NCBI RefSeq assembly: GCF_000523235.1
Contig: NZ_CP006850.1
Coordinates: 5,208,001 to 5,272,000, forward strand
DNA from: Nocardia nova SH22a
GTDB taxonomy: Bacteria > Actinomycetota > Actinomycetes > Mycobacteriales > Mycobacteriaceae
Direction of reading: 5' to 3'
DNA length: 64,000 nt
Part shown: positions 1-64,000 of the stretch, piece by piece
Numbering within the stretch: the first letter of the stretch is position 1
Layout: each line of letters starts with the position of its first letter
Notes under the pieces: model-generated
Told to the model about the DNA's origin: nothing
Seen by the model: the letters and a program-made list of their open reading frames with translations, nothing else
Databases searched by the model: none
Position numbers and translations under genes: made by a program

Positions 1-829
1 GGCGGAATCCGGTGGGCTCGGGGCGAATTCGCCGGTGCTGTTCAGCGGCGTCCAGGTCGGCAAGGCCGAGTCGGTGCGCAAGCAGGCCGCCGGTGTGGTC
101 GTCCGGCTGAAAATCGATGAGCGCTACCACATTCCGGCCGCGAGCGATATCCACGTCGAACAGCTGTCGGCGCTCGGCGAGCCGTACATCGCGTTCGCAC
201 CGGCCAGTGAGAAGGGGCCGTATCTGCGCGACGGCCAGGACATCTCGACCGAGCGGGTGCAGGTGCCGATGGACATCACGGCGCTGTCGACCCGGGCGGT
301 GGATCTGCTGAAACAGATTCATCCCGAGGCGGTTTCGCATCTCGTCGACACCTTCGACACCGCGCTGGCGGGAACCGATCAGGCGATGCAGACCCTGCAA
401 CGGTCCTCGGATCTGCTGGCCGCCACCCTGCTGAGCCGGACCAGCGCGATCCGTCAGCTGTTCACCGACATGCAGGCGATCGGCGGGAACATGGATTGGC
501 TCGGACCGTCGCTGGAGACCGCGGGTCCGCAACTCGGCAAGTTCGGGACGATGCTGATCGCCATCGTCGAGAGCGGATCCGTGCTGTCGAACAAGCAGCC
601 GGTGGACAACTACTACACCGGCGACGGACTCGTTCCGTTCCTCGGGCAGCTGACCGATCTGCTGAACAAGATCGGCCCGAGCGTCGCCCCGCTCGGGCCC
701 GCACTGCAGCCCGTGGTGACCGAGGCGGTGCACAGTACGCCGCACATCGATGTCAGTGCCCTGATCGGTCAGGCACTGCAGAGTGTCGATCCGGATGGAG
801 CACTGCACTTCCGGATCAATGTGAAATAG
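1..829 (+). CDS. MCE family protein, C-terminal part (truncated by window edge)
   Basis: Open from the first bases of the window; the reading frame is already coding before the internal GTG at 35, so the true start lies upstream. The visible part carries the Mce/MlaD signature near its start (SPVLFSGVQVGK) followed by a long helical region and a D/G-rich tail without the proline-rich C-terminus of some paralogues. MCE proteins form periplasmic tunnels for lipid or sterol import with YrbE permeases. Being last before an Mce-associated protein gene, it is probably the sixth (MceF-like) member of its operon; that rank is inferred from position only. Confidence 0.9.
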   Translation, partial: AESGGLGANSPVLFSGVQVGKAESVRKQAAGVVVRLKIDERYHIPAASDIHVEQLSALGEPYIAFAPASEKGPYLRDGQDISTERVQVPMDITALSTRAVDLLKQIHPEAVSHLVDTFDTALAGTDQAMQTLQRSSDLLAATLLSRTSAIRQLFTDMQAIGGNMDWLGPSLETAGPQLGKFGTMLIAIVESGSVLSNKQPVDNYYTGDGLVPFLGQLTDLLNKIGPSVAPLGPALQPVVTEAVHSTPHIDVSALIGQALQSVDPDGALHFRINVK

Positions 830-874
830 CGCGCCGAGCAGCGTTGACGAAAGGCCCGGCAGAAGGAGACAACG

Positions 875-1495
875 ATGAGCACAGCCGTAGACGAGAAGAA
901 CATCCCGGCCGATTCCGAGGATTCCGAGAAGACCGAAACGTCATCCGGTGCGCCCGGCGGCGGGCACCGGCAACTCACGCTGGCGATCCGGCTCTCGACG
1001 GTGCTCACCACGCTGGTGATCGTGGCTCTGCTGGCACTGAGCATCGTCTTCGGCGCCCTGTACCTCTCGGCGCACTCGACCCTGTCCGACCGCGACGCCG
1101 CGGCCGCCGACGACAAGCACGCCGAACAGATCGCGTCGAACTACTCCGTCGGCGCCTCCACCATCGACTACCACGATGTGAAGGGCTGGATCGGCCGCCT
1201 GAAGGACGGGACCACACCGCAGCTGTCGGCGAAGTTCGACGCCACCGCACCGCAACTCGAACAGATCCTGCTGCCGCTGCAGTGGACCTCCAAGGCGACC
1301 CCGCTGTCGGCGGCGGTCACCTCCTCCTCCGGCGGTGTCTACAAGGTCAACGCCTACCTGGACGTGACCTCGACCAGCGCGCAGACCCCCGACGGCGGGC
1401 GCACGACGGTCACCTACTCGCTGACCATCGACCGCAATTCGGGCTGGAAGATCACCGACGTGGGCGGGTTGCAGAACGCGCTGCCGACGAAGTGA
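875..1495 (+). CDS. Mce-associated single-pass membrane protein
   Basis: 206 aa. An AAGGAGA ribosome site precedes ATG 875, 45 bp after the MCE gene, so it is probably in the same operon. An acidic cytoplasmic N-terminus (about 1-35) is followed by one membrane helix (about 42-66) and an extracytoplasmic domain of NTF2/Mam-like type. This is the build of mycobacterial Mas/Mam proteins (Rv0177 type), which accompany and are thought to stabilise MCE transporters. The family assignment rests on topology and context; no catalytic motif is expected. Confidence 0.8.
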   Translation: MSTAVDEKNIPADSEDSEKTETSSGAPGGGHRQLTLAIRLSTVLTTLVIVALLALSIVFGALYLSAHSTLSDRDAAAADDKHAEQIASNYSVGASTIDYHDVKGWIGRLKDGTTPQLSAKFDATAPQLEQILLPLQWTSKATPLSAAVTSSSGGVYKVNAYLDVTSTSAQTPDGGRTTVTYSLTIDRNSGWKITDVGGLQNALPTK

Positions 1496-1509
1496 CGGCG
1501 GAAACCCCT

Positions 1510-2634
1510 GTGACACAACCGGATACACTGCTACCCGAACTGGGTTACTACGCCCTGTCCCGGCATCCGGTCCGGCCGTCCGAACTGGTCGCGGAGGCGG
1601 CCACGGCCGAACGGATCGGACTCGGCGCGGCCTTCGTCTCCGAGCGATTCAACGTCAAGGACGCGGCGGTACTGTCGGGTGCGCTCACCGCCGCCGCGCC
1701 GCGACTCGGAATCGCCACGGCGGCAACCAATCACCACACCCGCCACCCGCTGGTCACCGCGACGATGGGCGCCACCCTGGCCGAACTCGGCGGCGGCCGG
1801 TTCACCCTCGGACTCGGCCGGGGTATCGGCGCGCAATGGCAGATTCTCGGCCTGCCGCAGGTGACCGGTGCGCAACTCGTGGATTTCATCGGGGTGCTGC
1901 GCCGGTTGTGGCGCGGGGAGACCGTGATCGGGCACGACGGGCCGATCGGTTCCTACCCGGTCCTGCATCTCGGCGCCGACCTCGCCGAGATTCCGCCGAT
2001 TCTGCTGGCCACCATGGGATCTCGCACCCTGGAGCTGGCCGGGCGCCATGCCGACGCGGTGGTGCTGCACACCTTCCTCAGCGACGAGGCGACCGCCGCG
2101 GCGGTCGCCACCGTGCGCGACGCCGCCGAACGCGCGGGCCGCGACCCGGCCTCGGTGCGCGTCTGGTCGGTGCTGGCGGTCGTCGGCGACCAGCACGACG
2201 AGGACGAACGATCGCGCCGCCTCTACGGTCGGCTGGCCACCTACCTCCAGGGCTACCCCGACGCCCTGATGCGCGCGAACCGCTGGGATCCGGCCGATCT
2301 GGACCGGGTCCGGGGCGGCGCCGCGTTCACGGGGGCGCGCGGGGCGATCGACGCCACCGCCACACCGGCCGAACTGCGCGAACTCGCCACCGTCGTGCCC
2401 GCGGCCTGGGTGCGCGACTGCGCGACCGGATCCCCCGCCGCCTGCGCCGCGGCGGTGGCCCGGCAGTTCACCCTCGGCGTCGACTCGGTGATCCTGCACG
2501 GCGCCACCCCGGCCGAACTGGAGCCGGTGGTCACGGCGTATCGGGCGATCCGACCGGGCCGCCGCGATCTGCCGGTGAATCCGGGGGCGATCACGATGCG
2601 GAATTCGGGTCCGGCGGGCGATAGGACACTATGA
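1510..2634 (+). CDS. LLM-class F420-dependent oxidoreductase
   Basis: 374 aa from GTG 1510, preceded by a weak GGCGGA site. An alternative GTG at 1492 overlaps the stop of the previous gene (GTGA), so translational coupling is possible. The sequence has luciferase-like TIM-barrel hallmarks: LGYYALSRHP near the start, GATLAELGGGRFTLGLGRG around residue 100, and a late VDSVILHGATPAELEPVV segment. Members use reduced F420 or FMN to reduce or hydroxylate diverse substrates; the substrate here is unknown. The open frame extends far upstream of 1492, but that part is a shadow of the MCE genes. Confidence 0.85.
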   Translation: MTQPDTLLPELGYYALSRHPVRPSELVAEAATAERIGLGAAFVSERFNVKDAAVLSGALTAAAPRLGIATAATNHHTRHPLVTATMGATLAELGGGRFTLGLGRGIGAQWQILGLPQVTGAQLVDFIGVLRRLWRGETVIGHDGPIGSYPVLHLGADLAEIPPILLATMGSRTLELAGRHADAVVLHTFLSDEATAAAVATVRDAAERAGRDPASVRVWSVLAVVGDQHDEDERSRRLYGRLATYLQGYPDALMRANRWDPADLDRVRGGAAFTGARGAIDATATPAELRELATVVPAAWVRDCATGSPAACAAAVARQFTLGVDSVILHGATPAELEPVVTAYRAIRPGRRDLPVNPGAITMRNSGPAGDRTL

Positions 2635-2638
2635 CCTC

Positions 2639-3451
2639 ATGACTGATATGCCCGCGATGTTCACCGTCGACGATGCCGGACGGTATCTGCCCACGAAATG
2701 GGCCTTCGGCCGGTGGGGCGCCGACATGCTCAGCGGCCCCGCCGTCTGCGCGGTCGCGGCGCGCTCGCTGGAACGGGCACACGGGCTCTCGGACTTCATC
2801 CCGGCACGCTTCACGATCGACCTGTTCAAGGCGGCCAGCGGACAACCGCTCGAGGTGCGCACCGAGGTGATCCGCGCCGGACGCCGGATCCATGTCAGCC
2901 AGGCGCATGTCCTGCAGGGTGAGGTCGAGGTCGCCCAGGCGCGACTGGTGCAGTTGCGCGCCACCGAGGCGCCGCGCGGTACCGAATGGCATTCCGACCA
3001 TCCCCTCGATCCGCCGGTCGATCCGGGCCTGGACTGGTGGTACCGCAGCGACAACGACTGGTCGACCCATATGAGTGAGCACCAGAACGCCGGGCGCAAG
3101 AGCCTGTGGGCGGTCCCGCTCGGCACGATCGACGATGAGGAGCAGAGCCCGTTCGTGCGGGCGGTCGTGGGCGCGGAGTCGACGAGCCTGGTGACCAACT
3201 GGGGTTCGGCCGGTATCGGCTACATCAACGGCGATCTGACCGTGGCACTCGACCGGCTGCCCGTGGGCGATCGCATCGGATTGCGCGCCGAGACACATCT
3301 CACTGGCAACGGCATCTCGACGGGAACCGCGACCCTGTTCGACTCGCGCGGCCCGATCGGCACGGGCATGGTCACCGCCGTGGCCAATACCGCCGCTCAG
3401 ATCGACTTCTCGGGTGTGGGCGATCCGCTCGAGGGCCGCAGTCCCGAGTAG
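2639..3451 (+). CDS. Acyl-CoA thioesterase-like double-hotdog protein
   Basis: 270 aa, starting 4 bp after the LLM gene and therefore probably co-transcribed. The N-terminal half (MFTVDDAGRYLPTKWAFGRW) and a second hotdog beginning near residue 150 resemble the TesB/thioesterase-like superfamily that is common beside lipid genes in Corynebacteriales. A role in hydrolysing acyl-CoA intermediates is likely from family knowledge, but the active-site Asp/Gln/Thr set cannot be assigned with certainty by eye. Confidence 0.7.
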   Translation: MTDMPAMFTVDDAGRYLPTKWAFGRWGADMLSGPAVCAVAARSLERAHGLSDFIPARFTIDLFKAASGQPLEVRTEVIRAGRRIHVSQAHVLQGEVEVAQARLVQLRATEAPRGTEWHSDHPLDPPVDPGLDWWYRSDNDWSTHMSEHQNAGRKSLWAVPLGTIDDEEQSPFVRAVVGAESTSLVTNWGSAGIGYINGDLTVALDRLPVGDRIGLRAETHLTGNGISTGTATLFDSRGPIGTGMVTAVANTAAQIDFSGVGDPLEGRSPE

Positions 3452-3597
3452 CCCCGCATTATCACATCGGAAGCCGTCCACGCACGACAATCGAACTCTG
3501 AATAACCGTAAGTCCGATTCTCCCTCTTTAATTAGTTAGCGATTGCAACTATATTATCTGGAGGCCATATCCGCTTACCGTTCGTTCAGGAGAAATT

Positions 3598-6321
3598 TTG
3601 GCTTCCGCTCAATCCACCGACGGCCTGGACGCCGCAGACGTCCAGACCATCGGCCGCCGACTACGGGTGGACCACGATCACCCGCACTACAAGTGGGTGG
3701 CGCTGTCGAATACGACGCTCGGCATGTTGATGGTGACCATCAACTCCTCGATCGTCATCATCTCGTTGCCGGCGATCTTCCGCGGGATCCATCTCAATCC
3801 GCTCGAACCGGCCAATGTCAGCTACCTGCTGTGGATGCTGATGGGCTTCATGCTCACCTCCGCTGTCCTGGTGGTGATGTTCGGACGGCTCGGCGACATG
3901 TTCGGCCGGGTGCGCATCTACAACCTCGGCTTCGTCATATTCAGCATCTGCGCGATAGCCCTGTCGTTCGATCCGTTCGACCTCGGCGGGGGTGCGATAT
4001 GGCTCATCGCCTGGCGCGTGGCCCAAGGCATCGGCGGCGCGATGCTGATGGCCAACTCGACGGCCATCCTCACCGACGCGTTCCCCGCCCGCCAGCGCGG
4101 TATGGCACTGGGCATCAACCAGGTCGCGGCCGTGGCCGGATCGTTCCTGGGTCTGCTGATCGGCGGTCTGCTCGCCGAATGGGACTGGAAGGCCATCTTC
4201 TGGGTCAGCGTGCCGTTCGGCATCCTCGGCACCATCTGGTCCTACAAGTCGCTGCACGACAACGGCGCGCGTACCCCCGGTTCGCTGGACATCCCCGGCA
4301 CCGTGACCTTCGCGCTCGGCCTGACCGCCCTGCTGGCCGGAATCACCTACGGCATCCAGCCCTACGGTGACTCCAAGACCGGCTGGGGCAATCCATGGGT
4401 GCTCGCGGGCGTGATCGGCGGCCTGGTCCTGCTGGTGCTGTTCTGCGTCATCGAGGCGAAATCCAAGCAGCCGATGTTCCACCTGAGCCTGTTCCGCAAT
4501 CGCACCTTCGCGCTGGGCAGTTTCGCGAGCCTGATGGCCTCGATCAGCCGCGGTGGCCTGCAGTTCATGCTGATCATCTGGCTGCAGGGCATCTGGCTGC
4601 CGCTGCACGGGTTCGACTTCGAGTCCACCCCGCTGTGGGCCGGTATCTACATGCTGCCGTTGACCATCGGCTTCCTGGTCTCGGGACCGCTGTCCGGATA
4701 TCTGAGCGACCGCTTCGGCGGGCGGCTGTTCGCCGCCGGTGGCCTGCTGCTCGCCGCCGTCACCTTCGTGCTGCTGATCGTCATTCCGGTCGACTTCAAC
4801 TACTGGCTGTTCGCGCTGATCATCCTGCTCAACGGTCTCGGTATGGGCATCTTCACCTCGCCGAACACCGCCGAGGTGATGTCGGCGGTGCCCGCCTCGC
4901 AGCGCGGTGTGGCCTCGGGTATGCGTGCCACGCTGATGAACGGCGGTATGGCGCTGTCGATCGGCATCTTCTTCTCGCTGATGATCGTCGGCCTGTCCGG
5001 CACCCTGCCCGGCGCCATGAACTCCGGTCTGCAGGGACAGGGCGTGCCCGCGGCCGATGCCTCCCGGATCGCGGACCTGCCACCGGTCGGCAGCCTGTTC
5101 GCCACCTTCCTCGGCTACAACCCGTTCAAGGAACTGCTCGGGCAGGACACCCTGAACCAGCCCGGCGTGCACTCCGATGTGATCACCGGTCAGGAGTTTT
5201 TCCCGCACCTGATCTCCGACCCCTTCCACTCGGGTCTGGTCGTGGTGTTCCTGGCCGCGGGCGCGATGCTGCTGCTCGGCGCGATCGCCTCGTGGTTCGC
5301 CCGCGGTGACTATGTCGAGCACGAGGTCGCGGAGATGGCCGAGGCCGCCCGCGAGGGCCTGGTTCCGGCGGAGGCGGCGACGGCGGTCCTGCCGGTCACC
5401 AACGGGCACAACGCCGGACGGCACGCGCTGGCCACAGCGCCCCCGCGACCGGTGGCCGCGCCGGTGGCCGAATCGCCTCGGCCGACCCGGTCGATCAGCG
5501 GGCGGGTGCTGCGCGCGGACGGCCGCCCGCTGTCGGATGTCGCGCTGACCCTGATCGACCAGCAGGGACATCAGGTGGCCCGGGCCTCGGGTGACACCGA
5601 GGGCGGCTACCTCATCGATCCGCCCGCACCCGGCAGTTATGTGCTCATCGTGTCCGCGCTCGGCCAGCAGCCGGCCGCCGTCACCGTCGGCGTCGACGGC
5701 CGGGCCCAGCGCCTCGATGTCACCCTGCACAGTTCGGGTGAGTTGTCGGGCTTCGTCCGCTCGGCGGGGCAGCCGGTGCCGGGCGCGACCGTCACGCTCA
5801 CCGATCCGCGCGGACAGGTCGTCGGGGCGGCTGTCACCGACTCCGACGGCGGCTATCTGTGCTCCGGCGTCGTCGCGGGCGCCTACACCCTGGTCGCGGT
5901 CGGTGCGCATCTGCGCCCGCAGGCGCTGACGCTGACCGTGCCCGACAGCGGTGTGCTGCACCACGATGTCGAACTGGCACCGCTGGCGCTGCTCACCGGA
6001 ACCGTCCGGGCCGGTGATCGCGTGGTTGCCGATGCCCAGGTCACGGTGACCGACCACACCGGCGCCGTCCTCGGCACCGCGCACACCGACGGCGAGGGCC
6101 GCTACCGCGTGAGCGATCTGACCGAGGGTGAGCACACGATCGTGGTGCGCGGCTATCCGCCGCGCTCCAGCACGGTCGTCGTCACCGGCGCGGGCGCCGA
6201 TCACGACGTCCGCCTGGGCTACGACGACGCGGACCACACAGACCTCGCGGCAGGCAACGGCGCCACCGCGCGGGCAGCGGTGCACTCGGCGGCGGAGACC
6301 ACGGTGTCCGACGCCGAATAG
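3598..6321 (+). CDS. MFS drug/metabolite exporter with C-terminal carboxypeptidase-regulatory-like repeats
   Basis: 907 aa from TTG 3598, chosen because AGGAGA lies 4 nt upstream (3588-3593). Residues about 25-590 form a 14-helix DHA2-type major facilitator: GRLGDMFGRVR loop, VAQGIGGAMLMANS motif C region, SGYLSDRFGGR second loop. After helix 14 and a linker, residues about 625-880 hold three Ig-like modules of the carboxypeptidase-regulatory/CnaB type, each starting SGRV/SGFV/TGTV and containing D.(E/D)G.Y. Such a tail on an exporter is unusual; it could bind a partner or the substrate. The upstream region 3452-3597 is AT-rich and probably holds the promoter. Confidence 0.88.
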   Translation: MASAQSTDGLDAADVQTIGRRLRVDHDHPHYKWVALSNTTLGMLMVTINSSIVIISLPAIFRGIHLNPLEPANVSYLLWMLMGFMLTSAVLVVMFGRLGDMFGRVRIYNLGFVIFSICAIALSFDPFDLGGGAIWLIAWRVAQGIGGAMLMANSTAILTDAFPARQRGMALGINQVAAVAGSFLGLLIGGLLAEWDWKAIFWVSVPFGILGTIWSYKSLHDNGARTPGSLDIPGTVTFALGLTALLAGITYGIQPYGDSKTGWGNPWVLAGVIGGLVLLVLFCVIEAKSKQPMFHLSLFRNRTFALGSFASLMASISRGGLQFMLIIWLQGIWLPLHGFDFESTPLWAGIYMLPLTIGFLVSGPLSGYLSDRFGGRLFAAGGLLLAAVTFVLLIVIPVDFNYWLFALIILLNGLGMGIFTSPNTAEVMSAVPASQRGVASGMRATLMNGGMALSIGIFFSLMIVGLSGTLPGAMNSGLQGQGVPAADASRIADLPPVGSLFATFLGYNPFKELLGQDTLNQPGVHSDVITGQEFFPHLISDPFHSGLVVVFLAAGAMLLLGAIASWFARGDYVEHEVAEMAEAAREGLVPAEAATAVLPVTNGHNAGRHALATAPPRPVAAPVAESPRPTRSISGRVLRADGRPLSDVALTLIDQQGHQVARASGDTEGGYLIDPPAPGSYVLIVSALGQQPAAVTVGVDGRAQRLDVTLHSSGELSGFVRSAGQPVPGATVTLTDPRGQVVGAAVTDSDGGYLCSGVVAGAYTLVAVGAHLRPQALTLTVPDSGVLHHDVELAPLALLTGTVRAGDRVVADAQVTVTDHTGAVLGTAHTDGEGRYRVSDLTEGEHTIVVRGYPPRSSTVVVTGAGADHDVRLGYDDADHTDLAAGNGATARAAVHSAAETTVSDAE

Positions 6322-6334
6322 CCCGCATGTCCGG

Positions 6335-6370
6335 CGCGCGTGGCCGTTTCACCCGAAACGGCCACGCGCG
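6335..6370. terminator. Bidirectional intrinsic terminator hairpin
   Basis: Perfect 16-bp inverted repeat (arms 6335-6350 and 6355-6370, start CGCGCGTGGCCGTTTC) with a 4-nt loop, between the convergent MFS exporter and oxygenase genes. There is no clear U-run, as is common in actinobacteria. Confidence 0.85.
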
Positions 6371-6387
6371 CTGTCGTTTCCGCGGAA

Positions 6388-7605
6388 CTACGCCGCCCGG
6401 TCGATGTGCTGGGCCGAGGCGCCGATGACCACCGGGTGATCGCCGAGCAGGGTCTGCAGGAACGCCGCCTGCACCCGGCGGCCCCGCCGGGCGGAACGCT
6501 CGCGCCCGCCCGGAACGGTCCAGGTGATCGCGCTGCGGACCAGGTTGACCGGAACACGCAGCATCGGATACCAGGGCCGCCACTGCGGCGGCAGCCCCAG
6601 CCGCACCATCGCGGCGGGCCCGAGGAAGGTCCCGGCGATCGACAGGTGCTGGGCGCGGGCGATCCGGCCGCGCAACCCCCGCAGCACGGAATAGTGCCAA
6701 GTCAACGGGTCGTCGGCCATCGGGAGCGCGAGCTGCTTGGAGGTCTCGTCGGGGTTCGTGATGGCCGACAGGCTGTGGTACAGAATGCGGACCGCATCAC
6801 GAAAGTCCTTGGGCAGCAACGGTTCGTCGACACCGATCAGCCAGCCCACGTACCGGGTCAGATGGGCGGCGGCGGCCAGTTCGCGCCGCGACACCACCAC
6901 CCCCATCGACATGGCCCCGACGAACGGTGCGATCAAGGCGCCGACCAGGGTCGCGGCCATATCGGTCTGATTGATCGGCAGCCCCCACTCCTCGGCCCGC
7001 CAATCCGGCAGCGCGGCGACATGACGGCGGACCAGCGCGTGGATGAGCCGCACCTGGATGGTCGAGCGGTAGCCGACGCCGCGCGGCAGCATCCCGCCGT
7101 CGGAGGTGACATCCAGTGCCCACTGCAGGGTCTCGGCGAACCGCTTGGCCGGGCCCTTCTCGAGTGCGCCGGTGCGGATCAGCGTCTGATTGAATCCGGA
7201 CGCGAGATATCCGCCCAGGAACGACACGTCACGCGCGATATAGATGCCGTCGACGCCACCGCGCTGGAACGCCCGTTCGGCGCGGGCGATCGCGCCGTAG
7301 TCCAGCCACGACGGCGGCCTCTCGACCTCGGTGAAGAAGTCGCGCAACGGTTCCGGCGCCTCCGGCACGGCCGCGATGCCCTCGCGCAGCGCGCGGTCGA
7401 ACAGCGCGCGGGTCCCCGCCAATCCCTCCCGATACATCCATTCCACCAGTTCGTCCATCGCGGCATCGCCCACCACCAGCGATTCCCCCAGGACGTTCCA
7501 CTGCTCGCGCGACGGCCCGCCCAACCCGAGAAGTACGGCCAGCGGCCGGAGCCCCGGCGCCCGGCGCGGCGTTGACGGATGCCTGTGCGGCACTGTCGGT
7601 TTCAT
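6388..7605 (-). CDS. MpaB/Lcp-like oxygenase, DUF2236 (copy 1)
   Basis: 405 aa. ATG 7605 is chosen over the upstream frame start because GGAGGAGAC lies 6 nt before it. The family (oxygenase MpaB/Lcp, PF09995) includes the haem rubber oxygenase Lcp. Visible core motifs are DGIYIARDVSFLGGYLASGF, YRSTIQVRLIHALVRRHV (Arg and His residues equivalent to the Lcp haem pocket), WGLPINQTDMAATL and HLTRYVGWLIGV. There is no Tat or Sec signal, unlike secreted Lcp, so it is probably cytoplasmic or membrane-associated. A close paralogue is at 14678-15883. It is transcribed from a promoter whose -10 overlaps a TetR-type motif (see 7656-7692). Confidence 0.85.
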   Translation of the reverse strand: MKPTVPHRHPSTPRRAPGLRPLAVLLGLGGPSREQWNVLGESLVVGDAAMDELVEWMYREGLAGTRALFDRALREGIAAVPEAPEPLRDFFTEVERPPSWLDYGAIARAERAFQRGGVDGIYIARDVSFLGGYLASGFNQTLIRTGALEKGPAKRFAETLQWALDVTSDGGMLPRGVGYRSTIQVRLIHALVRRHVAALPDWRAEEWGLPINQTDMAATLVGALIAPFVGAMSMGVVVSRRELAAAAHLTRYVGWLIGVDEPLLPKDFRDAVRILYHSLSAITNPDETSKQLALPMADDPLTWHYSVLRGLRGRIARAQHLSIAGTFLGPAAMVRLGLPPQWRPWYPMLRVPVNLVRSAITWTVPGGRERSARRGRRVQAAFLQTLLGDHPVVIGASAQHIDRAA

Positions 7606-7655
7606 CGTCGGTCTCCTCCGAGCCACACTCGGCTCGATCGTCGTTTTTTCACCCT

Positions 7656-7692
7656 ATGCATCAAAGATACGGAACTTGTATCATTGCGACAA
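7656..7692 (-). promoter_or_regulatory. Promoter and putative TetR operator of oxygenase copy 1
   Basis: On the minus strand: -35 TTGTCG (7692-7687), 17-bp spacer, -10 TATCTT (7669-7664). GATAC-N7-GTATC spans spacer and -10. The adjacent ATGCATCAAAGAT (7656-7668, plus strand) differs in two of 13 bases from ATGCAACGAAGAT at oxygenase copy 2 and the TetR-1 promoter. Confidence 0.65.
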
Positions 7693-7764
7693 CATAAATT
7701 ACGGACATCCCAAGGTTTTGCACGGATATCTGTGAGACACCACCCCGTGCGACATCGTCTTTCC

Positions 7765-7806
7765 TGTGAATCAAGTATTGATTATCTGTTGCATTGCGTT
7801 TACCGT
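7765..7806 (+). promoter_or_regulatory. Promoter of PucR-type gene 1 with conserved TGTTGCAT spacer element
   Basis: -35 TTGATT (7778-7783), 17-bp spacer containing TGTTGCAT, -10 TACCGT (7801-7806). AATCAA-GTA-TTGATT (7769-7783) is an inverted repeat over the -35. The same layout recurs before PucR gene 2. Confidence 0.65.
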
Positions 7807-7853
7807 GAGTCCAGTTCAGAAGCGGCGGACGTCAAAAGTCGAGGGGATGAACG

Positions 7854-8798
7854 TTGCGAGGCAATCCAGTCCACAGCGGTGTCACCGGCACCGGCCACAT
7901 CCAGCGCGAGCGCACCCGGACCGCACTGCGATCCGCCGACGCCGGGGCGGACGCGTCCATCCCGGCCGTCTCGGCGATCGTGTCCCATCTACAGCAGTTA
8001 CGCGCCGCGGTGAGCGAACCCGACAGTGCGGCAGAGGCATTGGGCGCAGTACTCATCGGCGGGCAGAACCCCGCCGCGATGGCCCGGGCCGCCGGGATCG
8101 CGATCGCCGAGGAGTACGCGGTGCTCGCCCTGGCCCTGCCGCCCGAGAATCCCGCGCACGCCGAACACGTCCGCACGGACGCGCACCGTCTCACCCGGAT
8201 CCGCCGCGCGGTCTCGGCGACCTGCGGGGCGGGCACGCTGCCGTTGCTCGGCGCGCTCGGCGGCACCGTCCTGATCCCGGCCGACGACCTCGACGATCCG
8301 GTCCCGTCCGCCCTGCTGGTCCGATTGCGCCAGGCCGCACGCGGTCCGGTGTCGATGGTTGCGGTGCCGAGCCTGATCGATTCCATCCCGCAGTCGACAC
8401 AGCTGGCCCACGAACTGCTCGATGTCGTCCACCGGCTGCGCTACGCGCCCGGGATGTACCGGTTCGAGGATCTGACCCTGGAGTATCAGCTCACCCGGCC
8501 GGGCGCGGCGACCGAACATCTGTCGCGCACGCTCGAGCCCATCGTCGGGCACCCGGATCTGGTGAAGACGCTGCGCCAGCACATCGACAACAATTTCCAT
8601 CGCCAGCAGACCGCGCGTGCGCTGAACATCCACAGCAACACCGTCGACTACCGGTTGCGGCGGGTGAAGGATCTCACCGGACTGGACCCGTACCGGCTGA
8701 CCGATCTCTGGCATCTGCAATCGGCACTGGTCGCGCACATGTATCGCCATACCGATCCCGAATCGCGGCATTCCGATATCGCCGCGACACTGGACTGA
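7854..8798 (+). CDS. PucR/CdaR-type helix-turn-helix regulator (copy 1)
   Basis: 314 aa from TTG 7854; GAGGGG sits 7 nt upstream and no better start is in frame. The C-terminal ~60 residues carry the PucR HTH (HRQQTARALNIHSNTVDYRL then RRVKDLTGLDPYRL). The middle region contains ELLDVVHRLRYAPGMYRFEDLTLEYQLT, also present in the paralogue at 19028-20257. PucR proteins usually activate catabolic genes in response to a small ligand. This copy lacks about 90 residues of the N-terminal helical domain found in the paralogue. It is divergent from oxygenase copy 1, which is a plausible target. Confidence 0.85.
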   Translation: MRGNPVHSGVTGTGHIQRERTRTALRSADAGADASIPAVSAIVSHLQQLRAAVSEPDSAAEALGAVLIGGQNPAAMARAAGIAIAEEYAVLALALPPENPAHAEHVRTDAHRLTRIRRAVSATCGAGTLPLLGALGGTVLIPADDLDDPVPSALLVRLRQAARGPVSMVAVPSLIDSIPQSTQLAHELLDVVHRLRYAPGMYRFEDLTLEYQLTRPGAATEHLSRTLEPIVGHPDLVKTLRQHIDNNFHRQQTARALNIHSNTVDYRLRRVKDLTGLDPYRLTDLWHLQSALVAHMYRHTDPESRHSDIAATLD

Positions 8799-8824
8799 AT
8801 CGCCGATCCCCGGCCCCTGCGCTG

Positions 8825-9067
8825 TCAGTGCCAGAGGCGGCGACAGGGCAGGGGACGCAGATTCGGCCGCACCTTGCGATCCACGGTAATCGCCAGACCA
8901 TTCGCCAGCGCGGCGGCCGCGAATTCACGCGCCTCGATATAGGTGGCCGCGTATTCGAGCGTGATCTCGTTTCCGGATTCCGCCCCTTCGAAATACACGA
9001 CAATACGGCGGGTGGCCTTTTCGCGACAGGTGCATCCGGCGTCGGTCGATTGTGCGTTGCCCGCCAT
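8825..9067 (-). CDS. Small hypothetical protein
   Basis: 80 aa. ATG 9067 is preferred because AAGGAG lies 7 nt upstream; an ATG at 9073 would be too close to it. The N-terminus has a CTC motif (CxC), followed by a predicted alpha/beta segment (RRIVVYFEGAESGNEITLEY) and a basic tail. No family was recognised. It is convergent with PucR gene 1 and is divergent from the SRPBCC gene. Confidence 0.55.
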   Translation of the reverse strand: MAGNAQSTDAGCTCREKATRRIVVYFEGAESGNEITLEYAATYIEAREFAAAALANGLAITVDRKVRPNLRPLPCRRLWH

Positions 9068-9399
9068 GGGCATGCTCCTTTGCATCCTTTCCGGGGCGGA
9101 ACTCGCGTCGCCGACCCGGGGCAATCGCGTGATATCCACGGTAGGTCCGATATCGGGGCAGCGACAGGTTGTGCCGTTCCCGCTTGGCGGGTCACAGATA
9201 TCGCGGCTCGCTATTGGTGCACGTGGACATATCGCGCCGGAGCCCGAATGCGGCACACGTCCATTTGTGATTCGGAACGACGATCACCGCGCGATCGACT
9301 GCACTGTCCCAGAACCCGCCGATTCCGGCACGGGGATCGCGCGCGGGCACGACCCTGGACGGTGACACCTTTTTCCGACCACCCGACAGGAGCGAAAGG

Positions 9400-9870
9400 A
9401 TGGGCACCGACGTCGTCGAAGCAGTCGCCGAGGTCTCCGGCCACCGGCCGGAGGTGTGGGATCTGCTGATCAGCCCGGGCACCTACACCCGGCTGTTCAC
9501 CGGGATCAGCAGTTGCGAATGCCTGGCCGACGACGGCGACAGCAAACTCCTGCGCTTCGGCCTGTGCTCGGCGCGCACCGGCCCCCGCTCGGTGTCGGCG
9601 CACATCACGATCGGGCGATACGGGCGCAGTTTCGAACTCGACAGCCCGTCCTCGGGCTTCTTCGCCAACGTCCGCCTGCACACGGTGCGCGATCACACCC
9701 GGGTCGTGGTGATCGTGCTGGTATCCGGACGATGGCGCCCGGATCGGACGCCGATCTCCCACAGCGCGGTGTCGCGCTGGACCGAGGCGGGTCTGGGCCG
9801 CCTGTCGGAGCTGGCCGAGGCGGGCGGACCGCCCGCGGCGGCAGCGCCGGTCCTCGCCCGCCGCACGTGA
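9400..9870 (+). CDS. SRPBCC (START-like) protein
   Basis: 156 aa, ATG 9400 with an AGGAG-containing leader. The opening (EVSGHRPEVWDLLISPGTYT) and later VRLHTVRDHTRVVVIVLVSG fit the polyketide-cyclase/SRPBCC fold, a hydrophobic-ligand pocket. The same domain, clearly homologous, forms the N-terminus of the acyl-CoA ligase fusion at 16773-18851 (there VPVESVWDALTEPDTYARLF). This suggests that the freestanding and fused versions bind the same kind of lipophilic ligand in the two halves of the duplicated block. The ligand is unknown. Confidence 0.75.
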   Translation: MGTDVVEAVAEVSGHRPEVWDLLISPGTYTRLFTGISSCECLADDGDSKLLRFGLCSARTGPRSVSAHITIGRYGRSFELDSPSSGFFANVRLHTVRDHTRVVVIVLVSGRWRPDRTPISHSAVSRWTEAGLGRLSELAEAGGPPAAAAPVLARRT

Positions 9871-9881
9871 CGTACCCCACG

Positions 9882-9920
9882 CTGACCGCTGAGTAACCGA
9901 ATCTGTATCTTCGTTGCATG
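9882..9920 (+). promoter_or_regulatory. Leaderless promoter and operator of TetR gene 1
   Basis: -35 CTGACC (9882-9887), 18-bp spacer, -10 TATCTT (9906-9911), with the ATG 7 nt after the -10. ATCTTCGTTGCAT (9907-9919) overlaps -10 and start codon and is identical, in reverse complement, to 14629-14641 before oxygenase copy 2. Confidence 0.65.
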
Positions 9921-10514
9921 GCGACGCGGGATCAGCTCGAGGAATCGATACTCGACGCGGCATTGGAGCGAATTCTGCAGGTCGGTATCCGCCGCGCGAG
10001 CCTCGACGACATCGCGCGCCGGGCCGGCGTCAATCGCGTCACCATCTATCGGCGCTTCCGTGTCAAGGAAAATCTCGTCGACACGGTATTGCAGCGCGAG
10101 ATCTCGCGGGTGCTGGCCGAGATCGGCCGCATCATGCGCTCCGAACCGGAGATCGACACTCGCATCGAGGAAGCGCTGCTGTTCATCGTGCAGCAGACTC
10201 GGACCCACCCCCTCGTGACCCAGTTACTGGATGTCGCTCCCGACGAAGCGGTGGAGTTCTTCACCGTGCGCGGCGAGGAATTGGTGAGCCAAGGCATCAG
10301 ATACATCCAGGGTGTCCTGCTGCACAGCCAGCAGGAGGGCATGTTCGAGAAATACGATGTGGCACCGGTCGCGGAACTACTGGCCCGATTCGCCCATTCC
10401 CTGCTCCTCACACCGGTCGGTGGCACGAACTTCGCCGACGACGATCTGGCTCGCGGCTACGTCCGCACGGCGCTCGTCCCGCTGGTCAAATTCGGGATTC
10501 CGCAGTCCGCGTAG
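9918..10514 (+). CDS. TetR family regulator (copy 1)
   Basis: 198 aa. N-terminal TetR HTH (about 10-55: ILQVGIRRASLDDIARRAGV, NRVTIYRRF) and a C-terminal ligand-binding domain with LLARFAHSLLLTPVGG. The HTH is virtually identical to that of the copy at 20703-21317, so both should read the same DNA site. There is no ribosome site, and the -10 box lies 7 nt before the ATG, so the mRNA is probably leaderless and autoregulated through the overlapping motif. Likely targets are its own gene and the two DUF2236 oxygenase genes that share the motif (inferred). Confidence 0.9.
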   Translation: MATRDQLEESILDAALERILQVGIRRASLDDIARRAGVNRVTIYRRFRVKENLVDTVLQREISRVLAEIGRIMRSEPEIDTRIEEALLFIVQQTRTHPLVTQLLDVAPDEAVEFFTVRGEELVSQGIRYIQGVLLHSQQEGMFEKYDVAPVAELLARFAHSLLLTPVGGTNFADDDLARGYVRTALVPLVKFGIPQSA

Positions 10515-10577
10515 GGGAACGCGACCGCCCGCGCGCGGGCGATTCCAGGAAACAGTGCAACAAAATCTGATTCTCTG

Positions 10578-10607
10578 TTGACATCGGTGAATGTCGGCCC
10601 ATAGGCT
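10578..10607 (+). promoter_or_regulatory. Probable promoter of tatC
   Basis: -35 TTGACA (10578-10583), 18-bp spacer, -10 TAGGCT (10602-10607, fits TANNNT). Just upstream, TGCAACAAAATCTGATTCT (10555-10573) resembles a stretch upstream of the monooxygenase gene near 14552-14570. Confidence 0.6.
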
Positions 10608-10718
10608 GAACGACGTTCACTGGTTGGGCCTGCCGCCGCCCAGTACCGCTGCCGCACAGCGGAATTCAGCACAACACTCCGCGCCCGCCACCGTGGCCCG
10701 CGGGGATCAGGACGCATC

Positions 10719-11630
10719 GTGACCAGGACACTTCCCACCGCGCTGCTGCGCAGGCGCCACCGCAATCCGGACGGCTCCATGCCGTTGATCGAGCATCTGC
10801 GCGAGCTGCGCACCCGGCTGCTGATCTCCATCGTCGCGATCGCGGTCGCCACCGCACTGGGCTTCCTCTGGTACGCCCAGCCCCTGTTCGGCATCGACAG
10901 TCTCGGCGATCTGCTGCGCGGCCCGTACTGTTCGCTGCCGCCGGCCTCGCGGGCGGATCTGACCCCCGACGGTTCCTGCCGTCTGCTGGCGACCGCGCCG
11001 TTCGAGCAGTTCATGTTGCGGCTGAAGGTCGCTCTCACAGCGGGTTTCGTGCTGTCGGGCCCGTTCTGGCTGCATCAGCTGTGGTCGTTCATCACCCCGG
11101 GACTGCTGCGCAACGAGCGCCGGTACGTGGTGGGTTTCGCCGGAGTGGGCGCGGCCCTGTTCGCCGCGGGCGCGGTACTGGCCTACTGGGTGGTGGCGCA
11201 CGCGCTGGGATTCCTGCTGAGCGTGGGCAACAATGTGCAGATCAGCGCGCTCAGCGGCAGTCAGTACTTCGGCTTCGTGATCCAGTTGCTGATCATCTTC
11301 GGGGTCAGTTTCGAAACGCCGGTCCTGGTCGTCGGTCTCAATCTGCTCGGGGTGCTGCCGTACGAGCGGTTGCGGCAGTGGCGGCGCGGCATGATATTCG
11401 GACTGTTCGTCTTCGCCGCGATCGTCACGCCGCAGGATCCGATATCCATGCTGGCGCTCGCGGGCGCACTGGCCGCGCTGTTCGAGGGCTCGGTGCAGAT
11501 CGCCCGGGTGCACGACCGGATCGCGGCCCGCCGGGAGGCCCGGATCCGCGCCGCGCTGCCCGACACCCAAGCCTCGGCCCTGGAACATCCGGAGCCGATC
11601 CCGTCGGCGGAATCCCCCGATCGGCGGTAG
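10719..11630 (+). CDS. tatC: TatC-like twin-arginine translocase subunit (probably accessory copy)
   Basis: 303 aa, GTG 10719. The N-terminal motif [20 protein letters not shown] is the TatC signature, and the conserved FxExFMLRLK-type ([11 protein letters not shown]) and [14 protein letters not shown] segments are present. Six membrane helices are predicted. Length is normal for actinobacterial TatC, with a charged C-terminal tail. No tatA or tatB is adjacent, whereas the housekeeping tatC of this group sits with tatA near proteasome genes. This is therefore probably a second copy. It lies inside the oxygenase block; secreted Lcp-type oxygenases use Tat, but neither oxygenase here shows a Tat signal. 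Confidence 0.88.
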
Positions 11631-11646
11631 CAGTGAGGAGTAATCG

Positions 11647-12639
11647 ATGACCGTACCCGCCCTACTGCGCGACCGGCTGCGCCTGCCGGTCGCCGCCGCG
11701 CCGATGTTCATCATCTCCCGGCCGGAGCTGGTCATCGCCCAATCGATCGCGGGTATCGTCGGCTCGTTCCCCACCCTCAACGCCCGGCCGCAGCCGGAGT
11801 TGCGGAACTGGCTGCACCGCATCACGCGGGCGCTGGCCGCGCACGACGCCGCGCATCCGGAGGCTCCGAGCGCGCCGTACGCGGTGAATCTCATCGTGCA
11901 CAAGACCAACGACCGGCTCTACGCCGATCTCGAGGTGGTCGAGGAGTTCCGGGTGCCGATCGTGATCACCTCGCTGGGCGCGCGGCCCGAGGTCAACGAG
12001 CGGATCCACGCCTACGGCGGCATCGTGTTGCACGACATCGTCGACAATGTGTTCGCGCACAAGGCAATCGACAAGGGCGCCGACGGTCTGATCGCGGTCG
12101 CGGCCGGTGCGGGCGGGCACGCCGGAACCCAGTCGCCGTTCGCGCTGATCCAGGAGATCCGCACCTGGTTCGACGGACCGCTGGCCCTGTCGGGCGCGCT
12201 CGCCACCGGTGACGCGGTCCTGGCCGCCCGCGCCGCGGGAGCGGACCTGGGCTACATCGGCTCGCTGTTCATCGCGACCGCGGAGGCCGACGCCGTGCCC
12301 GGATACAAGCAGATGCTGGTCGACTCCTCTGCCGCCGACATCGTCTACACGGATCTGTTCACCGGCGTACCCGGTAACTATCTGCGCGGCAGTATCGAGG
12401 CCGTCGGCCTGGACCCGGACGATCTGCCCCGATCCGATCCCTCCGCAATGGATTTCGGCTCCGGCGGCGCGATGGAGGCGAAGGCGTGGCGCGATATCTG
12501 GGGTGCCGGGCAGGGCGTGGGCCGGATCGACACGATCGACACCACGCGGGGCGTCGTGGACCGGCTGATCGCCGAATACCGGGCGGCCCAGGCACGGATC
12601 GCGGCGGACGAGCTCGACGGGTACGCCGTCCGGAGCTGA
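11647..12639 (+). CDS. Nitronate monooxygenase-like FMN oxidoreductase
   Basis: 330 aa, ATG 11647, 16 bp after tatC with GAGGAG upstream, so probably the same transcript. TIM-barrel FMN protein of the 2-nitropropane dioxygenase/NMO family: early PLPVAAAPMF-type opening (LPVAAAPMFIISRPELV), GADGLIAVAAGAGGHAG phosphate-binding loop around residue 150, GPLALSGALATG and AAGADLGYIGSLF. Class members oxidise nitronates or act as NAD(P)H:quinone-type reductases; the substrate cannot be told. Its 3' end merges into a 54-bp tandem repeat. Confidence 0.85.
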   Translation: MTVPALLRDRLRLPVAAAPMFIISRPELVIAQSIAGIVGSFPTLNARPQPELRNWLHRITRALAAHDAAHPEAPSAPYAVNLIVHKTNDRLYADLEVVEEFRVPIVITSLGARPEVNERIHAYGGIVLHDIVDNVFAHKAIDKGADGLIAVAAGAGGHAGTQSPFALIQEIRTWFDGPLALSGALATGDAVLAARAAGADLGYIGSLFIATAEADAVPGYKQMLVDSSAADIVYTDLFTGVPGNYLRGSIEAVGLDPDDLPRSDPSAMDFGSGGAMEAKAWRDIWGAGQGVGRIDTIDTTRGVVDRLIAEYRAAQARIAADELDGYAVRS

Positions 12640-12749
12640 GCCGGACCCGGATCCGCGCCGGCCCCATCCGGCGGATACGCCGTGCCGGGGCTGGGCGCGG
12701 CGCGGATCGCAACAGGCGCGTTCAACGGGTACACCGTCCCGGGCTGAGC
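12594..12749 (+). repeat. Degenerate 54-bp tandem repeat running out of the gene end
   Basis: Copies of CGGGTACGCCGTCCGGAGCTG-like sequence start at 12618, 12672 and 12726, exactly 54 bp apart, with related GATCGC-containing linkers. The first copy includes the C-terminus and stop of the NMO-like gene; the others are intergenic. Confidence 0.7.
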
Positions 12750-12837
12750 ACTACCGGCCGCACCGAGCACGGTGGTACCGACCGAGTATCGCGGTGCCTG
12801 TGTGAGTGCGGCCGCACGAACAGATCGCGAAATACTC

Positions 12838-12869
12838 AGGGCCCCGCCGAAATTCGCCGGTGGGGCCCT
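12838..12869. terminator. Terminator hairpin between convergent genes
   Basis: Arms AGGGCCCCGCCG (12838-12849) and CGGTGGGGCCCT (12858-12869), 12 bp with one G-T pair and an 8-nt loop, directly after the monooxygenase stop on the minus strand. Confidence 0.8.
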
Positions 12870-12877
12870 CCCACGCG

Positions 12878-14404
12878 CTACTCCCCCGCGACCTCCTGCA
12901 CATCGCGCGCCACCTCCGGGCCGACGCGCGGAACGGTGCGGTAGTCGCCCATGCGGATACGCCGGGTGCGCAGCCGGTATCCGAGCATCGAACCGGGCCA
13001 GTTGTTCGTATTGGCCGGGCCCGCGGCGGTTTTCGCCAGATACCAGCTGTTGCAACCGCCGGTGTTCCACACCGTCGTCGCCAGCCGCTGCTGTACCGCG
13101 TCGTCGAAGCGCTCCAGCACCCTCGGATGCACCTCCAGATAGCCGGTGCGGCGCAACTGCCTCGCCGCGCCGACGATGTAGTTCATCTGGCTCTCCAGCA
13201 TGTGCACGATCGATCCGGAGCCGACATTCGTATTGGGCCCGTACATCAGGAAGAAGTTCGGGAAACCGGGCACGGTGAGCCCGAGATAGGCGTGCGGGCG
13301 GTCCCGCCACACCGTGCTCAGGTCCGCGGCGCCCAGGCCGGTGATCCGTATCGGCGCGACGAAGTCGTGCGAACGGAATCCGGTGGCCAGGATGATCGTG
13401 TCGGCCCGGTGCACCGTGCCGTCCGCGGTGACCAGGCCGCCGGGCTCGACCCGCTCGATCGGGTTCACGGTGAGGCCGACATTCGCGCGATTGAGGGTGT
13501 CGTAGTAGTCGTTGGAGGTCAGGATCCGGTTGCACCCCACCTCGTAGGACGGCAGCAGGCGCGCCCGCAGCTCCGGATCGTCGATGCGGCGCAGATTCGA
13601 CCGGCACCACGCGCGGACGGGCCAGGACAGGATCCGCCGCCCCAGCGGCGACACCAGCATCGGATTGAGCACGCCCTCGAACCACACGAACACCGACAGC
13701 CGGGACAGCTTCTGCACCACCGGAATTCGCCGGTTCACGAATTTGCGCAACCGGGGATATCCGTAGTCCGGCTTGGGACTGATCCAGTGCGCCTGGCGCT
13801 GGAAGACCGTCAGCGACCGGGCACGTTCGGCGACGTGCGGCACGAACTGGATGGCGCTGGCGCCGTTGCCGATCACCGCCACGTCGCGGCCGTCGAACAC
13901 GTGGTCGTGATCCCAGCGCGCCGAGTGGAACACCGTCCCCGCGAAGCCGTCCATTCCGGGCAGATCCGGATACGCCGGGCGGCTGAGCTGCCCGCAGGCC
14001 GACACCAGGATGTCCGCGGTGGCGGTCTGCCCGTCGGCGAGGGTGAGAGTCCAGGCGTCGGCCGCGAGGTCGAAATCGGCGGCCGTGACCTCGGCGCCGG
14101 TGCGGACGTGTCGGCGGATGTCGTATTTACGCGCGCAGTGCCGCAGATAGTCGAGGATCTCCGGTTGTCCGGCGAAGCGCCGGGACCAATTCGGATTCGG
14201 CTCGAAGGAATAGGAGTACAGGTGGGAGGGCGCGTCGCAGGCCGCCCCGGGATAGGTGTTGTCGCGCCACACCCCGCCGACGTCGTCGGCCTTCTCGAAA
14301 ATCGTCAGCTCGGTGAAACCCGCCTGCTTCAGGCGAATCGCGAGTCCGAGGCCGCTGAAACCACTGCCGATGATCGCGATCGACGGCTGCCTGCTGTTGC
14401 GCAC
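12878..14404 (-). CDS. Baeyer-Villiger-type flavin monooxygenase
   Basis: 508 aa from GTG 14404, preceded by AGGAG with a 5-nt gap; the in-frame TTG at 14422 would lie upstream of that site. Motifs: FAD-binding GSGFSG near residue 12, the class B fingerprint FxGxxxHxxxW(D) as FAGTVFHSARWDHD around 155, NADPH-binding GNGASA around 178, and the C-terminal ATGFRSHD motif. These enzymes insert oxygen next to ketones to give esters or lactones, using FAD and NADPH. It is divergent from oxygenase copy 2 across a 273-bp regulatory region and could process ketones made by that enzyme (inference). Confidence 0.9.
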   Translation of the reverse strand: MRNSRQPSIAIIGSGFSGLGLAIRLKQAGFTELTIFEKADDVGGVWRDNTYPGAACDAPSHLYSYSFEPNPNWSRRFAGQPEILDYLRHCARKYDIRRHVRTGAEVTAADFDLAADAWTLTLADGQTATADILVSACGQLSRPAYPDLPGMDGFAGTVFHSARWDHDHVFDGRDVAVIGNGASAIQFVPHVAERARSLTVFQRQAHWISPKPDYGYPRLRKFVNRRIPVVQKLSRLSVFVWFEGVLNPMLVSPLGRRILSWPVRAWCRSNLRRIDDPELRARLLPSYEVGCNRILTSNDYYDTLNRANVGLTVNPIERVEPGGLVTADGTVHRADTIILATGFRSHDFVAPIRITGLGAADLSTVWRDRPHAYLGLTVPGFPNFFLMYGPNTNVGSGSIVHMLESQMNYIVGAARQLRRTGYLEVHPRVLERFDDAVQQRLATTVWNTGGCNSWYLAKTAAGPANTNNWPGSMLGYRLRTRRIRMGDYRTVPRVGPEVARDVQEVAGE

Positions 14405-14549
14405 ATCTGCTCCTGTCGGCAATCACGTTGTCCCCGAACGTGTCCGCCGTATACGCCGTAGTGAAGGAATGGCCGGGCTCCGGTGGCCCCGGCGCGTCAC
14501 GGAAACCGCACAACCGCAGATCCCGGAATCCCAACGTAACGCAAATGAA

Positions 14550-14571
14550 CAAATGCAACAAGACTGGATTC
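14550..14571 (-). promoter_or_regulatory. TGTTGCAT element upstream of the monooxygenase gene
   Basis: Plus-strand AAATGCAACAAGACTGGATT reads on the minus strand as CTTGTTGCATTT, carrying the TGTTGCAT core seen in both PucR promoters; a related TGCAACAA stretch lies upstream of tatC. No clean -35/-10 pair was found around it. Confidence 0.45.
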
Positions 14572-14620
14572 TTTGATTCTCTGAATTGATCTCTGCCGCA
14601 GGACTACCATATGACCTTCG

Positions 14621-14651
14621 TTGACTCGATGCAACGAAGATCGTATCTTCG
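14621..14651 (+). promoter_or_regulatory. Promoter and TetR-type operator of oxygenase copy 2
   Basis: -35 TTGACT (14621-14626), 17-bp spacer, -10 TATCTT (14644-14649). CGAAGAT-CGT-ATCTTCG (14635-14651) is a perfect 7-bp inverted repeat over the -10. ATGCAACGAAGAT (14629-14641) is the exact 13-mer found at the TetR-1 start. Confidence 0.75.
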
Positions 14652-14677
14652 ATTCACAGCGCTCGAAGGGGAGCACG

Positions 14678-15883
14678 ATGGTTCCAGAGATTCCACTCCG
14701 GCATCCCACATCGCCGCGGCCGGTTCCCGGTCTCCGGCCGGTGGCACTGGCTCTGGGCCTGCGTAAACCCTCCCACGATCAGTGGCGTGAACTAGGGCAG
14801 TTACTGGAAGTCGGCGACGAGCCGATGGATCGCCTGGTCGACTGGATGGTCGCCGAGGGCACCGATCGGACCCGCCCGCTGTTCGAGCACGCCCTGCGCG
14901 GCGGTATCGCGCGGGTGCCCGACGCACCGCGGCCGCTGCGGGAGTTCTTCGAGTCCGTCGAGACCCCGCCGGATTGGCTGGACCGGGCCAAGGTGCACCG
15001 CGGTGAGAAGATCTTCCGCGCGGGCGGTGCGGACGGCCTCTACATCGCCCGCGACGTGTCCTTCCTGGGCGGTTACCTCGCCTCCGGTTTCAACAAGACC
15101 CTGATCCGCACCGGCGCCCTGGAGAAGGGCCCGGCCCGGCGATTCGCCGAGACCCTGCAGTGGGCCCTGGATGTGACCTCCGACAACGGGATGGCCGTGC
15201 TCGGCCCGGGATATCGCTCGACCATCCGGGTCCGCATGATCCATTCCTTCGTGCGCCGCCACGTGGCGGCCATGCCGGATTGGAAACGAGAGGAATGGGG
15301 GCTGCCGATCAACCAGACCGATATGGCCGCGACCCTGGTCGGCGCCCTGATCGCGCCGTTCATCGGCGCCGCCGCACTGGGCATCCTGCCGTCACCGCGC
15401 GAACTCGACGCCGCCGCCCACCTCACCCGGTACGTGGGCTGGCTGATCGGTGTGCAGGAACGCCTGCTGCCCAAGAGTTTCCGCGACGCCGTGCGCATCC
15501 TCTACCACTGCCTCACCGCGATCACCAATCCGGACGAGACCACACCGCGACTGGCGGTGCCGATGGCCGACGACCCGCTGACCTGGCACTATCCGGACCA
15601 TCCCGCACTGCGGGGGCGCATCGCCCGCGCCCAGCACCTGTCGGTCGCCGGCACCTTCCTGGGCCCGTCGGCCATGCGCGATCTCGGCCTGCCCCGGCTG
15701 GTGCTGCCGTGGTATCCGCTGCTGCGCATCCCGGTCAACCTGCTGCGGTGCCTGGCCGCCCGGGCGCTGCCCGGCGGGATGGATCGCGCCGCGCTGCGCG
15801 GGAGACGGGAGCAGGAAGCCTTTCTCCGGATGCTGGCGGGAACCGAGCCCGCCGAGATCGCAGCCGCCGCGCACATCGGCTGA
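14678..15883 (+). CDS. MpaB/Lcp-like oxygenase, DUF2236 (copy 2)
   Basis: 401 aa; ATG 14678 with AAGGGGA 5 nt upstream. It is homologous to copy 1 (6388-7605) along the full length, sharing long identical stretches such as YIARDVSFLGGYLASGFN, LIRTGALEKGPA and EWGLPINQTDMAATLVGALI. The haem-pocket-like motif is YRSTIRVRMIHSFVRRHV. Differences are concentrated in the N- and C-termini. No signal peptide is seen. The strong promoter with an inverted repeat over the -10 implies repression, most simply by the TetR twins. Confidence 0.87.
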   Translation: MVPEIPLRHPTSPRPVPGLRPVALALGLRKPSHDQWRELGQLLEVGDEPMDRLVDWMVAEGTDRTRPLFEHALRGGIARVPDAPRPLREFFESVETPPDWLDRAKVHRGEKIFRAGGADGLYIARDVSFLGGYLASGFNKTLIRTGALEKGPARRFAETLQWALDVTSDNGMAVLGPGYRSTIRVRMIHSFVRRHVAAMPDWKREEWGLPINQTDMAATLVGALIAPFIGAAALGILPSPRELDAAAHLTRYVGWLIGVQERLLPKSFRDAVRILYHCLTAITNPDETTPRLAVPMADDPLTWHYPDHPALRGRIARAQHLSVAGTFLGPSAMRDLGLPRLVLPWYPLLRIPVNLLRCLAARALPGGMDRAALRGRREQEAFLRMLAGTEPAEIAAAAHIG

Positions 15884-16075
15884 GCGCCCGGGCGGACCCC
15901 GGGGATTTTGTGATCGGCCAATACGGCCGTGGGCCCACAGGGTGAGGCGAGCACAGATCCGGTCGTGAGAGTGGCTGCGGCACATCGCGTCCGGTACCGT
16001 GGCGCACACGATCACGCACCACCCTCTCTGTTCGCGCACCGTTGCCCACCGTTCGAACGGCCGAAAGAACAGTCG

Positions 16076-16822
16076 ATGAACCTTCCCGCGTCGTCGATCC
16101 ACCCGCCGACCCCGCTCCGCACCGATCAGCACGTCCCCGATGTCGCGGACCTCACCTGGACCGGCCCGGTACTCGCCGCCGTGCGTGCCGGGCTGGTCTC
16201 CTATCTGACCGCCGCCGCTGAATTCCCCGCGCCACCACGGGATTCGGAATCCGATATCGACGCCGGTCTGTGCCGGGCCCTGGCCGCGGTGGTCGCCGGG
16301 ACCGAAGGCGCGGACTGGAAGTCCACGGTCGCGGCGGCCGCCACCGACTGGCGCACACGCGACATCGCCCTGGATCCGGTGCTGTGCGGCTATCGGCGGC
16401 GAATCCGCGACGCACTCGTATTCGTCGGCCGCAGAATGGATTTCGACGACAGTCAGGCGGGCGGAGAGCTGGGCGCGGCACTGTTCACCGCCGTCGCCCG
16501 GGTCACCGCGTACATCTATCTGGCGCCGCTGCTGGCCCACCCCGACCTGCCGGGCGCCCTGCAACGCGCACTCGATCGGGTCGGGAGCCGGGACGGGCGT
16601 CGTTGTCCGGCACCGATTCTCACCGAGGCGGCCGAGGAGCGGCTGCGACTGGTGCGCACCGTGTCGACCGTCGACGTCACCACCCTGTCGCGGCTGTCGA
16701 TCGCCCACATCGCGCCGGTGGTCGACGAACTCGTCCTCGCCGACGCCGCGATGCTCCCGCGCGGTGACCGTCCTAGGACGGCTGTGGTTCCCCCAGCTCG
16801 GGCGGGTTCAGCAGCCGTTTGA
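16076..16822 (+). CDS. Hypothetical helical protein
   Basis: 248 aa from ATG 16076; the frame is open further upstream but that part looks non-coding. It is mainly alpha-helical and alanine-rich, with a conserved-looking DPVLCGYRRRIRDALVFVGR stretch and a late LSRLSIAHIAPVVDELVL segment. No family was recognised. Its last 50 bp overlap the 3' end of the convergent ligase fusion. It lies 192 bp after oxygenase copy 2 and may belong with it, but copy 1 has no visible counterpart. Confidence 0.6.
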   Translation: MNLPASSIHPPTPLRTDQHVPDVADLTWTGPVLAAVRAGLVSYLTAAAEFPAPPRDSESDIDAGLCRALAAVVAGTEGADWKSTVAAAATDWRTRDIALDPVLCGYRRRIRDALVFVGRRMDFDDSQAGGELGAALFTAVARVTAYIYLAPLLAHPDLPGALQRALDRVGSRDGRRCPAPILTEAAEERLRLVRTVSTVDVTTLSRLSIAHIAPVVDELVLADAAMLPRGDRPRTAVVPPARAGSAAV

Positions 16823-18851
16823 GGATCTTGCCGGTCTCCCCGCGCGGCAACGCGGTCACGAACGACACATCCCGCGGCACGGCCACCCGGCCGTGCCGCC
16901 CGCGGATGTAGTCGCGCACCATCTGCGCGTCCAGCCCGAGACCGTCGCGTTTGACGACGTAAGCGGCTGTGCGCTGGCCGAATTCGGGATCCGGCACCCC
17001 GACCACCGCGGCCTCACGTACCTGCGGCAGATATTCGAGCGCCTCCTCCAGCGGTCGCGGAAATACCTTCTCCCCGCCGGAGATGATCATCTCGTCGCCG
17101 CGCCCGTCGATGAACAACCGGCCGGCGTGATCGACGAATCCCACATCGCCGGTGTCGAGCAGCCCGTCCTCGGTCTCGTCCGGGGGCGGCGCGTCGACGT
17201 AGCCGTCGAACAGCATGGGATTGCCGACGAAGATGCGCCCGGTCGTGCCGACCGGCACCGGCCGCAGGTCCGCGCCGACCACGGCGACGGTGGTCCCCAC
17301 CGGCGGGCGGCCGACGGTGGCCGGTGCCTCCCGCAGTTCGGTGGGTGTCGCGATGGTCGCCCAGGAGACCTCGGTGGATCCGTAGACGTTGTAGAGGATG
17401 TCGCCGAAGGTGTCCATGAACCGCAGTGCGGCCGGGCCCGACAGCGGTGCGCTGCCGCACGCGACCACCCGCAGCGAGGAGGTGTCGTACCGGGCCCGGA
17501 CCCGGTCGGGCAGTTCGAGGATGCGATGCAGCAGGGTCGGCACGGTGGTCAGCGCGGTGACCCGGTGTTCGGCGATCGCGCGCAGGCAGTCCTCGGGATC
17601 CATCCGCCGCCGCAGCACAACACTCGCCCGTAATGCGGTGCTGAGCTGCAACATTCCCAGTCCCCAGGTGTGGAACAGCGGTGAGGCGATCAGCATCGTC
17701 TCGTTCATCCGCAACGGGATCCGGGACAGGACCGCCGCGACCGGATCCAGATCGTCACCGCGCGGGCGGCGGGCGCCCTTGGGCGCGCCGCTGGTGCCGG
17801 AGGTCAGCACGATCAGGCGGCCGGGGCGGGTCCGGCGCAATCGGACGCCGGGGGCCAGCGCGGCCAGCTGGGCCAGCGAGGTCCGGTCGGGCGAGGGCGC
17901 GTCGGAATCGATGCCGAATCGGGTGATCCCGCCGTGCAGATAGTGGATCAGCGGTTCGAGTTCACCGTCCACGAACAGTGCCGACAGCCGCTGCCGCTGC
18001 GCGACGTCCTCCAACTGCCGTGCCGACAGGCTCGCGTTCAGCAGGACCAGATCCAGGCCCGCCTTCCCGGCGGCGATCATCGTCTCGACCGTCGCGAGGT
18101 GATTGCGGGCCAGCAGTCCGGCGCAGTGGCGGCCGTCGAGCCCGAGGGCCAGCAGGCCGCGGGCGATCTCGTCGGTGCGGCGGTGCAGATCACCGAAGCC
18201 GATCCGGTCGTCGTCGTCGACGAGGGCGTCGCGGCGCGGTTCGCAGGCCGCCGCGGCGGCGTAGCCACCGGCCAGGCTGATTCCCCACTTCGCAAGGCTC
18301 GCAAGCTGTCTGATGCCCTGATCCGGACGATGCGGGCGCACCACACCGGTCGCCACGAGATGTCTGCCGACGCTCGCCTTGCGCCGCACCGGGGCGCCGG
18401 CGTGCCGATCGAGGACGGCGGTCGGCGCGGCGCGATGACGTTGTGCCAGGCGATCCAGGCCGGTCCGCAGCCAGGTGGTCACGGCGGCGGTCGAGGCCGA
18501 GGCCACCGCCGGGTGCACCCGCCCGGGAGCGAAGAAGGTCACCGCGATCCGGGTGCCCTCGCCGCGGCGGCGCAACCGGATCAGCACGAGACTGCCCAGC
18601 GGTGGGCTGTACAGCTCCAGCGTGTCGCGGCGGCGCCCGGGGATCATCCGCACCGGCACGGTCGCGATACCCGAGTGCTCGGTGCCGATCCGGTACAGCG
18701 ACACCGATCTGTCGTCGGCGGTCTGTTGCCGGTCACATCCGCCGATCCCGTCGAAAAGCCTGGCGTAGGTGTCCGGTTCGGTCAGGGCGTCCCATACCGA
18801 TTCCACCGGCACGGGCAGATCCTGTACGGACTCGACGAGTTCACCAACCAT
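16773..18851 (-). CDS. SRPBCC domain fused to fatty-acyl-CoA ligase (ANL family)
   Basis: 692 aa; ATG 18851 with GGAG upstream. Residues about 1-150 are an SRPBCC domain homologous to the separate protein at 9400-9870. Residues about 190-690 are an adenylate-forming enzyme: A3 loop LTSGTSGAPKGARR, A5 YGSTEVSW, A7 LDTGDVGF, hinge GRGDEMIISGGEKVFP and catalytic-lysine region RGETGKILKRLL. It should activate a carboxylic acid to acyl-AMP and acyl-CoA. An N-terminal START-like domain on such a ligase is unusual and suggests direct loading of a hydrophobic acid. It is followed upstream by, and co-oriented with, PucR gene 2. Confidence 0.88.
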   Translation of the reverse strand: MVGELVESVQDLPVPVESVWDALTEPDTYARLFDGIGGCDRQQTADDRSVSLYRIGTEHSGIATVPVRMIPGRRRDTLELYSPPLGSLVLIRLRRRGEGTRIAVTFFAPGRVHPAVASASTAAVTTWLRTGLDRLAQRHRAAPTAVLDRHAGAPVRRKASVGRHLVATGVVRPHRPDQGIRQLASLAKWGISLAGGYAAAAACEPRRDALVDDDDRIGFGDLHRRTDEIARGLLALGLDGRHCAGLLARNHLATVETMIAAGKAGLDLVLLNASLSARQLEDVAQRQRLSALFVDGELEPLIHYLHGGITRFGIDSDAPSPDRTSLAQLAALAPGVRLRRTRPGRLIVLTSGTSGAPKGARRPRGDDLDPVAAVLSRIPLRMNETMLIASPLFHTWGLGMLQLSTALRASVVLRRRMDPEDCLRAIAEHRVTALTTVPTLLHRILELPDRVRARYDTSSLRVVACGSAPLSGPAALRFMDTFGDILYNVYGSTEVSWATIATPTELREAPATVGRPPVGTTVAVVGADLRPVPVGTTGRIFVGNPMLFDGYVDAPPPDETEDGLLDTGDVGFVDHAGRLFIDGRGDEMIISGGEKVFPRPLEEALEYLPQVREAAVVGVPDPEFGQRTAAYVVKRDGLGLDAQMVRDYIRGRHGRVAVPRDVSFVTALPRGETGKILKRLLNPPELGEPQPS

Positions 18852-19027
18852 GTCCGTGCTCCCCTCGCCCCGGCTGCGCTGCCGGGGCGAAACAGCACGC
18901 TACGGTGCGGATTCGGGCGTCGCCCCGGACTCCGCGGCGAACTGGAGAATCGACCATCGGCGCGCCGCCGGTCGTAGTGCCCGCTCACGGCCGGGACGCC
19001 GGGAGCCGGCGTGTCCCTCGGGATGAT

Positions 19028-20257
19028 TCACTGTCCGACAACGTTTTTCATCGGCGCCATGCCGGGCAGACCGGCCGGGCGGCCGGTACCCGTACCGGCC
19101 TGGCCGAAGGACCGGATGATCAACGCGGCCTGCAGATACCAGATCCCCGGCGGCCGCGACGGGTCGTACCCGGTCAGTTCCTGGATGCGCCGCAGGCGGT
19201 AGTCGATCGTGTTGCGGTGCACCTTCATCACCGAGGCCGTGTGCTGGCGGCTCAGATTCGCGGCGATGTGGATGACCAGGGTCTGGAGCAACCGGGGATG
19301 ATCCTCCAGCGGCTCGAGCACCGTCTTGAGCCGGTCCAGGCCGGGTCCGGGCCGGGTGAGCTGGTATTCGAGCGCCAGATCGTCGAACAGGTGCAGGCCG
19401 GGGCCGTATCCCATCCGCTGGATCACATCGAGCAGTTCGTGCGCCCGGTCGGTGGCGTTCGGGATGTCGGCGCCCACGGCGTGGATCAGGGTCGCGGTGA
19501 CCGGGACGTCCGCGGCGCCCGACAGCGCCGCGATCAGATCGCCGTGGGGCGGATCGGGTTCGGTGCCGGACTCGATGACGATGGTGCCGCCGTGTTCGGT
19601 CAGTGTCGACACCACCCGGCCCGCGCAGCGCTGCTCGAGCTCCTGGCGCAGGCGCGCCACCTTCTGCCGGGCGGCGTCGTCGGCGGTGTCCGCCGGCAGT
19701 TCGTCACGATGCGGCGGAAGCGCCACGGCGAGAACGACATACGACTGCGTCACCGGCTCCTCACCGGCATCGCGACTGGCCGCGAGCAGGGCCGCCAGCG
19801 ACCGGACCGGAGTCGTGCGCGCGGTCTCGTCGCTGCGCGCCTGCGCCACCGCCGCGGTCGTCGCGGTGACCAGGTCCTGGCGCAGACTGTCCAGATTCCA
19901 CCCGTGCCGGGCCCGGCGGGCGCCCTCGGCACGCGGATCGCTCTCGACACCGCGCACCGCGCGCTCCATCGCCCGGGTCACCGCCTGGCCGACCGACTGC
20001 ACGGTCAGGCCCGCACTGGCCGACTGCGCGGTCATGACCAGCAGCTGCCGGCACTGCGCGGGCAGGATCCGGCCGTCGAGCACCCGGCCGATGAGCATCC
20101 CGGCCGTGATCTCGAAACCCGTTCGCTTCATTGCCGATTCGGCCGTGGCATCCGGTGGGGCGATGTCGTCGGCCGCGGTGGCGCCGCGCCGGTAGGAATC
20201 GAGGGGCACCGGCGCTGGTGGTGCCGCCGTGACGGCGGCCGAAGTGGTGGCATGCAT
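19028..20257 (-). CDS. PucR/CdaR-type helix-turn-helix regulator (copy 2)
   Basis: 409 aa; ATG 20257 with GGAG 8 nt upstream. Residues about 45-115 form a helical sensor-like domain, the middle part resembles a GGDEF-like CdaR fold, and residues about 340-390 carry the PucR HTH (ASVMKVHRNTIDYRLRRIQE). It shares HELLDVIQRMGYGPGLHLFD and DLALEYQLTRPG with copy 1. It sits upstream of the ligase fusion in the same direction and divergent from TetR gene 2. The promoter matches that of PucR gene 1 in layout, which argues that both are controlled alike. Confidence 0.87.
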   Translation of the reverse strand: MHATTSAAVTAAPPAPVPLDSYRRGATAADDIAPPDATAESAMKRTGFEITAGMLIGRVLDGRILPAQCRQLLVMTAQSASAGLTVQSVGQAVTRAMERAVRGVESDPRAEGARRARHGWNLDSLRQDLVTATTAAVAQARSDETARTTPVRSLAALLAASRDAGEEPVTQSYVVLAVALPPHRDELPADTADDAARQKVARLRQELEQRCAGRVVSTLTEHGGTIVIESGTEPDPPHGDLIAALSGAADVPVTATLIHAVGADIPNATDRAHELLDVIQRMGYGPGLHLFDDLALEYQLTRPGPGLDRLKTVLEPLEDHPRLLQTLVIHIAANLSRQHTASVMKVHRNTIDYRLRRIQELTGYDPSRPPGIWYLQAALIIRSFGQAGTGTGRPAGLPGMAPMKNVVGQ

Positions 20258-20442
20258 CGTTCGAACTCCATTCCGCTCGTATCGGATTCGACTCCGGATC
20301 GACCGGGCGTTGCCCCTGACCCGCGCCGCACCGTGTACGGGCGGCGGAATGGGCTCTGTGAAGGGGAGATTCGTCGATGACGATCGATATCCGCATGAGC
20401 TTCCCCTGGCCGAACCGGCATCCGATCACCGGATCGCGGCCA

Positions 20443-20484
20443 ACACTACCGCCGATGCAACAATGAATCAACATTCGATTCACC
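20443..20484 (-). promoter_or_regulatory. Promoter of PucR-type gene 2 with conserved TGTTGCAT spacer element
   Basis: Minus strand: -35 TTGATT (20471-20466), 17-bp spacer containing TGTTGCAT, -10 TAGTGT (20448-20443). The 34-nt stretch 20451-20484 aligns with 7765-7798 before PucR gene 1 at about 70 percent. Confidence 0.65.
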
Positions 20485-20485
20485 G

Positions 20486-20503
20486 TTGACACAAAAAGGT
20501 CAA
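20486..20503. promoter_or_regulatory. Inverted repeat TTGAC-N8-GTCAA between PucR and TetR genes
   Basis: Five-bp arms at 20486-20490 and 20499-20503 in the AT-richer divergent intergenic region 20258-20702; candidate regulator site. Confidence 0.4.
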
Positions 20504-20666
20504 CTCGTTACATTCGATCATAATCGGGTGACCTCTTCGTCGTCACCGAGATCGGCAATGCCGCACCGAGGGACACGGCCTCCGATCGGATTCAACGATC
20601 GCGCCCGGTACCGACATCTCGCAGGTCAGGCCCACTGTTTCGCAGATAGAACCGGGGTGACAGCAA

Positions 20667-20705
20667 TTGCACGAATTGTATCGGAATATGTATCTCGTTC
20701 GGATG
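20667..20705 (+). promoter_or_regulatory. Leaderless promoter of TetR gene 2
   Basis: -35 TTGCAC (20667-20672), 18-bp spacer, -10 TATCTC (20691-20696), ATG 7 nt later. TGTATCTCGTTCGGATG (20689-20705) parallels TGTATCTTCGTTGCATG (9904-9920) at the TetR-1 gene, each ending exactly at the start codon. Confidence 0.6.
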
Positions 20706-21317
20706 ACTCCACGTGATCGAATGGAGGAGACCATCCTCGACGCGGCGCTCGAACGAATTCTCCAGGTCGGCATCCGCCGGGCGAGTCTCGATGACATCGC
20801 CCGGCGCGCGGGGGTCAACCGGGTCACCATCTATCGCCGCTTCCGGGTCAAGGAAAATCTCGTCGACGCGGTGCTGCAGCGCGAGATCGGCCGGGTCCTG
20901 GCCGAGGTCGGTCAGATCACCGCCTCCACCCCGGGGCTGAGCGCGCAGATCGAAGAGGCCGCGCTGTTCATCATCCGGCAGACACGCACCCATCCACTCG
21001 TCACCCAGTTGCTGACCGTCGTCCCGGAGGAGGCGGTCGAGTTCTATACCGTACGCGGCAAAGACCTTGTCGGCCTCGGAATCTGGTACATCGACGTCAT
21101 TCTGCGAAGATCGCAGGAACACGGGATGATCGGCGACTACGACCCGCAACCGGTGGCGGAGTTCCTGGCCCGGTTCGCCCACTCCCTGCTGCTCACACCG
21201 CTCGGCGGGGTGAATTTCGAGGACGACCGGCTGGCACGTGAGTTCGTGCGCTCGGCGATCGTGCCGATCGTGCTGCACGGGCTCACCAGCCCGCCGGATC
21301 CGTCCGACCGGCCCTGA
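20703..21317 (+). CDS. TetR family regulator (copy 2)
   Basis: 204 aa from ATG 20703, which aligns with the start of the copy-1 protein; two ATGs at 20667-20690 in frame are upstream of the -10 box and rejected. The HTH (ILDAALERILQVGIRRASLD to TIYRRFRVKENLVD) is nearly identical to copy 1. The ligand domain is also similar (RTHPLVTQLL, ARFAHSLLLTPLGG) but diverges around residues 65-75 and 110-150, so the two may sense different effectors at the same operator. Leaderless promoter as for copy 1. Confidence 0.9.
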   Translation: MTPRDRMEETILDAALERILQVGIRRASLDDIARRAGVNRVTIYRRFRVKENLVDAVLQREIGRVLAEVGQITASTPGLSAQIEEAALFIIRQTRTHPLVTQLLTVVPEEAVEFYTVRGKDLVGLGIWYIDVILRRSQEHGMIGDYDPQPVAEFLARFAHSLLLTPLGGVNFEDDRLAREFVRSAIVPIVLHGLTSPPDPSDRP

Positions 21318-21475
21318 CCACTGCGGACGGGTGCCGAAACACCCAGCACCACAACGGTATTACGGGATCCGCTGTCCGATGTCCAGACAACGCGTCGATT
21401 CCGGCCGGTCCGGCGCGTCCGCACCGAAGATGAACCCGTCCGATGTCGAACCGCCACCGGAGGAAGGAAGCACTG

Positions 21476-22468
21476 ATGCGTTCCACCACCGTGGATCGGA
21501 TCGATGGCGCCCGCAGCCTCGCCGGGTCGTGCTATCGAACCCCCGATCGCTATTCCGTCACCGCACAACGCATCCGCGCGTACGCGGCCGCGGTTCACAA
21601 CCGTCATCCGGCCCATTTCGACCGCGACGCCGCCGCCGACCTGGGATTCGAGGGGCTGGTGGCGCCGCCGACCTTCGCGACACTGCCCTGGCTTCGCGCC
21701 GCGCGAGAGGTGCTCGGCGCGCTCTACGGGCCGCGCCCGCCGCGAATCCTGCACGCCGAACAGCTGATTCGCATCGGCCGACCGCTGGTGGCCGGGGACG
21801 TCGTGACCACCGACATCCACATCGATTCCGTCGAGCACTTCCCCGACTACTGCGCCCTCGTGGTGACCACGGTGCTGCGGGATCTGGGTGGTACGGCCGT
21901 CCAGACCGGCACGGCGACACTGCTCACCGACAGCCCCGCCGCCCGCACACCGCGCCCGGCCGTCGAATATCTGCGCTGTCATCGGCGCCCGGCCGCCGTC
22001 GTTCGCACCGGCGCCACGGATCCGATCGCACCCGCGCGCGTTCCTGGCCCGGCCACCACCCCGCTGACCGCCGGGACCGAGCTGCCGCGCCGGACGGTGT
22101 CGGTCCATCGCGGTGAGCTGCTGCGCTACGCCGCACTGACCGGCGCGTCCGGCCGGGCCCGGCAGCGGCCCGCGGCCTGCCTCGGGATGGCGCCCGGGAT
22201 GCTGCGCCTGGCGCTGACCGCCGGGGTCGTCACCTCGTGGCTCGGCGATCCGGCCCGGGTGCGCGTGCTGCGTGCGGAGTTCAGTCATCACTGCGCGGAT
22301 CCGGCCGCCACCACCGAGATCGTCGAATTCCGCGGCCGGGTCCGCGACACCGGACCCGAACACCGCACTCTCACAGTCGATCTCGATGCCCGGTGCCGCG
22401 GCCGCAGATTGTTCGCCCACGCCGCGGCGGCGATCGAACCGGACGACCGGGTGCCGCCACCCACATGA
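21476..22468 (+). CDS. MaoC-like double-hotdog dehydratase (FAS1-like)
   Basis: 330 aa; ATG 21476 with GGAGGAAGGA upstream. The N-terminal hotdog (PDRYSVTAQRIRAYAAAVHN, then ADLGFEGLVAPPTFA) matches the FAS1-like dehydratase/MaoC N domain found in HadA-type and (R)-hydratase proteins. The second half is a degenerate hotdog in which the expected catalytic HxxxxD/N is not evident. It probably hydrates 2-enoyl thioesters, or it has become a binding partner. It lies downstream of TetR gene 2 and would complete a beta-oxidation-like route with the ligase fusion. Confidence 0.7.
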   Translation: MRSTTVDRIDGARSLAGSCYRTPDRYSVTAQRIRAYAAAVHNRHPAHFDRDAAADLGFEGLVAPPTFATLPWLRAAREVLGALYGPRPPRILHAEQLIRIGRPLVAGDVVTTDIHIDSVEHFPDYCALVVTTVLRDLGGTAVQTGTATLLTDSPAARTPRPAVEYLRCHRRPAAVVRTGATDPIAPARVPGPATTPLTAGTELPRRTVSVHRGELLRYAALTGASGRARQRPAACLGMAPGMLRLALTAGVVTSWLGDPARVRVLRAEFSHHCADPAATTEIVEFRGRVRDTGPEHRTLTVDLDARCRGRRLFAHAAAAIEPDDRVPPPT

Positions 22469-22498
22469 CCACCCGGAGATTCAGGAGGCCCCGCCGAC

Positions 22499-23308
22499 GT
22501 GGCTCGCCATCGAAAACGTTCCCCGCGCGCCCTGCGCCGGAGCTCGGTCATCGCGGTGACCGGGCTGATCCCGACCTCGTTGTCGATGACCCACACGGCC
22601 TCCGACGCGATCGTGACGGCGGTGCTGTCCGCACCGGCGGAACCGGCGAGACCGCTGCCCGATCCCACGCCGGTCGACGACAGCCCGTGGGAGACGCTGC
22701 GCGCGGCGCGCGAATTCGTCCCGCCCCCACCCGATCCGCCCAAGGCGGTCGTGGTGTCCGGATCCGTCGCCGACATCCCGGGCATCGCGGTGGCGGCCTA
22801 CCGCGAGGCCGAGACCGCGCTCGCGGACGAACATCCCGGCTGCCATCTGCCCTGGACGCTGCTGGCCGGGATCGGGCGGATCGAATCCGATCACGCCTTC
22901 GGTGAGGCCGATGCCGACGGCACCGCGCGGACGCCGATCTACGGCCCCGTCCTCGACGGCAAGCTGCCGGGCAACGAGATCGTCGCCGACTCCGACGACG
23001 GCGCGATGGACGGTGACGCGCGATCGGACCGGGCGGTCGGGCCGATGCAATTCCTGCCCGAGACCTGGACGCGATACGGCATCGACGGAAATGGCGACGG
23101 GATCGCCGACCCACAGAATCTTTTCGATGCCGCGGTGACGGCCGGTCATTATCTCTGTGCGACCGGCGGCGATCTCCGTGAACCGGAACAACAGACCCGC
23201 GCCGTACTCCGGTACAACAATTCGGTGACCTATGTGGCCGATGTATCGGCATGGGAGCAGCAGTATCGGAATGCGGCCGAACCGGACACTTCCGATCAGC
23301 AGAGTTGA
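22499..23308 (+). CDS. Secreted lytic murein transglycosylase-like protein
   Basis: 269 aa from GTG 22499, with CAGGAGG upstream. A basic N-terminus and hydrophobic stretch (about 14-45) act as a signal/anchor, followed by a proline-rich linker and an SLT/MltB-like domain. The catalytic Glu is in LLAGIGRIESDH, and the family motifs GPMQFLPETWTRYG, DGNGDGIADP and AVLRYNNSVTYV follow. This is the build of actinobacterial lytic transglycosylases that cleave peptidoglycan. A calcium-like DGNGDG loop is present. Confidence 0.88.
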   Translation: MARHRKRSPRALRRSSVIAVTGLIPTSLSMTHTASDAIVTAVLSAPAEPARPLPDPTPVDDSPWETLRAAREFVPPPPDPPKAVVVSGSVADIPGIAVAAYREAETALADEHPGCHLPWTLLAGIGRIESDHAFGEADADGTARTPIYGPVLDGKLPGNEIVADSDDGAMDGDARSDRAVGPMQFLPETWTRYGIDGNGDGIADPQNLFDAAVTAGHYLCATGGDLREPEQQTRAVLRYNNSVTYVADVSAWEQQYRNAAEPDTSDQQS

Positions 23309-23418
23309 GACCGGCGACATTCCGTTGTGGATTGTCACGAGAGCCCTTGAACTCACGAAACGGGCCGATAGTCTGGAAGTGCAATGAAGAACAGCCGCGT
23401 TGAAAGTCGACGGGATTT

Positions 23419-23778
23419 ATGAACAATATGCGAAAGATCTGTGCCGCCGCCGCAATTCTGGGCGGAGTCGCATTCGCGGCCGCCCCGGCCACAGCGGATG
23501 CGGTGACGGCGGATCCGGCGCCTTCGACCTCCGACAACAGCGGGGTGGTCGCGCCCGGCGACACGGATTCGACCCCGGGTGGTACCGAAACCACTCCGGG
23601 TGGTATCGAGACGACGCCGACCACACCGACCACACCGGAATCGACACCGTCGGATTCCGACTCCGGATCGTCGTCGATGATGGGCGGCATCATGGACCCG
23701 TTGTGCCAGCTCACCGGCTCGGCGATGGGCGCGGTGGGATCGTCGTCGATCCCGTTGCCCCTGTGCCCCTCCGAGTGA
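23419..23778 (+). CDS. Small secreted Thr/Pro/Ser-rich protein
   Basis: 119 aa. A typical Sec signal peptide (MNNMRKICAAAAILGGVAFA, cleavage after ATA) leads to a low-complexity linker with repeated TPGG/TTP units (about 45-80) and a C-terminal SSSMMGGIMDPLCQLTGS segment with two cysteines. No family was recognised. This pattern is frequent among small cell-wall proteins of Nocardia and Rhodococcus. Confidence 0.75.
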   Translation: MNNMRKICAAAAILGGVAFAAAPATADAVTADPAPSTSDNSGVVAPGDTDSTPGGTETTPGGIETTPTTPTTPESTPSDSDSGSSSMMGGIMDPLCQLTGSAMGAVGSSSIPLPLCPSE

Positions 23779-23836
23779 CTCCGTCGCTCGCGGACAACAC
23801 GTGACCGGCGATCGGCCCCCTGACACCGATCGCGGA

Positions 23837-23964
23837 ACACGGCTCCCGATCCGGGCACGGATCCGTGGAGCCGTGTGAGCGGCCCGGCGCAGCACCCTCA
23901 TCCTCGCCGGGCCGCTCATTTCGTCCGAAAATGGCGAACCGATATCATCGGTTCGCCATTTTCG
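23837..23964. terminator. Three consecutive terminator-like hairpins
   Basis: Stem 1: ACACGGCTCC 23837-23846 with 23867-23876 (inner GATCC/GGATC). Stem 2: perfect 13 bp, 23877-23889 with 23905-23917. Stem 3: perfect 18 bp, CGAAAATGGCGAACCGAT 23926-23943 with 23947-23964, 3-nt loop. They follow the secreted-protein gene. Confidence 0.8.
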
Positions 23965-24373
23965 TATGTCCGCGATCCCGTCCGTACGGCGTATTGTGGT
24001 GACGCACCGGATACGCTGAGGATCGGATCGTCATATTTCCAATCAGGTCTCCGAAGCTAATTCACACGCTTTCCACAGCGATATCATAATTACCGTGACG
24101 CCGTAATGCGCGGCCGGTGTCACGAACTCGCCCGGCGGTTCCTTCCAACCGAACAGCAGGCCCTCGGTCGGGGCCGCCGGGCGAGTTTTCCCCTTTGTGC
24201 GCACGTCACGTAGCTTGTGAGAGTGCCCGTCCAATCTCCGAATTCCGGTAGGCATCACAACGAATTCTCTCGGACCGGCTAACGGGTGTAATCCCCCGGA
24301 GCGATTCACCTCACGTGCGGGAAATTCCGGCACATCGATCGGACAGATCGAATCCCAGCGAGAGGAAATCTCT
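23965..24373. other. Non-coding region with structured leader
   Basis: No convincing gene in about 410 bp. The main structure is a 14-bp perfect stem, AACTCGCCCGGCGG 24125-24138 paired with 24174-24187, enclosing a smaller ACCGA/TCGGT stem and followed by TTTT (24186-24189). This resembles an intrinsic terminator or attenuator ahead of the short gene at 24374. Confidence 0.5.
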
Positions 24374-24475
24374 ATGATCAGCATTCTTATGGACATCGTG
24401 CGCGTGACGCTCGCGACCGGCAGTGCCGCCGTCACGGGCAGCGCGAACACCGGCAGCACGGCGCTGTGGGGCTGA
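24374..24475 (+). CDS. Possible 33-aa small protein
   Basis: ATG 24374 with GAGAGGA about 7 nt upstream; the product begins MISILMDIVRVTLATGSAAV and is Gly/Ser/Thr-rich. The stop is followed by a 9-bp perfect hairpin (CCTGCCGGG 24494-24502 with 24515-24523). The ribosome site and the following hairpin support a real gene, but it is too short for composition tests and no family is known to me. Confidence 0.4.
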   Translation: MISILMDIVRVTLATGSAAVTGSANTGSTALWG

Positions 24476-24938
24476 TCGCGCCCTCCCGATGAGCCTGCCG
24501 GGTCGCGGTGGCGGCCCGGCAGGTCCGGTCGTGCGTATCAGGAATTGCAGGCCGGGGCGGGTGTCGGTCCACAGGTGCCACCCCGGCCTGCGCGAGAGTG
24601 CGGACGTGCCCGACGGGTCGGGTCGTCGGTGCGTGCGGCTACGGCGCGGCGCTCACTCGCGCGCTCGGAAAGCCTGCTTCCGTCCGGATCTCTCGTACGG
24701 GGACGGACACGCCTGGAGACCAAAATCGGCTGTGCCCTACCCGATTTCGACCATACGGACATCGGCGGCCGATGGTGGTCCGAGCGCGGCGATGCCGGGC
24801 AGTGCACAACGGTCGGCCACCGGATCGTTGTACACAGTCCCTATTCCGCCGCGCCGTCGCGCCGCCCGCCTCGGCGCGCCCGGACCGGCTACGGTCGTGC
24901 AGGGCGCTCGGTGTGCCCCGGCCGGAAAGGTGTGTCCC
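24476..24938. other. Region without recognised gene
   Basis: Holds the hairpin at 24494-24523 and a second, AGGCCGGGGCGG 24549-24560 with 24578-24589 (one mismatch). Open frames across it do not resemble proteins. Confidence 0.5.
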
Positions 24939-25325
24939 GTGACGGTTTTCGCATTGATCTGTGTGGGTGTCGCCGTACTGATCCATCTCTACATCTGGGT
25001 GCTGGAGTCGCTGCTGTGGACGCGTCCCCGGACCCGCGCGACCTTCGGCATCGATGCCGAGCAGGCGGCCGCGACCCGGGAGATGGCCTTCAATCAGGGC
25101 TTCTACAACCTGTTTCTGGCCATCGTGGCGGCCGTGGGGATCGGATTCGCCGCTTCCGGGAACCGAGCGGTCGGCGTGGCGCTGATCGCGGCCGGTGCGG
25201 GATCGATGGTGCTGGCGGGTGTGGTGCTGCTCGTATCCTCACCGGACAAGGCGCGTGCGGCCGCGATTCAGCTCGTCCCGCCGCTGCTCGGTTGTCTCGC
25301 ACTCGCGCTGAGTGCCGCGTTCTGA
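24939..25325 (+). CDS. DUF1304 four-helix membrane protein
   Basis: 128 aa from GTG 24939 with GGAAAGG 8 nt upstream. Four membrane helices with conserved IHLYIWVLESLLW, FGIDAEQAAATREMAFNQGF and NLFLAIVAAVG motifs fit the DUF1304 family, for which no function is established. Stands alone between an apparent non-coding region and the convergent DUF3349 genes. Confidence 0.85.
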   Translation: MTVFALICVGVAVLIHLYIWVLESLLWTRPRTRATFGIDAEQAAATREMAFNQGFYNLFLAIVAAVGIGFAASGNRAVGVALIAAGAGSMVLAGVVLLVSSPDKARAAAIQLVPPLLGCLALALSAAF

Positions 25326-25347
25326 GCGACCGGGACGAGGGTGCGGC

Positions 25348-25650
25348 TCAGTCGAGCCAGTTCTCGTCGACCGGCCACCCGGCCGAGACGAGGTGGTCGC
25401 GCACCCGCACCAGATCCGATTCCCGCGGCATACCGTCGGTGAGCCGGGTGATGACGACTCCCGCGTCGGCCTTGTCCGCGGGCAGGGTGCCCTGCACGCG
25501 CAGTTCCTCTGCCACCTGCTGGATTTCGGCATGGGACAACCGCCGCGCCAGCAGGGCCAGCAGCGGGACGTAGTCGGTGTCGGGCACCCCTTGCGGGTAG
25601 CCGGTGCGCAGCCACTCGACGATCTTGGCCAATAAGCCGGACAGCGCCAT
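25348..25650 (-). CDS. DUF3349 protein (first copy)
   Basis: 100 aa with the DUF3349 pattern IVEWLRTGYPQGVPDTDYVP and LSHAEIQQVAEEL. It is a small helical protein conserved beside pitA in mycobacteria (Rv0543c family); function unknown. It is the last gene of the pitA operon, 3 bp after its own paralogue, and is closest to a tandem duplication. Confidence 0.85.
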   Translation of the reverse strand: MALSGLLAKIVEWLRTGYPQGVPDTDYVPLLALLARRLSHAEIQQVAEELRVQGTLPADKADAGVVITRLTDGMPRESDLVRVRDHLVSAGWPVDENWLD

Positions 25651-25653
25651 TCG

Positions 25654-25962
25654 TCACGCGTCCGCGGGGTCCGCCAGGGGCCACCCGCCCGCGACCAGGC
25701 GGGCCGCCACCCGTTTCACATCGTCGTCGCCGGGCTTCTCCAGAGCCAGTGCGGCGATGGCGGATTCGATCTCGGCGCGGGTGACCTCACCCCCGGCGTG
25801 GCCACCGGCCAGCCGGTCGGCGATCTCGCCGACCTCACGCTCGGTGAGCTTGCGGTGCAGGACCGAGAACAGCGCGACATAGTCCTCGCGCGGCACCCCG
25901 TGCGGATATCCGGCACGCAACCAGTCCAGTACCGACTCGACGACAGACGTATTCGATGTCAT
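25654..25962 (-). CDS. DUF3349 protein (second copy)
   Basis: 102 aa from ATG 25962 (GAGG just upstream). VLDWLRAGYPHGVPREDYVA and LTEREVGEIADRLAG match the neighbouring copy throughout. Two tandem DUF3349 genes downstream of pitA suggest a duplicated accessory of the phosphate transporter locus. The frame extends upstream but that part overlaps the next gene and is not used. Confidence 0.85.
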   Translation of the reverse strand: MTSNTSVVESVLDWLRAGYPHGVPREDYVALFSVLHRKLTEREVGEIADRLAGGHAGGEVTRAEIESAIAALALEKPGDDDVKRVAARLVAGGWPLADPADA

Positions 25963-25967
25963 GGCCT

Positions 25968-26264
25968 CTACTTCTTCGGTGGTTTGGCGCCGAACAGCTG
26001 GATGTCGAAGGTGTGGCTGACGAAATCCTTCGCGATGTAGACGATGCCGAGCAGCACCGCGATCGCGACGAGCGCGAAACACGCGTACGCGGCGATCTGC
26101 ACGATCGAGCCGCGCCGTGTGGTCGCGGCCTCTCCGGCGACGGCGGGTTCGGCCGACCAGAGGCGGATTCCGGCGGCGAAGATCACCGGCAGTCCCGCGC
26201 CCAGGATCAGCGCGATGAGCGTGACCTCGCCCAGGGATTTCGCGATGGTGGTGACGGTGTGCAT
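25968..26264 (-). CDS. Small two-helix membrane protein of the pitA locus
   Basis: 98 aa; ATG 26264 has AGGAGG 6 nt upstream. Two membrane helices (about 10-32 and 55-80) and a basic C-terminus ending PPKK. It occupies the position of Rv0544c between DUF3349 and pitA in M. tuberculosis. Function unknown. Confidence 0.8.
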   Translation of the reverse strand: MHTVTTIAKSLGEVTLIALILGAGLPVIFAAGIRLWSAEPAVAGEAATTRRGSIVQIAAYACFALVAIAVLLGIVYIAKDFVSHTFDIQLFGAKPPKK

Positions 26265-26274
26265 CCCAAGCCTC

Positions 26275-27468
26275 CTAGACCGATGCGCCGACGGCCGGGG
26301 CCGGGCGCTCGGACGCCGGAGTGAGCCCGCCGTCCCACTCGTCGTTGACATTGGACGTGTCGATCGGATTGCGCCGCGAGCGCAGGTACATGTAGCCCGA
26401 CAACGCGATCAGCAGGGCGAAGTCGACGAGGACCCCGCCCAGGCCGCCGATCAGATCCGCGATCCACCAGCAGGCCGCGCCCACCAGACCGGCCAGCGGC
26501 AGCGTGAACAGCCACGCCACCGACATCCGCCCGAGCACGCCCCAGCGCACCTCGGCACCGGGTTTGCCCAGGCCGGTGCCCAGAATCGATCCGGTCGCGG
26601 TCTGCGTGGTCGACAGCGGCAGCCCGAACTGCGCGGAGGTCAGAATGATGACCGCGGAGGAGGATTCGGCGGCGAACCCCTGCGGCGGGTCGATCTCCAC
26701 CAGTCCCTTGCCGAGGGTGCGGATGATCCGCCAGCCGCCCAGATAGGTGCCCGCGGCGATCGCCAGCGCGCAGCACAGCTTGACCCACAGCGGGATGTCG
26801 TCGCTGTTGCTGAAGGTGCCGTGCGCGACCAGCGCCATGAAGATCACGCCCATGGTCTTCTGCGCGTCGTTGGTGCCGTGCGCCAGCGAGACCAGTCCCG
26901 CCGAACCGATCTGTCCCCAGCGGAATCCGGATTTCACCCTCGTCTCGTCGGATCGGCGGGTGAGCCGGTAGACGGCGTAGGTGCCCAGGGCCGCGACCAG
27001 GGCGGCCACGAACGGGGCCAGCAGGGCCGGGACGATGATCTTGCTGATCAGGCCCGTCTTCTCGTTACCGGTCCAGATCACCCCGCTGGTACCGAGCGCG
27101 GCCACCGCGGCGCCGATGAGGCCGCCGAACAGGGCATGCGACGAACTCGACGGAATACCGAACAGCCAGGTGAAAAGGTTCCACAGAATTCCACCGGCCA
27201 GCCCGGCGAAGACGATGTGTAGCAACTCCATGTGGTGGACGCCGCCTATGTTCAGCAGGCCACCCGACACCGTTTTGGCTACCTCGACCGACAGAAACGC
27301 TCCCACCAGATTCAGCACCGCCGACATCGCGACCGCGACCTTGGGGCTCAGTGCCCCGGTGGCGATCGAGGTGGCCATCGCATTGGCCGTGTCGTGGAAG
27401 CCGTTGGTGAAGTCGAACGCCAATGCCGTGATTATCACGATCACAAGGACGATCAGTTCCGCACTCAC
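26275..27468 (-). CDS. pitA: PitA-type low-affinity inorganic phosphate transporter
   Basis: 397 aa from GTG 27468. PiT/SLC20 family: duplicated signature motifs FDFTNGFHDTANAMATSIATG near the N-terminus and VSLAHGTNDAQKTMGVIFMA near residue 210, with about ten membrane helices. It imports metal-phosphate with protons. The gene heads an operon with the small membrane protein and two DUF3349 genes, as in mycobacteria. A 9-bp inverted repeat (27582-27608) lies in the divergent intergenic region upstream. Confidence 0.93.
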   Translation of the reverse strand: MSAELIVLVIVIITALAFDFTNGFHDTANAMATSIATGALSPKVAVAMSAVLNLVGAFLSVEVAKTVSGGLLNIGGVHHMELLHIVFAGLAGGILWNLFTWLFGIPSSSSHALFGGLIGAAVAALGTSGVIWTGNEKTGLISKIIVPALLAPFVAALVAALGTYAVYRLTRRSDETRVKSGFRWGQIGSAGLVSLAHGTNDAQKTMGVIFMALVAHGTFSNSDDIPLWVKLCCALAIAAGTYLGGWRIIRTLGKGLVEIDPPQGFAAESSSAVIILTSAQFGLPLSTTQTATGSILGTGLGKPGAEVRWGVLGRMSVAWLFTLPLAGLVGAACWWIADLIGGLGGVLVDFALLIALSGYMYLRSRRNPIDTSNVNDEWDGGLTPASERPAPAVGASV

Positions 27469-27581
27469 GCACTCAGTCTGCGACCGCCCGCGCCACCGTG
27501 CCCCCGCTGCGATGAGCTGTTCATGCACTGTTCAGCGGGGTGAGCGCACCGGGGCCGCTGCTCCGGAACGCCGCGCCGCCA

Positions 27582-27608
27582 CCATCTACGAAGCCACTCC
27601 GTAGATGG
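27582..27608. promoter_or_regulatory. Inverted repeat upstream of pitA
   Basis: CCATCTACG 27582-27590 and CGTAGATGG 27600-27608, 9-nt loop, in the divergent region 27469-27735. Could be an operator or hairpin. Confidence 0.35.
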
Positions 27609-27735
27609 CGCCGCCACCGCGCGACCCGCTCACGACCCCCGGGGTGGGCTGGCTACCCTACGGACGACTCGTGTGCATCTGTGGTTCATCACAGCCGGCG
27701 CACGAGCACGCATCAGGTATCGAGAAAGAAGACGT

Positions 27736-28251
27736 ATGCGTTCCCTCACCCGGGCGGTCACTCTCGCCGCTCTCGCCTCCGCCACCGCGCTCGTGGCGCA
27801 ACCGGCCTTCGCCGATACTGGACAGCCCGCGGCAGTGGTCGCGGGCTCACCGGAACATGCTGTGGCCGAACCGGATCCGGCCGCGCCCGGCCAGCCGCAG
27901 GACTCGGCGCCGACCGATCCCACCACCGAATATCTGGACGCCTTCGACGCCATCGCCGGGGCGTGGGCCGACACCTCCACGGTGGGCCAGGTCGTCGGCA
28001 CCGCCGCGGGAGTCGTGGTGGGCTGTCCCCTCGGCGCGGTCACCGGCGGGACGCTCACCCTGCCGACGGCGGCGCTGACCCCGATCGGCATCGTCGGCGG
28101 CTGCGTTCTGGGCGCGGGCACGCTCGGATTCCTCGGCGGTCTGGCCGGTGGAATCGCCACCGGCGCGCCGACACTGGCGAACACGGTCGGCGAACAGTAT
28201 CGATCACTGCACTCCAAGGGCCTGATCGCACAGCAGCTACCGACCGGCTGA
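27736..28251 (+). CDS. Secreted protein with C-terminal Gly/Ala-rich hydrophobic domain (first of pair)
   Basis: 171 aa from ATG 27736, preceded by GAAAGAAG. Signal peptide MRSLTRAVTLAALASATALV, an acidic linker, then a conserved hydrophobic segment VGTAAGVVVGCPLGAVTGGT with two cysteines. The same segment is in the next protein, so the two are paralogues. The repeated hydrophobic region could insert into the mycolate outer membrane, but this is speculative. Confidence 0.75.
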   Translation: MRSLTRAVTLAALASATALVAQPAFADTGQPAAVVAGSPEHAVAEPDPAAPGQPQDSAPTDPTTEYLDAFDAIAGAWADTSTVGQVVGTAAGVVVGCPLGAVTGGTLTLPTAALTPIGIVGGCVLGAGTLGFLGGLAGGIATGAPTLANTVGEQYRSLHSKGLIAQQLPTG

Positions 28252-28299
28252 CCCGATCCCCCGTTCTCTTTCCCCCGACATCCTTGGAGTGACCCCCTC

Positions 28300-28995
28300 A
28301 TGAAAACCACGACTCGTGGCGTCGCGGCCACCACACTCGTCGCCACCGCACTCGTCGCGGCCGCCGCGGGCGCGCACGCCGACACCACCACCCCGCCCTC
28401 CCAGTGGTCGGCCACCGATCTGGCGCCGGGTGTCCGCTACACCGACGACACGGCTACCGGCACCGCCGCCCTGCAGACCCCGCTCGGCGCGGTGGCGATC
28501 CGGCCGGGCCAGTTCGATCTGCGCGACGCGACCGGCGCCACCCTGCTCGGCACCCCGATCCAGGTGCCCGCCCCCACCGCGGACGCCACCCGCGCACCAG
28601 AATCCGCTGCGGCCCAGGTGGATTCGGCTCCGGCCACCCCGCCGGGCGGTGATCAGCTGTCGGATCTCGATCAGGCCGTGAAGGCGGCGAGCCCGCACAT
28701 GGGCATGGGCATGGCCGTCGGCAGTATGGCCGGTTCGGTGGTCGGCGCCCTGCTGGGCTGCCCGCTCGGTATGGCCACCGGCGGCACGCTGGTCTCGCTG
28801 GCGTCGGCCGGAACGCTGTCGGTCCCGGCGATGGCCGCAGCATGCCTGGTCGGCGTGGTCGCCGTGGGCGGTCTCGGTGCGAGCGTCGGCGGCGCCGCGG
28901 TCGCGATCCCGGTCGGAATCGCCGCGGGCACTCAGAAATACAACCAGTTGCAGGCCGAGCACGCGCGCGAGCGGTCGGCGCCGCCGGTCGGCTGA
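28300..28995 (+). CDS. Secreted protein with C-terminal Gly/Ala-rich hydrophobic domain (second of pair)
   Basis: 231 aa, 48 bp after its paralogue. Signal peptide about 1-27 (cleavage after AHA); residues 30-85 form a beta-rich segment (LAPGVRYTDDTATGTAALQT); the C-terminal half repeats the VGALLGCPLGMATGGTLVSL motif. Longer than its partner by an N-terminal domain. No known family. Confidence 0.75.
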   Translation: MKTTTRGVAATTLVATALVAAAAGAHADTTTPPSQWSATDLAPGVRYTDDTATGTAALQTPLGAVAIRPGQFDLRDATGATLLGTPIQVPAPTADATRAPESAAAQVDSAPATPPGGDQLSDLDQAVKAASPHMGMGMAVGSMAGSVVGALLGCPLGMATGGTLVSLASAGTLSVPAMAAACLVGVVAVGGLGASVGGAAVAIPVGIAAGTQKYNQLQAEHARERSAPPVG

Positions 28996-29098
28996 TCCCC
29001 GGGTCCGGCCGGTCGATCACCGGCCGGACCATCCGAACCCGGCGCAATACGCGGCCGGTAGGGTTCACAAGGTCACTTTCCGACACAGGAGGAGCTAC

Positions 29099-29269
29099 AT
29101 GACCGAGCAGCCGGGCGACGGATCGCAAGCACAGCAAGGTGAATCGCGACCTGACCGCAAGCCCAGCCACGCGCTGCCCGACGGCGCCGAGCGCCACCCG
29201 CTGATCGACCTGAGCCGCGACCCGAATCCCGGTAAGGCCGACCACGCCCGCCCCGACGACGACGAATAG
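29099..29269 (+). CDS. Small acidic hydrophilic protein
   Basis: 56 aa; ATG 29099 with a very good AGGAGGAGC site. Rich in D, E, P, R with no hydrophobic core, so likely disordered. Its stop abuts the stop of the convergent methyltransferase without a gap. Confidence 0.65.
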   Translation: MTEQPGDGSQAQQGESRPDRKPSHALPDGAERHPLIDLSRDPNPGKADHARPDDDE

Positions 29270-30082
29270 TCAGGGTTTGACGGCCACCGCGGCGTATTGG
29301 CCGAAGACCCGGTCCATATCGGCCAGGATGTCCTCTCGCAGGAAGAACCGGTCCGACGGCCGCCACCGGTGTGGTGGCACGATGCCCGGCTCGAGCAGGT
29401 CGAATCCGTCGAACAGTCCGGCCACCTCGTCGCGGGAGCGCCACATGATCGGCACGCCCGAGGCGTCGTAGATGCTCTTGAGTATCGCGAATCGCTCCGC
29501 GTCCAGATCCGAGGCGCCGTGCGACACGATCAGCCACGATCCGGACGGCACCGAGTCCATGATCGCCTTCACCACGCCGCGCGGGTCGTCGACCACGAAG
29601 TGCAGCAGCGCCACCAGGCTCACCGCGACCGGGCGGGAGGTGTCGATCACCTCGGTGAATTCCGGTGCGCCGACGATGGATTCGCAATCGTGCGCGTCGG
29701 CGAGGACGAAGGCGGTGCGCCCCTCGTCCGAACCCGACATCAGCGCCCGCGCATGGGTGAGGACCAGCGGATCGCTGTCCACGTACACCACTCGCGCCGC
29801 CCGGTTCACCGCCTGTGCGGCATGGTGCAGATTCGGGGTGGTCGGGATACCGGTGCCGATGTCGAGGAACTGGTCGATTCCGGATTCCGCGGCCGCGGTC
29901 ACCGCTCTCAGCATGAATTCGCGGTTGGCGCGCGCGGCCTGGCCGACCTCCGGGAAGGTCTCCATCACCTTCGACGCGGCCTCCCGATCGGCCGGATAGT
30001 TGTCCTTACCACCGAGGTAGTAATCGTACATTCGCGCGGAATGTGCCTTTTCGGTATCGAATTCGTGCTCATCGATCGCCAT
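29270..30082 (-). CDS. SAM-dependent methyltransferase, PF04672 family (copy 1)
   Basis: 270 aa from ATG 30082, after GAGG. Family hallmarks: ARMYDYYLGGKDNYPADREA at the N-terminus, SAM-binding FLDIGTGIPTTPNLH, VVYVDSDPLVLTHARAL, and a C-terminal GIVPPHRWRP. PF04672 proteins are abundant in Nocardia and Streptomyces, often beside regulators; substrates are unknown. A homologue is at 36904-37716. Confidence 0.9.
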   Translation of the reverse strand: MAIDEHEFDTEKAHSARMYDYYLGGKDNYPADREAASKVMETFPEVGQAARANREFMLRAVTAAAESGIDQFLDIGTGIPTTPNLHHAAQAVNRAARVVYVDSDPLVLTHARALMSGSDEGRTAFVLADAHDCESIVGAPEFTEVIDTSRPVAVSLVALLHFVVDDPRGVVKAIMDSVPSGSWLIVSHGASDLDAERFAILKSIYDASGVPIMWRSRDEVAGLFDGFDLLEPGIVPPHRWRPSDRFFLREDILADMDRVFGQYAAVAVKP

Positions 30083-30201
30083 CGGCCGCCTCACTTCTCA
30101 CCCACGTTGCGCAATTCGGACTCGCTCGACGCGTCCCGCTCCACAGGTATCAGTACCCGCGACCGGATGCGTCGCACCGTCGAATATCGCACAAGACCGG
30201 G

Positions 30202-30603
30202 TCAGTCGCCGAGTGCGGCGATGGCGGCCCGCAGTCTCGCCGCCGCGTCCGCGGCCACCGGTTCCAGCTCCGCCTCACCGGTGACCTGAACCATCACCTG
30301 CGGATCCATCGCCTCGACGATGACGGTGGCGTCGTCGGCAGGATCGCGGCGCACGATCACATTGCAGGGCAACAGCAATCCGATCTGCCGGTCGACCTCG
30401 ACCGCCCGATGGGCCAGCGGCGGGTTGCAGGCGCCGAGGATGCGATAGTCCTCCATGTCCTCGCCGAGTTTGGCCTTCAGCGTCGCCGCCATGTCGATAT
30501 CGGTCAGGACACCGAAGCCCTCGTCCGCCAGTGCGGCGCGGGTCCGCTCGACGGCCTCGTCGAACCGGTCGGTGTGCAGTGTGGTGGAAATGGCCAAAGT
30601 CAT
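30202..30603 (-). CDS. DUF302 protein
   Basis: 133 aa. DUF302 fold with LKAKLGEDMEDYRILGACNP and LLLPCNVIVRRD, including the two family cysteines. DUF302 proteins are commonly linked to CsoR-type metal or sulfur sensors, as here (24 bp downstream of one). Their role is unclear; persulfide or metal handling has been suggested by context. Confidence 0.85.
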   Translation of the reverse strand: MTLAISTTLHTDRFDEAVERTRAALADEGFGVLTDIDMAATLKAKLGEDMEDYRILGACNPPLAHRAVEVDRQIGLLLPCNVIVRRDPADDATVIVEAMDPQVMVQVTGEAELEPVAADAAARLRAAIAALGD

Positions 30604-30627
30604 TGCCGCGCTTCCTTTCGACTTCGT

Positions 30628-30960
<333 letters not shown>

Positions 30961-33114
30961 TCAGTCGTGCGCGAAGCTGATCGACGGCAGCACCCGGCGC
31001 AGCCACCGCGGCGACCACCAGGCCCGATGCCCGCCGAGACGCAACAGCACCGGCAGCAGCACCAGCCGCACCACGGCGGCGTCGAGCAGCACCGCGACAC
31101 CGAGGATCACGCCCATCTCCTTGGGCGGCAGCGGTTCGGCGAGGGCGAAGGTGAAGAACACCGCGACCATGACCGCCGCCGCGGCGAAGATCACCCGGCC
31201 GGAGTGGGCGAGCCCGTCGACCAGGGCACGACCGGGATCACCGGTCCGTTCGTAGTGTTCCTTGGCCGTGGCCAGCAGGAAGACCGTGTAGTCCATCGCG
31301 ATGGCGAAGATCATCGCGAAGAAGAACACCGGCCCCCAGCCGTCGAGGAATCCCTGCGGTGTGAAGCCCAGCAGTCCGGCGCCGTGCCCGTCCTGGAAGA
31401 TCAGTTTCGCCACCCCGAAGGCCGCGGCCGTAGACAGCAGACTCACCACCGTGCCCAGGGCCGCGATCACCGGCGCCTGCAGCGCGATCAGCAGCAGCGC
31501 GAATCCCAGGATCAGGATGATCGCCGCGATGATCGGAAAATAATGGTTCAGCGCGTGCTGCAGATCGAGATTCTCCACGGCGGCGCCACCGGCGAACGCG
31601 TTGTCCGGCAACCGGTCACGCACGTCGGCGACGATCGTGCCCATCCGCGCGTCGGAGGGATCCACCCGTGGCAGCGCCTGCATCATGGTCAGGCCGCTGC
31701 CGTCGGAGGCCGCCACCGGCGGGGTGACCATCGAGATACCGTCCACGGCCGCAACGCTTTTCGCGATATCGGCGGATTCGTCTGCGGGAGCGATGATCTG
31801 GAGCATGCCGGGCGCGCCCTCGCCCAGCTGCGCCTGAACCAGTTCGTAGCCTTGGCGCACCGGTGCGTCCGGCGGAACGACCTGGATCGAGGGCATCGCG
31901 ACCTTCAGATCGGTCACCGGGATCGCCAGCGCGACCAGCACCAGCAGCGCCGCCACCGCGAACGGCCAGGGCCGGTCGTGCAGCAGCCGCCCCCAGGCCG
32001 CGAAACGCGGGGAACGATGCCGCACCTCGCGAGCGCGCGGCAGCGATCCGGCGTCGACCCGGCCGCCCAGCGCACCCAGGACGGCCGGAAGCAGGGTCGT
32101 GGTCGCCGCCAGCACGAACGCCACCGCGAACATGATCCCGACCGCCATCGTCCGCACCGCGGGGGCCGGGACGATCAGCACCGCCGACAGGCTCACCAGG
32201 ACCGTGAGCCCGGACAGCACGACGGCCTTGCCTGCCGTACTCATCGTCTCGGCCACCGCCGCACGAACATCGCCCCTCGCGGCCAGGGCGCCGCGGAATC
32301 GCGCGACCATGAACAGGGCGTAGTCGATACCGAGCGCCAGCGCGAACATCATCGCGAAGTTCATGGCCCACACCGAGATCGGGGTCAGGTGATCGAGCAG
32401 GACCAGTCCCCCGGCCGAGGCGACGAGCCCGGCGAGGGTCAGCAGCAGCGGCAGGCCCGCGGCGACCAGTGAGCCGAAGGCGAGCACCATGATCGCCAGC
32501 GTCACCGGCCAGGAGAGCATCTCCGCCTTCATCATCGCGTCGTGGTTGGCCTTGTTGAAATCGCTCCACAACGCCGACGCCCCGGTCGGGTAGACCTCGA
32601 TTCCGTTGCCGGACAACGCCGTCAGCGCCGCCTTGTGATCATCGACCGCGCGCACCATGTCGTCCGGCGAGGCGTGGGCGCCGGCGACGAGAATGCCGGT
32701 GTGCCCGTCGGGGCTGATCGACATCCCCGGCTGCGGCGGTACCACCTCGCCGAAGCGGGCATCACCGGCGAAGACGGCGGTGATCTCACCGAGGACCGAT
32801 CGCATCGCCGGACCGTCCACGGTTTCGGCGTCGGAATGCACCACCACCTGCACCGCGGCCGAGGAGTTCCCGCCGAAGTGCTGTTGCGCCAGTTCCCGGA
32901 CCCGTACCGAATCGGACCCGCTGGCCTGCCATCCGGCCCCGGCGAGGGAGCCGAACACGCTGGGCGCGGCGGCGCCGAGCGCCACCAGTACCAGCAACCA
33001 CACCCCGACCACGATCCGGGCGTGCCCGGCCATCGCGGCACCCAGCCTGCCCAGCACGCCGCCGTCCGCGCGGGCCGCGGCGTGCGGCGGCGAATCCACC
33101 TGTGCGTCGGTCAC
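30961..33114 (-). CDS. MMPL/RND-family membrane exporter
   Basis: 717 aa from GTG 33114, chosen for GGAGG 5 nt upstream; an ATG further upstream would put the operator inside the gene. Two repeats of one helix, an extracytoplasmic loop and five or six helices. Motifs LGIDYALFMVARFRG in the first half and IAMDYTVFLLATAKEHY in the second are the MMPL proton-relay regions. Family members export lipids or small molecules. Its operators suggest induction together with DUF302, possibly for thiol, persulfide or metal-complex export. Confidence 0.88.
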   Translation of the reverse strand: MTDAQVDSPPHAAARADGGVLGRLGAAMAGHARIVVGVWLLVLVALGAAAPSVFGSLAGAGWQASGSDSVRVRELAQQHFGGNSSAAVQVVVHSDAETVDGPAMRSVLGEITAVFAGDARFGEVVPPQPGMSISPDGHTGILVAGAHASPDDMVRAVDDHKAALTALSGNGIEVYPTGASALWSDFNKANHDAMMKAEMLSWPVTLAIMVLAFGSLVAAGLPLLLTLAGLVASAGGLVLLDHLTPISVWAMNFAMMFALALGIDYALFMVARFRGALAARGDVRAAVAETMSTAGKAVVLSGLTVLVSLSAVLIVPAPAVRTMAVGIMFAVAFVLAATTTLLPAVLGALGGRVDAGSLPRAREVRHRSPRFAAWGRLLHDRPWPFAVAALLVLVALAIPVTDLKVAMPSIQVVPPDAPVRQGYELVQAQLGEGAPGMLQIIAPADESADIAKSVAAVDGISMVTPPVAASDGSGLTMMQALPRVDPSDARMGTIVADVRDRLPDNAFAGGAAVENLDLQHALNHYFPIIAAIILILGFALLLIALQAPVIAALGTVVSLLSTAAAFGVAKLIFQDGHGAGLLGFTPQGFLDGWGPVFFFAMIFAIAMDYTVFLLATAKEHYERTGDPGRALVDGLAHSGRVIFAAAAVMVAVFFTFALAEPLPPKEMGVILGVAVLLDAAVVRLVLLPVLLRLGGHRAWWSPRWLRRVLPSISFAHD

Positions 33115-33129
33115 GAGTCCTCCGTTCCA

Positions 33130-33145
33130 ATACCCCTGGGGGTAT
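33130..33145 (-). promoter_or_regulatory. CsoR/CstR-type operator upstream of the MMPL gene
   Basis: ATACCCC-TG-GGGGTAT, perfect 7-bp arms, 16 bp before the MMPL start codon. Confidence 0.8.
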
Positions 33146-33163
33146 CTACTCACGAAGGCGAAT

Positions 33164-33179
33164 ATACCCCACGGGGTAT
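33164..33179. promoter_or_regulatory. Second CsoR/CstR-type operator
   Basis: ATACCCC-AC-GGGGTAT, perfect 7-bp arms, centre 34 bp from the first; may also affect the divergent SnoaL-like gene. Confidence 0.8.
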
Positions 33180-33282
33180 GGGAGCGGCCAGGGCGGAATC
33201 ACCGCGCGGGCGGAACCGGCGCAGGTAGGGTTGCTGCCACCCGGGCGATCCGATCGCCCGGTCGCCGACGAAAGGACCGGAT

Positions 33283-33690
33283 ATGCATCCCTTCCGAGCT
33301 GCCGTCGAGGCCCGCGACGGCGCGGCGATGGCGGCACTGCTGGCCGATGACGTGGTGTTCACCAGTCCGGTGGCGTTCCAGCCCTATCCGGGCAAGGCGA
33401 TCACCGCGGCGATCCTGCGCGCGGTGGTGCGCGTCTTCGAGGATTTCCACTACATGCGCGAGATCGCCGACCCGGACGGCCGCGATCACGCCCTCGTCTT
33501 CGAGGCCACCGTCGACGGCAAGCGGCTCACCGGCTGCGACTTCCTGCACCTGAACGACGACGGCCTGATCGACGACTTCATGGTGATGGTGCGGCCGTTG
33601 AGCGCCGCGCAGGCGCTCGCGGCGCGGATGGGTGACCAGTTCGAGCGAATCAAGACCGAGGCCGCCGCGGAACTCGCACGGGAGGCGTGA
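33283..33690 (+). CDS. SnoaL/NTF2-like protein
   Basis: 135 aa; ATG 33283 preceded by AAAGGA. Starts FRAAVEARDGAAMAALLADD and contains VVFTSPVAFQPYPGK and GLIDDFMVMVRPLSA, typical of SnoaL-like small cone-fold proteins. Members range from enzymes to binding proteins; no catalytic pair can be named. Divergent from the MMPL gene. Confidence 0.8.
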   Translation: MHPFRAAVEARDGAAMAALLADDVVFTSPVAFQPYPGKAITAAILRAVVRVFEDFHYMREIADPDGRDHALVFEATVDGKRLTGCDFLHLNDDGLIDDFMVMVRPLSAAQALAARMGDQFERIKTEAAAELAREA

Positions 33691-33735
33691 GCGCGGCGGC
33701 CGGTCCGGGCGCCGCGGCCCCCGGACCGGCGCCGA

Positions 33736-34971
33736 TCAACCGGCCAGCACCGGGAAGGTGACCGGCAGCGCCGCGAGAGCGCGATGGAACGGGCCCGGAC
33801 GCCACACGGGCTCACCGTCGGGTTCCATATCGGGCAGCACGTCCAGCAACTGATCGATGGCGTCCTGGGCGATCAGATAGGCCAGCGACTGCGCCGGGCA
33901 GGCGTGCTGGCCCGCGCCGAAGGCCAGGTGCGAACGGTTGCCGATCCGATCGTCGGCGCGGATGGCCGGATCGTTGTTCGCCGCCGCGATGCCGACCAGG
34001 ACCGGCATGTCGGCCGGTAACCAGACGCCGTCGAGGAAGATCGGCTGCCGCGGATAGGTGACCAGATAGTTCGCCAGCGGCGGGTCGTTGAACAGCACCT
34101 CGTCGATGGCGTCGCGGGTCGAGAGGCTACCGGCCAGCACCGAACCGCCGAACCGCTCGTCGGTGAGTATCAGCAGCAGGGTGTTCACGACGAGATTGAG
34201 CTGCAGTTCGATTCCGGCGCCGTAGAACGTGATCAGCTGATGGACGGCCTCCTCGTCGGTGAGATCCGATTCGTGCCTGAGCAATTGCGAGGTGACGTCG
34301 TTGCCGGGCTCGGAGCGTTTCAGCTTGACCAGCTCGTACATCGCCTCGCTGACCATCCGGTTGCCCTGCTCCGCGTCGACGCCCTCGAACATCGCCGCCA
34401 TCCCGGTCGCGACCATGCGCCCGATCTCGGGCGGACAGCCGACCAGTGTGCAGCACACCTGGAAGGTGAGCGGAAAGACGTACTGGCTCAGCAGATCCGC
34501 CTTGCCGACGGTGCGGAAGCTGTCGATCAGCGGGGCGGCGATCTGCTCCACGACCGCGTGCAGCCGGTACAGGTCGACGCCCTCGATACTGGCGATGGTC
34601 GCCTGCCGATAGCGCGCGAACTCCGGGCCCGCGTTGCGACTGCCGGTCGGCCGCCACTCCAGGATCGGCAGCACCGGGCAGTCCTCGGGGACGGTGCGCT
34701 GCCATCGCCGCGGGTCGGCGGGAAAGTGCTCGGGATCGTTGAGAATCTGCAGCGCGCTCCGATACCCGATGACCAGCGTGGCGGGTACCTCCGGCGCGAG
34801 ATCCACCGGAACCAGCGACCGGAACCGGCTGCGCATGTCCCGGTACGCGCCGTGCGGGTCGTTCGCGAATTCCGGTGCGTGCAAGCCGATTCTGGGTCCG
34901 TCGAACCCCCTGGGCGACCCGGCCGTGACCGGGCAGGCCGGGGGCGGGCCCGGAACCTTGGGTGCGTTCAA
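33736..34971 (-). CDS. CYP157-like cytochrome P450 lacking the ExxR motif
   Basis: 411 aa from TTG 34971 (GGAG 6 nt upstream; product MNAPKVPGPPPACPVTAG). An ATG at 35067 is an alternative without a ribosome site. The haem loop FGAGQHACPAQSLA keeps the Cys. The K-helix ExxR is degenerate (DEVLFNDPP: EVLF instead of E-x-x-R), and the I-helix AGxE(T) lacks the acid-alcohol Thr (GAGIELQLN). This combination is known from CYP157, the P450s of Streptomyces conservons. No roadblock, DUF742 or GTPase partners are in the window. Confidence 0.85.
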   Translation of the reverse strand: MNAPKVPGPPPACPVTAGSPRGFDGPRIGLHAPEFANDPHGAYRDMRSRFRSLVPVDLAPEVPATLVIGYRSALQILNDPEHFPADPRRWQRTVPEDCPVLPILEWRPTGSRNAGPEFARYRQATIASIEGVDLYRLHAVVEQIAAPLIDSFRTVGKADLLSQYVFPLTFQVCCTLVGCPPEIGRMVATGMAAMFEGVDAEQGNRMVSEAMYELVKLKRSEPGNDVTSQLLRHESDLTDEEAVHQLITFYGAGIELQLNLVVNTLLLILTDERFGGSVLAGSLSTRDAIDEVLFNDPPLANYLVTYPRQPIFLDGVWLPADMPVLVGIAAANNDPAIRADDRIGNRSHLAFGAGQHACPAQSLAYLIAQDAIDQLLDVLPDMEPDGEPVWRPGPFHRALAALPVTFPVLAG

Positions 34972-35327
34972 AGACAACTCCAAACTCTCGTCCGACCTTG
35001 CTGCTCCACATTCTCGAGAGCCCACCGGCCGCCGGGGAGTCGGACCGGAATCCCAGGCTGCGGTCATCACTGCTACGAGAACGGACAAACACCGACAGCC
35101 CCGATCTGTCCGCGGCGTCGATCTCGCCCGCGGCCGGGAATGCCTCGTCCGAGCTTACAAAAGAATGCGCCCGCACGACGGGAACAGCGAATCACAGCGC
35201 GAAAAGCGCTGCGAAGGAAGGGTTTTACCGATTCGCCGGATGACCGGAGAGCATCGCTCGGCGAAAGTGGTTGTCTTTCAACAGGTCGGCCGCGCGGGTG
35301 CGGCCGGATCCGGCCGCACCCGGCGGG
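34972..35327. other. Intergenic region with GAPDH terminator
   Basis: About 356 bp without a gene. A perfect 26-nt palindrome, GGGTGCGGCCGGATCC and its complement (35296-35321), lies immediately after the GAPDH stop on the minus strand and is a likely terminator. The rest is probably P450 upstream sequence. Confidence 0.6.
35296..35321 (-). terminator. Terminator of the GAPDH gene
   Basis: Perfect GC-rich 26-nt palindrome 6 bp after the stop codon. Confidence 0.75.
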
Positions 35328-36803
35328 TCAGCTCGCGTCGGCGGTCACCGGGGTGCGGGCCTCGGCGGCGGGCCGCGGGTAGGTCGGGTACTCGATACCG
35401 GAGATGTATTGCACCGTGCGCACGACCTGCGAGGAGTAGCCGAATTCGTTGTCGTACCAGACGTACAGGATCGCGGTGTCACCGTCGACGATCGTGGCGT
35501 TGGCATCGATGATCGACGCGGCGCGGGAACCGATGAAGTCGCTGGAGACCGCGTCGGTGGCGGCGGTGTAGTCCAGGTTGCGGCTCAGCGGCCCCGACAG
35601 CGACATCTGCCGCAGGTACTCGAGCACCTCGGCCTTGGTGCTCTCCCGGCGCAGCTGCAGGTTGAGAATCGCCACCGAGACGTCGGGCGTGGGCACGCGG
35701 ATCGAGTTCCCGGTGATCTTGGCCTGGAAGTCGGGCATCGCCTTGGCGACCGCCGAGGCCGCGCCGGTCTCGGTGAGTACCAGGTTGAACGGTGCGGAAC
35801 GGCCGCGGCGATCGGCCGGGTGGTAGTTGTCTAGCAGATTCTGATCGTTGGTGAACGAGTGCACCGTCTCGACATGTCCACGGACGATGCCGAATTCGTC
35901 GTCCATCGCCTTGAGCGGCGGGACGATCGCGTTGGTCGTGCAGGACGCGCAGGAGAAGATCTGCTGGGACAGATCGAGATCGCGGTGGTTGACGCCGTGC
36001 ACGATATTGGGCACATCGCCCTTACCGGGCGCGGTGAGCACGACCTTCGAGATGCCGGGACGCAGGTGCTGGGTGAGCCCGGCGCGATCGCGCCACTTGC
36101 CGGTGTTGTCGATCAGGATCGCGTCGCGGATGCCGTACTCGGTGTAGTCGATGGCGGCGGGATCGTCGCTGTAGATGAACTTCACGACATTGCCGTTGGC
36201 GGTGATCGTGCTGTTGTCGGCGTCGACCTTGATCGTGCCCTGGAAGTGACCGTGCACCGAGTCCCGGCGCAGCAGCGAGGCCCGCTTGGCCAGATCACCG
36301 TCACCGCCGCGACGCACCACGACCGCGCGCAGATTCAGCCCGTTACCGGATCCGACCTTCTCGATGAGCAGCCGGGCGACCAGCCGGCCGATCCGGCCGA
36401 ATCCGTAGAGCACGACATCGCGCGGCTGGGGCGCGACGGCTTCTGCGCCGTTGATCACCTCGGCCAGGACCTCGGCGGCGAACTCGGGAATCGACAGTCC
36501 GCGCCGGTCACCGCGGTAGGCGGTGACCAGCTGCCCCAGATCGATCTTGCACGGACCCAGATCCAGATCCCCGAGCGCCCGCAGGAAGGGCAGGGTCTCG
36601 TCCACCGACAGTTCCTCGCCCTCGATCTGGCGGGCGAACCGGTGGGTGCGCAGGATGCTGATCACCGATTTGTTCACCAGCGACCGGCTGTGCAGCAGAA
36701 TCGTCACGCCTTTGCGCCGGTACAGCGTGCCGATGATCGGAATCATCGCCTCCGCCGCGGCTTCGGAAGCATTCCAGCGGTCGAGTTGTTCGGTAGTCAC
36801 CAC
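35328..36803 (-). CDS. Long-form glyceraldehyde-3-phosphate dehydrogenase
   Basis: 491 aa, about 150 longer than classical GAPDH because of an N-terminal helical extension (about 1-125). Then the NAD Rossmann start VVLYGFGRIGRLVARLL, the active-site SCASCTTN with the nucleophilic Cys, TVHSFTNDQNLLD and the C-terminal WYDNEFGYSSQVV. Such long forms occur beside the normal gap gene in several actinobacteria; direction of use (glycolysis or gluconeogenesis) is not clear. GTG 36803 or the next GTG is the start. Confidence 0.9.
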   Translation of the reverse strand: MVTTEQLDRWNASEAAAEAMIPIIGTLYRRKGVTILLHSRSLVNKSVISILRTHRFARQIEGEELSVDETLPFLRALGDLDLGPCKIDLGQLVTAYRGDRRGLSIPEFAAEVLAEVINGAEAVAPQPRDVVLYGFGRIGRLVARLLIEKVGSGNGLNLRAVVVRRGGDGDLAKRASLLRRDSVHGHFQGTIKVDADNSTITANGNVVKFIYSDDPAAIDYTEYGIRDAILIDNTGKWRDRAGLTQHLRPGISKVVLTAPGKGDVPNIVHGVNHRDLDLSQQIFSCASCTTNAIVPPLKAMDDEFGIVRGHVETVHSFTNDQNLLDNYHPADRRGRSAPFNLVLTETGAASAVAKAMPDFQAKITGNSIRVPTPDVSVAILNLQLRRESTKAEVLEYLRQMSLSGPLSRNLDYTAATDAVSSDFIGSRAASIIDANATIVDGDTAILYVWYDNEFGYSSQVVRTVQYISGIEYPTYPRPAAEARTPVTADAS

Positions 36804-36903
36804 AGATCCTCGGATTCTTCTGTCGGGGTCGCTCCCTTGATGCTAGGAGGACGCCGATATCACCGCGGACCCGCTCTCACCTGTGAGATCTCCGGGAGCC
36901 GGA

Positions 36904-37716
36904 TCAGGGTTTGCGGCCCACCGCGCCGTAGAGCGACACCTGCTTGTCGTGGCTGGCCGGATGTTCGATGCCCTCGTTGCGCCAGCGGTGGATCACCTCG
37001 ACGCCCGGATCGACGAGTTCCAGTCCGTCGAAGAAGCGCGCCACCTCCTCGCGGCTACGCGGCCGCACGGGAATGCCGCGGTCGACATAGACCTGCAGGA
37101 GCCGGGCCATCCCGTCCGGATCGCTGTCGCCGTCGTCGAAATCGGTTGTCACGTACGACATCGCGAGATACGACCCGCTGGGCATCGCCGCCATGATGCT
37201 CTTGACGATGTCGTACACGTCGCCGGGCACGAAATGCAGGACCGCCATCAGGGAGACGGCCACGGGCTGCGACAGATCCAGCGTCCCGGTCAGATCCGGT
37301 GCGCCGAGGTACGCGGCCGGATCCGCCGCATCCGCCTGCACGTAGGCGGTGCGCCCCTCCGGCGAACTCACCAGCAGGGCCCGCGCGTGCGCCAGGACGA
37401 TCGGATCGTTGTCGACGTAGACCACCCGGGATTCGGGCGCCCGCTGCTGGGCGATCTGATGCAGATTCGGTTCGGTCGGGATACCGGTGCCGATGTCGAG
37501 GAATTGCCGGATGCCCTGTCCGACCAGATAGCGGGTGGCGTGGCGCATGAACTCACGGTTCGTCTTGGCGGTCACCCGGACGGCCGGGAACTGTTGCAGC
37601 GCTTGCTCGGCGGCCTCCCGGTCGGCGTCGTAGTAGTCCTTGCCACCGAGGAAGTAGTCGTACATCCGCGCCGGATGCGCCACGTCGGTGCGTAATTCGA
37701 TGGGGCGGTCGGGCAC
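36904..37716 (-). CDS. SAM-dependent methyltransferase, PF04672 family (copy 2)
   Basis: 270 aa; GTG 37716 with AAGGAGAT 5 nt upstream. The long open frame running on to 38298 is not coding there. Same hallmarks as copy 1: ARMYDYFLGGKDYYDADREA, QFLDIGTGIPTEPNLHQIA, VVYVDNDPIVLAHARALL. The two proteins are the same length and about half identical by eye. Confidence 0.9.
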   Translation of the reverse strand: MPDRPIELRTDVAHPARMYDYFLGGKDYYDADREAAEQALQQFPAVRVTAKTNREFMRHATRYLVGQGIRQFLDIGTGIPTEPNLHQIAQQRAPESRVVYVDNDPIVLAHARALLVSSPEGRTAYVQADAADPAAYLGAPDLTGTLDLSQPVAVSLMAVLHFVPGDVYDIVKSIMAAMPSGSYLAMSYVTTDFDDGDSDPDGMARLLQVYVDRGIPVRPRSREEVARFFDGLELVDPGVEVIHRWRNEGIEHPASHDKQVSLYGAVGRKP

Positions 37717-37936
37717 GGAACATCTCCTTGTGAGGTCGAAATCTCTACTGTGCAGATATATCGCATTCGGGCCTGCGGCCCAACGTATTCCGCCGGACCG
37801 GCACCGAGACGATGCACACCGCGCCACTCGGGTACCCGTTTCACCATGCCCGGACATCGGCCGAACGCCTCTCATTAGACCACCGGCGCACCGCGGGCGC
37901 AGACCGGGTGCACTACCGTCCAGTATCCTGGAGCAC

Positions 37937-37964
37937 TTGTCTGGACAGTAGTACAGACTATAGT
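37937..37964 (+). promoter_or_regulatory. Promoter and palindrome upstream of the epimerase gene
   Basis: -35 TTGTCT (37937-37942), 16-bp spacer, -10 TATAGT (37959-37964). GTCTGGAC-AGTA-GTACAGAC (37939-37958) forms an imperfect palindrome. Its TTGTCTGGAC recurs in reverse at 42466-42475 near pntAA. Confidence 0.65.
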
Positions 37965-38014
37965 TCGCAGGAGTGGTGCGGTTCCGGTACGCACCCGGGC
38001 GAAGTGGAGTGGAC

Positions 38015-39115
38015 ATGGTCGGCACCGAGGCAGATCGCGGCGACGGATCGAAGGCCGGGCCGATACTGGTGACCGGCGCGTTCGGTCTGGTCGGCACGGC
38101 GGTGGTCCGGGCCCTGAACGCGGCCGGAGTCCCGGTCGTGGCAACCGATCTCGATGTCCCGGCCAACCGCCGGGCCGCGCGGCGGCTCACCCGCGCGGGG
38201 GGCACGGTGCGCTGGACGGATCTGACGGCGCCCGAACAGGTCGAGACGCTGCTCGACGCGGTGCGGCCGAGCGCGATCGTGCATCTGGCCGCGATCATCC
38301 CGCCGGTCTGCTATCAGCGGCGCCGCCTGGCCCGCGCGGTGAATGTCGACGCCACCGCGACGCTGGTGCGATGTGCCGAAAAGCTGTCGGCGCCATCGCG
38401 ATTCGTCCTGGCCTCCAGCATCGCTGTCTACGGTGCCCGCAATCCGCATCGGGACGAGGGCCTGTTGTCGGCCGACACCCCGATGCGCCCGTCGGATCTG
38501 TACGGCGCGCACAAGGCCGCCGCCGAGGGAGTGGTGCGCAGTTCGAGTCTGGAGTGGGTGATCCTGCGGCTGGGCGGGGTGCTGTCGGTGGAGCCGATGC
38601 CCGGATTGAATTCGGACACATTGTATTTCGAGGCGGCGATACCGGCCGACGGGCGGATCAGCACCGTCGACGTCCGCGATGTCGCCACCGCGATGGTCGC
38701 GGCCACCACGACGGAGAGCACGAAGGAGATCTTCCTCATCGGCGGCGATCGGTCGCATCGGCTCCGGCAGCGCGATATCGGCTCGTCGGTGGCGGCGGCG
38801 ACCGGTCTCACCGATGCGATTCCGCCGGGCCGTCCGGGCGATCCGGCCCGCGACGAGGCCTGGTTCGCGACGGATTGGATGGATACCGAGCGCTCGCAGG
38901 AGGTGCTGCGGTTCCAGGAGCACTCGTTCCCCGATATGCTCGCCGAGATCCTTTCCAGGACAGGACTTCTCCGTTATCTAGCGGCGCCGGCCGCGCCCGC
39001 GGTGCGCTGGTATCTGCGCCGTTCGTCGCCGTATCGCGACGAACCGGGCGCCTTCGCCGATCCGTGGAAGGTGATCCGCGCCCGGCTGGGTGATCCGGAT
39101 CCGGACCTGCTCTGA
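38015..39115 (+). CDS. NAD-dependent epimerase/dehydratase (extended SDR)
   Basis: 366 aa from ATG 38015 with GGAG 5 nt upstream. Rossmann motif GAFGLVGTAVVRAL, HLAAIIPP, and the catalytic YxxxK as YGAHK, so it is an intact extended SDR. Substrate unknown; nucleotide sugar, sterol or ketone are all possible. It is transcribed from the strong promoter at 37937 and ends in a bidirectional terminator. Confidence 0.87.
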   Translation: MVGTEADRGDGSKAGPILVTGAFGLVGTAVVRALNAAGVPVVATDLDVPANRRAARRLTRAGGTVRWTDLTAPEQVETLLDAVRPSAIVHLAAIIPPVCYQRRRLARAVNVDATATLVRCAEKLSAPSRFVLASSIAVYGARNPHRDEGLLSADTPMRPSDLYGAHKAAAEGVVRSSSLEWVILRLGGVLSVEPMPGLNSDTLYFEAAIPADGRISTVDVRDVATAMVAATTTESTKEIFLIGGDRSHRLRQRDIGSSVAAATGLTDAIPPGRPGDPARDEAWFATDWMDTERSQEVLRFQEHSFPDMLAEILSRTGLLRYLAAPAAPAVRWYLRRSSPYRDEPGAFADPWKVIRARLGDPDPDLL

Positions 39116-39218
39116 CCGGAATCCGGCGATCTCGGTGGATATCGCACTGGCCGAGGAACTTCCGGTGAATCCGCTCGCCCCTCGGAATCGGGCCACGGCC
39201 GAGAGGTGAGATTCGAGC

Positions 39219-39252
39219 GAGTATTCGGCGGACCTTGACCCGCCGAATACTC
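39219..39252. terminator. Bidirectional terminator between epimerase and pntB
   Basis: Perfect 13-bp stem GAGTATTCGGCGG (39219-39231) with 39240-39252, 8-nt loop, between convergent genes. Confidence 0.85.
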
Positions 39253-39263
39253 ACGGTGGAGGG

Positions 39264-40676
39264 TCAGAGTGCTTTGAGTTCCTCGGTGACCGCGCCGACG
39301 GATTTCTTGGCGTCACCGAACAACATCGAGGTGTGATCGGCATAGAACAACGGGTTGTCGATCCCGGCGAAACCGGAATTCATCGACCGCTTCAACACGA
39401 TCACACTGTGCGCCTGATCCACATTCAACACCGGCATCCCATAGATCGGAGACGAGGAGTCCTCCCGCGCGGCCGGGTTGGTGACATCGTTCGCGCCGAT
39501 CACCAACGCCACATCCGTACGCGAGAACTCACCATTGATGTCGTCCATCTCCTTGAGCGCGTCATACGAGACCTCGGCCTCGGCCAACAACACGTTCATA
39601 TGACCGGGCATCCGACCCGCGACCGGATGAATCGCGTACTTCACCTCGACACCCTTGGCCTCCAACAGCGACGCCATCTCCTTGACCGCGTGCTGGGCTT
39701 GGGCGACCGCCATCCCGTAACCGGGCACCACGATCACCTGATTCGCATACGCCATCTGAATCGCCGCATCCGCCGCAGACGTCGCCTTGGCCTGCTTCTG
39801 CTCACCACCGGTCGCAGCCGCCGTGCCGCCGCCACCACCGAAACCACCCGCCACGATCGCGGGAATGGACCGGTTCATCGCCTTCGCCATCAGATTCGTG
39901 AGGATCGTGCCGGACGCGCCGACGATCATGCCCGCCACGATCATCGCCGTGTTGTTCAACGCCAAACCCGCGGCCGCGGCCGACAGACCCGTGAGCGCGT
40001 TGAGCAGCGAGATCACCACCGGCATATCCGCGCCACCGATCGGCAACACCACCATCAGACCGAGCACACCCGCCAGCACCAGCAGCAGGACCATCCACCA
40101 CCACGGCGCACCGTCCTTCGTGGCGCCGATACCGATCACCACGGCCGACGCGACCGCACCCACCGCCAGCACCAGATTCAGCGGCTGCTGCAGTTTGCCG
40201 ACACCGATCGGCTTACCCGGCAGGATCTCCTGCAACTTCCCGAACGCGATCAACGAACCCCAGAACGAGATCGAACCGATGATCGCCGCGAACAGCGACC
40301 CGATCACGATATGCACCGTGGGCTGCTCGTGCAGTTGCGAAAAACCCTCACTGTTCAAAAATTCCGACCACGCGATCAACGCGACCGTGCCACCACCGAC
40401 ACCGTTGAACGCCGCCACCAACTGCGGCATCGCGGTCATCTTCGTGAACTTCGCGGGCGGAACACCCAGCGCCACACCGACAACCAAACCCGCGACGATG
40501 ATGATCCAATTGCTGGTGTCGCGGATGGAGATGAACGTCGCGATCACCGCGATACCCATACCCACCGCCGCGATCCAGTTACCCCGCACTGCGGTCTTGG
40601 GCCCGGTCAGGCCCATCAGACCGTAGATGAACAGCGAGAACGCGACGATATAGAGAATATTGACCAAGTTGTCCAT
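39264..40676 (-). CDS. pntB: NAD(P) transhydrogenase subunit beta
   Basis: 470 aa. N-terminal eight to nine membrane helices, then the soluble NADP domain with VIVVPGYGMAVAQAQHAVKE and VALVIGANDVTNPAA, both diagnostic. It couples proton entry to NADPH formation from NADH. It follows pntAB by 3 bp in the mycobacterial order pntAA-pntAB-pntB. This operon uses codons and wording of sequence typical of a highly conserved, well-expressed locus. Confidence 0.96.
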   Translation of the reverse strand: MDNLVNILYIVAFSLFIYGLMGLTGPKTAVRGNWIAAVGMGIAVIATFISIRDTSNWIIIVAGLVVGVALGVPPAKFTKMTAMPQLVAAFNGVGGGTVALIAWSEFLNSEGFSQLHEQPTVHIVIGSLFAAIIGSISFWGSLIAFGKLQEILPGKPIGVGKLQQPLNLVLAVGAVASAVVIGIGATKDGAPWWWMVLLLVLAGVLGLMVVLPIGGADMPVVISLLNALTGLSAAAAGLALNNTAMIVAGMIVGASGTILTNLMAKAMNRSIPAIVAGGFGGGGGTAAATGGEQKQAKATSAADAAIQMAYANQVIVVPGYGMAVAQAQHAVKEMASLLEAKGVEVKYAIHPVAGRMPGHMNVLLAEAEVSYDALKEMDDINGEFSRTDVALVIGANDVTNPAAREDSSSPIYGMPVLNVDQAHSVIVLKRSMNSGFAGIDNPLFYADHTSMLFGDAKKSVGAVTEELKAL

Positions 40677-40679
40677 CGG

Positions 40680-40997
40680 TTACTTACCCGCCTTCTCACC
40701 CGCAGCGGGCTTCTTGCCCTTGAACATGCCCAGCATGCGGTCGGTCACCACGAAACCACCGACAACGTTCAACGTTCCGAACACCACCGCCACGAACAAG
40801 ATGACCTGCGTGATCACCGACGGATGATCCACCTTGCCGAAAGTGACCAGCGCACCCAGCACCACGATGCCGTGGATCGCGTTCGTGCCCGACATCAACG
40901 GCGTGTGCAAAGTGTTGGGCACCTTGGAAATCACCGCGAAACCCACGAACCCGGACAACACCAGAATCGCGATATTCGCCAGCAGTTCGGTATACAT
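40680..40997 (-). CDS. pntAB: NAD(P) transhydrogenase subunit alpha part 2
   Basis: 105 aa from ATG 40997, AAGGAG 5 nt upstream (a GTG two codons earlier overlaps that site). Three membrane helices with NTLHTPLMSGTNAIHGIVVL, the conserved dII segment. Split from the NAD domain as in mycobacteria. Confidence 0.95.
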   Translation of the reverse strand: MYTELLANIAILVLSGFVGFAVISKVPNTLHTPLMSGTNAIHGIVVLGALVTFGKVDHPSVITQVILFVAVVFGTLNVVGGFVVTDRMLGMFKGKKPAAGEKAGK

Positions 40998-41140
40998 CAG
41001 CACTCCTTGTCACGGAGGTCGGTGGTCGTGGCCGGGACGTCCGCGGTGTCATCGGGAAGACGAGGGGCGGTCCGCATCATCGTGCAGTCGACCGCAGCCG
41101 CGACCCGTGCCGCTGTGCCGCCGAAAAGTGTGGCAATCAT

Positions 41141-42259
41141 CTACTTCTCGTCTCGCCGCGTGACACAGGAATCGGCCAGCACCTGATCGGTGAAGTCGGG
41201 ATCGAGTTTCCCGTCGGTCAACATCAACTCCAGCAACGCCGCGATATTCTTCGAATACAACTCCGACGCATGCTCAGGCATCGTCGCGGGCAGATTCAAC
41301 GGCGAACAAATCGTCACATCGTGCTTGACCACGGTCTCGCCCGGTTCGGTCAGCTCACAGTTACCGCCGGTCTCCCCCGCCAGATCCACGATCACACTGC
41401 CCGGCTTCATCCCCTCCACCGCCGCAGCCGTCACCAACCGCGGCGCGGGACGCCCCGGCACCAACGCGGTCGTGACCACCACGTCGAAGCCCTTGATCGC
41501 GTCCTCCAAAGCCTGCTGCTGCTGGGCCTTTTCGTCCTCGGTCAGCTCACGCGCATACCCGCCCTCACCCGCGGCGTCGATCCCCAGATCCAGCCACTGC
41601 GCCCCCACCGACCGCACCTGGTCGGCCACTTCGGGCCGCACGTCGTAACCAGTGGTGCGGCCACCGAGGCGCTTCGCGGTCGCCAACGCCTGCAAACCGG
41701 CCACCCCCACACCGAGCACCAACACCGTCGCCGGTTTCACCGTCCCGGCCGCGGTGGTCAGCATGGGGAAGAACCGCGTCGATTCCGATGCCGCCAGCAA
41801 CACCGCCTTGTAACCGGACACATTCGCCTGCGAGGACAACGCATCCATCACCTGCGCACGCGAGATACGCGGAATCGCCTCCACCGCGAACGCCCGCACC
41901 CCGGCGTCCTCGAGCGCACCGATCTTGTTGTCCGCGTTACGCGGTGCCAGGAACCCGATCAGAGTCTGTCCCTTCGACAGCTTCGCGATCTCCGCATCCG
42001 AGGGCGGGGCCACCTTCACCACCACCTCGGCCTCCCACGGATCACCGATCGACGCACCCGCCTCCACATACGCCTCATCGGGAATCAGCGCGCCCGCACC
42101 GGCACCGGCCTCCACCACAACCTGCACACCCTGCTTCACCAGGCTCGGGATGATCTTCGGCACCAACGCGACGCGACGTTCACCGGCATCGGTCTCACGA
42201 ACCACACCGACACGCGTCACCACCACACCACCCGCCCCGTCTCCATCGTCTGGTTTCAC
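41141..42259 (-). CDS. pntAA: NAD(P) transhydrogenase subunit alpha part 1 (NAD domain)
   Basis: 372 aa; GTG 42259 preceded by AAGGAA. Alanine-dehydrogenase-like fold: VGVVRETDAGERRVALVP, SQANVSGYKAVLLAA, NAD-binding VLVLGVGVAGLQALATAKRL and VIVDLAGETGGNCELTEPGE. The 143-bp gap to pntAB is longer than usual for the operon. Confidence 0.95.
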   Translation of the reverse strand: MKPDDGDGAGGVVVTRVGVVRETDAGERRVALVPKIIPSLVKQGVQVVVEAGAGAGALIPDEAYVEAGASIGDPWEAEVVVKVAPPSDAEIAKLSKGQTLIGFLAPRNADNKIGALEDAGVRAFAVEAIPRISRAQVMDALSSQANVSGYKAVLLAASESTRFFPMLTTAAGTVKPATVLVLGVGVAGLQALATAKRLGGRTTGYDVRPEVADQVRSVGAQWLDLGIDAAGEGGYARELTEDEKAQQQQALEDAIKGFDVVVTTALVPGRPAPRLVTAAAVEGMKPGSVIVDLAGETGGNCELTEPGETVVKHDVTICSPLNLPATMPEHASELYSKNIAALLELMLTDGKLDPDFTDQVLADSCVTRRDEK

Positions 42260-43019
42260 CGGCCGTTCCTTCCACTGATCCGGCCCGCGGCCGGACATCC
42301 CGTCTCACGACAACAGCCATTCCCAGTGGGCCGCACCGTGTTTCGGAATCCGGCCCCGGATCGCCGCACCCGCGATCGACAACCCCGCGCTACTGCAGCG
42401 TTCATCGCACACCTTTCCGAAGTGCAGTGAAGCTACCACACAGTTGGACATGAATACAGACACTAGTCCAGACAATTGCACAGGTAGAGTCTCGCCATCT
42501 GCCGAGTTCTGGCATCACACTGAATCGCAGACACAACCGATGTCGCGACACCCACTCCCGACCGTTCCCAAGCACTCGCGTTCGCGCGTCCCGCCCGGCC
42601 GGCAATATCGGGTCGCGACACGTCGTGAAGTCAGAACCGACCACACAGCGAAGAGTGCTCCGAGCGCCGATTGTGCGTTCACCGCAGCAACTTTCGCGCA
42701 CCCCCAACGGCCGATGCCGTCGACCCCGCCTCGGTCCCGCGACGGAGTAGGCACTTCATCGAGGTAGCGCGGACGCACGCCCAGCAGGGCCGATCAACGG
42801 CGGCGTATGCACCCGAACACACCGCACCATAAACGATCCAATACAGCGGACGATGCTGCTCGACCTGTCGCAGTCCCCGCTGACCGGAATGCGCGACGAG
42901 GTACGACACCTCGGCCACCGCATCGGAGTACACGGCGCAAAAGGCGATGTTCGATGCCCGGCAGAGGTGAACGGCGCCCTGACGACACCGGCGCCCAGAT
43001 AGATTCCGGCGGCCGCACA
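42260..43019. other. Intergenic region, no recognised gene
   Basis: About 760 bp between pntAA and the repeat element. It contains GTCCAGACAA (42466-42475), the reverse complement of the motif at the epimerase promoter, and at 42889-42938 a stretch (GGAATGCGCGACGAGG...) similar to 45695-45745. Short open frames do not look like proteins. Confidence 0.5.
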
Positions 43020-43147
43020 GGGCCGAACAAACCGTGCACACCTCGGCGAGATTTCGGGAATTCCCCGATAATGCGGCGCATATTGCACGATTTGTTCGGG
43101 CATTACAGAACCCGCGAGCAGTATCGGGTGATCACGGCGGCCCGCCC
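43020..43147 (+). repeat. Palindromic repeat element, copy A
   Basis: About 127 bp, roughly 89 percent identical and in the same orientation as copy B (45529-45654). Outer inverted repeat CCGAACAAACCGTGC (43023-43037) with 43085-43099; inner CGGGAATTCCCCG. About 105 bp further on, CGTAAGCTGTTGATACACAG (43253-43272) also matches copy B surroundings (45739-45758). Confidence 0.85.
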
Positions 43148-43286
43148 ACAGCGCGGGTGATGTCAGCCGTCGCACCTCTGCAACGCGACAAGGGCAGCGT
43201 CTGGGATTTCGGACGAGGGTAGGAGAACCCTGCTGTCAAGTCGATGTAGGTGCGTAAGCTGTTGATACACAGCAAGATAGAGCCGC

Positions 43287-44807
43287 TCAGACGACCGGCG
43301 CGGCTCCCGATCGGCCGGGCGATCGGGTGGGCAGGAACCAGCAGAGAGCGGCGGCAGCGAGGCAGATCCCGCAGGAGATCCACAACACCATGACGTAGCC
43401 GCCCACCGCGGGCCCGCCGTTGCCGGTGACGTGAGCGGCCAGGACGGTCGCGGTGAGTGCGCTGCCCGTGGAGTAACCGGCGAAGCGGACCACCTGATAG
43501 AAGCCCATGGCACTGCCCGTCTCCCGGGCGGGGATCGCCTGCACGATCACACCGGGAATCGCGGCGAAGGTGGTACCCAGACCCACACCCAGGACACCGG
43601 TCATGACGAAGGCCTGCCACAGGGCGCCGTGGAAGACGGCGAAGAATCCGCAGCCCAGTGCGGACACGAGGCAACCGAGCGTCAGCACCGCCCGAATTCC
43701 CGAGCGTGCCAGCAGGATTGGCAGGGTTCGGGAGCTGATCAGCATGAAGAAGGACAGGGGGATCAGGACGAGGCCCGCCACGACGGCCGAGGCGGAGAAT
43801 CCGAATCCGCCCGAGCGCGGGGATTGCACGAACTCCGTCACCCCCGAAAGCACCATGTACATCGCGACACCGAGCACCATGGCGCAGACATCTCCGGCGA
43901 GCACGGCGGGATGACGGAGCAGACGCAGTTGCACCAGTGGGTTCTCGGCCCTGAGCTGGTGCGCTGCCCACACCGCGAAAAGCACTGTCCCGGTGGCCAA
44001 CAGGCCGATCACGATCGGAGAACCCCAGCCCCACGCGGTCCCCTCCGCCACCGCCACCAGCGTGGTGACCAGTGCCGCCGCGAGCAGCGCCGCCCCGGCC
44101 CAATCGAGCCGGTCGGGAGCGCCCCGCCCCGCGCCCGACGGCACGACCACGGCGACACAGATCAACGCGACACCGGACACGATCGCGCCGAACCAGTACG
44201 CACCGGCCAATCCCCATGCCCCGGCGATCAATCCGCTGATCGGATAACCGGCGCCGAGACCGGCCCCCGCCGAGACCGACAGCAGCGCGATCATCGACGG
44301 CACCTGGGCCCGAGGCAGTTCGTCGCGGGCGGTGGCCATCGCCAACGGCGCCAGCCCGAGCCCGACGCCCTGCAGTCCACGGCCGACGAGCAACATCGCC
44401 AGATCGCCCGCCACAGCGGCCACCACACCACCTGCCGTGACCACGGCCAACCCGCCGAGCAGCGTCGCTCGCCGCCGCGGACCGTCACCGAGTCGGCCCA
44501 GCACGGGCGAACTCACCGCCCCGACGAGCAGCGCCACCGTCAGCGACCACTGCGCCGTACTCAGCGACTGGTGAAAATCCCGGGCGACGGTGGGGATGAG
44601 CGGAGCGCCGAACGAGCTGATGATGCTGGAGACCAGCGTGGCCAGCACCAGCACCGGACCGATGAACACACCCCGGTCCGGAGAGTCCGGGCGGCGCGCC
44701 CAGCGAACTCCGAGTGGTCGCGGACGCCGCCGTCGGTGATCCGAACGATGAATGGAACCGCCCCACGATGTCGACTGCGCGGTGTCGTCGGGCTGACTGA
44801 TGTCCAT
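43287..44807 (-). CDS. MFS multidrug exporter (DHA2-type)
   Basis: 506 aa from ATG 44807, GGAG 5 nt upstream; the frame continues on to 45230 across the regulator gene but that part is not used. A basic N-terminal tail precedes about 14 helices: SPVLGRLGDGPRRR loop, GRGLQGVGLGLAPLAMA motif C, AIPARETGSAMGFYQVVRFA. Divergent from a MarR regulator with palindromic operators, it is the typical target of such a repressor. Likely exports a toxic small molecule. Confidence 0.9.
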   Translation of the reverse strand: MDISQPDDTAQSTSWGGSIHRSDHRRRRPRPLGVRWARRPDSPDRGVFIGPVLVLATLVSSIISSFGAPLIPTVARDFHQSLSTAQWSLTVALLVGAVSSPVLGRLGDGPRRRATLLGGLAVVTAGGVVAAVAGDLAMLLVGRGLQGVGLGLAPLAMATARDELPRAQVPSMIALLSVSAGAGLGAGYPISGLIAGAWGLAGAYWFGAIVSGVALICVAVVVPSGAGRGAPDRLDWAGAALLAAALVTTLVAVAEGTAWGWGSPIVIGLLATGTVLFAVWAAHQLRAENPLVQLRLLRHPAVLAGDVCAMVLGVAMYMVLSGVTEFVQSPRSGGFGFSASAVVAGLVLIPLSFFMLISSRTLPILLARSGIRAVLTLGCLVSALGCGFFAVFHGALWQAFVMTGVLGVGLGTTFAAIPGVIVQAIPARETGSAMGFYQVVRFAGYSTGSALTATVLAAHVTGNGGPAVGGYVMVLWISCGICLAAAALCWFLPTRSPGRSGAAPVV

Positions 44808-44821
44808 GAGATCTCCCCGCC

Positions 44822-44848
44822 TGAATGCGTGCGACTTGCACGCATTCA
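44822..44848. promoter_or_regulatory. MarR operator 1
   Basis: TGAATGCGTGC-GACTT-GCACGCATTCA, perfect 11-bp arms, between the divergent exporter and MarR genes. Confidence 0.85.
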
Positions 44849-44857
44849 GGTTAGCCC

Positions 44858-44881
44858 ATGCGTGCGTTTCGCACGTATCAT
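44858..44881 (+). promoter_or_regulatory. MarR operator 2 and -10 box of the MarR gene
   Basis: TGCGTGCG (44859-44866) and CGCACGTA (44870-44877), 3-nt spacer, one mismatch, matching the core of operator 1. The -10 TATCAT (44876-44881) lies 7 nt before GTG 44888. Confidence 0.7.
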
Positions 44882-44887
44882 TGCCGG

Positions 44888-45331
44888 GTGGAGGATTCGG
44901 AATTGGCACGCGATCTGGAACAAGCGCTGGGACAGCTACTGCTGCGGCGCAATCGGCGTTCGCTCTACGACGCGGTTCTCGAGGCCGCGCCGACGGGCGT
45001 CGACCGTCAGACCTACCGGGTGCTGAGCGGTCTGGCCAGGCTCGGCCCGCAATCGGCGGCGCGCTTGGCCGACGAGGTCGGCATCGACCGATCGGGCGCG
45101 AGCCGCTACGCCGACCGCCTCGAAAGCGCGGGCCTGCTCGAGCGCAGCCCCGACCCCTCCGACGGCCGAGCCACCCTCCTGACACTGACCCCCGCGGGAC
45201 TCGACGCGGTCGCCGTACTCCGCGACGCACTCACCAGGCACCTCGCGACCCGGATCGCCGACTGGCCCGCAGGCCAGGCCCAGGCACTGATCGACGGCAT
45301 CCGCCTCCTGGTCGACGCACCCCCGGATTGA
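44888..45331 (+). CDS. MarR family repressor
   Basis: 147 aa from GTG 44888; an ATG at 44858 is in frame but falls inside operator 2 and upstream of the -10 box, so the mRNA is probably leaderless. Winged helix: LGPQSAARLADEVGIDRSGA, then the wing SPDPSDGRATLLTLTPAG. It probably represses itself and the divergent MFS exporter until a ligand binds. Confidence 0.85.
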   Translation: MEDSELARDLEQALGQLLLRRNRRSLYDAVLEAAPTGVDRQTYRVLSGLARLGPQSAARLADEVGIDRSGASRYADRLESAGLLERSPDPSDGRATLLTLTPAGLDAVAVLRDALTRHLATRIADWPAGQAQALIDGIRLLVDAPPD

Positions 45332-45528
45332 CCCCTCCCACCGCCGGAACCGAGCAGCCCGAAACGGGTGTCTACACAGACGATCTCGATCGCATCGGCA
45401 TGCTCGCCTCCAACTCTCTGCGCTCGGCCGGGCTCGGGACCGCTTCGACATCGGGACCGATGCGGTTCGAAATCGGTGGTGTCGCAACGGCACTCGGATG
45501 GATTCCGGATGTCCGGCGATCCTCTCGG
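45332..45528. other. Intergenic region after MarR, no recognised gene
   Basis: About 200 bp leading into repeat copy B; no gene or clear signal seen. Confidence 0.4.
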
Positions 45529-45654
45529 GGCCGAACAAATCGTGCAAACCTCGGCGAGATTTCGGGAATTCCCGATAACGCGGCGCGTATCGCACGATTC
45601 GTTCGGGCATCACAGGGCCCGCGAGCGGTATCGGCCGATCACGGTGGCCCGCCC
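45529..45654 (+). repeat. Palindromic repeat element, copy B
   Basis: Direct copy of 43020-43147. Outer inverted repeat CCGAACAAATCGTGC (45531-45545) with 45592-45606 (14 of 15 pair); inner perfect 14-bp palindrome TCGGGAATTCCCGA (45562-45575). No open frame shared by both copies explains the conservation well. Confidence 0.85.
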
Positions 45655-45876
45655 CGTGCCGGTGGCGTTCGGCATCGCGCTTCCGCAATGCGACGAGGGA
45701 ATGCACGACGGGGTAACGGAACTCGGCCGCCGGATCGGCGTAAGCTGTTGGTACACAGTTCCGCTGTGCTCGCAATGAGCCGCTTCGGGCGATCGGGGCG
45801 GCTCTGCAGGTCGAGCACCTCCGCGATGATCGGTTCTACCGAACTCCCCTACCGCAGTCGGCGGGGTGGTTTCTGC
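45655..45876. other. Intergenic region beyond repeat copy B
   Basis: Contains the CGTAAGCTGTTGGTACACAG block (45739-45758) shared with 43253-43272, and 45695-45745 related to 42889-42938. Confidence 0.5.
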
Positions 45877-46512
45877 TCACCACCTGGCATGCCGGAGGGT
45901 GACCACCATCCGGCGCAGCCTGCCGCGCGCACGGCCGTCGGTGTTGGGAGCCAGCCGCAGCCCGGATGTGTCGGCGATGCGGTCGGCCACCGCCGTCACG
46001 GTGGTTGTGTCGGTCCAAATGTGTTCGGCGAATTCGGGTTCGGTCAACTGGGTGAGGCAGTGGTCGAGTTTGTCCACCGCGAACTGTTCTCGGCGCAGTA
46101 GTAGATCGCCCTGGCCGACGGAACGGAAGAGGGGCGCGATACCGAGTCCGCGATCGTGAAGGCGGTGCAGGACCGTCTCGCGCTCGGCCAGTAAGGCGAA
46201 ATGGCGCACGTCGTGTCCCGCCGACCGCAACCGTCCCACCGTCTCGGCGAAGTACTGCGGTTCGACGACGGTCATCGGTGCGATCACCACACCGTCGTGC
46301 TCGCGCAGGACCTGGTCGAGGACCTCGAATACGCCCTGCCGCCAGGCGGGAAAGTCTTGGAAGTCGCCTCGCAGGGACGGCGGCATCATGCGGTGCAGCC
46401 CGAATCCCACCCGTTCCGGATCGCACACGACACTGCCGGGCAGACGCCGGTGCAGCTCGAACACGGTCTGAGTCTTACCGCCACCGAAGGGCCCGTTGAT
46501 CCACAGCAGCAT
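45877..46512 (-). CDS. TmrB-like P-loop protein
   Basis: 211 aa from ATG 46512 (MLLWINGPFGGGKTQTVFEL). The Walker A loop GPFGGGKT is at the very start. The order of motifs, ELHRRLPGS, CDPERVGF, APMTVVEPQYF, HFALLAERETVLHRL and EHIWTDT, follows Bacillus TmrB, the ATP-binding tunicamycin-resistance protein. Tunicamycin-type compounds are made by actinomycetes, so a self-protection or housekeeping detoxifying role is possible. The ribosome site is weak. Confidence 0.8.
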   Translation of the reverse strand: MLLWINGPFGGGKTQTVFELHRRLPGSVVCDPERVGFGLHRMMPPSLRGDFQDFPAWRQGVFEVLDQVLREHDGVVIAPMTVVEPQYFAETVGRLRSAGHDVRHFALLAERETVLHRLHDRGLGIAPLFRSVGQGDLLLRREQFAVDKLDHCLTQLTEPEFAEHIWTDTTTVTAVADRIADTSGLRLAPNTDGRARGRLRRMVVTLRHARW

Positions 46513-46547
46513 GGGCACCAGACTATCGGCGTCTGCACACGCGAGCC

Positions 46548-47453
46548 TCAGGCGCGGCTCGCGCCTCCGGATTGCCTTGTCGCCCAGTCGCGGAAGGCGG
46601 TGACGAATTCCTCGGGCGCGTCGGACTCCGTGTAGGTTCCGGCGCCCTCGAGGATCACCGTTTCGTGGTCGGGAAAGGTTGTTTCCAGGCGCTCGCGATC
46701 CTGGCGGCGGAAGGCGATGTCGGCGTCGCCCCAGATGATCAGGGCGGGCAGGTGGGCCAGGTCGGTGAGGCCCGCCTCGACCTCGGTGAAGAAGGATCGG
46801 CTGGCGAGGATCCGGCTCGGGAGTACGGCGGAGGCCTGGCGGCGGTCGGACGTGTCCAGCGCCCGGCGGTAGTGGGTCATCTCGGCGTCGGTCGGCTTGC
46901 GCCTGCCGTGGCCGGTGGGGATGAACGTGTTGACGAGCAGATTGAACCGCCGGACCAGGAAACGGGCCCCGGGTCCGCCACCCAGGCGCGAGAAGAACTC
47001 GTAGTGCAGGACGCCGTTGACCGGCCACGCCCACGTGTTGGCGAGCACCAGCCGATCGAAGACGCCCGGGCGCCGTTGCGCGGCGGCCAGGCCGATCGGG
47101 CCGCCCCAGTCCTGCCCGACCAGCGTGACACCGGTGAGCCCCAGGGCGTCGACGAAGGCGGTGACCACGTCCGCGTGCTCCTCGGGCAGGTAGCGGTAGC
47201 CGGGCTTCGGCGTCGAGAGCCCGAAGCCGGGATAGTCGAGGGCGATGCACCGGAAGTCCTCGCGCAGCGCGCTGATCACGTCGCGCCAGAGGAACGACCA
47301 GGTCGGATTTCCGTGCAGGAACAACAACACCGGCCCCTCCCCCTCGTCGACGTAGTGCACGGTGTGCCCGTCGATTTCGACGAAGCGGCTCTCGAACGGG
47401 AACAGAGCGTCATCGACCCAGGCGGGTCGCACACTCTCGGTGATGTCGGCCAT
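46548..47453 (-). CDS. Haloalkane dehalogenase-like alpha/beta hydrolase lacking the catalytic His
   Basis: 301 aa. Oxyanion motif LFLHGNPTWSFLWRDV, nucleophile Asp115 in GQDWGGPIG, and a cap domain as in haloalkane dehalogenases. At the catalytic-His position the expected GxGHxxxE reads GAGTYTESD, so Thr273 (codon ACC) replaces His. The enzyme may be inactive in hydrolysis or trap an ester intermediate. Divergent from the HxlR regulator at 47535. Confidence 0.85.
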   Translation of the reverse strand: MADITESVRPAWVDDALFPFESRFVEIDGHTVHYVDEGEGPVLLFLHGNPTWSFLWRDVISALREDFRCIALDYPGFGLSTPKPGYRYLPEEHADVVTAFVDALGLTGVTLVGQDWGGPIGLAAAQRRPGVFDRLVLANTWAWPVNGVLHYEFFSRLGGGPGARFLVRRFNLLVNTFIPTGHGRRKPTDAEMTHYRRALDTSDRRQASAVLPSRILASRSFFTEVEAGLTDLAHLPALIIWGDADIAFRRQDRERLETTFPDHETVILEGAGTYTESDAPEEFVTAFRDWATRQSGGASRA

Positions 47454-47488
47454 GGCGTCCCTCTCGGCTCGATGATTTTCGCGGTATG

Positions 47489-47524
47489 CTTTAGTTTGTC
47501 AAGCACACTTTAGATCGTCAAGCA
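47489..47524. promoter_or_regulatory. Direct-repeat operator of the HxlR regulator
   Basis: CTTTAGTTTGTCAAGCA (47489-47505) and CTTTAGATCGTCAAGCA (47508-47524), 15 of 17 identical and 19 bp apart, between the hydrolase and HxlR genes. Confidence 0.7.
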
Positions 47525-47534
47525 GAAGGTCGAA

Positions 47535-48161
47535 ATGCGTAGTTATGGCCAGTACTGCGGGCTCGCCCGGTCCCTCGAAGTGGTCGGCGATCGGTGGAAT
47601 CTGCTCATCGTCCGCCAGCTGCTCATCGCCCCCGCCCGCTACCGGGACCTGATCGACGGTCTCCCCGGCATCGCGACCAATCTCCTCGCCGACCGGCTCC
47701 GCGACCTCGAGGCCGCGGGCGTGATCGAGCGGCGTTTGGCCGGTTCGGGCACTGTGGTCGAGTACGCGCTCACGCCGTGGGGCGCGCAATTGCGGCAACC
47801 GATCGAAAGCCTGATCCGCTGGTCCACCCCGCTGATGATCCGCGGTCCGGAGGGCGACGCCTTCCGCCCCGAATGGCTCGCCCTCGCGGTCCCCGCCCTG
47901 CTCCGCGCCCGGGTCGAGGCTCGCCTTTCCGCGACGATCGGCCTCGAGATCGGCGGTCCCCGCTTCGAGCTCCGCGCGACGCACTCGGGTTTCGAGGTCA
48001 CGCGACACGACGGCGGCGACCTCGACGCCACCGTCCGCGCCGATCCCGCCTACCTCCTCGGCCTCGCCGCCGGAGCCCTCCCCTTCGATGACGCCCGCGC
48101 CTTCGGACTGATCGAGATCGACGGCGACGAATCCGTCGTCCGCACCGTCTTCGCCGCCTGA
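47535..48161 (+). CDS. HxlR-type regulator with SCP2-like C-terminal domain
   Basis: 208 aa. Winged HTH of HxlR type in residues 1-100: YCGLARSLEVVGDRWNLLIV, RYRDLIDGLPGIATNLLADR and LTPWGAQL. The extra C-terminal ~100 residues (about 110-208) resemble a sterol-carrier-like ligand domain, seen in some actinobacterial HxlR proteins. Divergent from the dehalogenase-like gene, its probable target. Confidence 0.85.
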   Translation: MRSYGQYCGLARSLEVVGDRWNLLIVRQLLIAPARYRDLIDGLPGIATNLLADRLRDLEAAGVIERRLAGSGTVVEYALTPWGAQLRQPIESLIRWSTPLMIRGPEGDAFRPEWLALAVPALLRARVEARLSATIGLEIGGPRFELRATHSGFEVTRHDGGDLDATVRADPAYLLGLAAGALPFDDARAFGLIEIDGDESVVRTVFAA

Positions 48162-48365
48162 GACCACACCATCACCGACCGACCCGGCCCCGCTCCCTGT
48201 GCGGCCGGCGACGAGACCGTCCATGGCGCAGGGGAATTCGCTTTCACCGGTGTGCGCGCGGCGGGCTGCACTCACACGCACACCGCATGGTGAGCGAGTG
48301 GAGTCGACGCAGCCGGGCGGGTGTGAATCCGACGGCTGGCCCGTGCCACGTGGACGACGACGGAT

Positions 48366-48947
48366 TCAGCGCGGAGTGCGAGATCCCGGACGGTCGACGT
48401 GCGGACAACCCGGTAAGGCACCGGGAGTCTCCGGCATCTCGACGCGCCGGGTGTCGTGGGTGTCCAGCAGGTGCAGGCCCTCGCGCACGGCGGAATCGGC
48501 ATCGAGGTGGTCGGACCACCACGTCGCGGAGCGGACGGGCAGACCGCGCGGACGGTACTTGTTCATGATCTCTATGTGGTCCGGAAGCGACATGAAGGTC
48601 TCCAGTCCCTCCGGGCCGGTCCACACCGACAGGGATCCGACCTGACCGTGACGGGCGGGCCGGATGTAGGTCATGACACCAACGGCCTCGTCGATCCGTA
48701 CGAGCTGGTCGGCCAGGCTCGTTCCGGCGAGCCAGATCGGCAGCACGTCGGTGACCCGCGTCGGCGTGAACTGGGTGAGGCTGAACAGGTACGGGCCCGG
48801 GGCGAGTGCCGCAGGCCCGTCGGCCCACGTCGTGGTGACGGTGAGATCGGACAGCTCCGCACCATCGGCGCGATGACGCCGCCAACTGTGCCGCAGCAGC
48901 CGTGGCAGGTGGCGGAGATCGGCCCGAGGTATCTGTCGCACAGTCAT
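48366..48947 (-). CDS. Hypothetical dimeric alpha/beta-barrel-like protein
   Basis: 193 aa. Contains GSLSVWTGPEGLETFMSLPD and a WWSDHLDAD segment reminiscent of DUF3291/spheroidene-monooxygenase-like proteins, a ferredoxin-like fold. No cofactor motif is visible. Divergent from the TetR gene at 49038, which could regulate it. Confidence 0.6.
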   Translation of the reverse strand: MTVRQIPRADLRHLPRLLRHSWRRHRADGAELSDLTVTTTWADGPAALAPGPYLFSLTQFTPTRVTDVLPIWLAGTSLADQLVRIDEAVGVMTYIRPARHGQVGSLSVWTGPEGLETFMSLPDHIEIMNKYRPRGLPVRSATWWSDHLDADSAVREGLHLLDTHDTRRVEMPETPGALPGCPHVDRPGSRTPR

Positions 48948-49025
48948 TTCCGGATGTCCTCCTCGAATGTCGCAGTCGACCTCAGTCTGTGCCTCCCGGG
49001 CTTGATGCAGAAGCGTGGAATGTTA

Positions 49026-49040
49026 CATACTCGGAGTATG
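49026..49040 (+). promoter_or_regulatory. Palindrome over the start of the TetR gene
   Basis: CATACT-CGG-AGTATG, perfect 6-bp arms; the last three bases are the ATG. Consistent with autoregulation. Confidence 0.65.
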
Positions 49041-49643
49041 CGATCCCGGCGGGACGAGAATGCGGCGGACACCAGGCGGGCGCTCGTCGAGTGCGCGGCG
49101 AAGTTGTTCGCGGCCAACGGGTTCGACCACACCTCGACCGATCAGATCGCCGCGGCCGCCCGCGTCACCAAGGGCGCGGTCTATCACCACTTCACGAACA
49201 AGCGAACGCTGTTCCAGGCCGCGCTCGAGCTGGTCGACGCCCGGACCGTCGCGGCGATCGCCGCGAGTTCGGGTGCGGCGAGTACACCGTGGGAGGCCAC
49301 CGTCGACGGGCTCAACGCCTTCCTGGATCGCTGCCTCGATCCCGACTACCAGCAGATCTGCTTCCGGGACGGCCCGACCGCACTCGGATTCGTGCAGTGG
49401 TGGGAACACGGCGAACGCCACGTCGAGGGCGCGCTCGAGGCGGCGTTGTCGGCTCTGCGCGGGGACGGTTCGATCATCACCGCCGACGTCGACGCCCTCT
49501 CCCACGTGCTGTACGGGGCGTTGTCGGCGGCCGCGCTGGCGATCACCCGTGCCGAGGACCAGCGCGCGGCCCGTGACGCGATGGGCCGCACGCTGATCGA
49601 ATTGCTGGAAGGCCGGCGACCGCGCCGGCACGCACCGGACTGA
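49038..49643 (+). CDS. TetR family regulator
   Basis: 201 aa from ATG 49038. HTH NGFDHTSTDQIAAAARVTKG then AVYHHFTNKRTLF; C-terminal domain of the TetR_C type (CFRDGPTALGFVQWWEHG). No ribosome site, and a palindrome overlaps the start. Probable targets are itself, the divergent 48366-48947 gene and perhaps the monooxygenase-like gene 42 bp downstream. Confidence 0.9.
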   Translation: MRSRRDENAADTRRALVECAAKLFAANGFDHTSTDQIAAAARVTKGAVYHHFTNKRTLFQAALELVDARTVAAIAASSGAASTPWEATVDGLNAFLDRCLDPDYQQICFRDGPTALGFVQWWEHGERHVEGALEAALSALRGDGSIITADVDALSHVLYGALSAAALAITRAEDQRAARDAMGRTLIELLEGRRPRRHAPD

Positions 49644-49685
49644 TTCCGGGGACACGGCCTCGGGCCGGGCTGCTACTCTCGCGGT

Positions 49686-49991
49686 GTGCCTGTGATCGTT
49701 GCCACCATTACTCCGAAGCCCGACAAGTTCGACGAGGTGGCGGAGGTCCTCACCCGCCTCATCCCGGACGTCCACAACGAGGACGGCTGCGAGCTGTACG
49801 CCCTGCACAAGACCAACGACCGCTTCGTGTTCGTCGAGAAGTGGCGGGACATGGCGGCGCTGGGCGCACACGGCGGCGGACCGAGCATGAAAGCCTTGAA
49901 CGAAGGTCTGAAGGGCCTGGTAGCCGGGCCGCCGGACATCCAGATCCTCGAGGCCGTCCCCGCGGGCGACCCGAAACAGGGCGCCCTCTAG
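49686..49991 (+). CDS. Antibiotic-biosynthesis-monooxygenase (ABM) domain protein
   Basis: 101 aa from GTG 49686. The ABM pattern PVIVATITPKPDKFDEVAEV, then EDGCELYALHKTNDRFVFVE and WRDMAALGAH, is clear. Such small dimeric proteins act as cofactor-free oxygenases or haem/quinone-handling proteins. Follows the TetR gene by 42 bp. Confidence 0.85.
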   Translation: MPVIVATITPKPDKFDEVAEVLTRLIPDVHNEDGCELYALHKTNDRFVFVEKWRDMAALGAHGGGPSMKALNEGLKGLVAGPPDIQILEAVPAGDPKQGAL

Positions 49992-50025
49992 TCGCCTGGT
50001 TCCCCAGCGCGCGACAGCCGGAGCC

Positions 50026-50769
50026 TCAGGCGCGGTAGCCGTCGGTTCCCGCCCGCGACATGACGATGTTCGGAACCACAGCCCGCGACGACAGGCGCAG
50101 CAGCGAGTCCACCATCTCGACCACATCGCCCACCGTGAGCATGTCCTGCGGCGGGATGCGGTCGTGGATCCAGGCGCTCATATCGGTGTCGACGTAGCCG
50201 GGGGCGATCGTGGTCGCGGTGACGCCGTTGCCGGACTCCTCCGCGTTGAGGGTCGCGAACAGTGAGACCAGGGCTGCCTTGGCGGCGCCGTAGACCGCGA
50301 GACCGGCCTCGGCGTACACCCCGGTGATCGACGACAGGGCGATCACCTTCGCACCCCGCGCGGGTTCGGCCGCGGCGGCACCGCGCAGCAGCGGCAGCGC
50401 GCCCTGCACGAGTTGCAGTGGGGCGCGCAGATTCACCGCGAAGGTCTTGTCGAACCGGCGCATCGACGCCTCGGCGACGGGTCCGGCCGAGCCGACCCCG
50501 GCATTCAGGATCAACGCCGACATCGCGCCGAAACGCCGCTCGTGCTCGGCCAGGACGGCGCCGACACCGTCGCCGTCCGCCATATCCGCCGCGACCACGG
50601 CCACCTCGCCCGCACCCGCCGCCCGCAGGCCGTCGGCGACCGTCGCCAACTGGTCGGCGTCGCGCGCGGTGATGGTGAGCGAATACCCCTGCCGGGCAAG
50701 GCGTTCCGCGATACCCAGCCCGATCCCGCGGGACGCGCCGGTGATCAGCGCGGTTCTCGTCGCGGTCAA
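50026..50769 (-). CDS. Short-chain dehydrogenase/reductase
   Basis: 247 aa from TTG 50769, overlapping the stop of the upstream phosphotransferase gene (TTGA) and preceded by GGGAG. Rossmann motif TGASRGIGLG, NAG in ILNAGVGSA, catalytic Ser in SSITGVYAEAG and YGAAK, so intact. Third gene of the acyl-CoA dehydrogenase operon; likely acts on a 3-hydroxy- or 3-oxoacyl intermediate. Confidence 0.88.
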   Translation of the reverse strand: MTATRTALITGASRGIGLGIAERLARQGYSLTITARDADQLATVADGLRAAGAGEVAVVAADMADGDGVGAVLAEHERRFGAMSALILNAGVGSAGPVAEASMRRFDKTFAVNLRAPLQLVQGALPLLRGAAAAEPARGAKVIALSSITGVYAEAGLAVYGAAKAALVSLFATLNAEESGNGVTATTIAPGYVDTDMSAWIHDRIPPQDMLTVGDVVEMVDSLLRLSSRAVVPNIVMSRAGTDGYRA

Positions 50770-51803
50770 CTCCGGTCTCCCTTCAGCGCACGCAGTCCGG
50801 CCGCCATGAACGCCGGTGTCGACTCGGCCGCGCGTACCGCGTCGGGGCCGGAACCGGATCCGCGCAGGGCACGGTGCGTGATTCCCTCGGCGATCACGCC
50901 GAGCTTCAGATTGGCGAGGGCGAGATAGAAGCCCCAGTTGCCCAGGTCCCGGCCCGACGCCGTGGCGTAGCGCTGGGCGAGGGTGTCGGCGTTCGGCAGC
51001 CGGTCGCTGGTCCACGCGGCGCGCGTGCCGAGTACCAGATCGAACACCGACGAGCGGTACACGCACATCAGCGCCACATCGGTGAGCGGATCACCGAGCG
51101 TGGACAATTCCCAGTCGACCACCGCGCGCACCCGCGCCGGATCGGCCGGATCGACGATGGTGTTGTCGATGCGGAAGTCACCGTGCACGATCGCGCCCGG
51201 CGCCTCCGGCGGCAACTGCGCGGCCAGGGCCGCGCACAAGGTGGCGACATCCTCGAGTTCCCGGGTCTTGACCCGATCCCATTGCGACGCCCAGAGTTTC
51301 ACCTGCCGCGCGACGAATCCCGCGGGGCGCCCGAAGGTTTCGAGCCCCACCGCCTCGGGGTCGACGGCGTGCAGATCGGCCAGCACACGCACCAGCGCGT
51401 CGGCGCTGGCGGTGACCTGCTCGTCGGTGAACGCCGCGAGCTCGTCCGCGCCGCGCACCACCGCGCCGTCGACGAATTCGACGACCGTCGCCGGGGCGCC
51501 GAGTGCCGTGCCCTCGGCATCGAAGGCCACCGTCCGCGCCACCGGCACCGCGGAATCCTGCAGCGCCCGGGTGACGGTGTATTCGCGGGCCATATCGTGC
51601 GCCGACGGCGTGAGGCCCGCGACCGGGGGACGCCGGACCACCCACTTGGACACCCCGTCGGTGGCGGCGAAGGTCAGATTGGACCGGCCGCCGCTGATCA
51701 GTTCGACCCGCAGCTCACCCTGCACCGGCACGCCCTGCTCGCGCAGAAACCGTTGCAGTGCGGGCACATCCATACCGGGCAGGGTCATCGCGTCTCCCGT
51801 CAT
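50766..51803 (-). CDS. Aminoglycoside-phosphotransferase-like kinase (ACAD10/11 type)
   Basis: 345 aa; ATG 51803 shares its A with the TGA of the upstream gene, so coupling is likely. APH fold: GGRSNLTF glycine loop, catalytic loop AIVHGDFRIDN (Asp as base) and DWELSTLGDP metal-binding motif. In animal ACAD10/11 this domain is fused to an acyl-CoA dehydrogenase and phosphorylates 4-hydroxyacyl-CoA. Here kinase and dehydrogenase are adjacent separate genes, which supports the same chemistry. Confidence 0.88.
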   Translation of the reverse strand: MTGDAMTLPGMDVPALQRFLREQGVPVQGELRVELISGGRSNLTFAATDGVSKWVVRRPPVAGLTPSAHDMAREYTVTRALQDSAVPVARTVAFDAEGTALGAPATVVEFVDGAVVRGADELAAFTDEQVTASADALVRVLADLHAVDPEAVGLETFGRPAGFVARQVKLWASQWDRVKTRELEDVATLCAALAAQLPPEAPGAIVHGDFRIDNTIVDPADPARVRAVVDWELSTLGDPLTDVALMCVYRSSVFDLVLGTRAAWTSDRLPNADTLAQRYATASGRDLGNWGFYLALANLKLGVIAEGITHRALRGSGSGPDAVRAAESTPAFMAAGLRALKGDRS

Positions 51804-53008
51804 CAGGCTTCCCGCTTCGCGCGCCGGGCGGCGCCGACCGCGCGTTTGGCGATCGCCCACCGGTGCACCTCGGAGGGTCCGTCGTAGATCCGGAACGGCC
51901 GCACCTCCCGCGACAGCCGTGCCAGCGGCAGATCGCCGGACACGCCGAGACCGCCGCACATCTGCACACTGCGGTCGACGATGCGGAAGATCGCCTCGGC
52001 GGCAAAGGTTTTCGCGATCGAGGTGGAGTTGGCGGCGTGCTCGCCGAGATCGAGTTCCCAGCAGGCGCGGGTCAGCAGCGCCCGGGTGGCGGCGATGTCG
52101 ATCTCGTTGTCGGCGATCATCTTCTGGATCATGCCCAGATCGCCGAGCCGCGAACCGAATCCCTGCCGTTCGGCGACATGCGCCACCGCGACGTCGTGCC
52201 CGCGGCGGGCCGCGCCGAGCCAGCGCATCACGTGGGTCATCCGCGCCGGGCCCAATCGCACCTGCGCGTATTCGAATCCGCGATCGACCGCGCCCAGAAC
52301 CGCCGAATCCGGAACCAGCACATCGTCGAAGAACACCTCGCAGTGCCCGCCGATCATCGACTTGTCGAGGGTGTCGATATGGCGCTCGACCCGGATTCCG
52401 GGCGTATCGGCCGGGGCGAGGAACATCGTCGCACCGCCGCGCTCACCGGGTTCACCGGAGGTGCGGGCCATGATGATGAAGAACCCCGCTCCGTCGGCGC
52501 CGGTGATGAACCACTTGTGCCCGTTGATGCGCCAGCCGCCCTCGGCCCGCACCGCACGGGTGGTCAGGGCGGAGGGGTCCGAACCCGCGCCCGGCGCCGG
52601 TTCGGTCATCGCGAACGCCGAGCGCACGACGCCGCGGGCGAGCGGGTCCAGGTACTGCTGCTTCTGTTCCGGGTCCGCGATGTGGGCCAGCATGTGCACA
52701 TTGCCCTCGTCGGGAGCGGCGATGTTCAGCGCGGTCGGACCGAACAGCGAGTATCCGGCCTCCTCGAAGACCGGCGCGCGATCGGACATGCCGAGACCGT
52801 GCCCGCCGAATTCGACCGGCGCGTGCGGGGCGAACACACCGGCGTCGCGCGCCGCCTGCTGAAGTTCGATCCGGATCTTGTCACCGCCCGCGGCGGCGAT
52901 GTCACCGCCGTGCGCGTCCTCCACCGGCAGCACCGTCGTGCGCACGAACTCCCGGGTGCGCTCGGCCAGCTCCCGGACCTCGGGCGGATAGGACAGGTCG
53001 ATCGCCAC
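51803..53008 (-). CDS. Acyl-CoA dehydrogenase, ACAD11/FadE36-like
   Basis: 401 aa from GTG 53008, preceded by GAGGAG. Motifs FAMTEPAPGAGSD (flavin/substrate region), WFITGADGAG, CGGLGVSGDLPL and the C-terminal YDGPSEVHRWAIAKR. The Asp in YDGP occupies the position of the catalytic Glu (YEGT) of medium-chain enzymes, as in the ACAD11 type. First gene of a three-gene operon with kinase and SDR, probably for 4-hydroxy fatty acid degradation. Confidence 0.9.
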   Translation of the reverse strand: MAIDLSYPPEVRELAERTREFVRTTVLPVEDAHGGDIAAAGGDKIRIELQQAARDAGVFAPHAPVEFGGHGLGMSDRAPVFEEAGYSLFGPTALNIAAPDEGNVHMLAHIADPEQKQQYLDPLARGVVRSAFAMTEPAPGAGSDPSALTTRAVRAEGGWRINGHKWFITGADGAGFFIIMARTSGEPGERGGATMFLAPADTPGIRVERHIDTLDKSMIGGHCEVFFDDVLVPDSAVLGAVDRGFEYAQVRLGPARMTHVMRWLGAARRGHDVAVAHVAERQGFGSRLGDLGMIQKMIADNEIDIAATRALLTRACWELDLGEHAANSTSIAKTFAAEAIFRIVDRSVQMCGGLGVSGDLPLARLSREVRPFRIYDGPSEVHRWAIAKRAVGAARRAKREA

Positions 53009-53085
53009 GCGCGCTCCTCACCACTGCTGCCGAGCGATCACTCGGCTCTCCGTTACTTCAAGACAGTGCCACTCCTCCTTTTGGC

Positions 53086-53103
53086 TTGTCAATCCGATGA
53101 CAA
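53086..53103. promoter_or_regulatory. Inverted repeat TTGTCA-N6-TGACAA
   Basis: Perfect 6-bp arms in the divergent region between the dehydrogenase operon and the XRE-TetR gene; candidate operator. Confidence 0.55.
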
Positions 53104-53117
53104 GGGATATTCGTCGT

Positions 53118-53138
53118 GTTCAGATATCCTGAACATCG
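53118..53138 (+). promoter_or_regulatory. Leaderless promoter and palindrome of the XRE-TetR gene
   Basis: GTTCAG-ATATC-CTGAAC (53118-53134) overlaps the -10 TATCCT (53125-53130); GTG 53138 follows 7 nt after it. Confidence 0.6.
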
Positions 53139-54007
53139 TGACTTCATCGGACCATGCCGAGATCGGCGCCAGGCTCCGGCGTGCCCGCACCGCGGCGGGG
53201 CTCTCACTGCGCGACACCGCCGGACGTCTCGGCGTCAGTCCCGCGACACTCAGCGCCGTCGAGAACGGCAAGACCGCGATCTCGGTTGCCCGGCTGCTCG
53301 TCGCCGCCGAGACACTGGGCACAACGGCGTCCTGGCTCATCGGTGAACAGCCCGAGCGGCCACCGCGCGGGCCGCGCACGCCACCGCCCGACCGCACACA
53401 CGACTGGCGCGAATTTCCGCCGCTGGCCCTGGATCCCGTGCTGTCGGCGGCGATCGACTCGTTCGTCGAGACCGGCTATCACGGCGCCACCATGCGCTCG
53501 ATCGCCGAGCGGGCCGGAATGAGTGTGCCGGGGGTCTACCACCACTATCGCGACAAACAGGAACTACTCGTCCGCGCCCTCGATCTGACCATGGACGAAC
53601 TGCACTGGCGCGTTCCGGCGGCACGCGCCCAGGGCGCCACCGCCGCGCACCGGCTCGCCCACACCGTGGAGGCGCTGGCGCTGTTCCACACCCACCGCCG
53701 CGAACTCGCGTTCATCGGCGCCAGCGAGATGCGCAGCCTCACCCCGGCCAATCGGCGGCGGATCGCCGCGTCGCGCAACGAGATTCAATATCTGCTCGAC
53801 GACGCCATCGACGCGGCCCTCACCGAATCGGGCCTGCCGCACGCCGACGCGCGCACCGCCGGGCGGGCGGTCGCGACGATGTGTACCGCACTGCCGCAAT
53901 GGTTCCGGCTCGACGGTCCCACCTCACCCGAGCACATCGCCACCAGCTACGCCGAATTCGCCCTGCGCCTGCTCGGACTGCCGGAGGTTCAGGACAGCGT
54001 GGCGTAG
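53138..54007 (+). CDS. Fused XRE-TetR regulator
   Basis: 289 aa from GTG 53138. Residues about 8-65 are an XRE/HTH_3 domain (LRRARTAAGLSLRDTAGRLG, SPATLSAVENGK). Residues about 85-285 are a complete TetR protein with its own HTH (TMRSIAERAGMSVPGVYHHY) and effector domain. Two DNA-binding motifs in one chain could read two sites, and two different palindromes lie just upstream. Likely controls the divergent acyl-CoA dehydrogenase operon. Confidence 0.88.
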   Translation: MTSSDHAEIGARLRRARTAAGLSLRDTAGRLGVSPATLSAVENGKTAISVARLLVAAETLGTTASWLIGEQPERPPRGPRTPPPDRTHDWREFPPLALDPVLSAAIDSFVETGYHGATMRSIAERAGMSVPGVYHHYRDKQELLVRALDLTMDELHWRVPAARAQGATAAHRLAHTVEALALFHTHRRELAFIGASEMRSLTPANRRRIAASRNEIQYLLDDAIDAALTESGLPHADARTAGRAVATMCTALPQWFRLDGPTSPEHIATSYAEFALRLLGLPEVQDSVA

Positions 54008-54432
54008 ATGTCCTGGGCCAACAGGGCGTGGCGGGTCTGCTCGGCCAGCCGGACGGTCCACTTGGCCTCCGGTCCGGTGGTGTGCGCGAAGAACTTCGCC
54101 GACGCGACGGCCCGATCGTGTTCGACGATCACATCGACACTGCTGCCCTGCTGGCTGACCATGAACGCGGCGGTCGGCGGTGCGGCGAGGTGGTAGCGGC
54201 GCTGCGCGGTCTCGGGATTCACGTCGCTGACGGTGGCGATGACGATATCGATGACGTTCTGGTCCGGGCGGCGGATTCCGCGCGGGGTGTCGATCGCGAC
54301 ATCGTGGACGGCGAGGATCAGCTCCGGGAGATCTCCGGCGTCCACGGTGATCACCGGTACCCGATCCGGCGACGGCGTCGGATTCACCGCGCTGCCCTCG
54401 GCTGTCTGATACACGGCATCGCTCGACTCCAC
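53989..54432 (-). CDS. Hypothetical protein
   Basis: 147 aa, overlapping the end of the convergent regulator by 19 bp. A central VPVITVDAGDLPELILAVHD segment and a TGPEAKWTVRLAEQTRHALL tail suggest a small alpha/beta protein. No family was recognised. Standing between the ACAD and sulfur operons, it shows no clear link to either. Confidence 0.6.
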   Translation of the reverse strand: MESSDAVYQTAEGSAVNPTPSPDRVPVITVDAGDLPELILAVHDVAIDTPRGIRRPDQNVIDIVIATVSDVNPETAQRRYHLAAPPTAAFMVSQQGSSVDVIVEHDRAVASAKFFAHTTGPEAKWTVRLAEQTRHALLAQDIYATLS

Positions 54433-54554
54433 TCCGGTGACACAGGGTCAGAGCCGCCGAATTATCGAGATCGGCGGATCTGCTGCAGGGAGCTATACCC
54501 CGATCCGCGCACCGTCAACCATCCGCCGGTGTTCCCGTCACCGGGAGTACCGGA

Positions 54555-54845
54555 TCAGATCTCGTCGAGCCCGATATGCCCGTCCTGGAGCGCCCGCGCC
54601 AGCAGCGCCGCCTTGGTGGGCGCGGCGCGGCCCGCCCGGCTGTACTTCTCGCGGATCCGGGCGATGTGGGTATTGACCGTCCCTGGCGAGATGTAGAGCT
54701 GCCGGGATACCTCCGCCTTGGTATCGCTGAGAATCCAGGCCAGCAGCACTTCCACTTCCCGGGCACTGAGCGGCGGCATCGAGGCCGCCGCCCGGTTCCG
54801 GGCGCCGATCGGGGCGGCCGCCAGCGGCGGCAAGGTTTCGGACAC
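54555..54845 (-). CDS. Single-domain LuxR-type HTH regulator
   Basis: 96 aa from GTG 54845, with AGGAAG 6 nt upstream. The chain is essentially only a LuxR/NarL HTH: MPPLSAREVEVLLAWILSDT, then SPGTVNTHIARIREKY. No receiver or ligand domain is present. Resembles the small response-regulator-like proteins of actinomycetes. At the end of the sulfur operon; it may regulate sulfur genes. Confidence 0.8.
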   Translation of the reverse strand: MSETLPPLAAAPIGARNRAAASMPPLSAREVEVLLAWILSDTKAEVSRQLYISPGTVNTHIARIREKYSRAGRAAPTKAALLARALQDGHIGLDEI

Positions 54846-55000
54846 GGTGTCTTCCTGTTCTCCACGCGTGCCGAGAACGGTACTCAGCTGTCGCCGCGTG
54901 TGGGGAATATCGCCCCGAACCCGAGAAACGTTGCCACCGTTCGCCTTGCGAACTATCGGCTCCGGGTCGCCCTCATCACGATCCGGCGCGGGACTGTCGC

Positions 55001-55948
55001 CTATCCGGCCGCGACCGACGGCGACCCGGCGACGAACGCGTCGATCGAGGGATCGACCGCGTCTCGTACCCGAATCGCCTTGGGCAGCAGCCCGTTCGCC
55101 GCGAGCAGGTCGGCGGCGCGCTGTTGCTCGTCGAGGAATTCCCCGGTCACCGGCCCGATGCCGAAGGGACGGCCGCGAAGGGCCGCCTCCCAGGCGTCGA
55201 GGTCGGCGGCGCCGCCTCGGGCGGCGACATCGTCGACGAAGTACTGTGCCGCGGCGCGCGGGTTCGCGGCGATCCAGGCGTCGGATTCGCGCAGCGCGGT
55301 GATGATCGCTTCCAGTGCGGGGCGGTTGTTCTCGGCGAAGTCGCGGCGGGTGAACCACAGCGAGGGATGGGAGAACACCGACGCGGTGTCGACCAGGGTG
55401 TGCAGGGAGGTGGCCGCCTCGACCGCCGCCAGGCCCGGATACGCACCGACCCACGCGTCGAGGGCGCCGTCGAGCAGCAGAGCGCCGCCGTCGTGCACGT
55501 CGGTGTCGACCGGTTCGATATCGGCCCAGCCCAGTCCGGCCCGGTCCAGCGCGAACAGCAACAGCGTGGTCTGCCAGGACCCGTGCGCGATGCCGACCCG
55601 CTTGCCCGCCAGATCGGCGACCGACTCGATCCCGTTGCCGGCCTCGGTGACCAGCCGCCCGTTCTCGACGCGCGGCTCGGAGATGCCGACGTAGACGATG
55701 TCGCGGTCGTTGCCGAGTGCGGTGATCGGCGGGGTGAATCCGGTGCCGATGAAGTCGTAGCCGCCCTCGGTGAACAGGTGGTCCGAATGCACCGAGGGCA
55801 AAGCGGTCTTCACGTCGGCGCGCGGCGGTTGCGGCAGCGCGCGCAGATCGACCCATTCCACCTCCGGCAGCGCGCGTTCCAGGATGCCGCGGTGGCGCAG
55901 GACGAACAGGGAATTGTTGTGCGGGAAGTAGCCGACCCGGACGGTCAT
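55001..55948 (-). CDS. Substrate-binding-protein fold without signal peptide
   Basis: 315 aa; ATG 55948 with GAGGAGC upstream. NMT1/SsuA-like two-lobe fold: YFPHNNSLFVLRHRGILERA, GYDFIGTGFTPPITALG, ADLAGKRVGIAHGSWQTTLL. Unlike true transport proteins it has no Sec or lipoprotein signal. DszB-type desulfinases share this fold and location, so it may be a cytoplasmic enzyme; the DszB catalytic CPVP motif is absent. Downstream of the aldolase by 29 bp. Confidence 0.75.
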   Translation of the reverse strand: MTVRVGYFPHNNSLFVLRHRGILERALPEVEWVDLRALPQPPRADVKTALPSVHSDHLFTEGGYDFIGTGFTPPITALGNDRDIVYVGISEPRVENGRLVTEAGNGIESVADLAGKRVGIAHGSWQTTLLLFALDRAGLGWADIEPVDTDVHDGGALLLDGALDAWVGAYPGLAAVEAATSLHTLVDTASVFSHPSLWFTRRDFAENNRPALEAIITALRESDAWIAANPRAAAQYFVDDVAARGGAADLDAWEAALRGRPFGIGPVTGEFLDEQQRAADLLAANGLLPKAIRVRDAVDPSIDAFVAGSPSVAAG

Positions 55949-55977
55949 GTGTGCTCCTCGGTCTGTGGGGAAGGTGG

Positions 55978-56685
55978 TCAGATCAGGCCGCGGCGGCGGG
56001 CCTCGTCGGCCAGTCCGGTGCGCCCCCACTGCACGGCCAGATTGGATGTGTCGAATTCGACCGAACCACCGAGGGTTTCGCCGATCGCCTGGTACTGGGC
56101 GCCCTCCTCCAGCAGCACGACCAGTTTCGCCAGTTCGAGCAGCCCGCCGCGGCCGATGACGTTCGCGCCGCCGTTGGCCTCGAAGATCGCGATCAGATCG
56201 GGATCGTGGGTGAGCCGGTCGAGGACGAAGGCGCCCGCACCGATGCTGCGATCGATGTGCGGCGGAATCTCCCGCGACAGGGTCAGCCGCTGCACCGCCG
56301 CGTACCGGATCGGGAAGGTGCGGTGCGTCTGCGCCCAGCCGCCCAGCCACGGACTGTGCACGTGGACCACGGAGGTGATCTCGGGATGGGTGCGGAAGAC
56401 CTCGGCGTAGCCGGTGACGAAACCGGAGGAACCGTTGCCCGACAGCACTTCTCCGTCGAAATTCGCCACGACGGGCCGCACGGTGCGGTCGTCGGCCCAC
56501 GGCCCCGGCTCGTTCAGCGCGACGGCGAGTTCCTCGCCCGGAACGCGTTCGACGAAGTTGACGGTCCCGTTGCCGGTGACGGTGCCGGTCTCGCGGAACA
56601 CCCGGAACGCCTTCTCCGCGTCGCGGGTGGCGGCGACGACGAATTCGGTGACGGTGTCGCCGAGCCGGGTCTCGGTGGTGGTCAT
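55978..56685 (-). CDS. Class II aldolase/adducin family protein
   Basis: 235 aa from ATG 56685, AGGAGAA upstream. FucA/AraD-like: N(K/G)ssG-type NGSSGFVTGYAEVF and metal ligands in SVVHVHSPWLGG. Usual substrates are sugar phosphates or other beta-hydroxy acids cleaved by retro-aldol. In this sulfur cluster it might split the carbon skeleton left after C-S cleavage (inference). 8 bp downstream of the first SsuD-like gene. Confidence 0.8.
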   Translation of the reverse strand: MTTTETRLGDTVTEFVVAATRDAEKAFRVFRETGTVTGNGTVNFVERVPGEELAVALNEPGPWADDRTVRPVVANFDGEVLSGNGSSGFVTGYAEVFRTHPEITSVVHVHSPWLGGWAQTHRTFPIRYAAVQRLTLSREIPPHIDRSIGAGAFVLDRLTHDPDLIAIFEANGGANVIGRGGLLELAKLVVLLEEGAQYQAIGETLGGSVEFDTSNLAVQWGRTGLADEARRRGLI

Positions 56686-56693
56686 GGTTTCTC

Positions 56694-57857
56694 CTAACGG
56701 GTGTGGATCAGCTCGGAAGCGGGCGCGGTCAGGCGGGAGCGGCCGAGCAGCGGCAGCACCTCTTCCCCGACCCGGTACGCCTCTTCCAGATGCGGGTTGC
56801 CGGCGAGGATGAAGGCGTCGACGCCGAGGTCGATCAGCTCGTCCAGGCGCTGGGCGACCTGTTCGTAGCTGCCGACCAGGCCGAAGGCCGGGCCGCCGCG
56901 GATCAGGCTGAAGCCGCACCACACATTGGGCTGCACCTCCAGATCCCGGTAGCCGGTGATGGTTTCGGGCACCCAGCCCTTGATGCGGGCCGCGCCCACC
57001 GAATCGCCCTGGGCGGCACGGTTGGCGGCGTCACGGTCGACGAAGGCCCAGCCCTTGCGGATCTCCTCCCAGGCGGCCTCCTCCGTGTGCCGGGCCAGGA
57101 TGTCGATGCGGACCGCGAATTTCGGTGTGCGGCCGATCTTCTCGGAGTGGGCGCGCACCCCGTCGAATTTGGCGCGCAGGTCGTCGTAGGGTTCGAGCCA
57201 GGACAGGTAGTAGTCGGCGTGCCGTCCCGCGGCCTGTACCGCGGCGCCCGACGAGCCGGACAGGTACACCTCCGGGAACGGCTGCCCGGCCAGGCCCGGC
57301 GGTAGCGCGGCGGAGTCGGTGCGGAAGAAACGGCCGTCGTGGGTGTACGGCTCGCCGTCCCACACCCCGCGCAGTACATCGAGGAATTCGCTGGTCCGGG
57401 CATACCGGTCGTCGTGGGAAACCTTGTCGCCCCACCACAATTGGGCCGCTCCCCCACCACCGCTGATGATGTTGTAGACCAGCCGCCCGCCGGTGGCCCG
57501 CTGCAGGCTCGCCGACATGCGCGCGGCCTGGACCGGGTGCAGGAATCCGGGCTGGAAGGCGACCATGAACCGGTAGGTGGTGGTCTCGCGGGCCAGCGCC
57601 GAGGCGAAGGCCCACGGATCCTCGGTCACCGGGAACGACGGCAGCAGCCCGCCCAGGAATCCGGCGGATTCACTGGCCCGCGCGACGGCGGCGACGTGGT
57701 CGATATAGCTGTATCCGTCGAGTTCGCCGCCGCGCACGGCCGGAGCGATATTGCCCGGCCCGTATCCGGCGGCATTGCCGCGGTTGTAACGGCGCGGGGT
57801 GCGCAGTGAGGCGTGGTCGCCTTCCATGCCGATGCGCCAGTACACGTCGATGGTCAT
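56694..57857 (-). CDS. SsuD-like FMNH2-dependent sulfonate monooxygenase 1
   Basis: 387 aa; ATG 57857 with AGGAGGT, overlapping the upstream stop (ATGA). Matches SsuD along its length: RLVYNIISGGGGAAQLWWGD, YLSGSSGAAVQAAGRHADYY, and the C-terminal PNVWCGFSLIRGG and FILAGNPHLEEAYRVGEE. SsuD oxidises alkanesulfonates with reduced FMN, releasing sulfite and an aldehyde. The flavin reductase needed is not in the window. Confidence 0.87.
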   Translation of the reverse strand: MTIDVYWRIGMEGDHASLRTPRRYNRGNAAGYGPGNIAPAVRGGELDGYSYIDHVAAVARASESAGFLGGLLPSFPVTEDPWAFASALARETTTYRFMVAFQPGFLHPVQAARMSASLQRATGGRLVYNIISGGGGAAQLWWGDKVSHDDRYARTSEFLDVLRGVWDGEPYTHDGRFFRTDSAALPPGLAGQPFPEVYLSGSSGAAVQAAGRHADYYLSWLEPYDDLRAKFDGVRAHSEKIGRTPKFAVRIDILARHTEEAAWEEIRKGWAFVDRDAANRAAQGDSVGAARIKGWVPETITGYRDLEVQPNVWCGFSLIRGGPAFGLVGSYEQVAQRLDELIDLGVDAFILAGNPHLEEAYRVGEEVLPLLGRSRLTAPASELIHTR

Positions 57858-58984
57858 ACCGCGACCTCCTTCAGGGTGCGTCCGGCCGGATCGGCGAGGA
57901 ACAGCAGATGTTCACCGGCACGGTGTATTTCCTCGATGTGCGGATGCCCGATCAGGACGAAGGTGTCGAATCCTCCGGCGTCGTACACCTGCAGCTGCCG
58001 CGCGACCTGCTCGTAACTGCCGACCAGGCCGATGGACTGCGGATAACCGAGCACATCGAAACCGCCCCAGCGCCCGTCGCCCAGGCTCAGCGACCGCGCG
58101 TCGCGGCCGCCGGGCCGGATCTCGCGCCACTGCCGCTCCACCCGCGCCCACGCCTCGTCCTCGGTTTCGCGGGCGACGATCGGCAGCTCGAGCCCGGCCC
58201 GCACGGTGCGGCCGGTCTCGGCGGTACGTGCGCGCAGGGCCGCCAGCGACTCCGCCGGACCGTCCGGGGTTTCGGTGAACAGGTGCACGTCGCCATGTCG
58301 CGCCGAAAGATCCAGTGCCGCAGGCGATGTGCCGGACAGCTGAACCTCCGGGAACGGCAGGCCGGACAGCACCCCGCGGAATCCGCCGTCGATCACGTCG
58401 TAGTACTCGCCCGCGAAATCGAAGCCGGTGCCGCGAAATCCCGCGGCGGGCACCGGATCCGCGTTCCACACTCCCCGTGCGACGGTGAGGAATTCGGCGG
58501 CCCGGGTATAGCGCAGATCGCCGGGCACCCGGTCGCCGCGCGAGCGCGCGTCCCCGGCGTCGGTGTCGATCGCCAGCCGCCAGCCCAGCCGCCCCGCCGA
58601 CAACCGTTGCAGGGTGGCCGAAATCTTCGCGGCGTAGACGGGAGTGCCGAAGGCGGGCTGGAATTCGACCACGACCCGGCTGTGCCGAGTGGCCCGCAAC
58701 GCACCGCCCGCCACGATCCAGGACTCCTCGCCGAGCGGATCATAAGGTGCGAGAACACCATCGAGTCCGGACAACTCGGCGGCGTCGATCACCTGATGCA
58801 GATCATCGAACGGGCCGAAGTGGCCGGGCCGCACATCGGTGGGTTCCCGGTCGGCCGGTCGCGATGCGGTGCGACCGGCCGCGGGCGTGGGCGACGGATC
58901 ACCGAAACCTCCCCGATGACGTAATTCGGGGCGGGCCCGGCGGCCGTCACCGCGGCTCGGCAGCCGCCACAGATACTCGGTCAT
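57854..58984 (-). CDS. SsuD-like FMNH2-dependent monooxygenase 2
   Basis: 376 aa; ATG 58984 with AAGGAGC 7 nt upstream. Same LLM fold but with a longer, RG-rich N-terminus (about 10-50) and fewer SsuD identities: VVEFQPAFGTPVYAAKISAT, QLSGTSPAALDLSARHGDVH, FVLIGHPHIEEIHRAGEHLL. Two SsuD-like enzymes with a desulfinase recall the DszA/DszB logic, where one enzyme yields a sulfinate; which substrate each uses is unknown. Confidence 0.85.
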   Translation of the reverse strand: MTEYLWRLPSRGDGRRARPELRHRGGFGDPSPTPAAGRTASRPADREPTDVRPGHFGPFDDLHQVIDAAELSGLDGVLAPYDPLGEESWIVAGGALRATRHSRVVVEFQPAFGTPVYAAKISATLQRLSAGRLGWRLAIDTDAGDARSRGDRVPGDLRYTRAAEFLTVARGVWNADPVPAAGFRGTGFDFAGEYYDVIDGGFRGVLSGLPFPEVQLSGTSPAALDLSARHGDVHLFTETPDGPAESLAALRARTAETGRTVRAGLELPIVARETEDEAWARVERQWREIRPGGRDARSLSLGDGRWGGFDVLGYPQSIGLVGSYEQVARQLQVYDAGGFDTFVLIGHPHIEEIHRAGEHLLFLADPAGRTLKEVAV

Positions 58985-59045
58985 GCGGTCGCTCCTTCCC
59001 CGCGTATCGGCAGGCGCTCGCCGCGGACGGCGGATCGACGGGCAC

Positions 59046-60071
59046 TCATGCGGCAGCCTTCTCGGCGGCGACCAGTTCCCGCGCCCGCGCCAGCGGTTCC
59101 GGCGCGATCCAGGAGTCGAGGTCGAAATCCGCGGCCAGGAAGCCGTGGGTGTAGAGGAACTGCTTCTGCACACCCAGCAGTTCCACCCGCTCCTCGTCGA
59201 GGTTCGGGTGCAGGCCGCGGTGGAAGTGTTCACCGTAGGCCGCCACGACTCCTCCTGGGCCGGAGAGGGTTTCGCGTTGCAGGACGGTGCGCACGGCGTC
59301 GAGATCACCGGCGGCCCAGTCGGCGGCGCGCAGGCTCTGCGCGAGGAACCCGATCACGACCTCGGGTGCGGTGTCGAGCAGTTCCTGATGCACCGTGAGG
59401 GGCCGCGGTGTGCCGTTGTTGACCCGTAGCCGTCGGGTCTCGGTGGCGTCGAGGTCCACGGCCACCCGGAAGCCGTGTTCGACGGCGACCTCCTGAGCGC
59501 GCGCACCCTTGACGTAGATGGCGTCGACCTCACCGCGCAGCAGTTCGTCCGCGCCCCAGGTGATCCGGCGGGCGCGCTGCTGAACCTCGGTGCGTACCTG
59601 CGGATCTCGATCCACCGGGATCCCCGTCACCGTGACATCGGCGAAGGTGAGCCCGGCCAGGCGCAGGGCACTGGCGAATCCGTGCAGCGCCATCGCCCGG
59701 GGGAAGCTGCGCGGCCGGTCCTGCGCCCAGCCGGGGACACCGATCCGCAGGCCCGCGAGATCGGCGGCCGTGTGCACCGGCGAATCCGGCCCGACCAGGA
59801 TGGCCTGCGATTCGTCGATCCAGGTCAGGCCGATAAGCCGGGTCGGCGCCCCTTGTGCGCGGGCGGCGAGCGCGGGCACGTTGCCGCCTTCGCGCACCAG
59901 CCCGGACAATCCGTGGTCGTAGTGGAATCCGGCCAGTTCCGGTCCGGCGTCCTGCAGGACCCCGAATTTCAGCCCGTTGCGCTGCGCGGTCTCGTCGAGC
60001 CAGCCGAGGCTGTGCGCGAGTCCGCTGGCGGTCGGCACGGGGCAGCGGGTGTACCAGAGGGTGTCGGTCAT
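59046..60071 (-). CDS. DszB-like sulfinate desulfinase
   Basis: 341 aa; ATG 60071 overlaps the ssuB stop (ATGA). It begins MTDTLWYTRCPVPTA, matching the DszB TLTYSNCPVPNA region with the catalytic Cys. Cys10, His50, Arg60 and Gly63 line up with DszB Cys27, His60, Arg70 and Gly73, and the spacing of the last three is identical. The end, QFLYTHGFLAADFDLDSWIA, also follows DszB. DszB converts 2'-hydroxybiphenyl-2-sulfinate to sulfite plus the phenol. An SBP-fold protein without signal peptide, it should act in the cytoplasm. A related aryl or alkyl sulfinate is the likely substrate. Confidence 0.83.
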   Translation of the reverse strand: MTDTLWYTRCPVPTASGLAHSLGWLDETAQRNGLKFGVLQDAGPELAGFHYDHGLSGLVREGGNVPALAARAQGAPTRLIGLTWIDESQAILVGPDSPVHTAADLAGLRIGVPGWAQDRPRSFPRAMALHGFASALRLAGLTFADVTVTGIPVDRDPQVRTEVQQRARRITWGADELLRGEVDAIYVKGARAQEVAVEHGFRVAVDLDATETRRLRVNNGTPRPLTVHQELLDTAPEVVIGFLAQSLRAADWAAGDLDAVRTVLQRETLSGPGGVVAAYGEHFHRGLHPNLDEERVELLGVQKQFLYTHGFLAADFDLDSWIAPEPLARARELVAAEKAAA

Positions 60072-60817
60072 GGTGTGCTCCTGACGTTTTCGGTGGTGCG
60101 TCCGACGCCGAGTTCGGCGAGCAGGGCCGCGCGGTAACGCAGGGCTCCGGGATCGGTGCGGTCGCGGGGATGTTCGAGATCGATGTCGATGTCGACGGCG
60201 AAGTGGCCGCGGTCGAGGACCAGCACCCGGTCGGCGAGCCGGACCGCCTCGTCCACGTCGTGGGTGACCATGAGCACCGCGGGGCGATGCCGGTCCACCA
60301 GATCGCCGACCAGATCCTGCATCTGCAGCCGGGTCAGCGCGTCGAGTGCGGCGAACGGCTCGTCCAGTAGCAGCAGTTCCGGCTCCCGGACCAGGGCGCG
60401 CGCCAGGGCGGCGCGCTGGGCTTCGCCGCCGGACAGCGTGGCGGGCCACTGCCGGGCCTTGCCGTCGAGCCCGACCTCGGCCAGCGCGCGCAGCCCCGCC
60501 TCACGGGTGCTCTTCGAACGGCGCTGCCCGACAACGACATTGGCCAGCACGCGCTTGGACGGGATGAGCCGGGGCTCCTGGTAGACGGTGGTGCGGACGG
60601 CCGGAACCAGCACTTCGCCGGAGTCGGGCGTCTCCAGACCCGTGAGCAGGCGCAGCAGGGTCGTCTTACCGGTGCCGCTGGGGCCGAGCAGGACCACGAA
60701 TTCGCCCCGGCGGATGATCAGGTCCACGCCGTCGAGGACTGTCTTGTCGCCAAACGCTTTTCGCAGTCCGGTGATCCGCACGGCCGGTGGTGCGGCGGTG
60801 CGTGCTCGCGTGGTCAT
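60068..60817 (-). CDS. ssuB: Sulfonate/taurine ABC transporter ATP-binding protein
   Basis: 249 aa; ATG 60817 overlaps the ssuC stop (ATGA); the frame upstream is not coding. Walker A GPSGTGKTTLLRLL, signature LSGGEAQRAALARAL, Walker B ELLLLDEPF and H-loop VTHDVDEAVRLADRV. SsuB/TauB type. Powers uptake of aliphatic or aromatic sulfonates with the next two genes. Confidence 0.92.
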   Translation of the reverse strand: MTTRARTAAPPAVRITGLRKAFGDKTVLDGVDLIIRRGEFVVLLGPSGTGKTTLLRLLTGLETPDSGEVLVPAVRTTVYQEPRLIPSKRVLANVVVGQRRSKSTREAGLRALAEVGLDGKARQWPATLSGGEAQRAALARALVREPELLLLDEPFAALDALTRLQMQDLVGDLVDRHRPAVLMVTHDVDEAVRLADRVLVLDRGHFAVDIDIDLEHPRDRTDPGALRYRAALLAELGVGRTTENVRSTP

Positions 60818-61650
60818 CGGATCGCCACCTGCCCGCGCCACGGCATGGCGAACCGTTCGATCAACCGGATCCCACCGTCGAACACCAGGCCCAGCAGTGC
60901 GTAGAGCACCACGCACAGCACCATGTAGTCGGTGCGGTTGTATTCCTGGGCCAGGGTCACCAGGTAGCCGACGCCCTTGCTGGTGCCGACCTGTTCGGCG
61001 GCGATCAGGCCGGTGATGCTGATGGACAGGCACACGCGCAGCGCCATGAGCACGCCCGGCAGCGCCGAGGGCAGGATCACCTCGAGCACCAGCCGCGGCC
61101 CGGTCAGGCCGAAACCGCGCGCCGCCTCCACCACCTTGCGATCCACATTGCGCACGCCGAGGTAGGTGTAGGCGTACATGGGCGCGACGGTGGCGACCGC
61201 GATCAGCAGTACCTTGTACAACTCGTCGATACCGAACCAGGCGATGAACAGCGGCACCAGTGCCAGGAAGGGCACCGCACGCACGATCTGCATCGTGGAG
61301 TCCACCAATTCCTCACCCAGACCGGACAATCCGGCCGCCAAGCCGAGCAGCAGGCCCGCGCTCACTCCCAGCAGCACGCCGAGGGCCGCGCGGGTGAACG
61401 ACGCGAGCGCGAATTCGGTGAGCTGGCCGTTGCCGAGCAGTTCGGTGAACGCCGACCACACCTTCGGCGGCCCGGCCAGCACCTCCGGCGACAGCGCACC
61501 GGTCGCCGAGCCGATCCACCAACCGGCGAAGATCAACACCGGCAGCAGGAACCGCAGCGGTATCGAAAGCCATGCGGGCCTGCGCTTTTCGGCTCTCGTC
61601 CGGGGCGGGGCGAGATGTGCGGTGGATTCGCGGGCGACGACGGCGGTCAT
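60814..61650 (-). CDS. ssuC: Sulfonate/taurine ABC transporter permease
   Basis: 278 aa, six membrane helices. EAA loop VVEAARGFGLTGPRLVLEVI followed by LPSALPGVLMALRVCLSISI, typical of the SsuC/TauC family. One base separates it from the ssuA stop. Confidence 0.92.
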   Translation of the reverse strand: MTAVVARESTAHLAPPRTRAEKRRPAWLSIPLRFLLPVLIFAGWWIGSATGALSPEVLAGPPKVWSAFTELLGNGQLTEFALASFTRAALGVLLGVSAGLLLGLAAGLSGLGEELVDSTMQIVRAVPFLALVPLFIAWFGIDELYKVLLIAVATVAPMYAYTYLGVRNVDRKVVEAARGFGLTGPRLVLEVILPSALPGVLMALRVCLSISITGLIAAEQVGTSKGVGYLVTLAQEYNRTDYMVLCVVLYALLGLVFDGGIRLIERFAMPWRGQVAIR

Positions 61651-61651
61651 G

Positions 61652-62695
61652 TCAGCGGCCCGTCTGCAGTGCGGCCAGCTGGTCGGGGTTCAGCTTGGCC
61701 TTCAGGTCGTAGAAGATGTCGGCGGCGGTGATCCGACGGGTGATGACGCCGTTGTCGGCGAACAGGTTCACCACATCGGTGAGGTCGGCGGCGTCGGATT
61801 CGCGCGGCAGGCGCGGGACGGTGGCCTCGGCGTCGACTCGCAGCGCGTCCGCGAGCCGGGCGCCACCGAGCGCGCGCGGGCCGGTCTGTTCGAAGACGTT
61901 CTCGAATCCGGCCGGATCGTCGTGCTGGCGCTTGGTGAGACCCTGCAGCACCTCGAGGAACTTGGCCGCGACTTCCGGCCGCTTGTCGAGGATTTCGGTG
62001 CGGAACACCACCACGCTGTTGTCCTTGGACCCGATGCTCTCCTCGGTGGCGATCTCCACCCCGCCGTTGGCCTTGGCCTCCTGATAGGGCACCAGGAACG
62101 AGGCCCAGGCGTCGACCTTGCCGGTGGCGAAGGCGGAGGCGGCGTCCTTCTGCTGCAACGGAACTCGCGTCACCTTGTCGGCCGGTATCCCGGCCTGGGC
62201 GAGGGCCTTCAGCACGATGTATTCCCCCTTGCCCGCCGGGTTCACCGCGACGCGCTTGCCGACCAGATCGGCCACCGAACGGATACCCGAGGACTTGGTG
62301 GCGATGATCCCGCTCTGATCCTTGCCCGCCGGATCCTGCACCGCCGCGATCCGCACCGCCACATCCTTGGACAGCGCGCCGACGACCGGACTGAATGCGG
62401 CGCCGGACACATCGAGCTGTCTGGTGTTGAACAGTTTCAGCATGGAGCTGAAACCCGGTGTGGTGTTGACCCATTCGACCTTCGCTCCCAGCGGCGCCAG
62501 GGCCTTGTCGAAGGTCCCGTCCCGCTTGGCCACCGCCAGCGGACCCGCGTTACCGGGATCGGCCACCTTCAGGACCAGTTCGGATCCCGGACCGGAGTCG
62601 GTGGCGGCTCCGGATCCGCACGCCGCCGCCAGTGCGACGAGCGGGGCGAGCGCGAAGGCGAGACGCCGGCGGTGTGGCCTGCGCGTGCGGAACAT
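61652..62695 (-). CDS. ssuA: Sulfonate-binding lipoprotein
   Basis: 347 aa. Lipoprotein signal MFRTRRPHRRRLAFALAPLV with lipobox LAAAC. NMT1-like domain: STRQLDVSGAAF-type segment (LFNTRQLDVSGAAFSPVVGA), VADLVGKRVAVNPAGKGEY, and LKALAQAGIPADKVTRVPL. First gene of the operon, so it sets expression; IclR palindromes lie upstream. Confidence 0.9.
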   Translation of the reverse strand: MFRTRRPHRRRLAFALAPLVALAAACGSGAATDSGPGSELVLKVADPGNAGPLAVAKRDGTFDKALAPLGAKVEWVNTTPGFSSMLKLFNTRQLDVSGAAFSPVVGALSKDVAVRIAAVQDPAGKDQSGIIATKSSGIRSVADLVGKRVAVNPAGKGEYIVLKALAQAGIPADKVTRVPLQQKDAASAFATGKVDAWASFLVPYQEAKANGGVEIATEESIGSKDNSVVVFRTEILDKRPEVAAKFLEVLQGLTKRQHDDPAGFENVFEQTGPRALGGARLADALRVDAEATVPRLPRESDAADLTDVVNLFADNGVITRRITAADIFYDLKAKLNPDQLAALQTGR

Positions 62696-62781
62696 CGTGG
62701 AGCACCTCTTCCGAATTCATGACCGAAGTCGATCGCTACCCGGCGACAGTAGGGCCGCGCACGATGCGGAACGAGGTAATG

Positions 62782-62800
62782 CTTTCCGAAGATCGGAAGG
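62782..62800 (-). promoter_or_regulatory. IclR-type palindrome near the sulfur operon
   Basis: CTTTCCGAAGATCGGAAGG, 62782-62800. The partner site at 62916-62934 shares CTTTCCGAA and GGAA with the same spacing. Confidence 0.65.
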
Positions 62801-62915
62801 CTTGACGGATCACCGAATTCCAGTGTATCTACCCATGAATCACGCCTGAACTGGTGAATTATCCTCCCGAGTCCAGACTTTCACGCAGCCTGAATCGAAG
62901 GCGGTCGCGCTGAGG

Positions 62916-62934
62916 CTTTCCGAATAATGGAAAT
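62916..62934 (+). promoter_or_regulatory. IclR-type palindrome near the IclR gene
   Basis: CTTTCCGAATAATGGAAAT; TTTCC/GGAAA arms, 134 bp from the first site. Confidence 0.65.
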
Positions 62935-62976
62935 TCTCCGGGAGTCGGTGAGATCGCGCGTGTTACTGTCGCCCTC

Positions 62977-63723
62977 GTGGAACCCTCCGGCGTGCAGACC
63001 GTCACCCGTGCCCTGTCGGTCCTCGACTGCTTCCGCGACGGCGCCGACCGCGGCGTCTCGGAGGTGGCCCGCAGGCAGGGACTCGCGGTCAGCACCACGC
63101 ACCGGTTGCTCACGGCCCTCGTACAGGCCGGATTCCTGGAGAAGGACGAGAGTTCCAGCCGCTACCGTATGGGCGGCGCGCTGGCCGAATACGGTCAGAT
63201 CGCCTATCGCCAGCACCGCATCTACCTCGCCGAACCCGGTCTGGAACAGCTCGCCTCGACCACCGGCGCCAACGCCTCGGTAGCCATTCGCCACGGCATC
63301 CACGCCGTCCTGCTGGGCACCAGCCGCTGGCGCGAGACCGACGGCCACCGCCTCATGGGCGTCCGACTGCCCCTGCACGCCAGCGCCCTGGGCAAGGCCC
63401 TGCTCGCCTGGTCCGACACCCCCGACGACTTCCTCGCCGGACTCCCCTACGAGGAGGGCACCACCCGCTCGGTGTCCACCCCGGCCGAACTCCGCACCGA
63501 ACTCGACCGCACCCGCACCCGCGGCTACGCCTACAACGACGAGGAACTCGATCCGGGCTTCCGCACCATCGGCATGCCCATCCTCACCCCCGCCGGTGAC
63601 TGCCGATTCGCCCTGGGCCTGCGCGGAACCACCGATCTGATGATCCCCGAACGCATCCCGTTCCTGGTCGAACTGGCCAAGGTGACCGCCGCCGACATCG
63701 CCACCCGCTTCGCCGCTCCCTGA
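62977..63723 (+). CDS. IclR family regulator of the sulfur operon
   Basis: 248 aa from GTG 62977. N-terminal winged HTH (VSEVARRQGLAVSTTHRLLT) and IclR effector domain (LPLHASALGKALLAW, GYAYNDEELDPGFRTIGMPI). The -10 TACTGT (62964-62969) lies 7 nt before the start, so it is probably leaderless. Divergent from ssuA with matching palindromes at each end of the intergenic region, it is the probable regulator of the operon. Confidence 0.9.
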   Translation: MEPSGVQTVTRALSVLDCFRDGADRGVSEVARRQGLAVSTTHRLLTALVQAGFLEKDESSSRYRMGGALAEYGQIAYRQHRIYLAEPGLEQLASTTGANASVAIRHGIHAVLLGTSRWRETDGHRLMGVRLPLHASALGKALLAWSDTPDDFLAGLPYEEGTTRSVSTPAELRTELDRTRTRGYAYNDEELDPGFRTIGMPILTPAGDCRFALGLRGTTDLMIPERIPFLVELAKVTAADIATRFAAP

Positions 63724-63793
63724 GTGCGACTGCCTCCCGACTCGCCGAACGTCGCCGGAGGCTGAAAATCACGCTCGCGCCGACGCGAAGACG

Positions 63794-64000
63794 ATGATGG
63801 CAGTCATGGAGAAGCTGACGCACACCCCGCGCCTCGTGGCCGCGATTGCCGACGCCGAACAGATCGCGCGCGAGGCCGGGCACAACTGGATCGGCGCGGA
63901 ACACGTCTTCCTCGCGATCGTCCGGGACACGGACTCGGTACCCGCCCACGTGCTGCGACGGATCGGCGTCGACCCGGCTGCCATCTCGGCGGCGCTGGCG
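63794..64000 (+). CDS. Clp N-terminal (ClpR) domain protein, 5' part only
   Basis: Open to the window end. ATG 63794, 63797 or 63806 are in frame; the product reads MEKLTHTPRLVAAIADAEQI, then AREAGHNWIGAEHVFLAIVR. This is the Clp repeat that binds substrates or adaptors in ClpA/ClpC; freestanding small versions also exist in actinobacteria. Whether an AAA+ domain follows cannot be seen. Confidence 0.75.
   Translation, partial: MMAVMEKLTHTPRLVAAIADAEQIAREAGHNWIGAEHVFLAIVRDTDSVPAHVLRRIGVDPAAISAALA

Follow-up and report, generated by a model that had tools for sequence, protein, structure and literature searches.

The block of genes considered here, from Nocardia nova SH22a, raises the question of why four kinds of gene should each be present twice within 16 kb, and which reaction sequence their products might serve. 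It lies in a window of 64,000 nucleotides, the whole stretch of DNA analysed. A preliminary description read the doubling as a two-branch oxidation pathway for a hydrophobic polymer or terpenoid, with parallel regulation of both branches. The kinds and coordinates of the doubled genes (PF09995, PucR, SRPBCC and TetR) were confirmed, and Pfam, NCBIfam and PDB matches corroborate the BVMO, NMO/FabK-like, AMP ligase and MaoC/HadAB-like genes among the pairs (Table 1). The TatC gene that sits amid these genes had not been mentioned. To our knowledge, the role of most MpaB/Lcp-family genes is not known.

Table 1. Features of the block, with positions in the window
Feature	Position	Strand	Remarks
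MpaB1, putative MpaB/Lcp-type haem oxygenase, 405 aa	6388..7605 (inner ATG; ORF to 7626)	-	PF09995 67.5 bits
Operator-like site, MpaB1/PucR1 intergenic	7656..7670	+	2 mismatches vs ATGCAACGAAGATAC; motif recurs near TetR/MpaB starts
PucR1 regulator, HTH_30	7854..8798	+	PF13556 62.3 bits
Small ORF, 82 aa (read by eye)	8825..9073	-	61% match in G141 loci only, among 24 comparison genomes
Stand-alone SRPBCC protein, 156 aa	9400..9870	+	35% identity to N-terminal domain of SRPBCC-ligase fusion
Operator-like site over TetR1 start; motif reference sequence	9905..9919	-	
TetR1	9918..10514	+	PF00440 50 bits
TatC, possibly locus-dedicated	10719..11630	+	TIGR00945 219 bits, cut-off 132.7
NMO/FabK-like flavin enzyme	11647..12639	+	PF03060 63 bits; FabK best PDB match, E 5e-19
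Baeyer-Villiger-type flavin monooxygenase (BVMO)	12878..14422	-	PF00743; fingerprint FAGTVFHSARWD
Operator-like sites, two in opposite orientation, making up CGAAGAT-CGT-ATCTTCG; upstream of MpaB2	14629..14657	.	
MpaB2, second putative MpaB/Lcp-type haem oxygenase	14678..15883 (ORF from TTG 14621)	+	PF09995 71 bits
SRPBCC-acyl-CoA ligase fusion, FadD12-like	16773..18851	-	PF00501/PF13193; PF10604 below its cut-off
PucR2 regulator, HTH_30	19028..20257	-	PF13556 64.7 bits
TetR2	20703..21317	+	PF00440 52 bits; 72% to TetR1
HadA/HadB-like double hot-dog hydratase/dehydratase (MaoC/HadAB-like)	21443..22468	+	PF13452/PF01575
SLT_2 lytic-transglycosylase-like protein, probably secreted (signal-like N-terminus)	22499..23308	+	PF13406 32 bits

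Type I BVMOs carry the fingerprint FxGxxxHxxxW(P/D) between two Rossmann motifs, and the BVMO of the block has FAGTVFHSARWD with GSGFSG before and GNGASA after it. In the PDB it matches phenylacetone monooxygenase (E 2e-72) and steroid monooxygenase (E 4e-72) best, although the highest-scoring stretch spans only residues 12-217 or so, and its best NCBIfam match, PtlE, reached 173 bits (cut-off 1100). Likewise, the SRPBCC-ligase fusion scored 432 bits with the FadD12 model NF009921 (cut-off 850) and the HadA/HadB-like gene 217 bits with NF040620 (cut-off 350). The stand-alone SRPBCC protein gave no match of its own in the Pfam scan; it scored 207 bits against an SRPBCC alignment profile that includes this protein.

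Each gene pair was compared against the whole genome for specificity. A simple block duplication, in which the two copies of every pair would be each other's best paralog and all pairs equally old, does not describe the result: the TetR pair conforms, and the PucR and SRPBCC pairs do not. TetR1 and TetR2 match at 289 bits and 72% identity, while the third best TetR in the genome reaches 88 bits and 32%; together with the TetR of genome G109 they form one clade (support 98). MpaB1 and MpaB2 share 69% identity, and a third close paralog at 6992689 is 65% identical to MpaB2. In the MpaB tree, MpaB2 groups with the G109 copy (support 99) without MpaB1, the placement of which is unsure. The genome holds 16 PF09995 matches, compared with 12 DUF2236 sequences given in excerpts of PMC9070631. 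The PucR1/PucR2 pairing ranks only eighth among 18 non-self PucR matches in the genome. The SRPBCC protein aligns with residues 1-137 of the block's fusion at 35% identity (E about 1e-17), and is closer to a fusion at 5866810 (74 bits) than to that of the block (62 bits). Moreover, the SRPBCC domain or SRPBCC-ligase is near-core, being present in 143 of 148 Nocardia genomes. Thus, as judged by sequence comparison, only the TetR pair appears to be a young, specific duplicate and the two MpaBs appear to be older paralogs, so the block is not well described as a two-branch duplicated pathway. The copies had also been called rearranged rather than a simple tandem, and rightly so: at the DNA level the MpaB and PucR pairs are inverted and the TetR pair is direct. 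The SRPBCC-ligase fusion had been considered as a rare marker, a protein search with its SRPBCC part having returned two matches; the near-core presence seen in the genus-wide search led us to drop this idea.

Co-occurrence in related genomes, the lack of which would have refuted the preliminary description by its own terms, is conserved. MpaB, TetR, PucR, BVMO and further genes recur in a subset of Nocardia. Orthologous BVMOs (at least 591 bits; next score 563 bits) are found in 9 of the 148 Nocardia genomes, as is a cluster-type flavoenzyme, Tat-exported and HpnE/CrtI-like (at least 591 bits; next 560 bits, again 9 of 148). Seven genomes have both, against about 0.5 expected (9x9/148); the hypergeometric P of this overlap, which ignores phylogeny, is 5e-9 (6e-8 once a near-sister genome is left out). 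In six of the seven, both genes lie on the same contig, usually with MpaB, TetR, PucR, an esterase and TatA. In N. nova SH22a the set is split: the BVMO is at 5.22 Mb and the flavoenzyme at 5.82 Mb, which places the latter, an esterase-like gene and TatA about 0.6 Mb from the block. Where the set is divided over contigs (G016 and G128), a second contig carries MpaB, TatC and an esterase-like gene together. Of 24 comparison genomes, 5 have a TatC match of 66-75% in their fetched loci, and each of the five has the BVMO; 4 have a match to the SLT_2 protein there (49-63%), each of them with BVMO and flavoenzyme. In G523 the BVMO adjoins the flavoenzyme and a second BVMO stands alone; MpaB was not found in the 20 kb fetched around the former. 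The pattern also extends beyond the genus, as a genome of another family (G388, Thermomonospora by inference) has, within 8 kb, BVMO, flavoenzyme, a membrane protein, PucR and MpaB in this order. Individual members can be missing: the flavoenzyme from the BVMO genomes G109 (an 88%-complete MAG) and G022, the BVMO from the flavoenzyme genomes G088 and G111, TatC from the fetched loci of G073 and G138, and an esterase-like match from those of G141. None of the partners was found at the mycobacterial MpaB loci.

The partner flavoenzyme has a PF01593 FAD fold, and its best NCBIfam matches are HpnE and carotene desaturases. It differs from HpnE in score (85.8 bits for the G016 member with TIGR03467, cut-off 283), in its twin-arginine (RR) signal and in the adjacent TatA. 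By sequence, the recurring set comprises MpaB/Lcp-type oxygenases, a type I BVMO, the Tat-signal flavoenzyme, a PF00756 esterase-like protein, TatA and/or TatC, TetR and PucR, joined in some genomes by the SRPBCC-acyl-CoA ligase. It appears to be a patchily inherited accessory set: most Nocardia lack it, and a core version exists beyond the genus.

The nature of the MpaB proteins bears directly on the substrate. Sequence matches of MpaB1 in the PDB, and fold matches of its model at E<=0.001, were to Lcp only; the model (pLDDT 81) matched Lcp in Foldseek with E 7e-8 and a TM by query of 0.54-0.60, in line with PF09995 membership. The Lcp haem-site residues R164/T168/H198 (PMC6311187, excerpt) align with R162/T166/H196 of MpaB, and R162, T166, H196 and R200, the last equivalent to Lcp R202, are invariant in 17 of 17 aligned sequences. 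Residue conservation and predicted fold thus suggest a putative b-type-haem oxygenase cleaving C=C bonds. Given that Lcp is the sole solved relative, that N. nova SH22a degrades rubber and gutta-percha, and that lcp genes, too, are accompanied by TetR/AcrR-type regulators (both from excerpts of PMC9070631), MpaB1 and MpaB2 might be additional latex-clearing proteins that depolymerise these materials. We consider this very improbable. Lys167, the distal ligand in Lcp, is aligned to Glu (E165) in all 17 MpaB sequences, and Glu148, the base (PMC5522427, excerpt), to Leu (L149) in a gapped and less certain stretch. No Tat signal is visible by eye in MpaB1, MpaB2 or the other aligned MpaBs, whereas the true Lcp of this genome, a separate gene (4497089-4498303), has one; true Lcp occurs in 127 of 148 Nocardia genomes with or without the cluster. 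An Lcp match at E<=1e-100 is absent from G088 and from G141, which carries the cluster; a link between cluster and Lcp, once tested, was given up. These differences disfavour a role in rubber breakdown and the polymer substrate proposed earlier. In addition, the cluster differs from lcp loci by its BVMO, PucR and separate Tat-signal flavoenzyme. Purwani et al. (2024) reportedly described bacterial MpaB-family haem oxygenases that cleave C=C bonds. With these and with Gordonia Nro1 the MpaBs share the family name, the distinction from Lcp and an expected b-type haem and alkene cleavage (PMC12724181, excerpt); compared by description only, Nro1 has 323 aa and the subfamily in the window about 405 aa.

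A more sceptical reading is that this is an ordinary actinobacterial lipid-metabolism region, with genes of large families adjacent by chance and TetR-MpaB as the sole real unit. The non-specific PucR and SRPBCC pairs fit such a region, as do the many Nocardia loci with TetR and MpaB without the remaining partners and the abundance of BVMOs (found at E<=1e-140 in 135 of 148 genomes). Still, chance is an unlikely explanation in view of the excess of genomes with both BVMO and flavoenzyme, their linkage on one contig, and the PucR, TatA, TatC, esterase-like and SLT genes that recur alongside, up to the core version in another family. We regard it as similarly doubtful that the set serves biosynthesis or envelope-lipid tailoring, in which the oxygenases would make a terpenoid or mycolate-related lipid and the exported flavoenzyme and PF00756 protein would act in the envelope. 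The PF00756 family includes mycolyltransferases, HadAB-like and FadD12-like genes are present, an HpnE-type gene lies close by in some relatives, and fungal MpaB is biosynthetic (PMC12724181, excerpt). Conversely, the Pfam scan revealed no terpene synthase, PKS/NRPS or P450 family among 30 ORFs of the window. One condensation-domain protein was noted at the N. carnea locus. A combination of TetR, PucR, acyl-CoA ligase and hydratase is more typical of catabolism.

The best explanation, held with moderate confidence, is that the block forms part of an accessory catabolic set for the oxidative breakdown of an alkene-bearing, probably isoprenoid lipid; the isoprenoid or terpenoid type of substrate is our preferred guess. 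The exported flavoenzyme and the esterase would make the lipid accessible outside the membrane, and the MpaBs would cleave one of its C=C bonds in the cytoplasm, with an aldehyde and a methyl ketone as products. From the ketone the BVMO could make an ester, and the ligase, the NMO/FabK-like enzyme and the HadAB-like hydratase may channel the acid into beta-oxidation. More tentatively, this could be a self-contained actinobacterial system for isoprenoid C=C cleavage, in which its own TatA and TatC export a dedicated HpnE-like flavoenzyme, MpaB cleavage and a Baeyer-Villiger step on the methyl ketone follow inside under TetR/PucR control, and paralogous MpaBs sometimes serve two bonds or isomers. 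The recurrent partners (BVMO, Tat-signal flavoenzyme, own Tat parts) allow the steps of one MpaB/Lcp branch to be put in a definite order that can be tested, and they bear on what becomes of the ketone end once an isoprenoid has been cleaved oxidatively. Bacterial enzymes able to cleave C=C bonds attract interest as ozonolysis-like catalysts (PMC12724181, excerpt). The titles and abstracts retrieved describe no such gene set, although a description may have been published earlier.

As to regulation, the two TetRs would repress both halves through a common HTH region and a candidate operator, the PucRs probably being activators. Across 119 loci, 35 distinct sites of the operator-like motif lie no more than 150 bp from a TetR or MpaB start and 7 lie elsewhere; in 60 letter shuffles, the number near starts never exceeded 5. 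Part of the motif, TATCTT, resembles a -10 element, and at some TetRs the start codon also falls within it, so that its conservation may partly be that of the promoter. When up to 3 mismatches are allowed, the 3-bp-spaced palindrome does not reach significance as a pattern (1 match, 2.3 expected), that one match being perfect. A second motif seemingly shared by both halves, TGCAACAN7GATTC, was rejected at chance level (3 matches, 2.4 expected). Among 19 other stretches of this genome, 18 had no site of the operator-like motif, the loci of the flavoenzyme, the third MpaB and the second SRPBCC-ligase being among these 18; the remaining stretch had a 3-mismatch site. TetR2 has no site within 3 mismatches. 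The parallel regulation proposed earlier is supported in silico by the motif at promoters of both halves, namely at MpaB1/PucR1, TetR1 and MpaB2, and by an identical 45-residue run covering the HTH of TetR1 and TetR2.

The window covers 5208001-5272000 of the N. nova genome, a single contig of 8,348,532 bases, and the nearest named relatives of the proteins are those of Nocardia. The gene kinds named in the preliminary description were borne out by Pfam and NCBIfam scans.

Genes of the block and its right-hand neighbour, as assigned by Pfam and NCBIfam scans (window positions)
Gene	Position	Strand
MpaB1	6388-7626	-
PucR1	7854-8798	+
SRPBCC, stand-alone	9400-9870	+
TetR1	9918-10514	+
TatC	10719-11630	+
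NMO/FabK-like	11647-12639	+
BVMO	12878-14422	-
MpaB2	14678-15883	+
SRPBCC-ligase	16773-18851	-
PucR2	19028-20257	-
TetR2	20703-21317	+
HadAB-like	21443-22468	+
SLT_2	22499-23308	+

Two further reading frames were noted. At 3598-6321(+), a 907-residue protein combines an MFS transporter (residues 40-454) with downstream carboxypeptidase-regulatory/Ig-like repeats (best stretch 632-710), an unusual fusion architecture. A 248-residue ORF at 16076-16822(+), overlapping the end of the ligase gene, had no hit in Pfam, nor any by tblastn among the loci fetched from 24 comparison genomes.

The region had been described as a duplicated block. Protein identity is 69% between MpaB1 and MpaB2 (MpaB/Lcp-type putative haem oxygenases, PF09995), 72% between TetR1 and TetR2, 42% over 214 columns for the PucR pair, and 35% over 139 columns between the stand-alone and the fusion SRPBCC. 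In whole-genome searches TetR2 was the top paralog of TetR1 (289 bits; runner-up 88 bits), PucR2 ranked 8th of 18 non-self matches to PucR1, and the stand-alone SRPBCC scored 74 bits to a fusion at 5866810 vs 62 bits to the fusion at 16773. A third close MpaB copy, 65% identical to MpaB2, lies at 6992689 of the genome. A TetR tree of 51 rows unites TetR1, TetR2 and the TetR of genome G109 in one clade (98). In a quick MpaB tree of 69 rows, MpaB2 groups with the G109 copy (SH-aLRT 99) and MpaB1 with an N. carnea copy (83), both end branches being long and the place of MpaB1 unsure. Based on these pair-by-pair ranks and trees, the pairs seem unequal in age: the TetR pair is young and specific, the remainder are mostly old paralogs, and the block did not arise as a single duplication. 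Elsewhere in the genome (5869551-5870348), a PucR-type match with one in-frame TGA adjoins the second SRPBCC-ligase gene.

Among 148 Nocardia genomes, long MpaB was found in 95 (E<=1e-100), Lcp (latex clearing protein) in 127 (E<=1e-100) and the SRPBCC domain in 143 (E<=1e-6); the TetR family occurs in 50/150 genomes (E<=1e-45). N. nova (G000) and G036 carry three long MpaB copies each, and G016, G073, G128, G138 and G141 two each. Some match to the BVMO (Baeyer-Villiger-type flavin monooxygenase) was present in 135 of the 148 (E<=1e-140), and some match to the flavoenzyme, an HpnE/CrtI-like, Tat-signal-bearing partner encoded outside the window (query P0132 from G016), in 147 (E<=1e-120). With a cut of 591 bits, chosen after the gap in scores had been seen, an orthologous BVMO was assigned to 9/148 genomes (G000, G109, G141, G073, G022, G016, G036, G128 and G138), all others scoring at most 563 bits. 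The matches in this set are 67-76% identical, N. nova itself apart, and the G138 match spans residues 142-505 only. A cluster-type flavoenzyme of at least 591 bits is likewise found in nine genomes (G016, G128, G036, G088, G141, G111, G000, G073 and G138; next 560 bits). The N. nova member, at 5820009, is 53% identical to the query; three more copies (41-46%) fall in the general group. In a class-wide sample the BVMO was detected in 4/394 genomes (E<=1e-172), two of them Nocardia, including N. nova.

The BVMO and flavoenzyme sets overlap in seven genomes (hypergeometric P 5e-9, ignoring phylogeny), or P 6e-8 with G128 dropped on account of the 93% identity between its flavoenzyme and that of G016. 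Both genes share one contig in six of the seven. The N. nova flavoenzyme is located at about 5.82 Mb, together with an esterase-like gene and a TatA match. A tblastn comparison covered 25 genomes (11 with the BVMO, 14 others) and refers, for absences as well, to the fetched stretches only. Here TatC was recovered at 66-75% in G109, G016, G128, G036 and G141, and TatA in six comparison genomes, every one with BVMO and flavoenzyme; SLT was seen in four of these six. The flavoenzyme N-terminus reads MAESEVSRRSVMKG in G016, and the N. nova copy has MADSEVNRRKVLKG. The flavoenzyme has a TatA-type neighbour in loci L053, L055, L060 and L080 (the scanned member matched PF02416), and in L060 this TatA is followed or preceded directly by TatC. 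We conclude that the block belongs to a genuine accessory gene set, whose role is probably catabolic; no earlier description of it was found in the literature searched. In the stretch 1866287-1870730 of the N. nova genome, a further RR-signal flavoenzyme copy is flanked by two PucR-type genes, which suggests that the PucR-flavoenzyme association extends beyond the accessory set.

Outside Nocardia, G388 encodes BVMO, flavoenzyme, membrane protein (weak EamA match), PucR-type regulator and MpaB (37% identity), in that order, within 8 kb, and its flavoenzyme carries a GRRKF signal. In G523 the flavoenzyme adjoins a BVMO at one place and a second BVMO stands alone elsewhere, with no MpaB within the fetched stretches. 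Flavoenzyme, TetR and MpaB are consecutive in Williamsia. The locus of a record titled Kitasatospora arboriphila (L164) nearly matches that of Williamsia muralis (L162), both in the order of its genes and in its MpaB and TetR sequences, which may point to a misnamed or mixed record. A divergent 214-residue ORF adjoins MpaB in 11 loci, all mycobacterial or Antrihabitans, and the other partner genes are absent from all 11; for one member of this ORF group, an NCBIfam scan gave nothing at E<=1e-10.

By sequence, MpaB1 matches nothing in the PDB at E<=10 except Lcp K30 structures (E 3e-11), and its AlphaFold2 model, built from 17 sequences (pLDDT 81, pTM 0.86), matches only Lcp at E<=0.001. Residue conservation, observed directly as are gene content, linkage and motif, is partial: R164, T168, H198 and R202 of Lcp are kept, whereas K167 is replaced by Glu in 17/17 MpaB sequences and E148 pairs with Leu in a gapped part of the alignment. 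As K167 is the distal ligand and E148 the likely base in Lcp (PMC5522427), the chemistry of MpaB need not be that of Lcp.

Substrate class, step order and repression or activation are what we infer. The best PDB neighbours of the BVMO act on methyl ketones. Cleavage followed by BVMO action would be coherent with this, because Lcp-type cleavage yields CHO-CH2- and -CH2-COCH3 ends (PMC5522427).

With up to three mismatches, ATGCAACGAAGATAC has five sites in the window (7656, 9905, 14629, 14643 and an unrelated one at 30878) vs 0.48 expected, and 0/100 shuffles reached five, an optimistic figure as the motif was chosen from the window itself. The better test is that of 119 other loci: 35 distinct sites, spread over 25 loci, fall no more than 150 bp from the start of a TetR or MpaB gene, and seven are found elsewhere. 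In 60 letter shuffles, the number of sites near such starts averaged 0.57 and never exceeded 5. The motif includes a -10-like TATCTT and overlaps the start codon at TetR1, and thus may be promoter and operator combined. A run of 45 residues, HTH included, is identical in the two TetR proteins.

Other MpaB neighbourhoods were also encountered. An AOX2-type gene (82% to the query) is found a few kb away from the third N. nova MpaB, and the same pairing is seen again in species of the N. nova group. A relative of this gene type scores above the HpnE threshold (290 vs 283 bits). A second type of TetR-MpaB neighbourhood (L064, L065, L070-L075, L077, L078 and L085) features, in a complement varying between loci, a two-domain acyl-CoA dehydrogenase, a cholesterol-oxidase-like GMC enzyme, SRPBCC, SDR, a TesB-like thioesterase and an amine-oxidase-family flavoenzyme.
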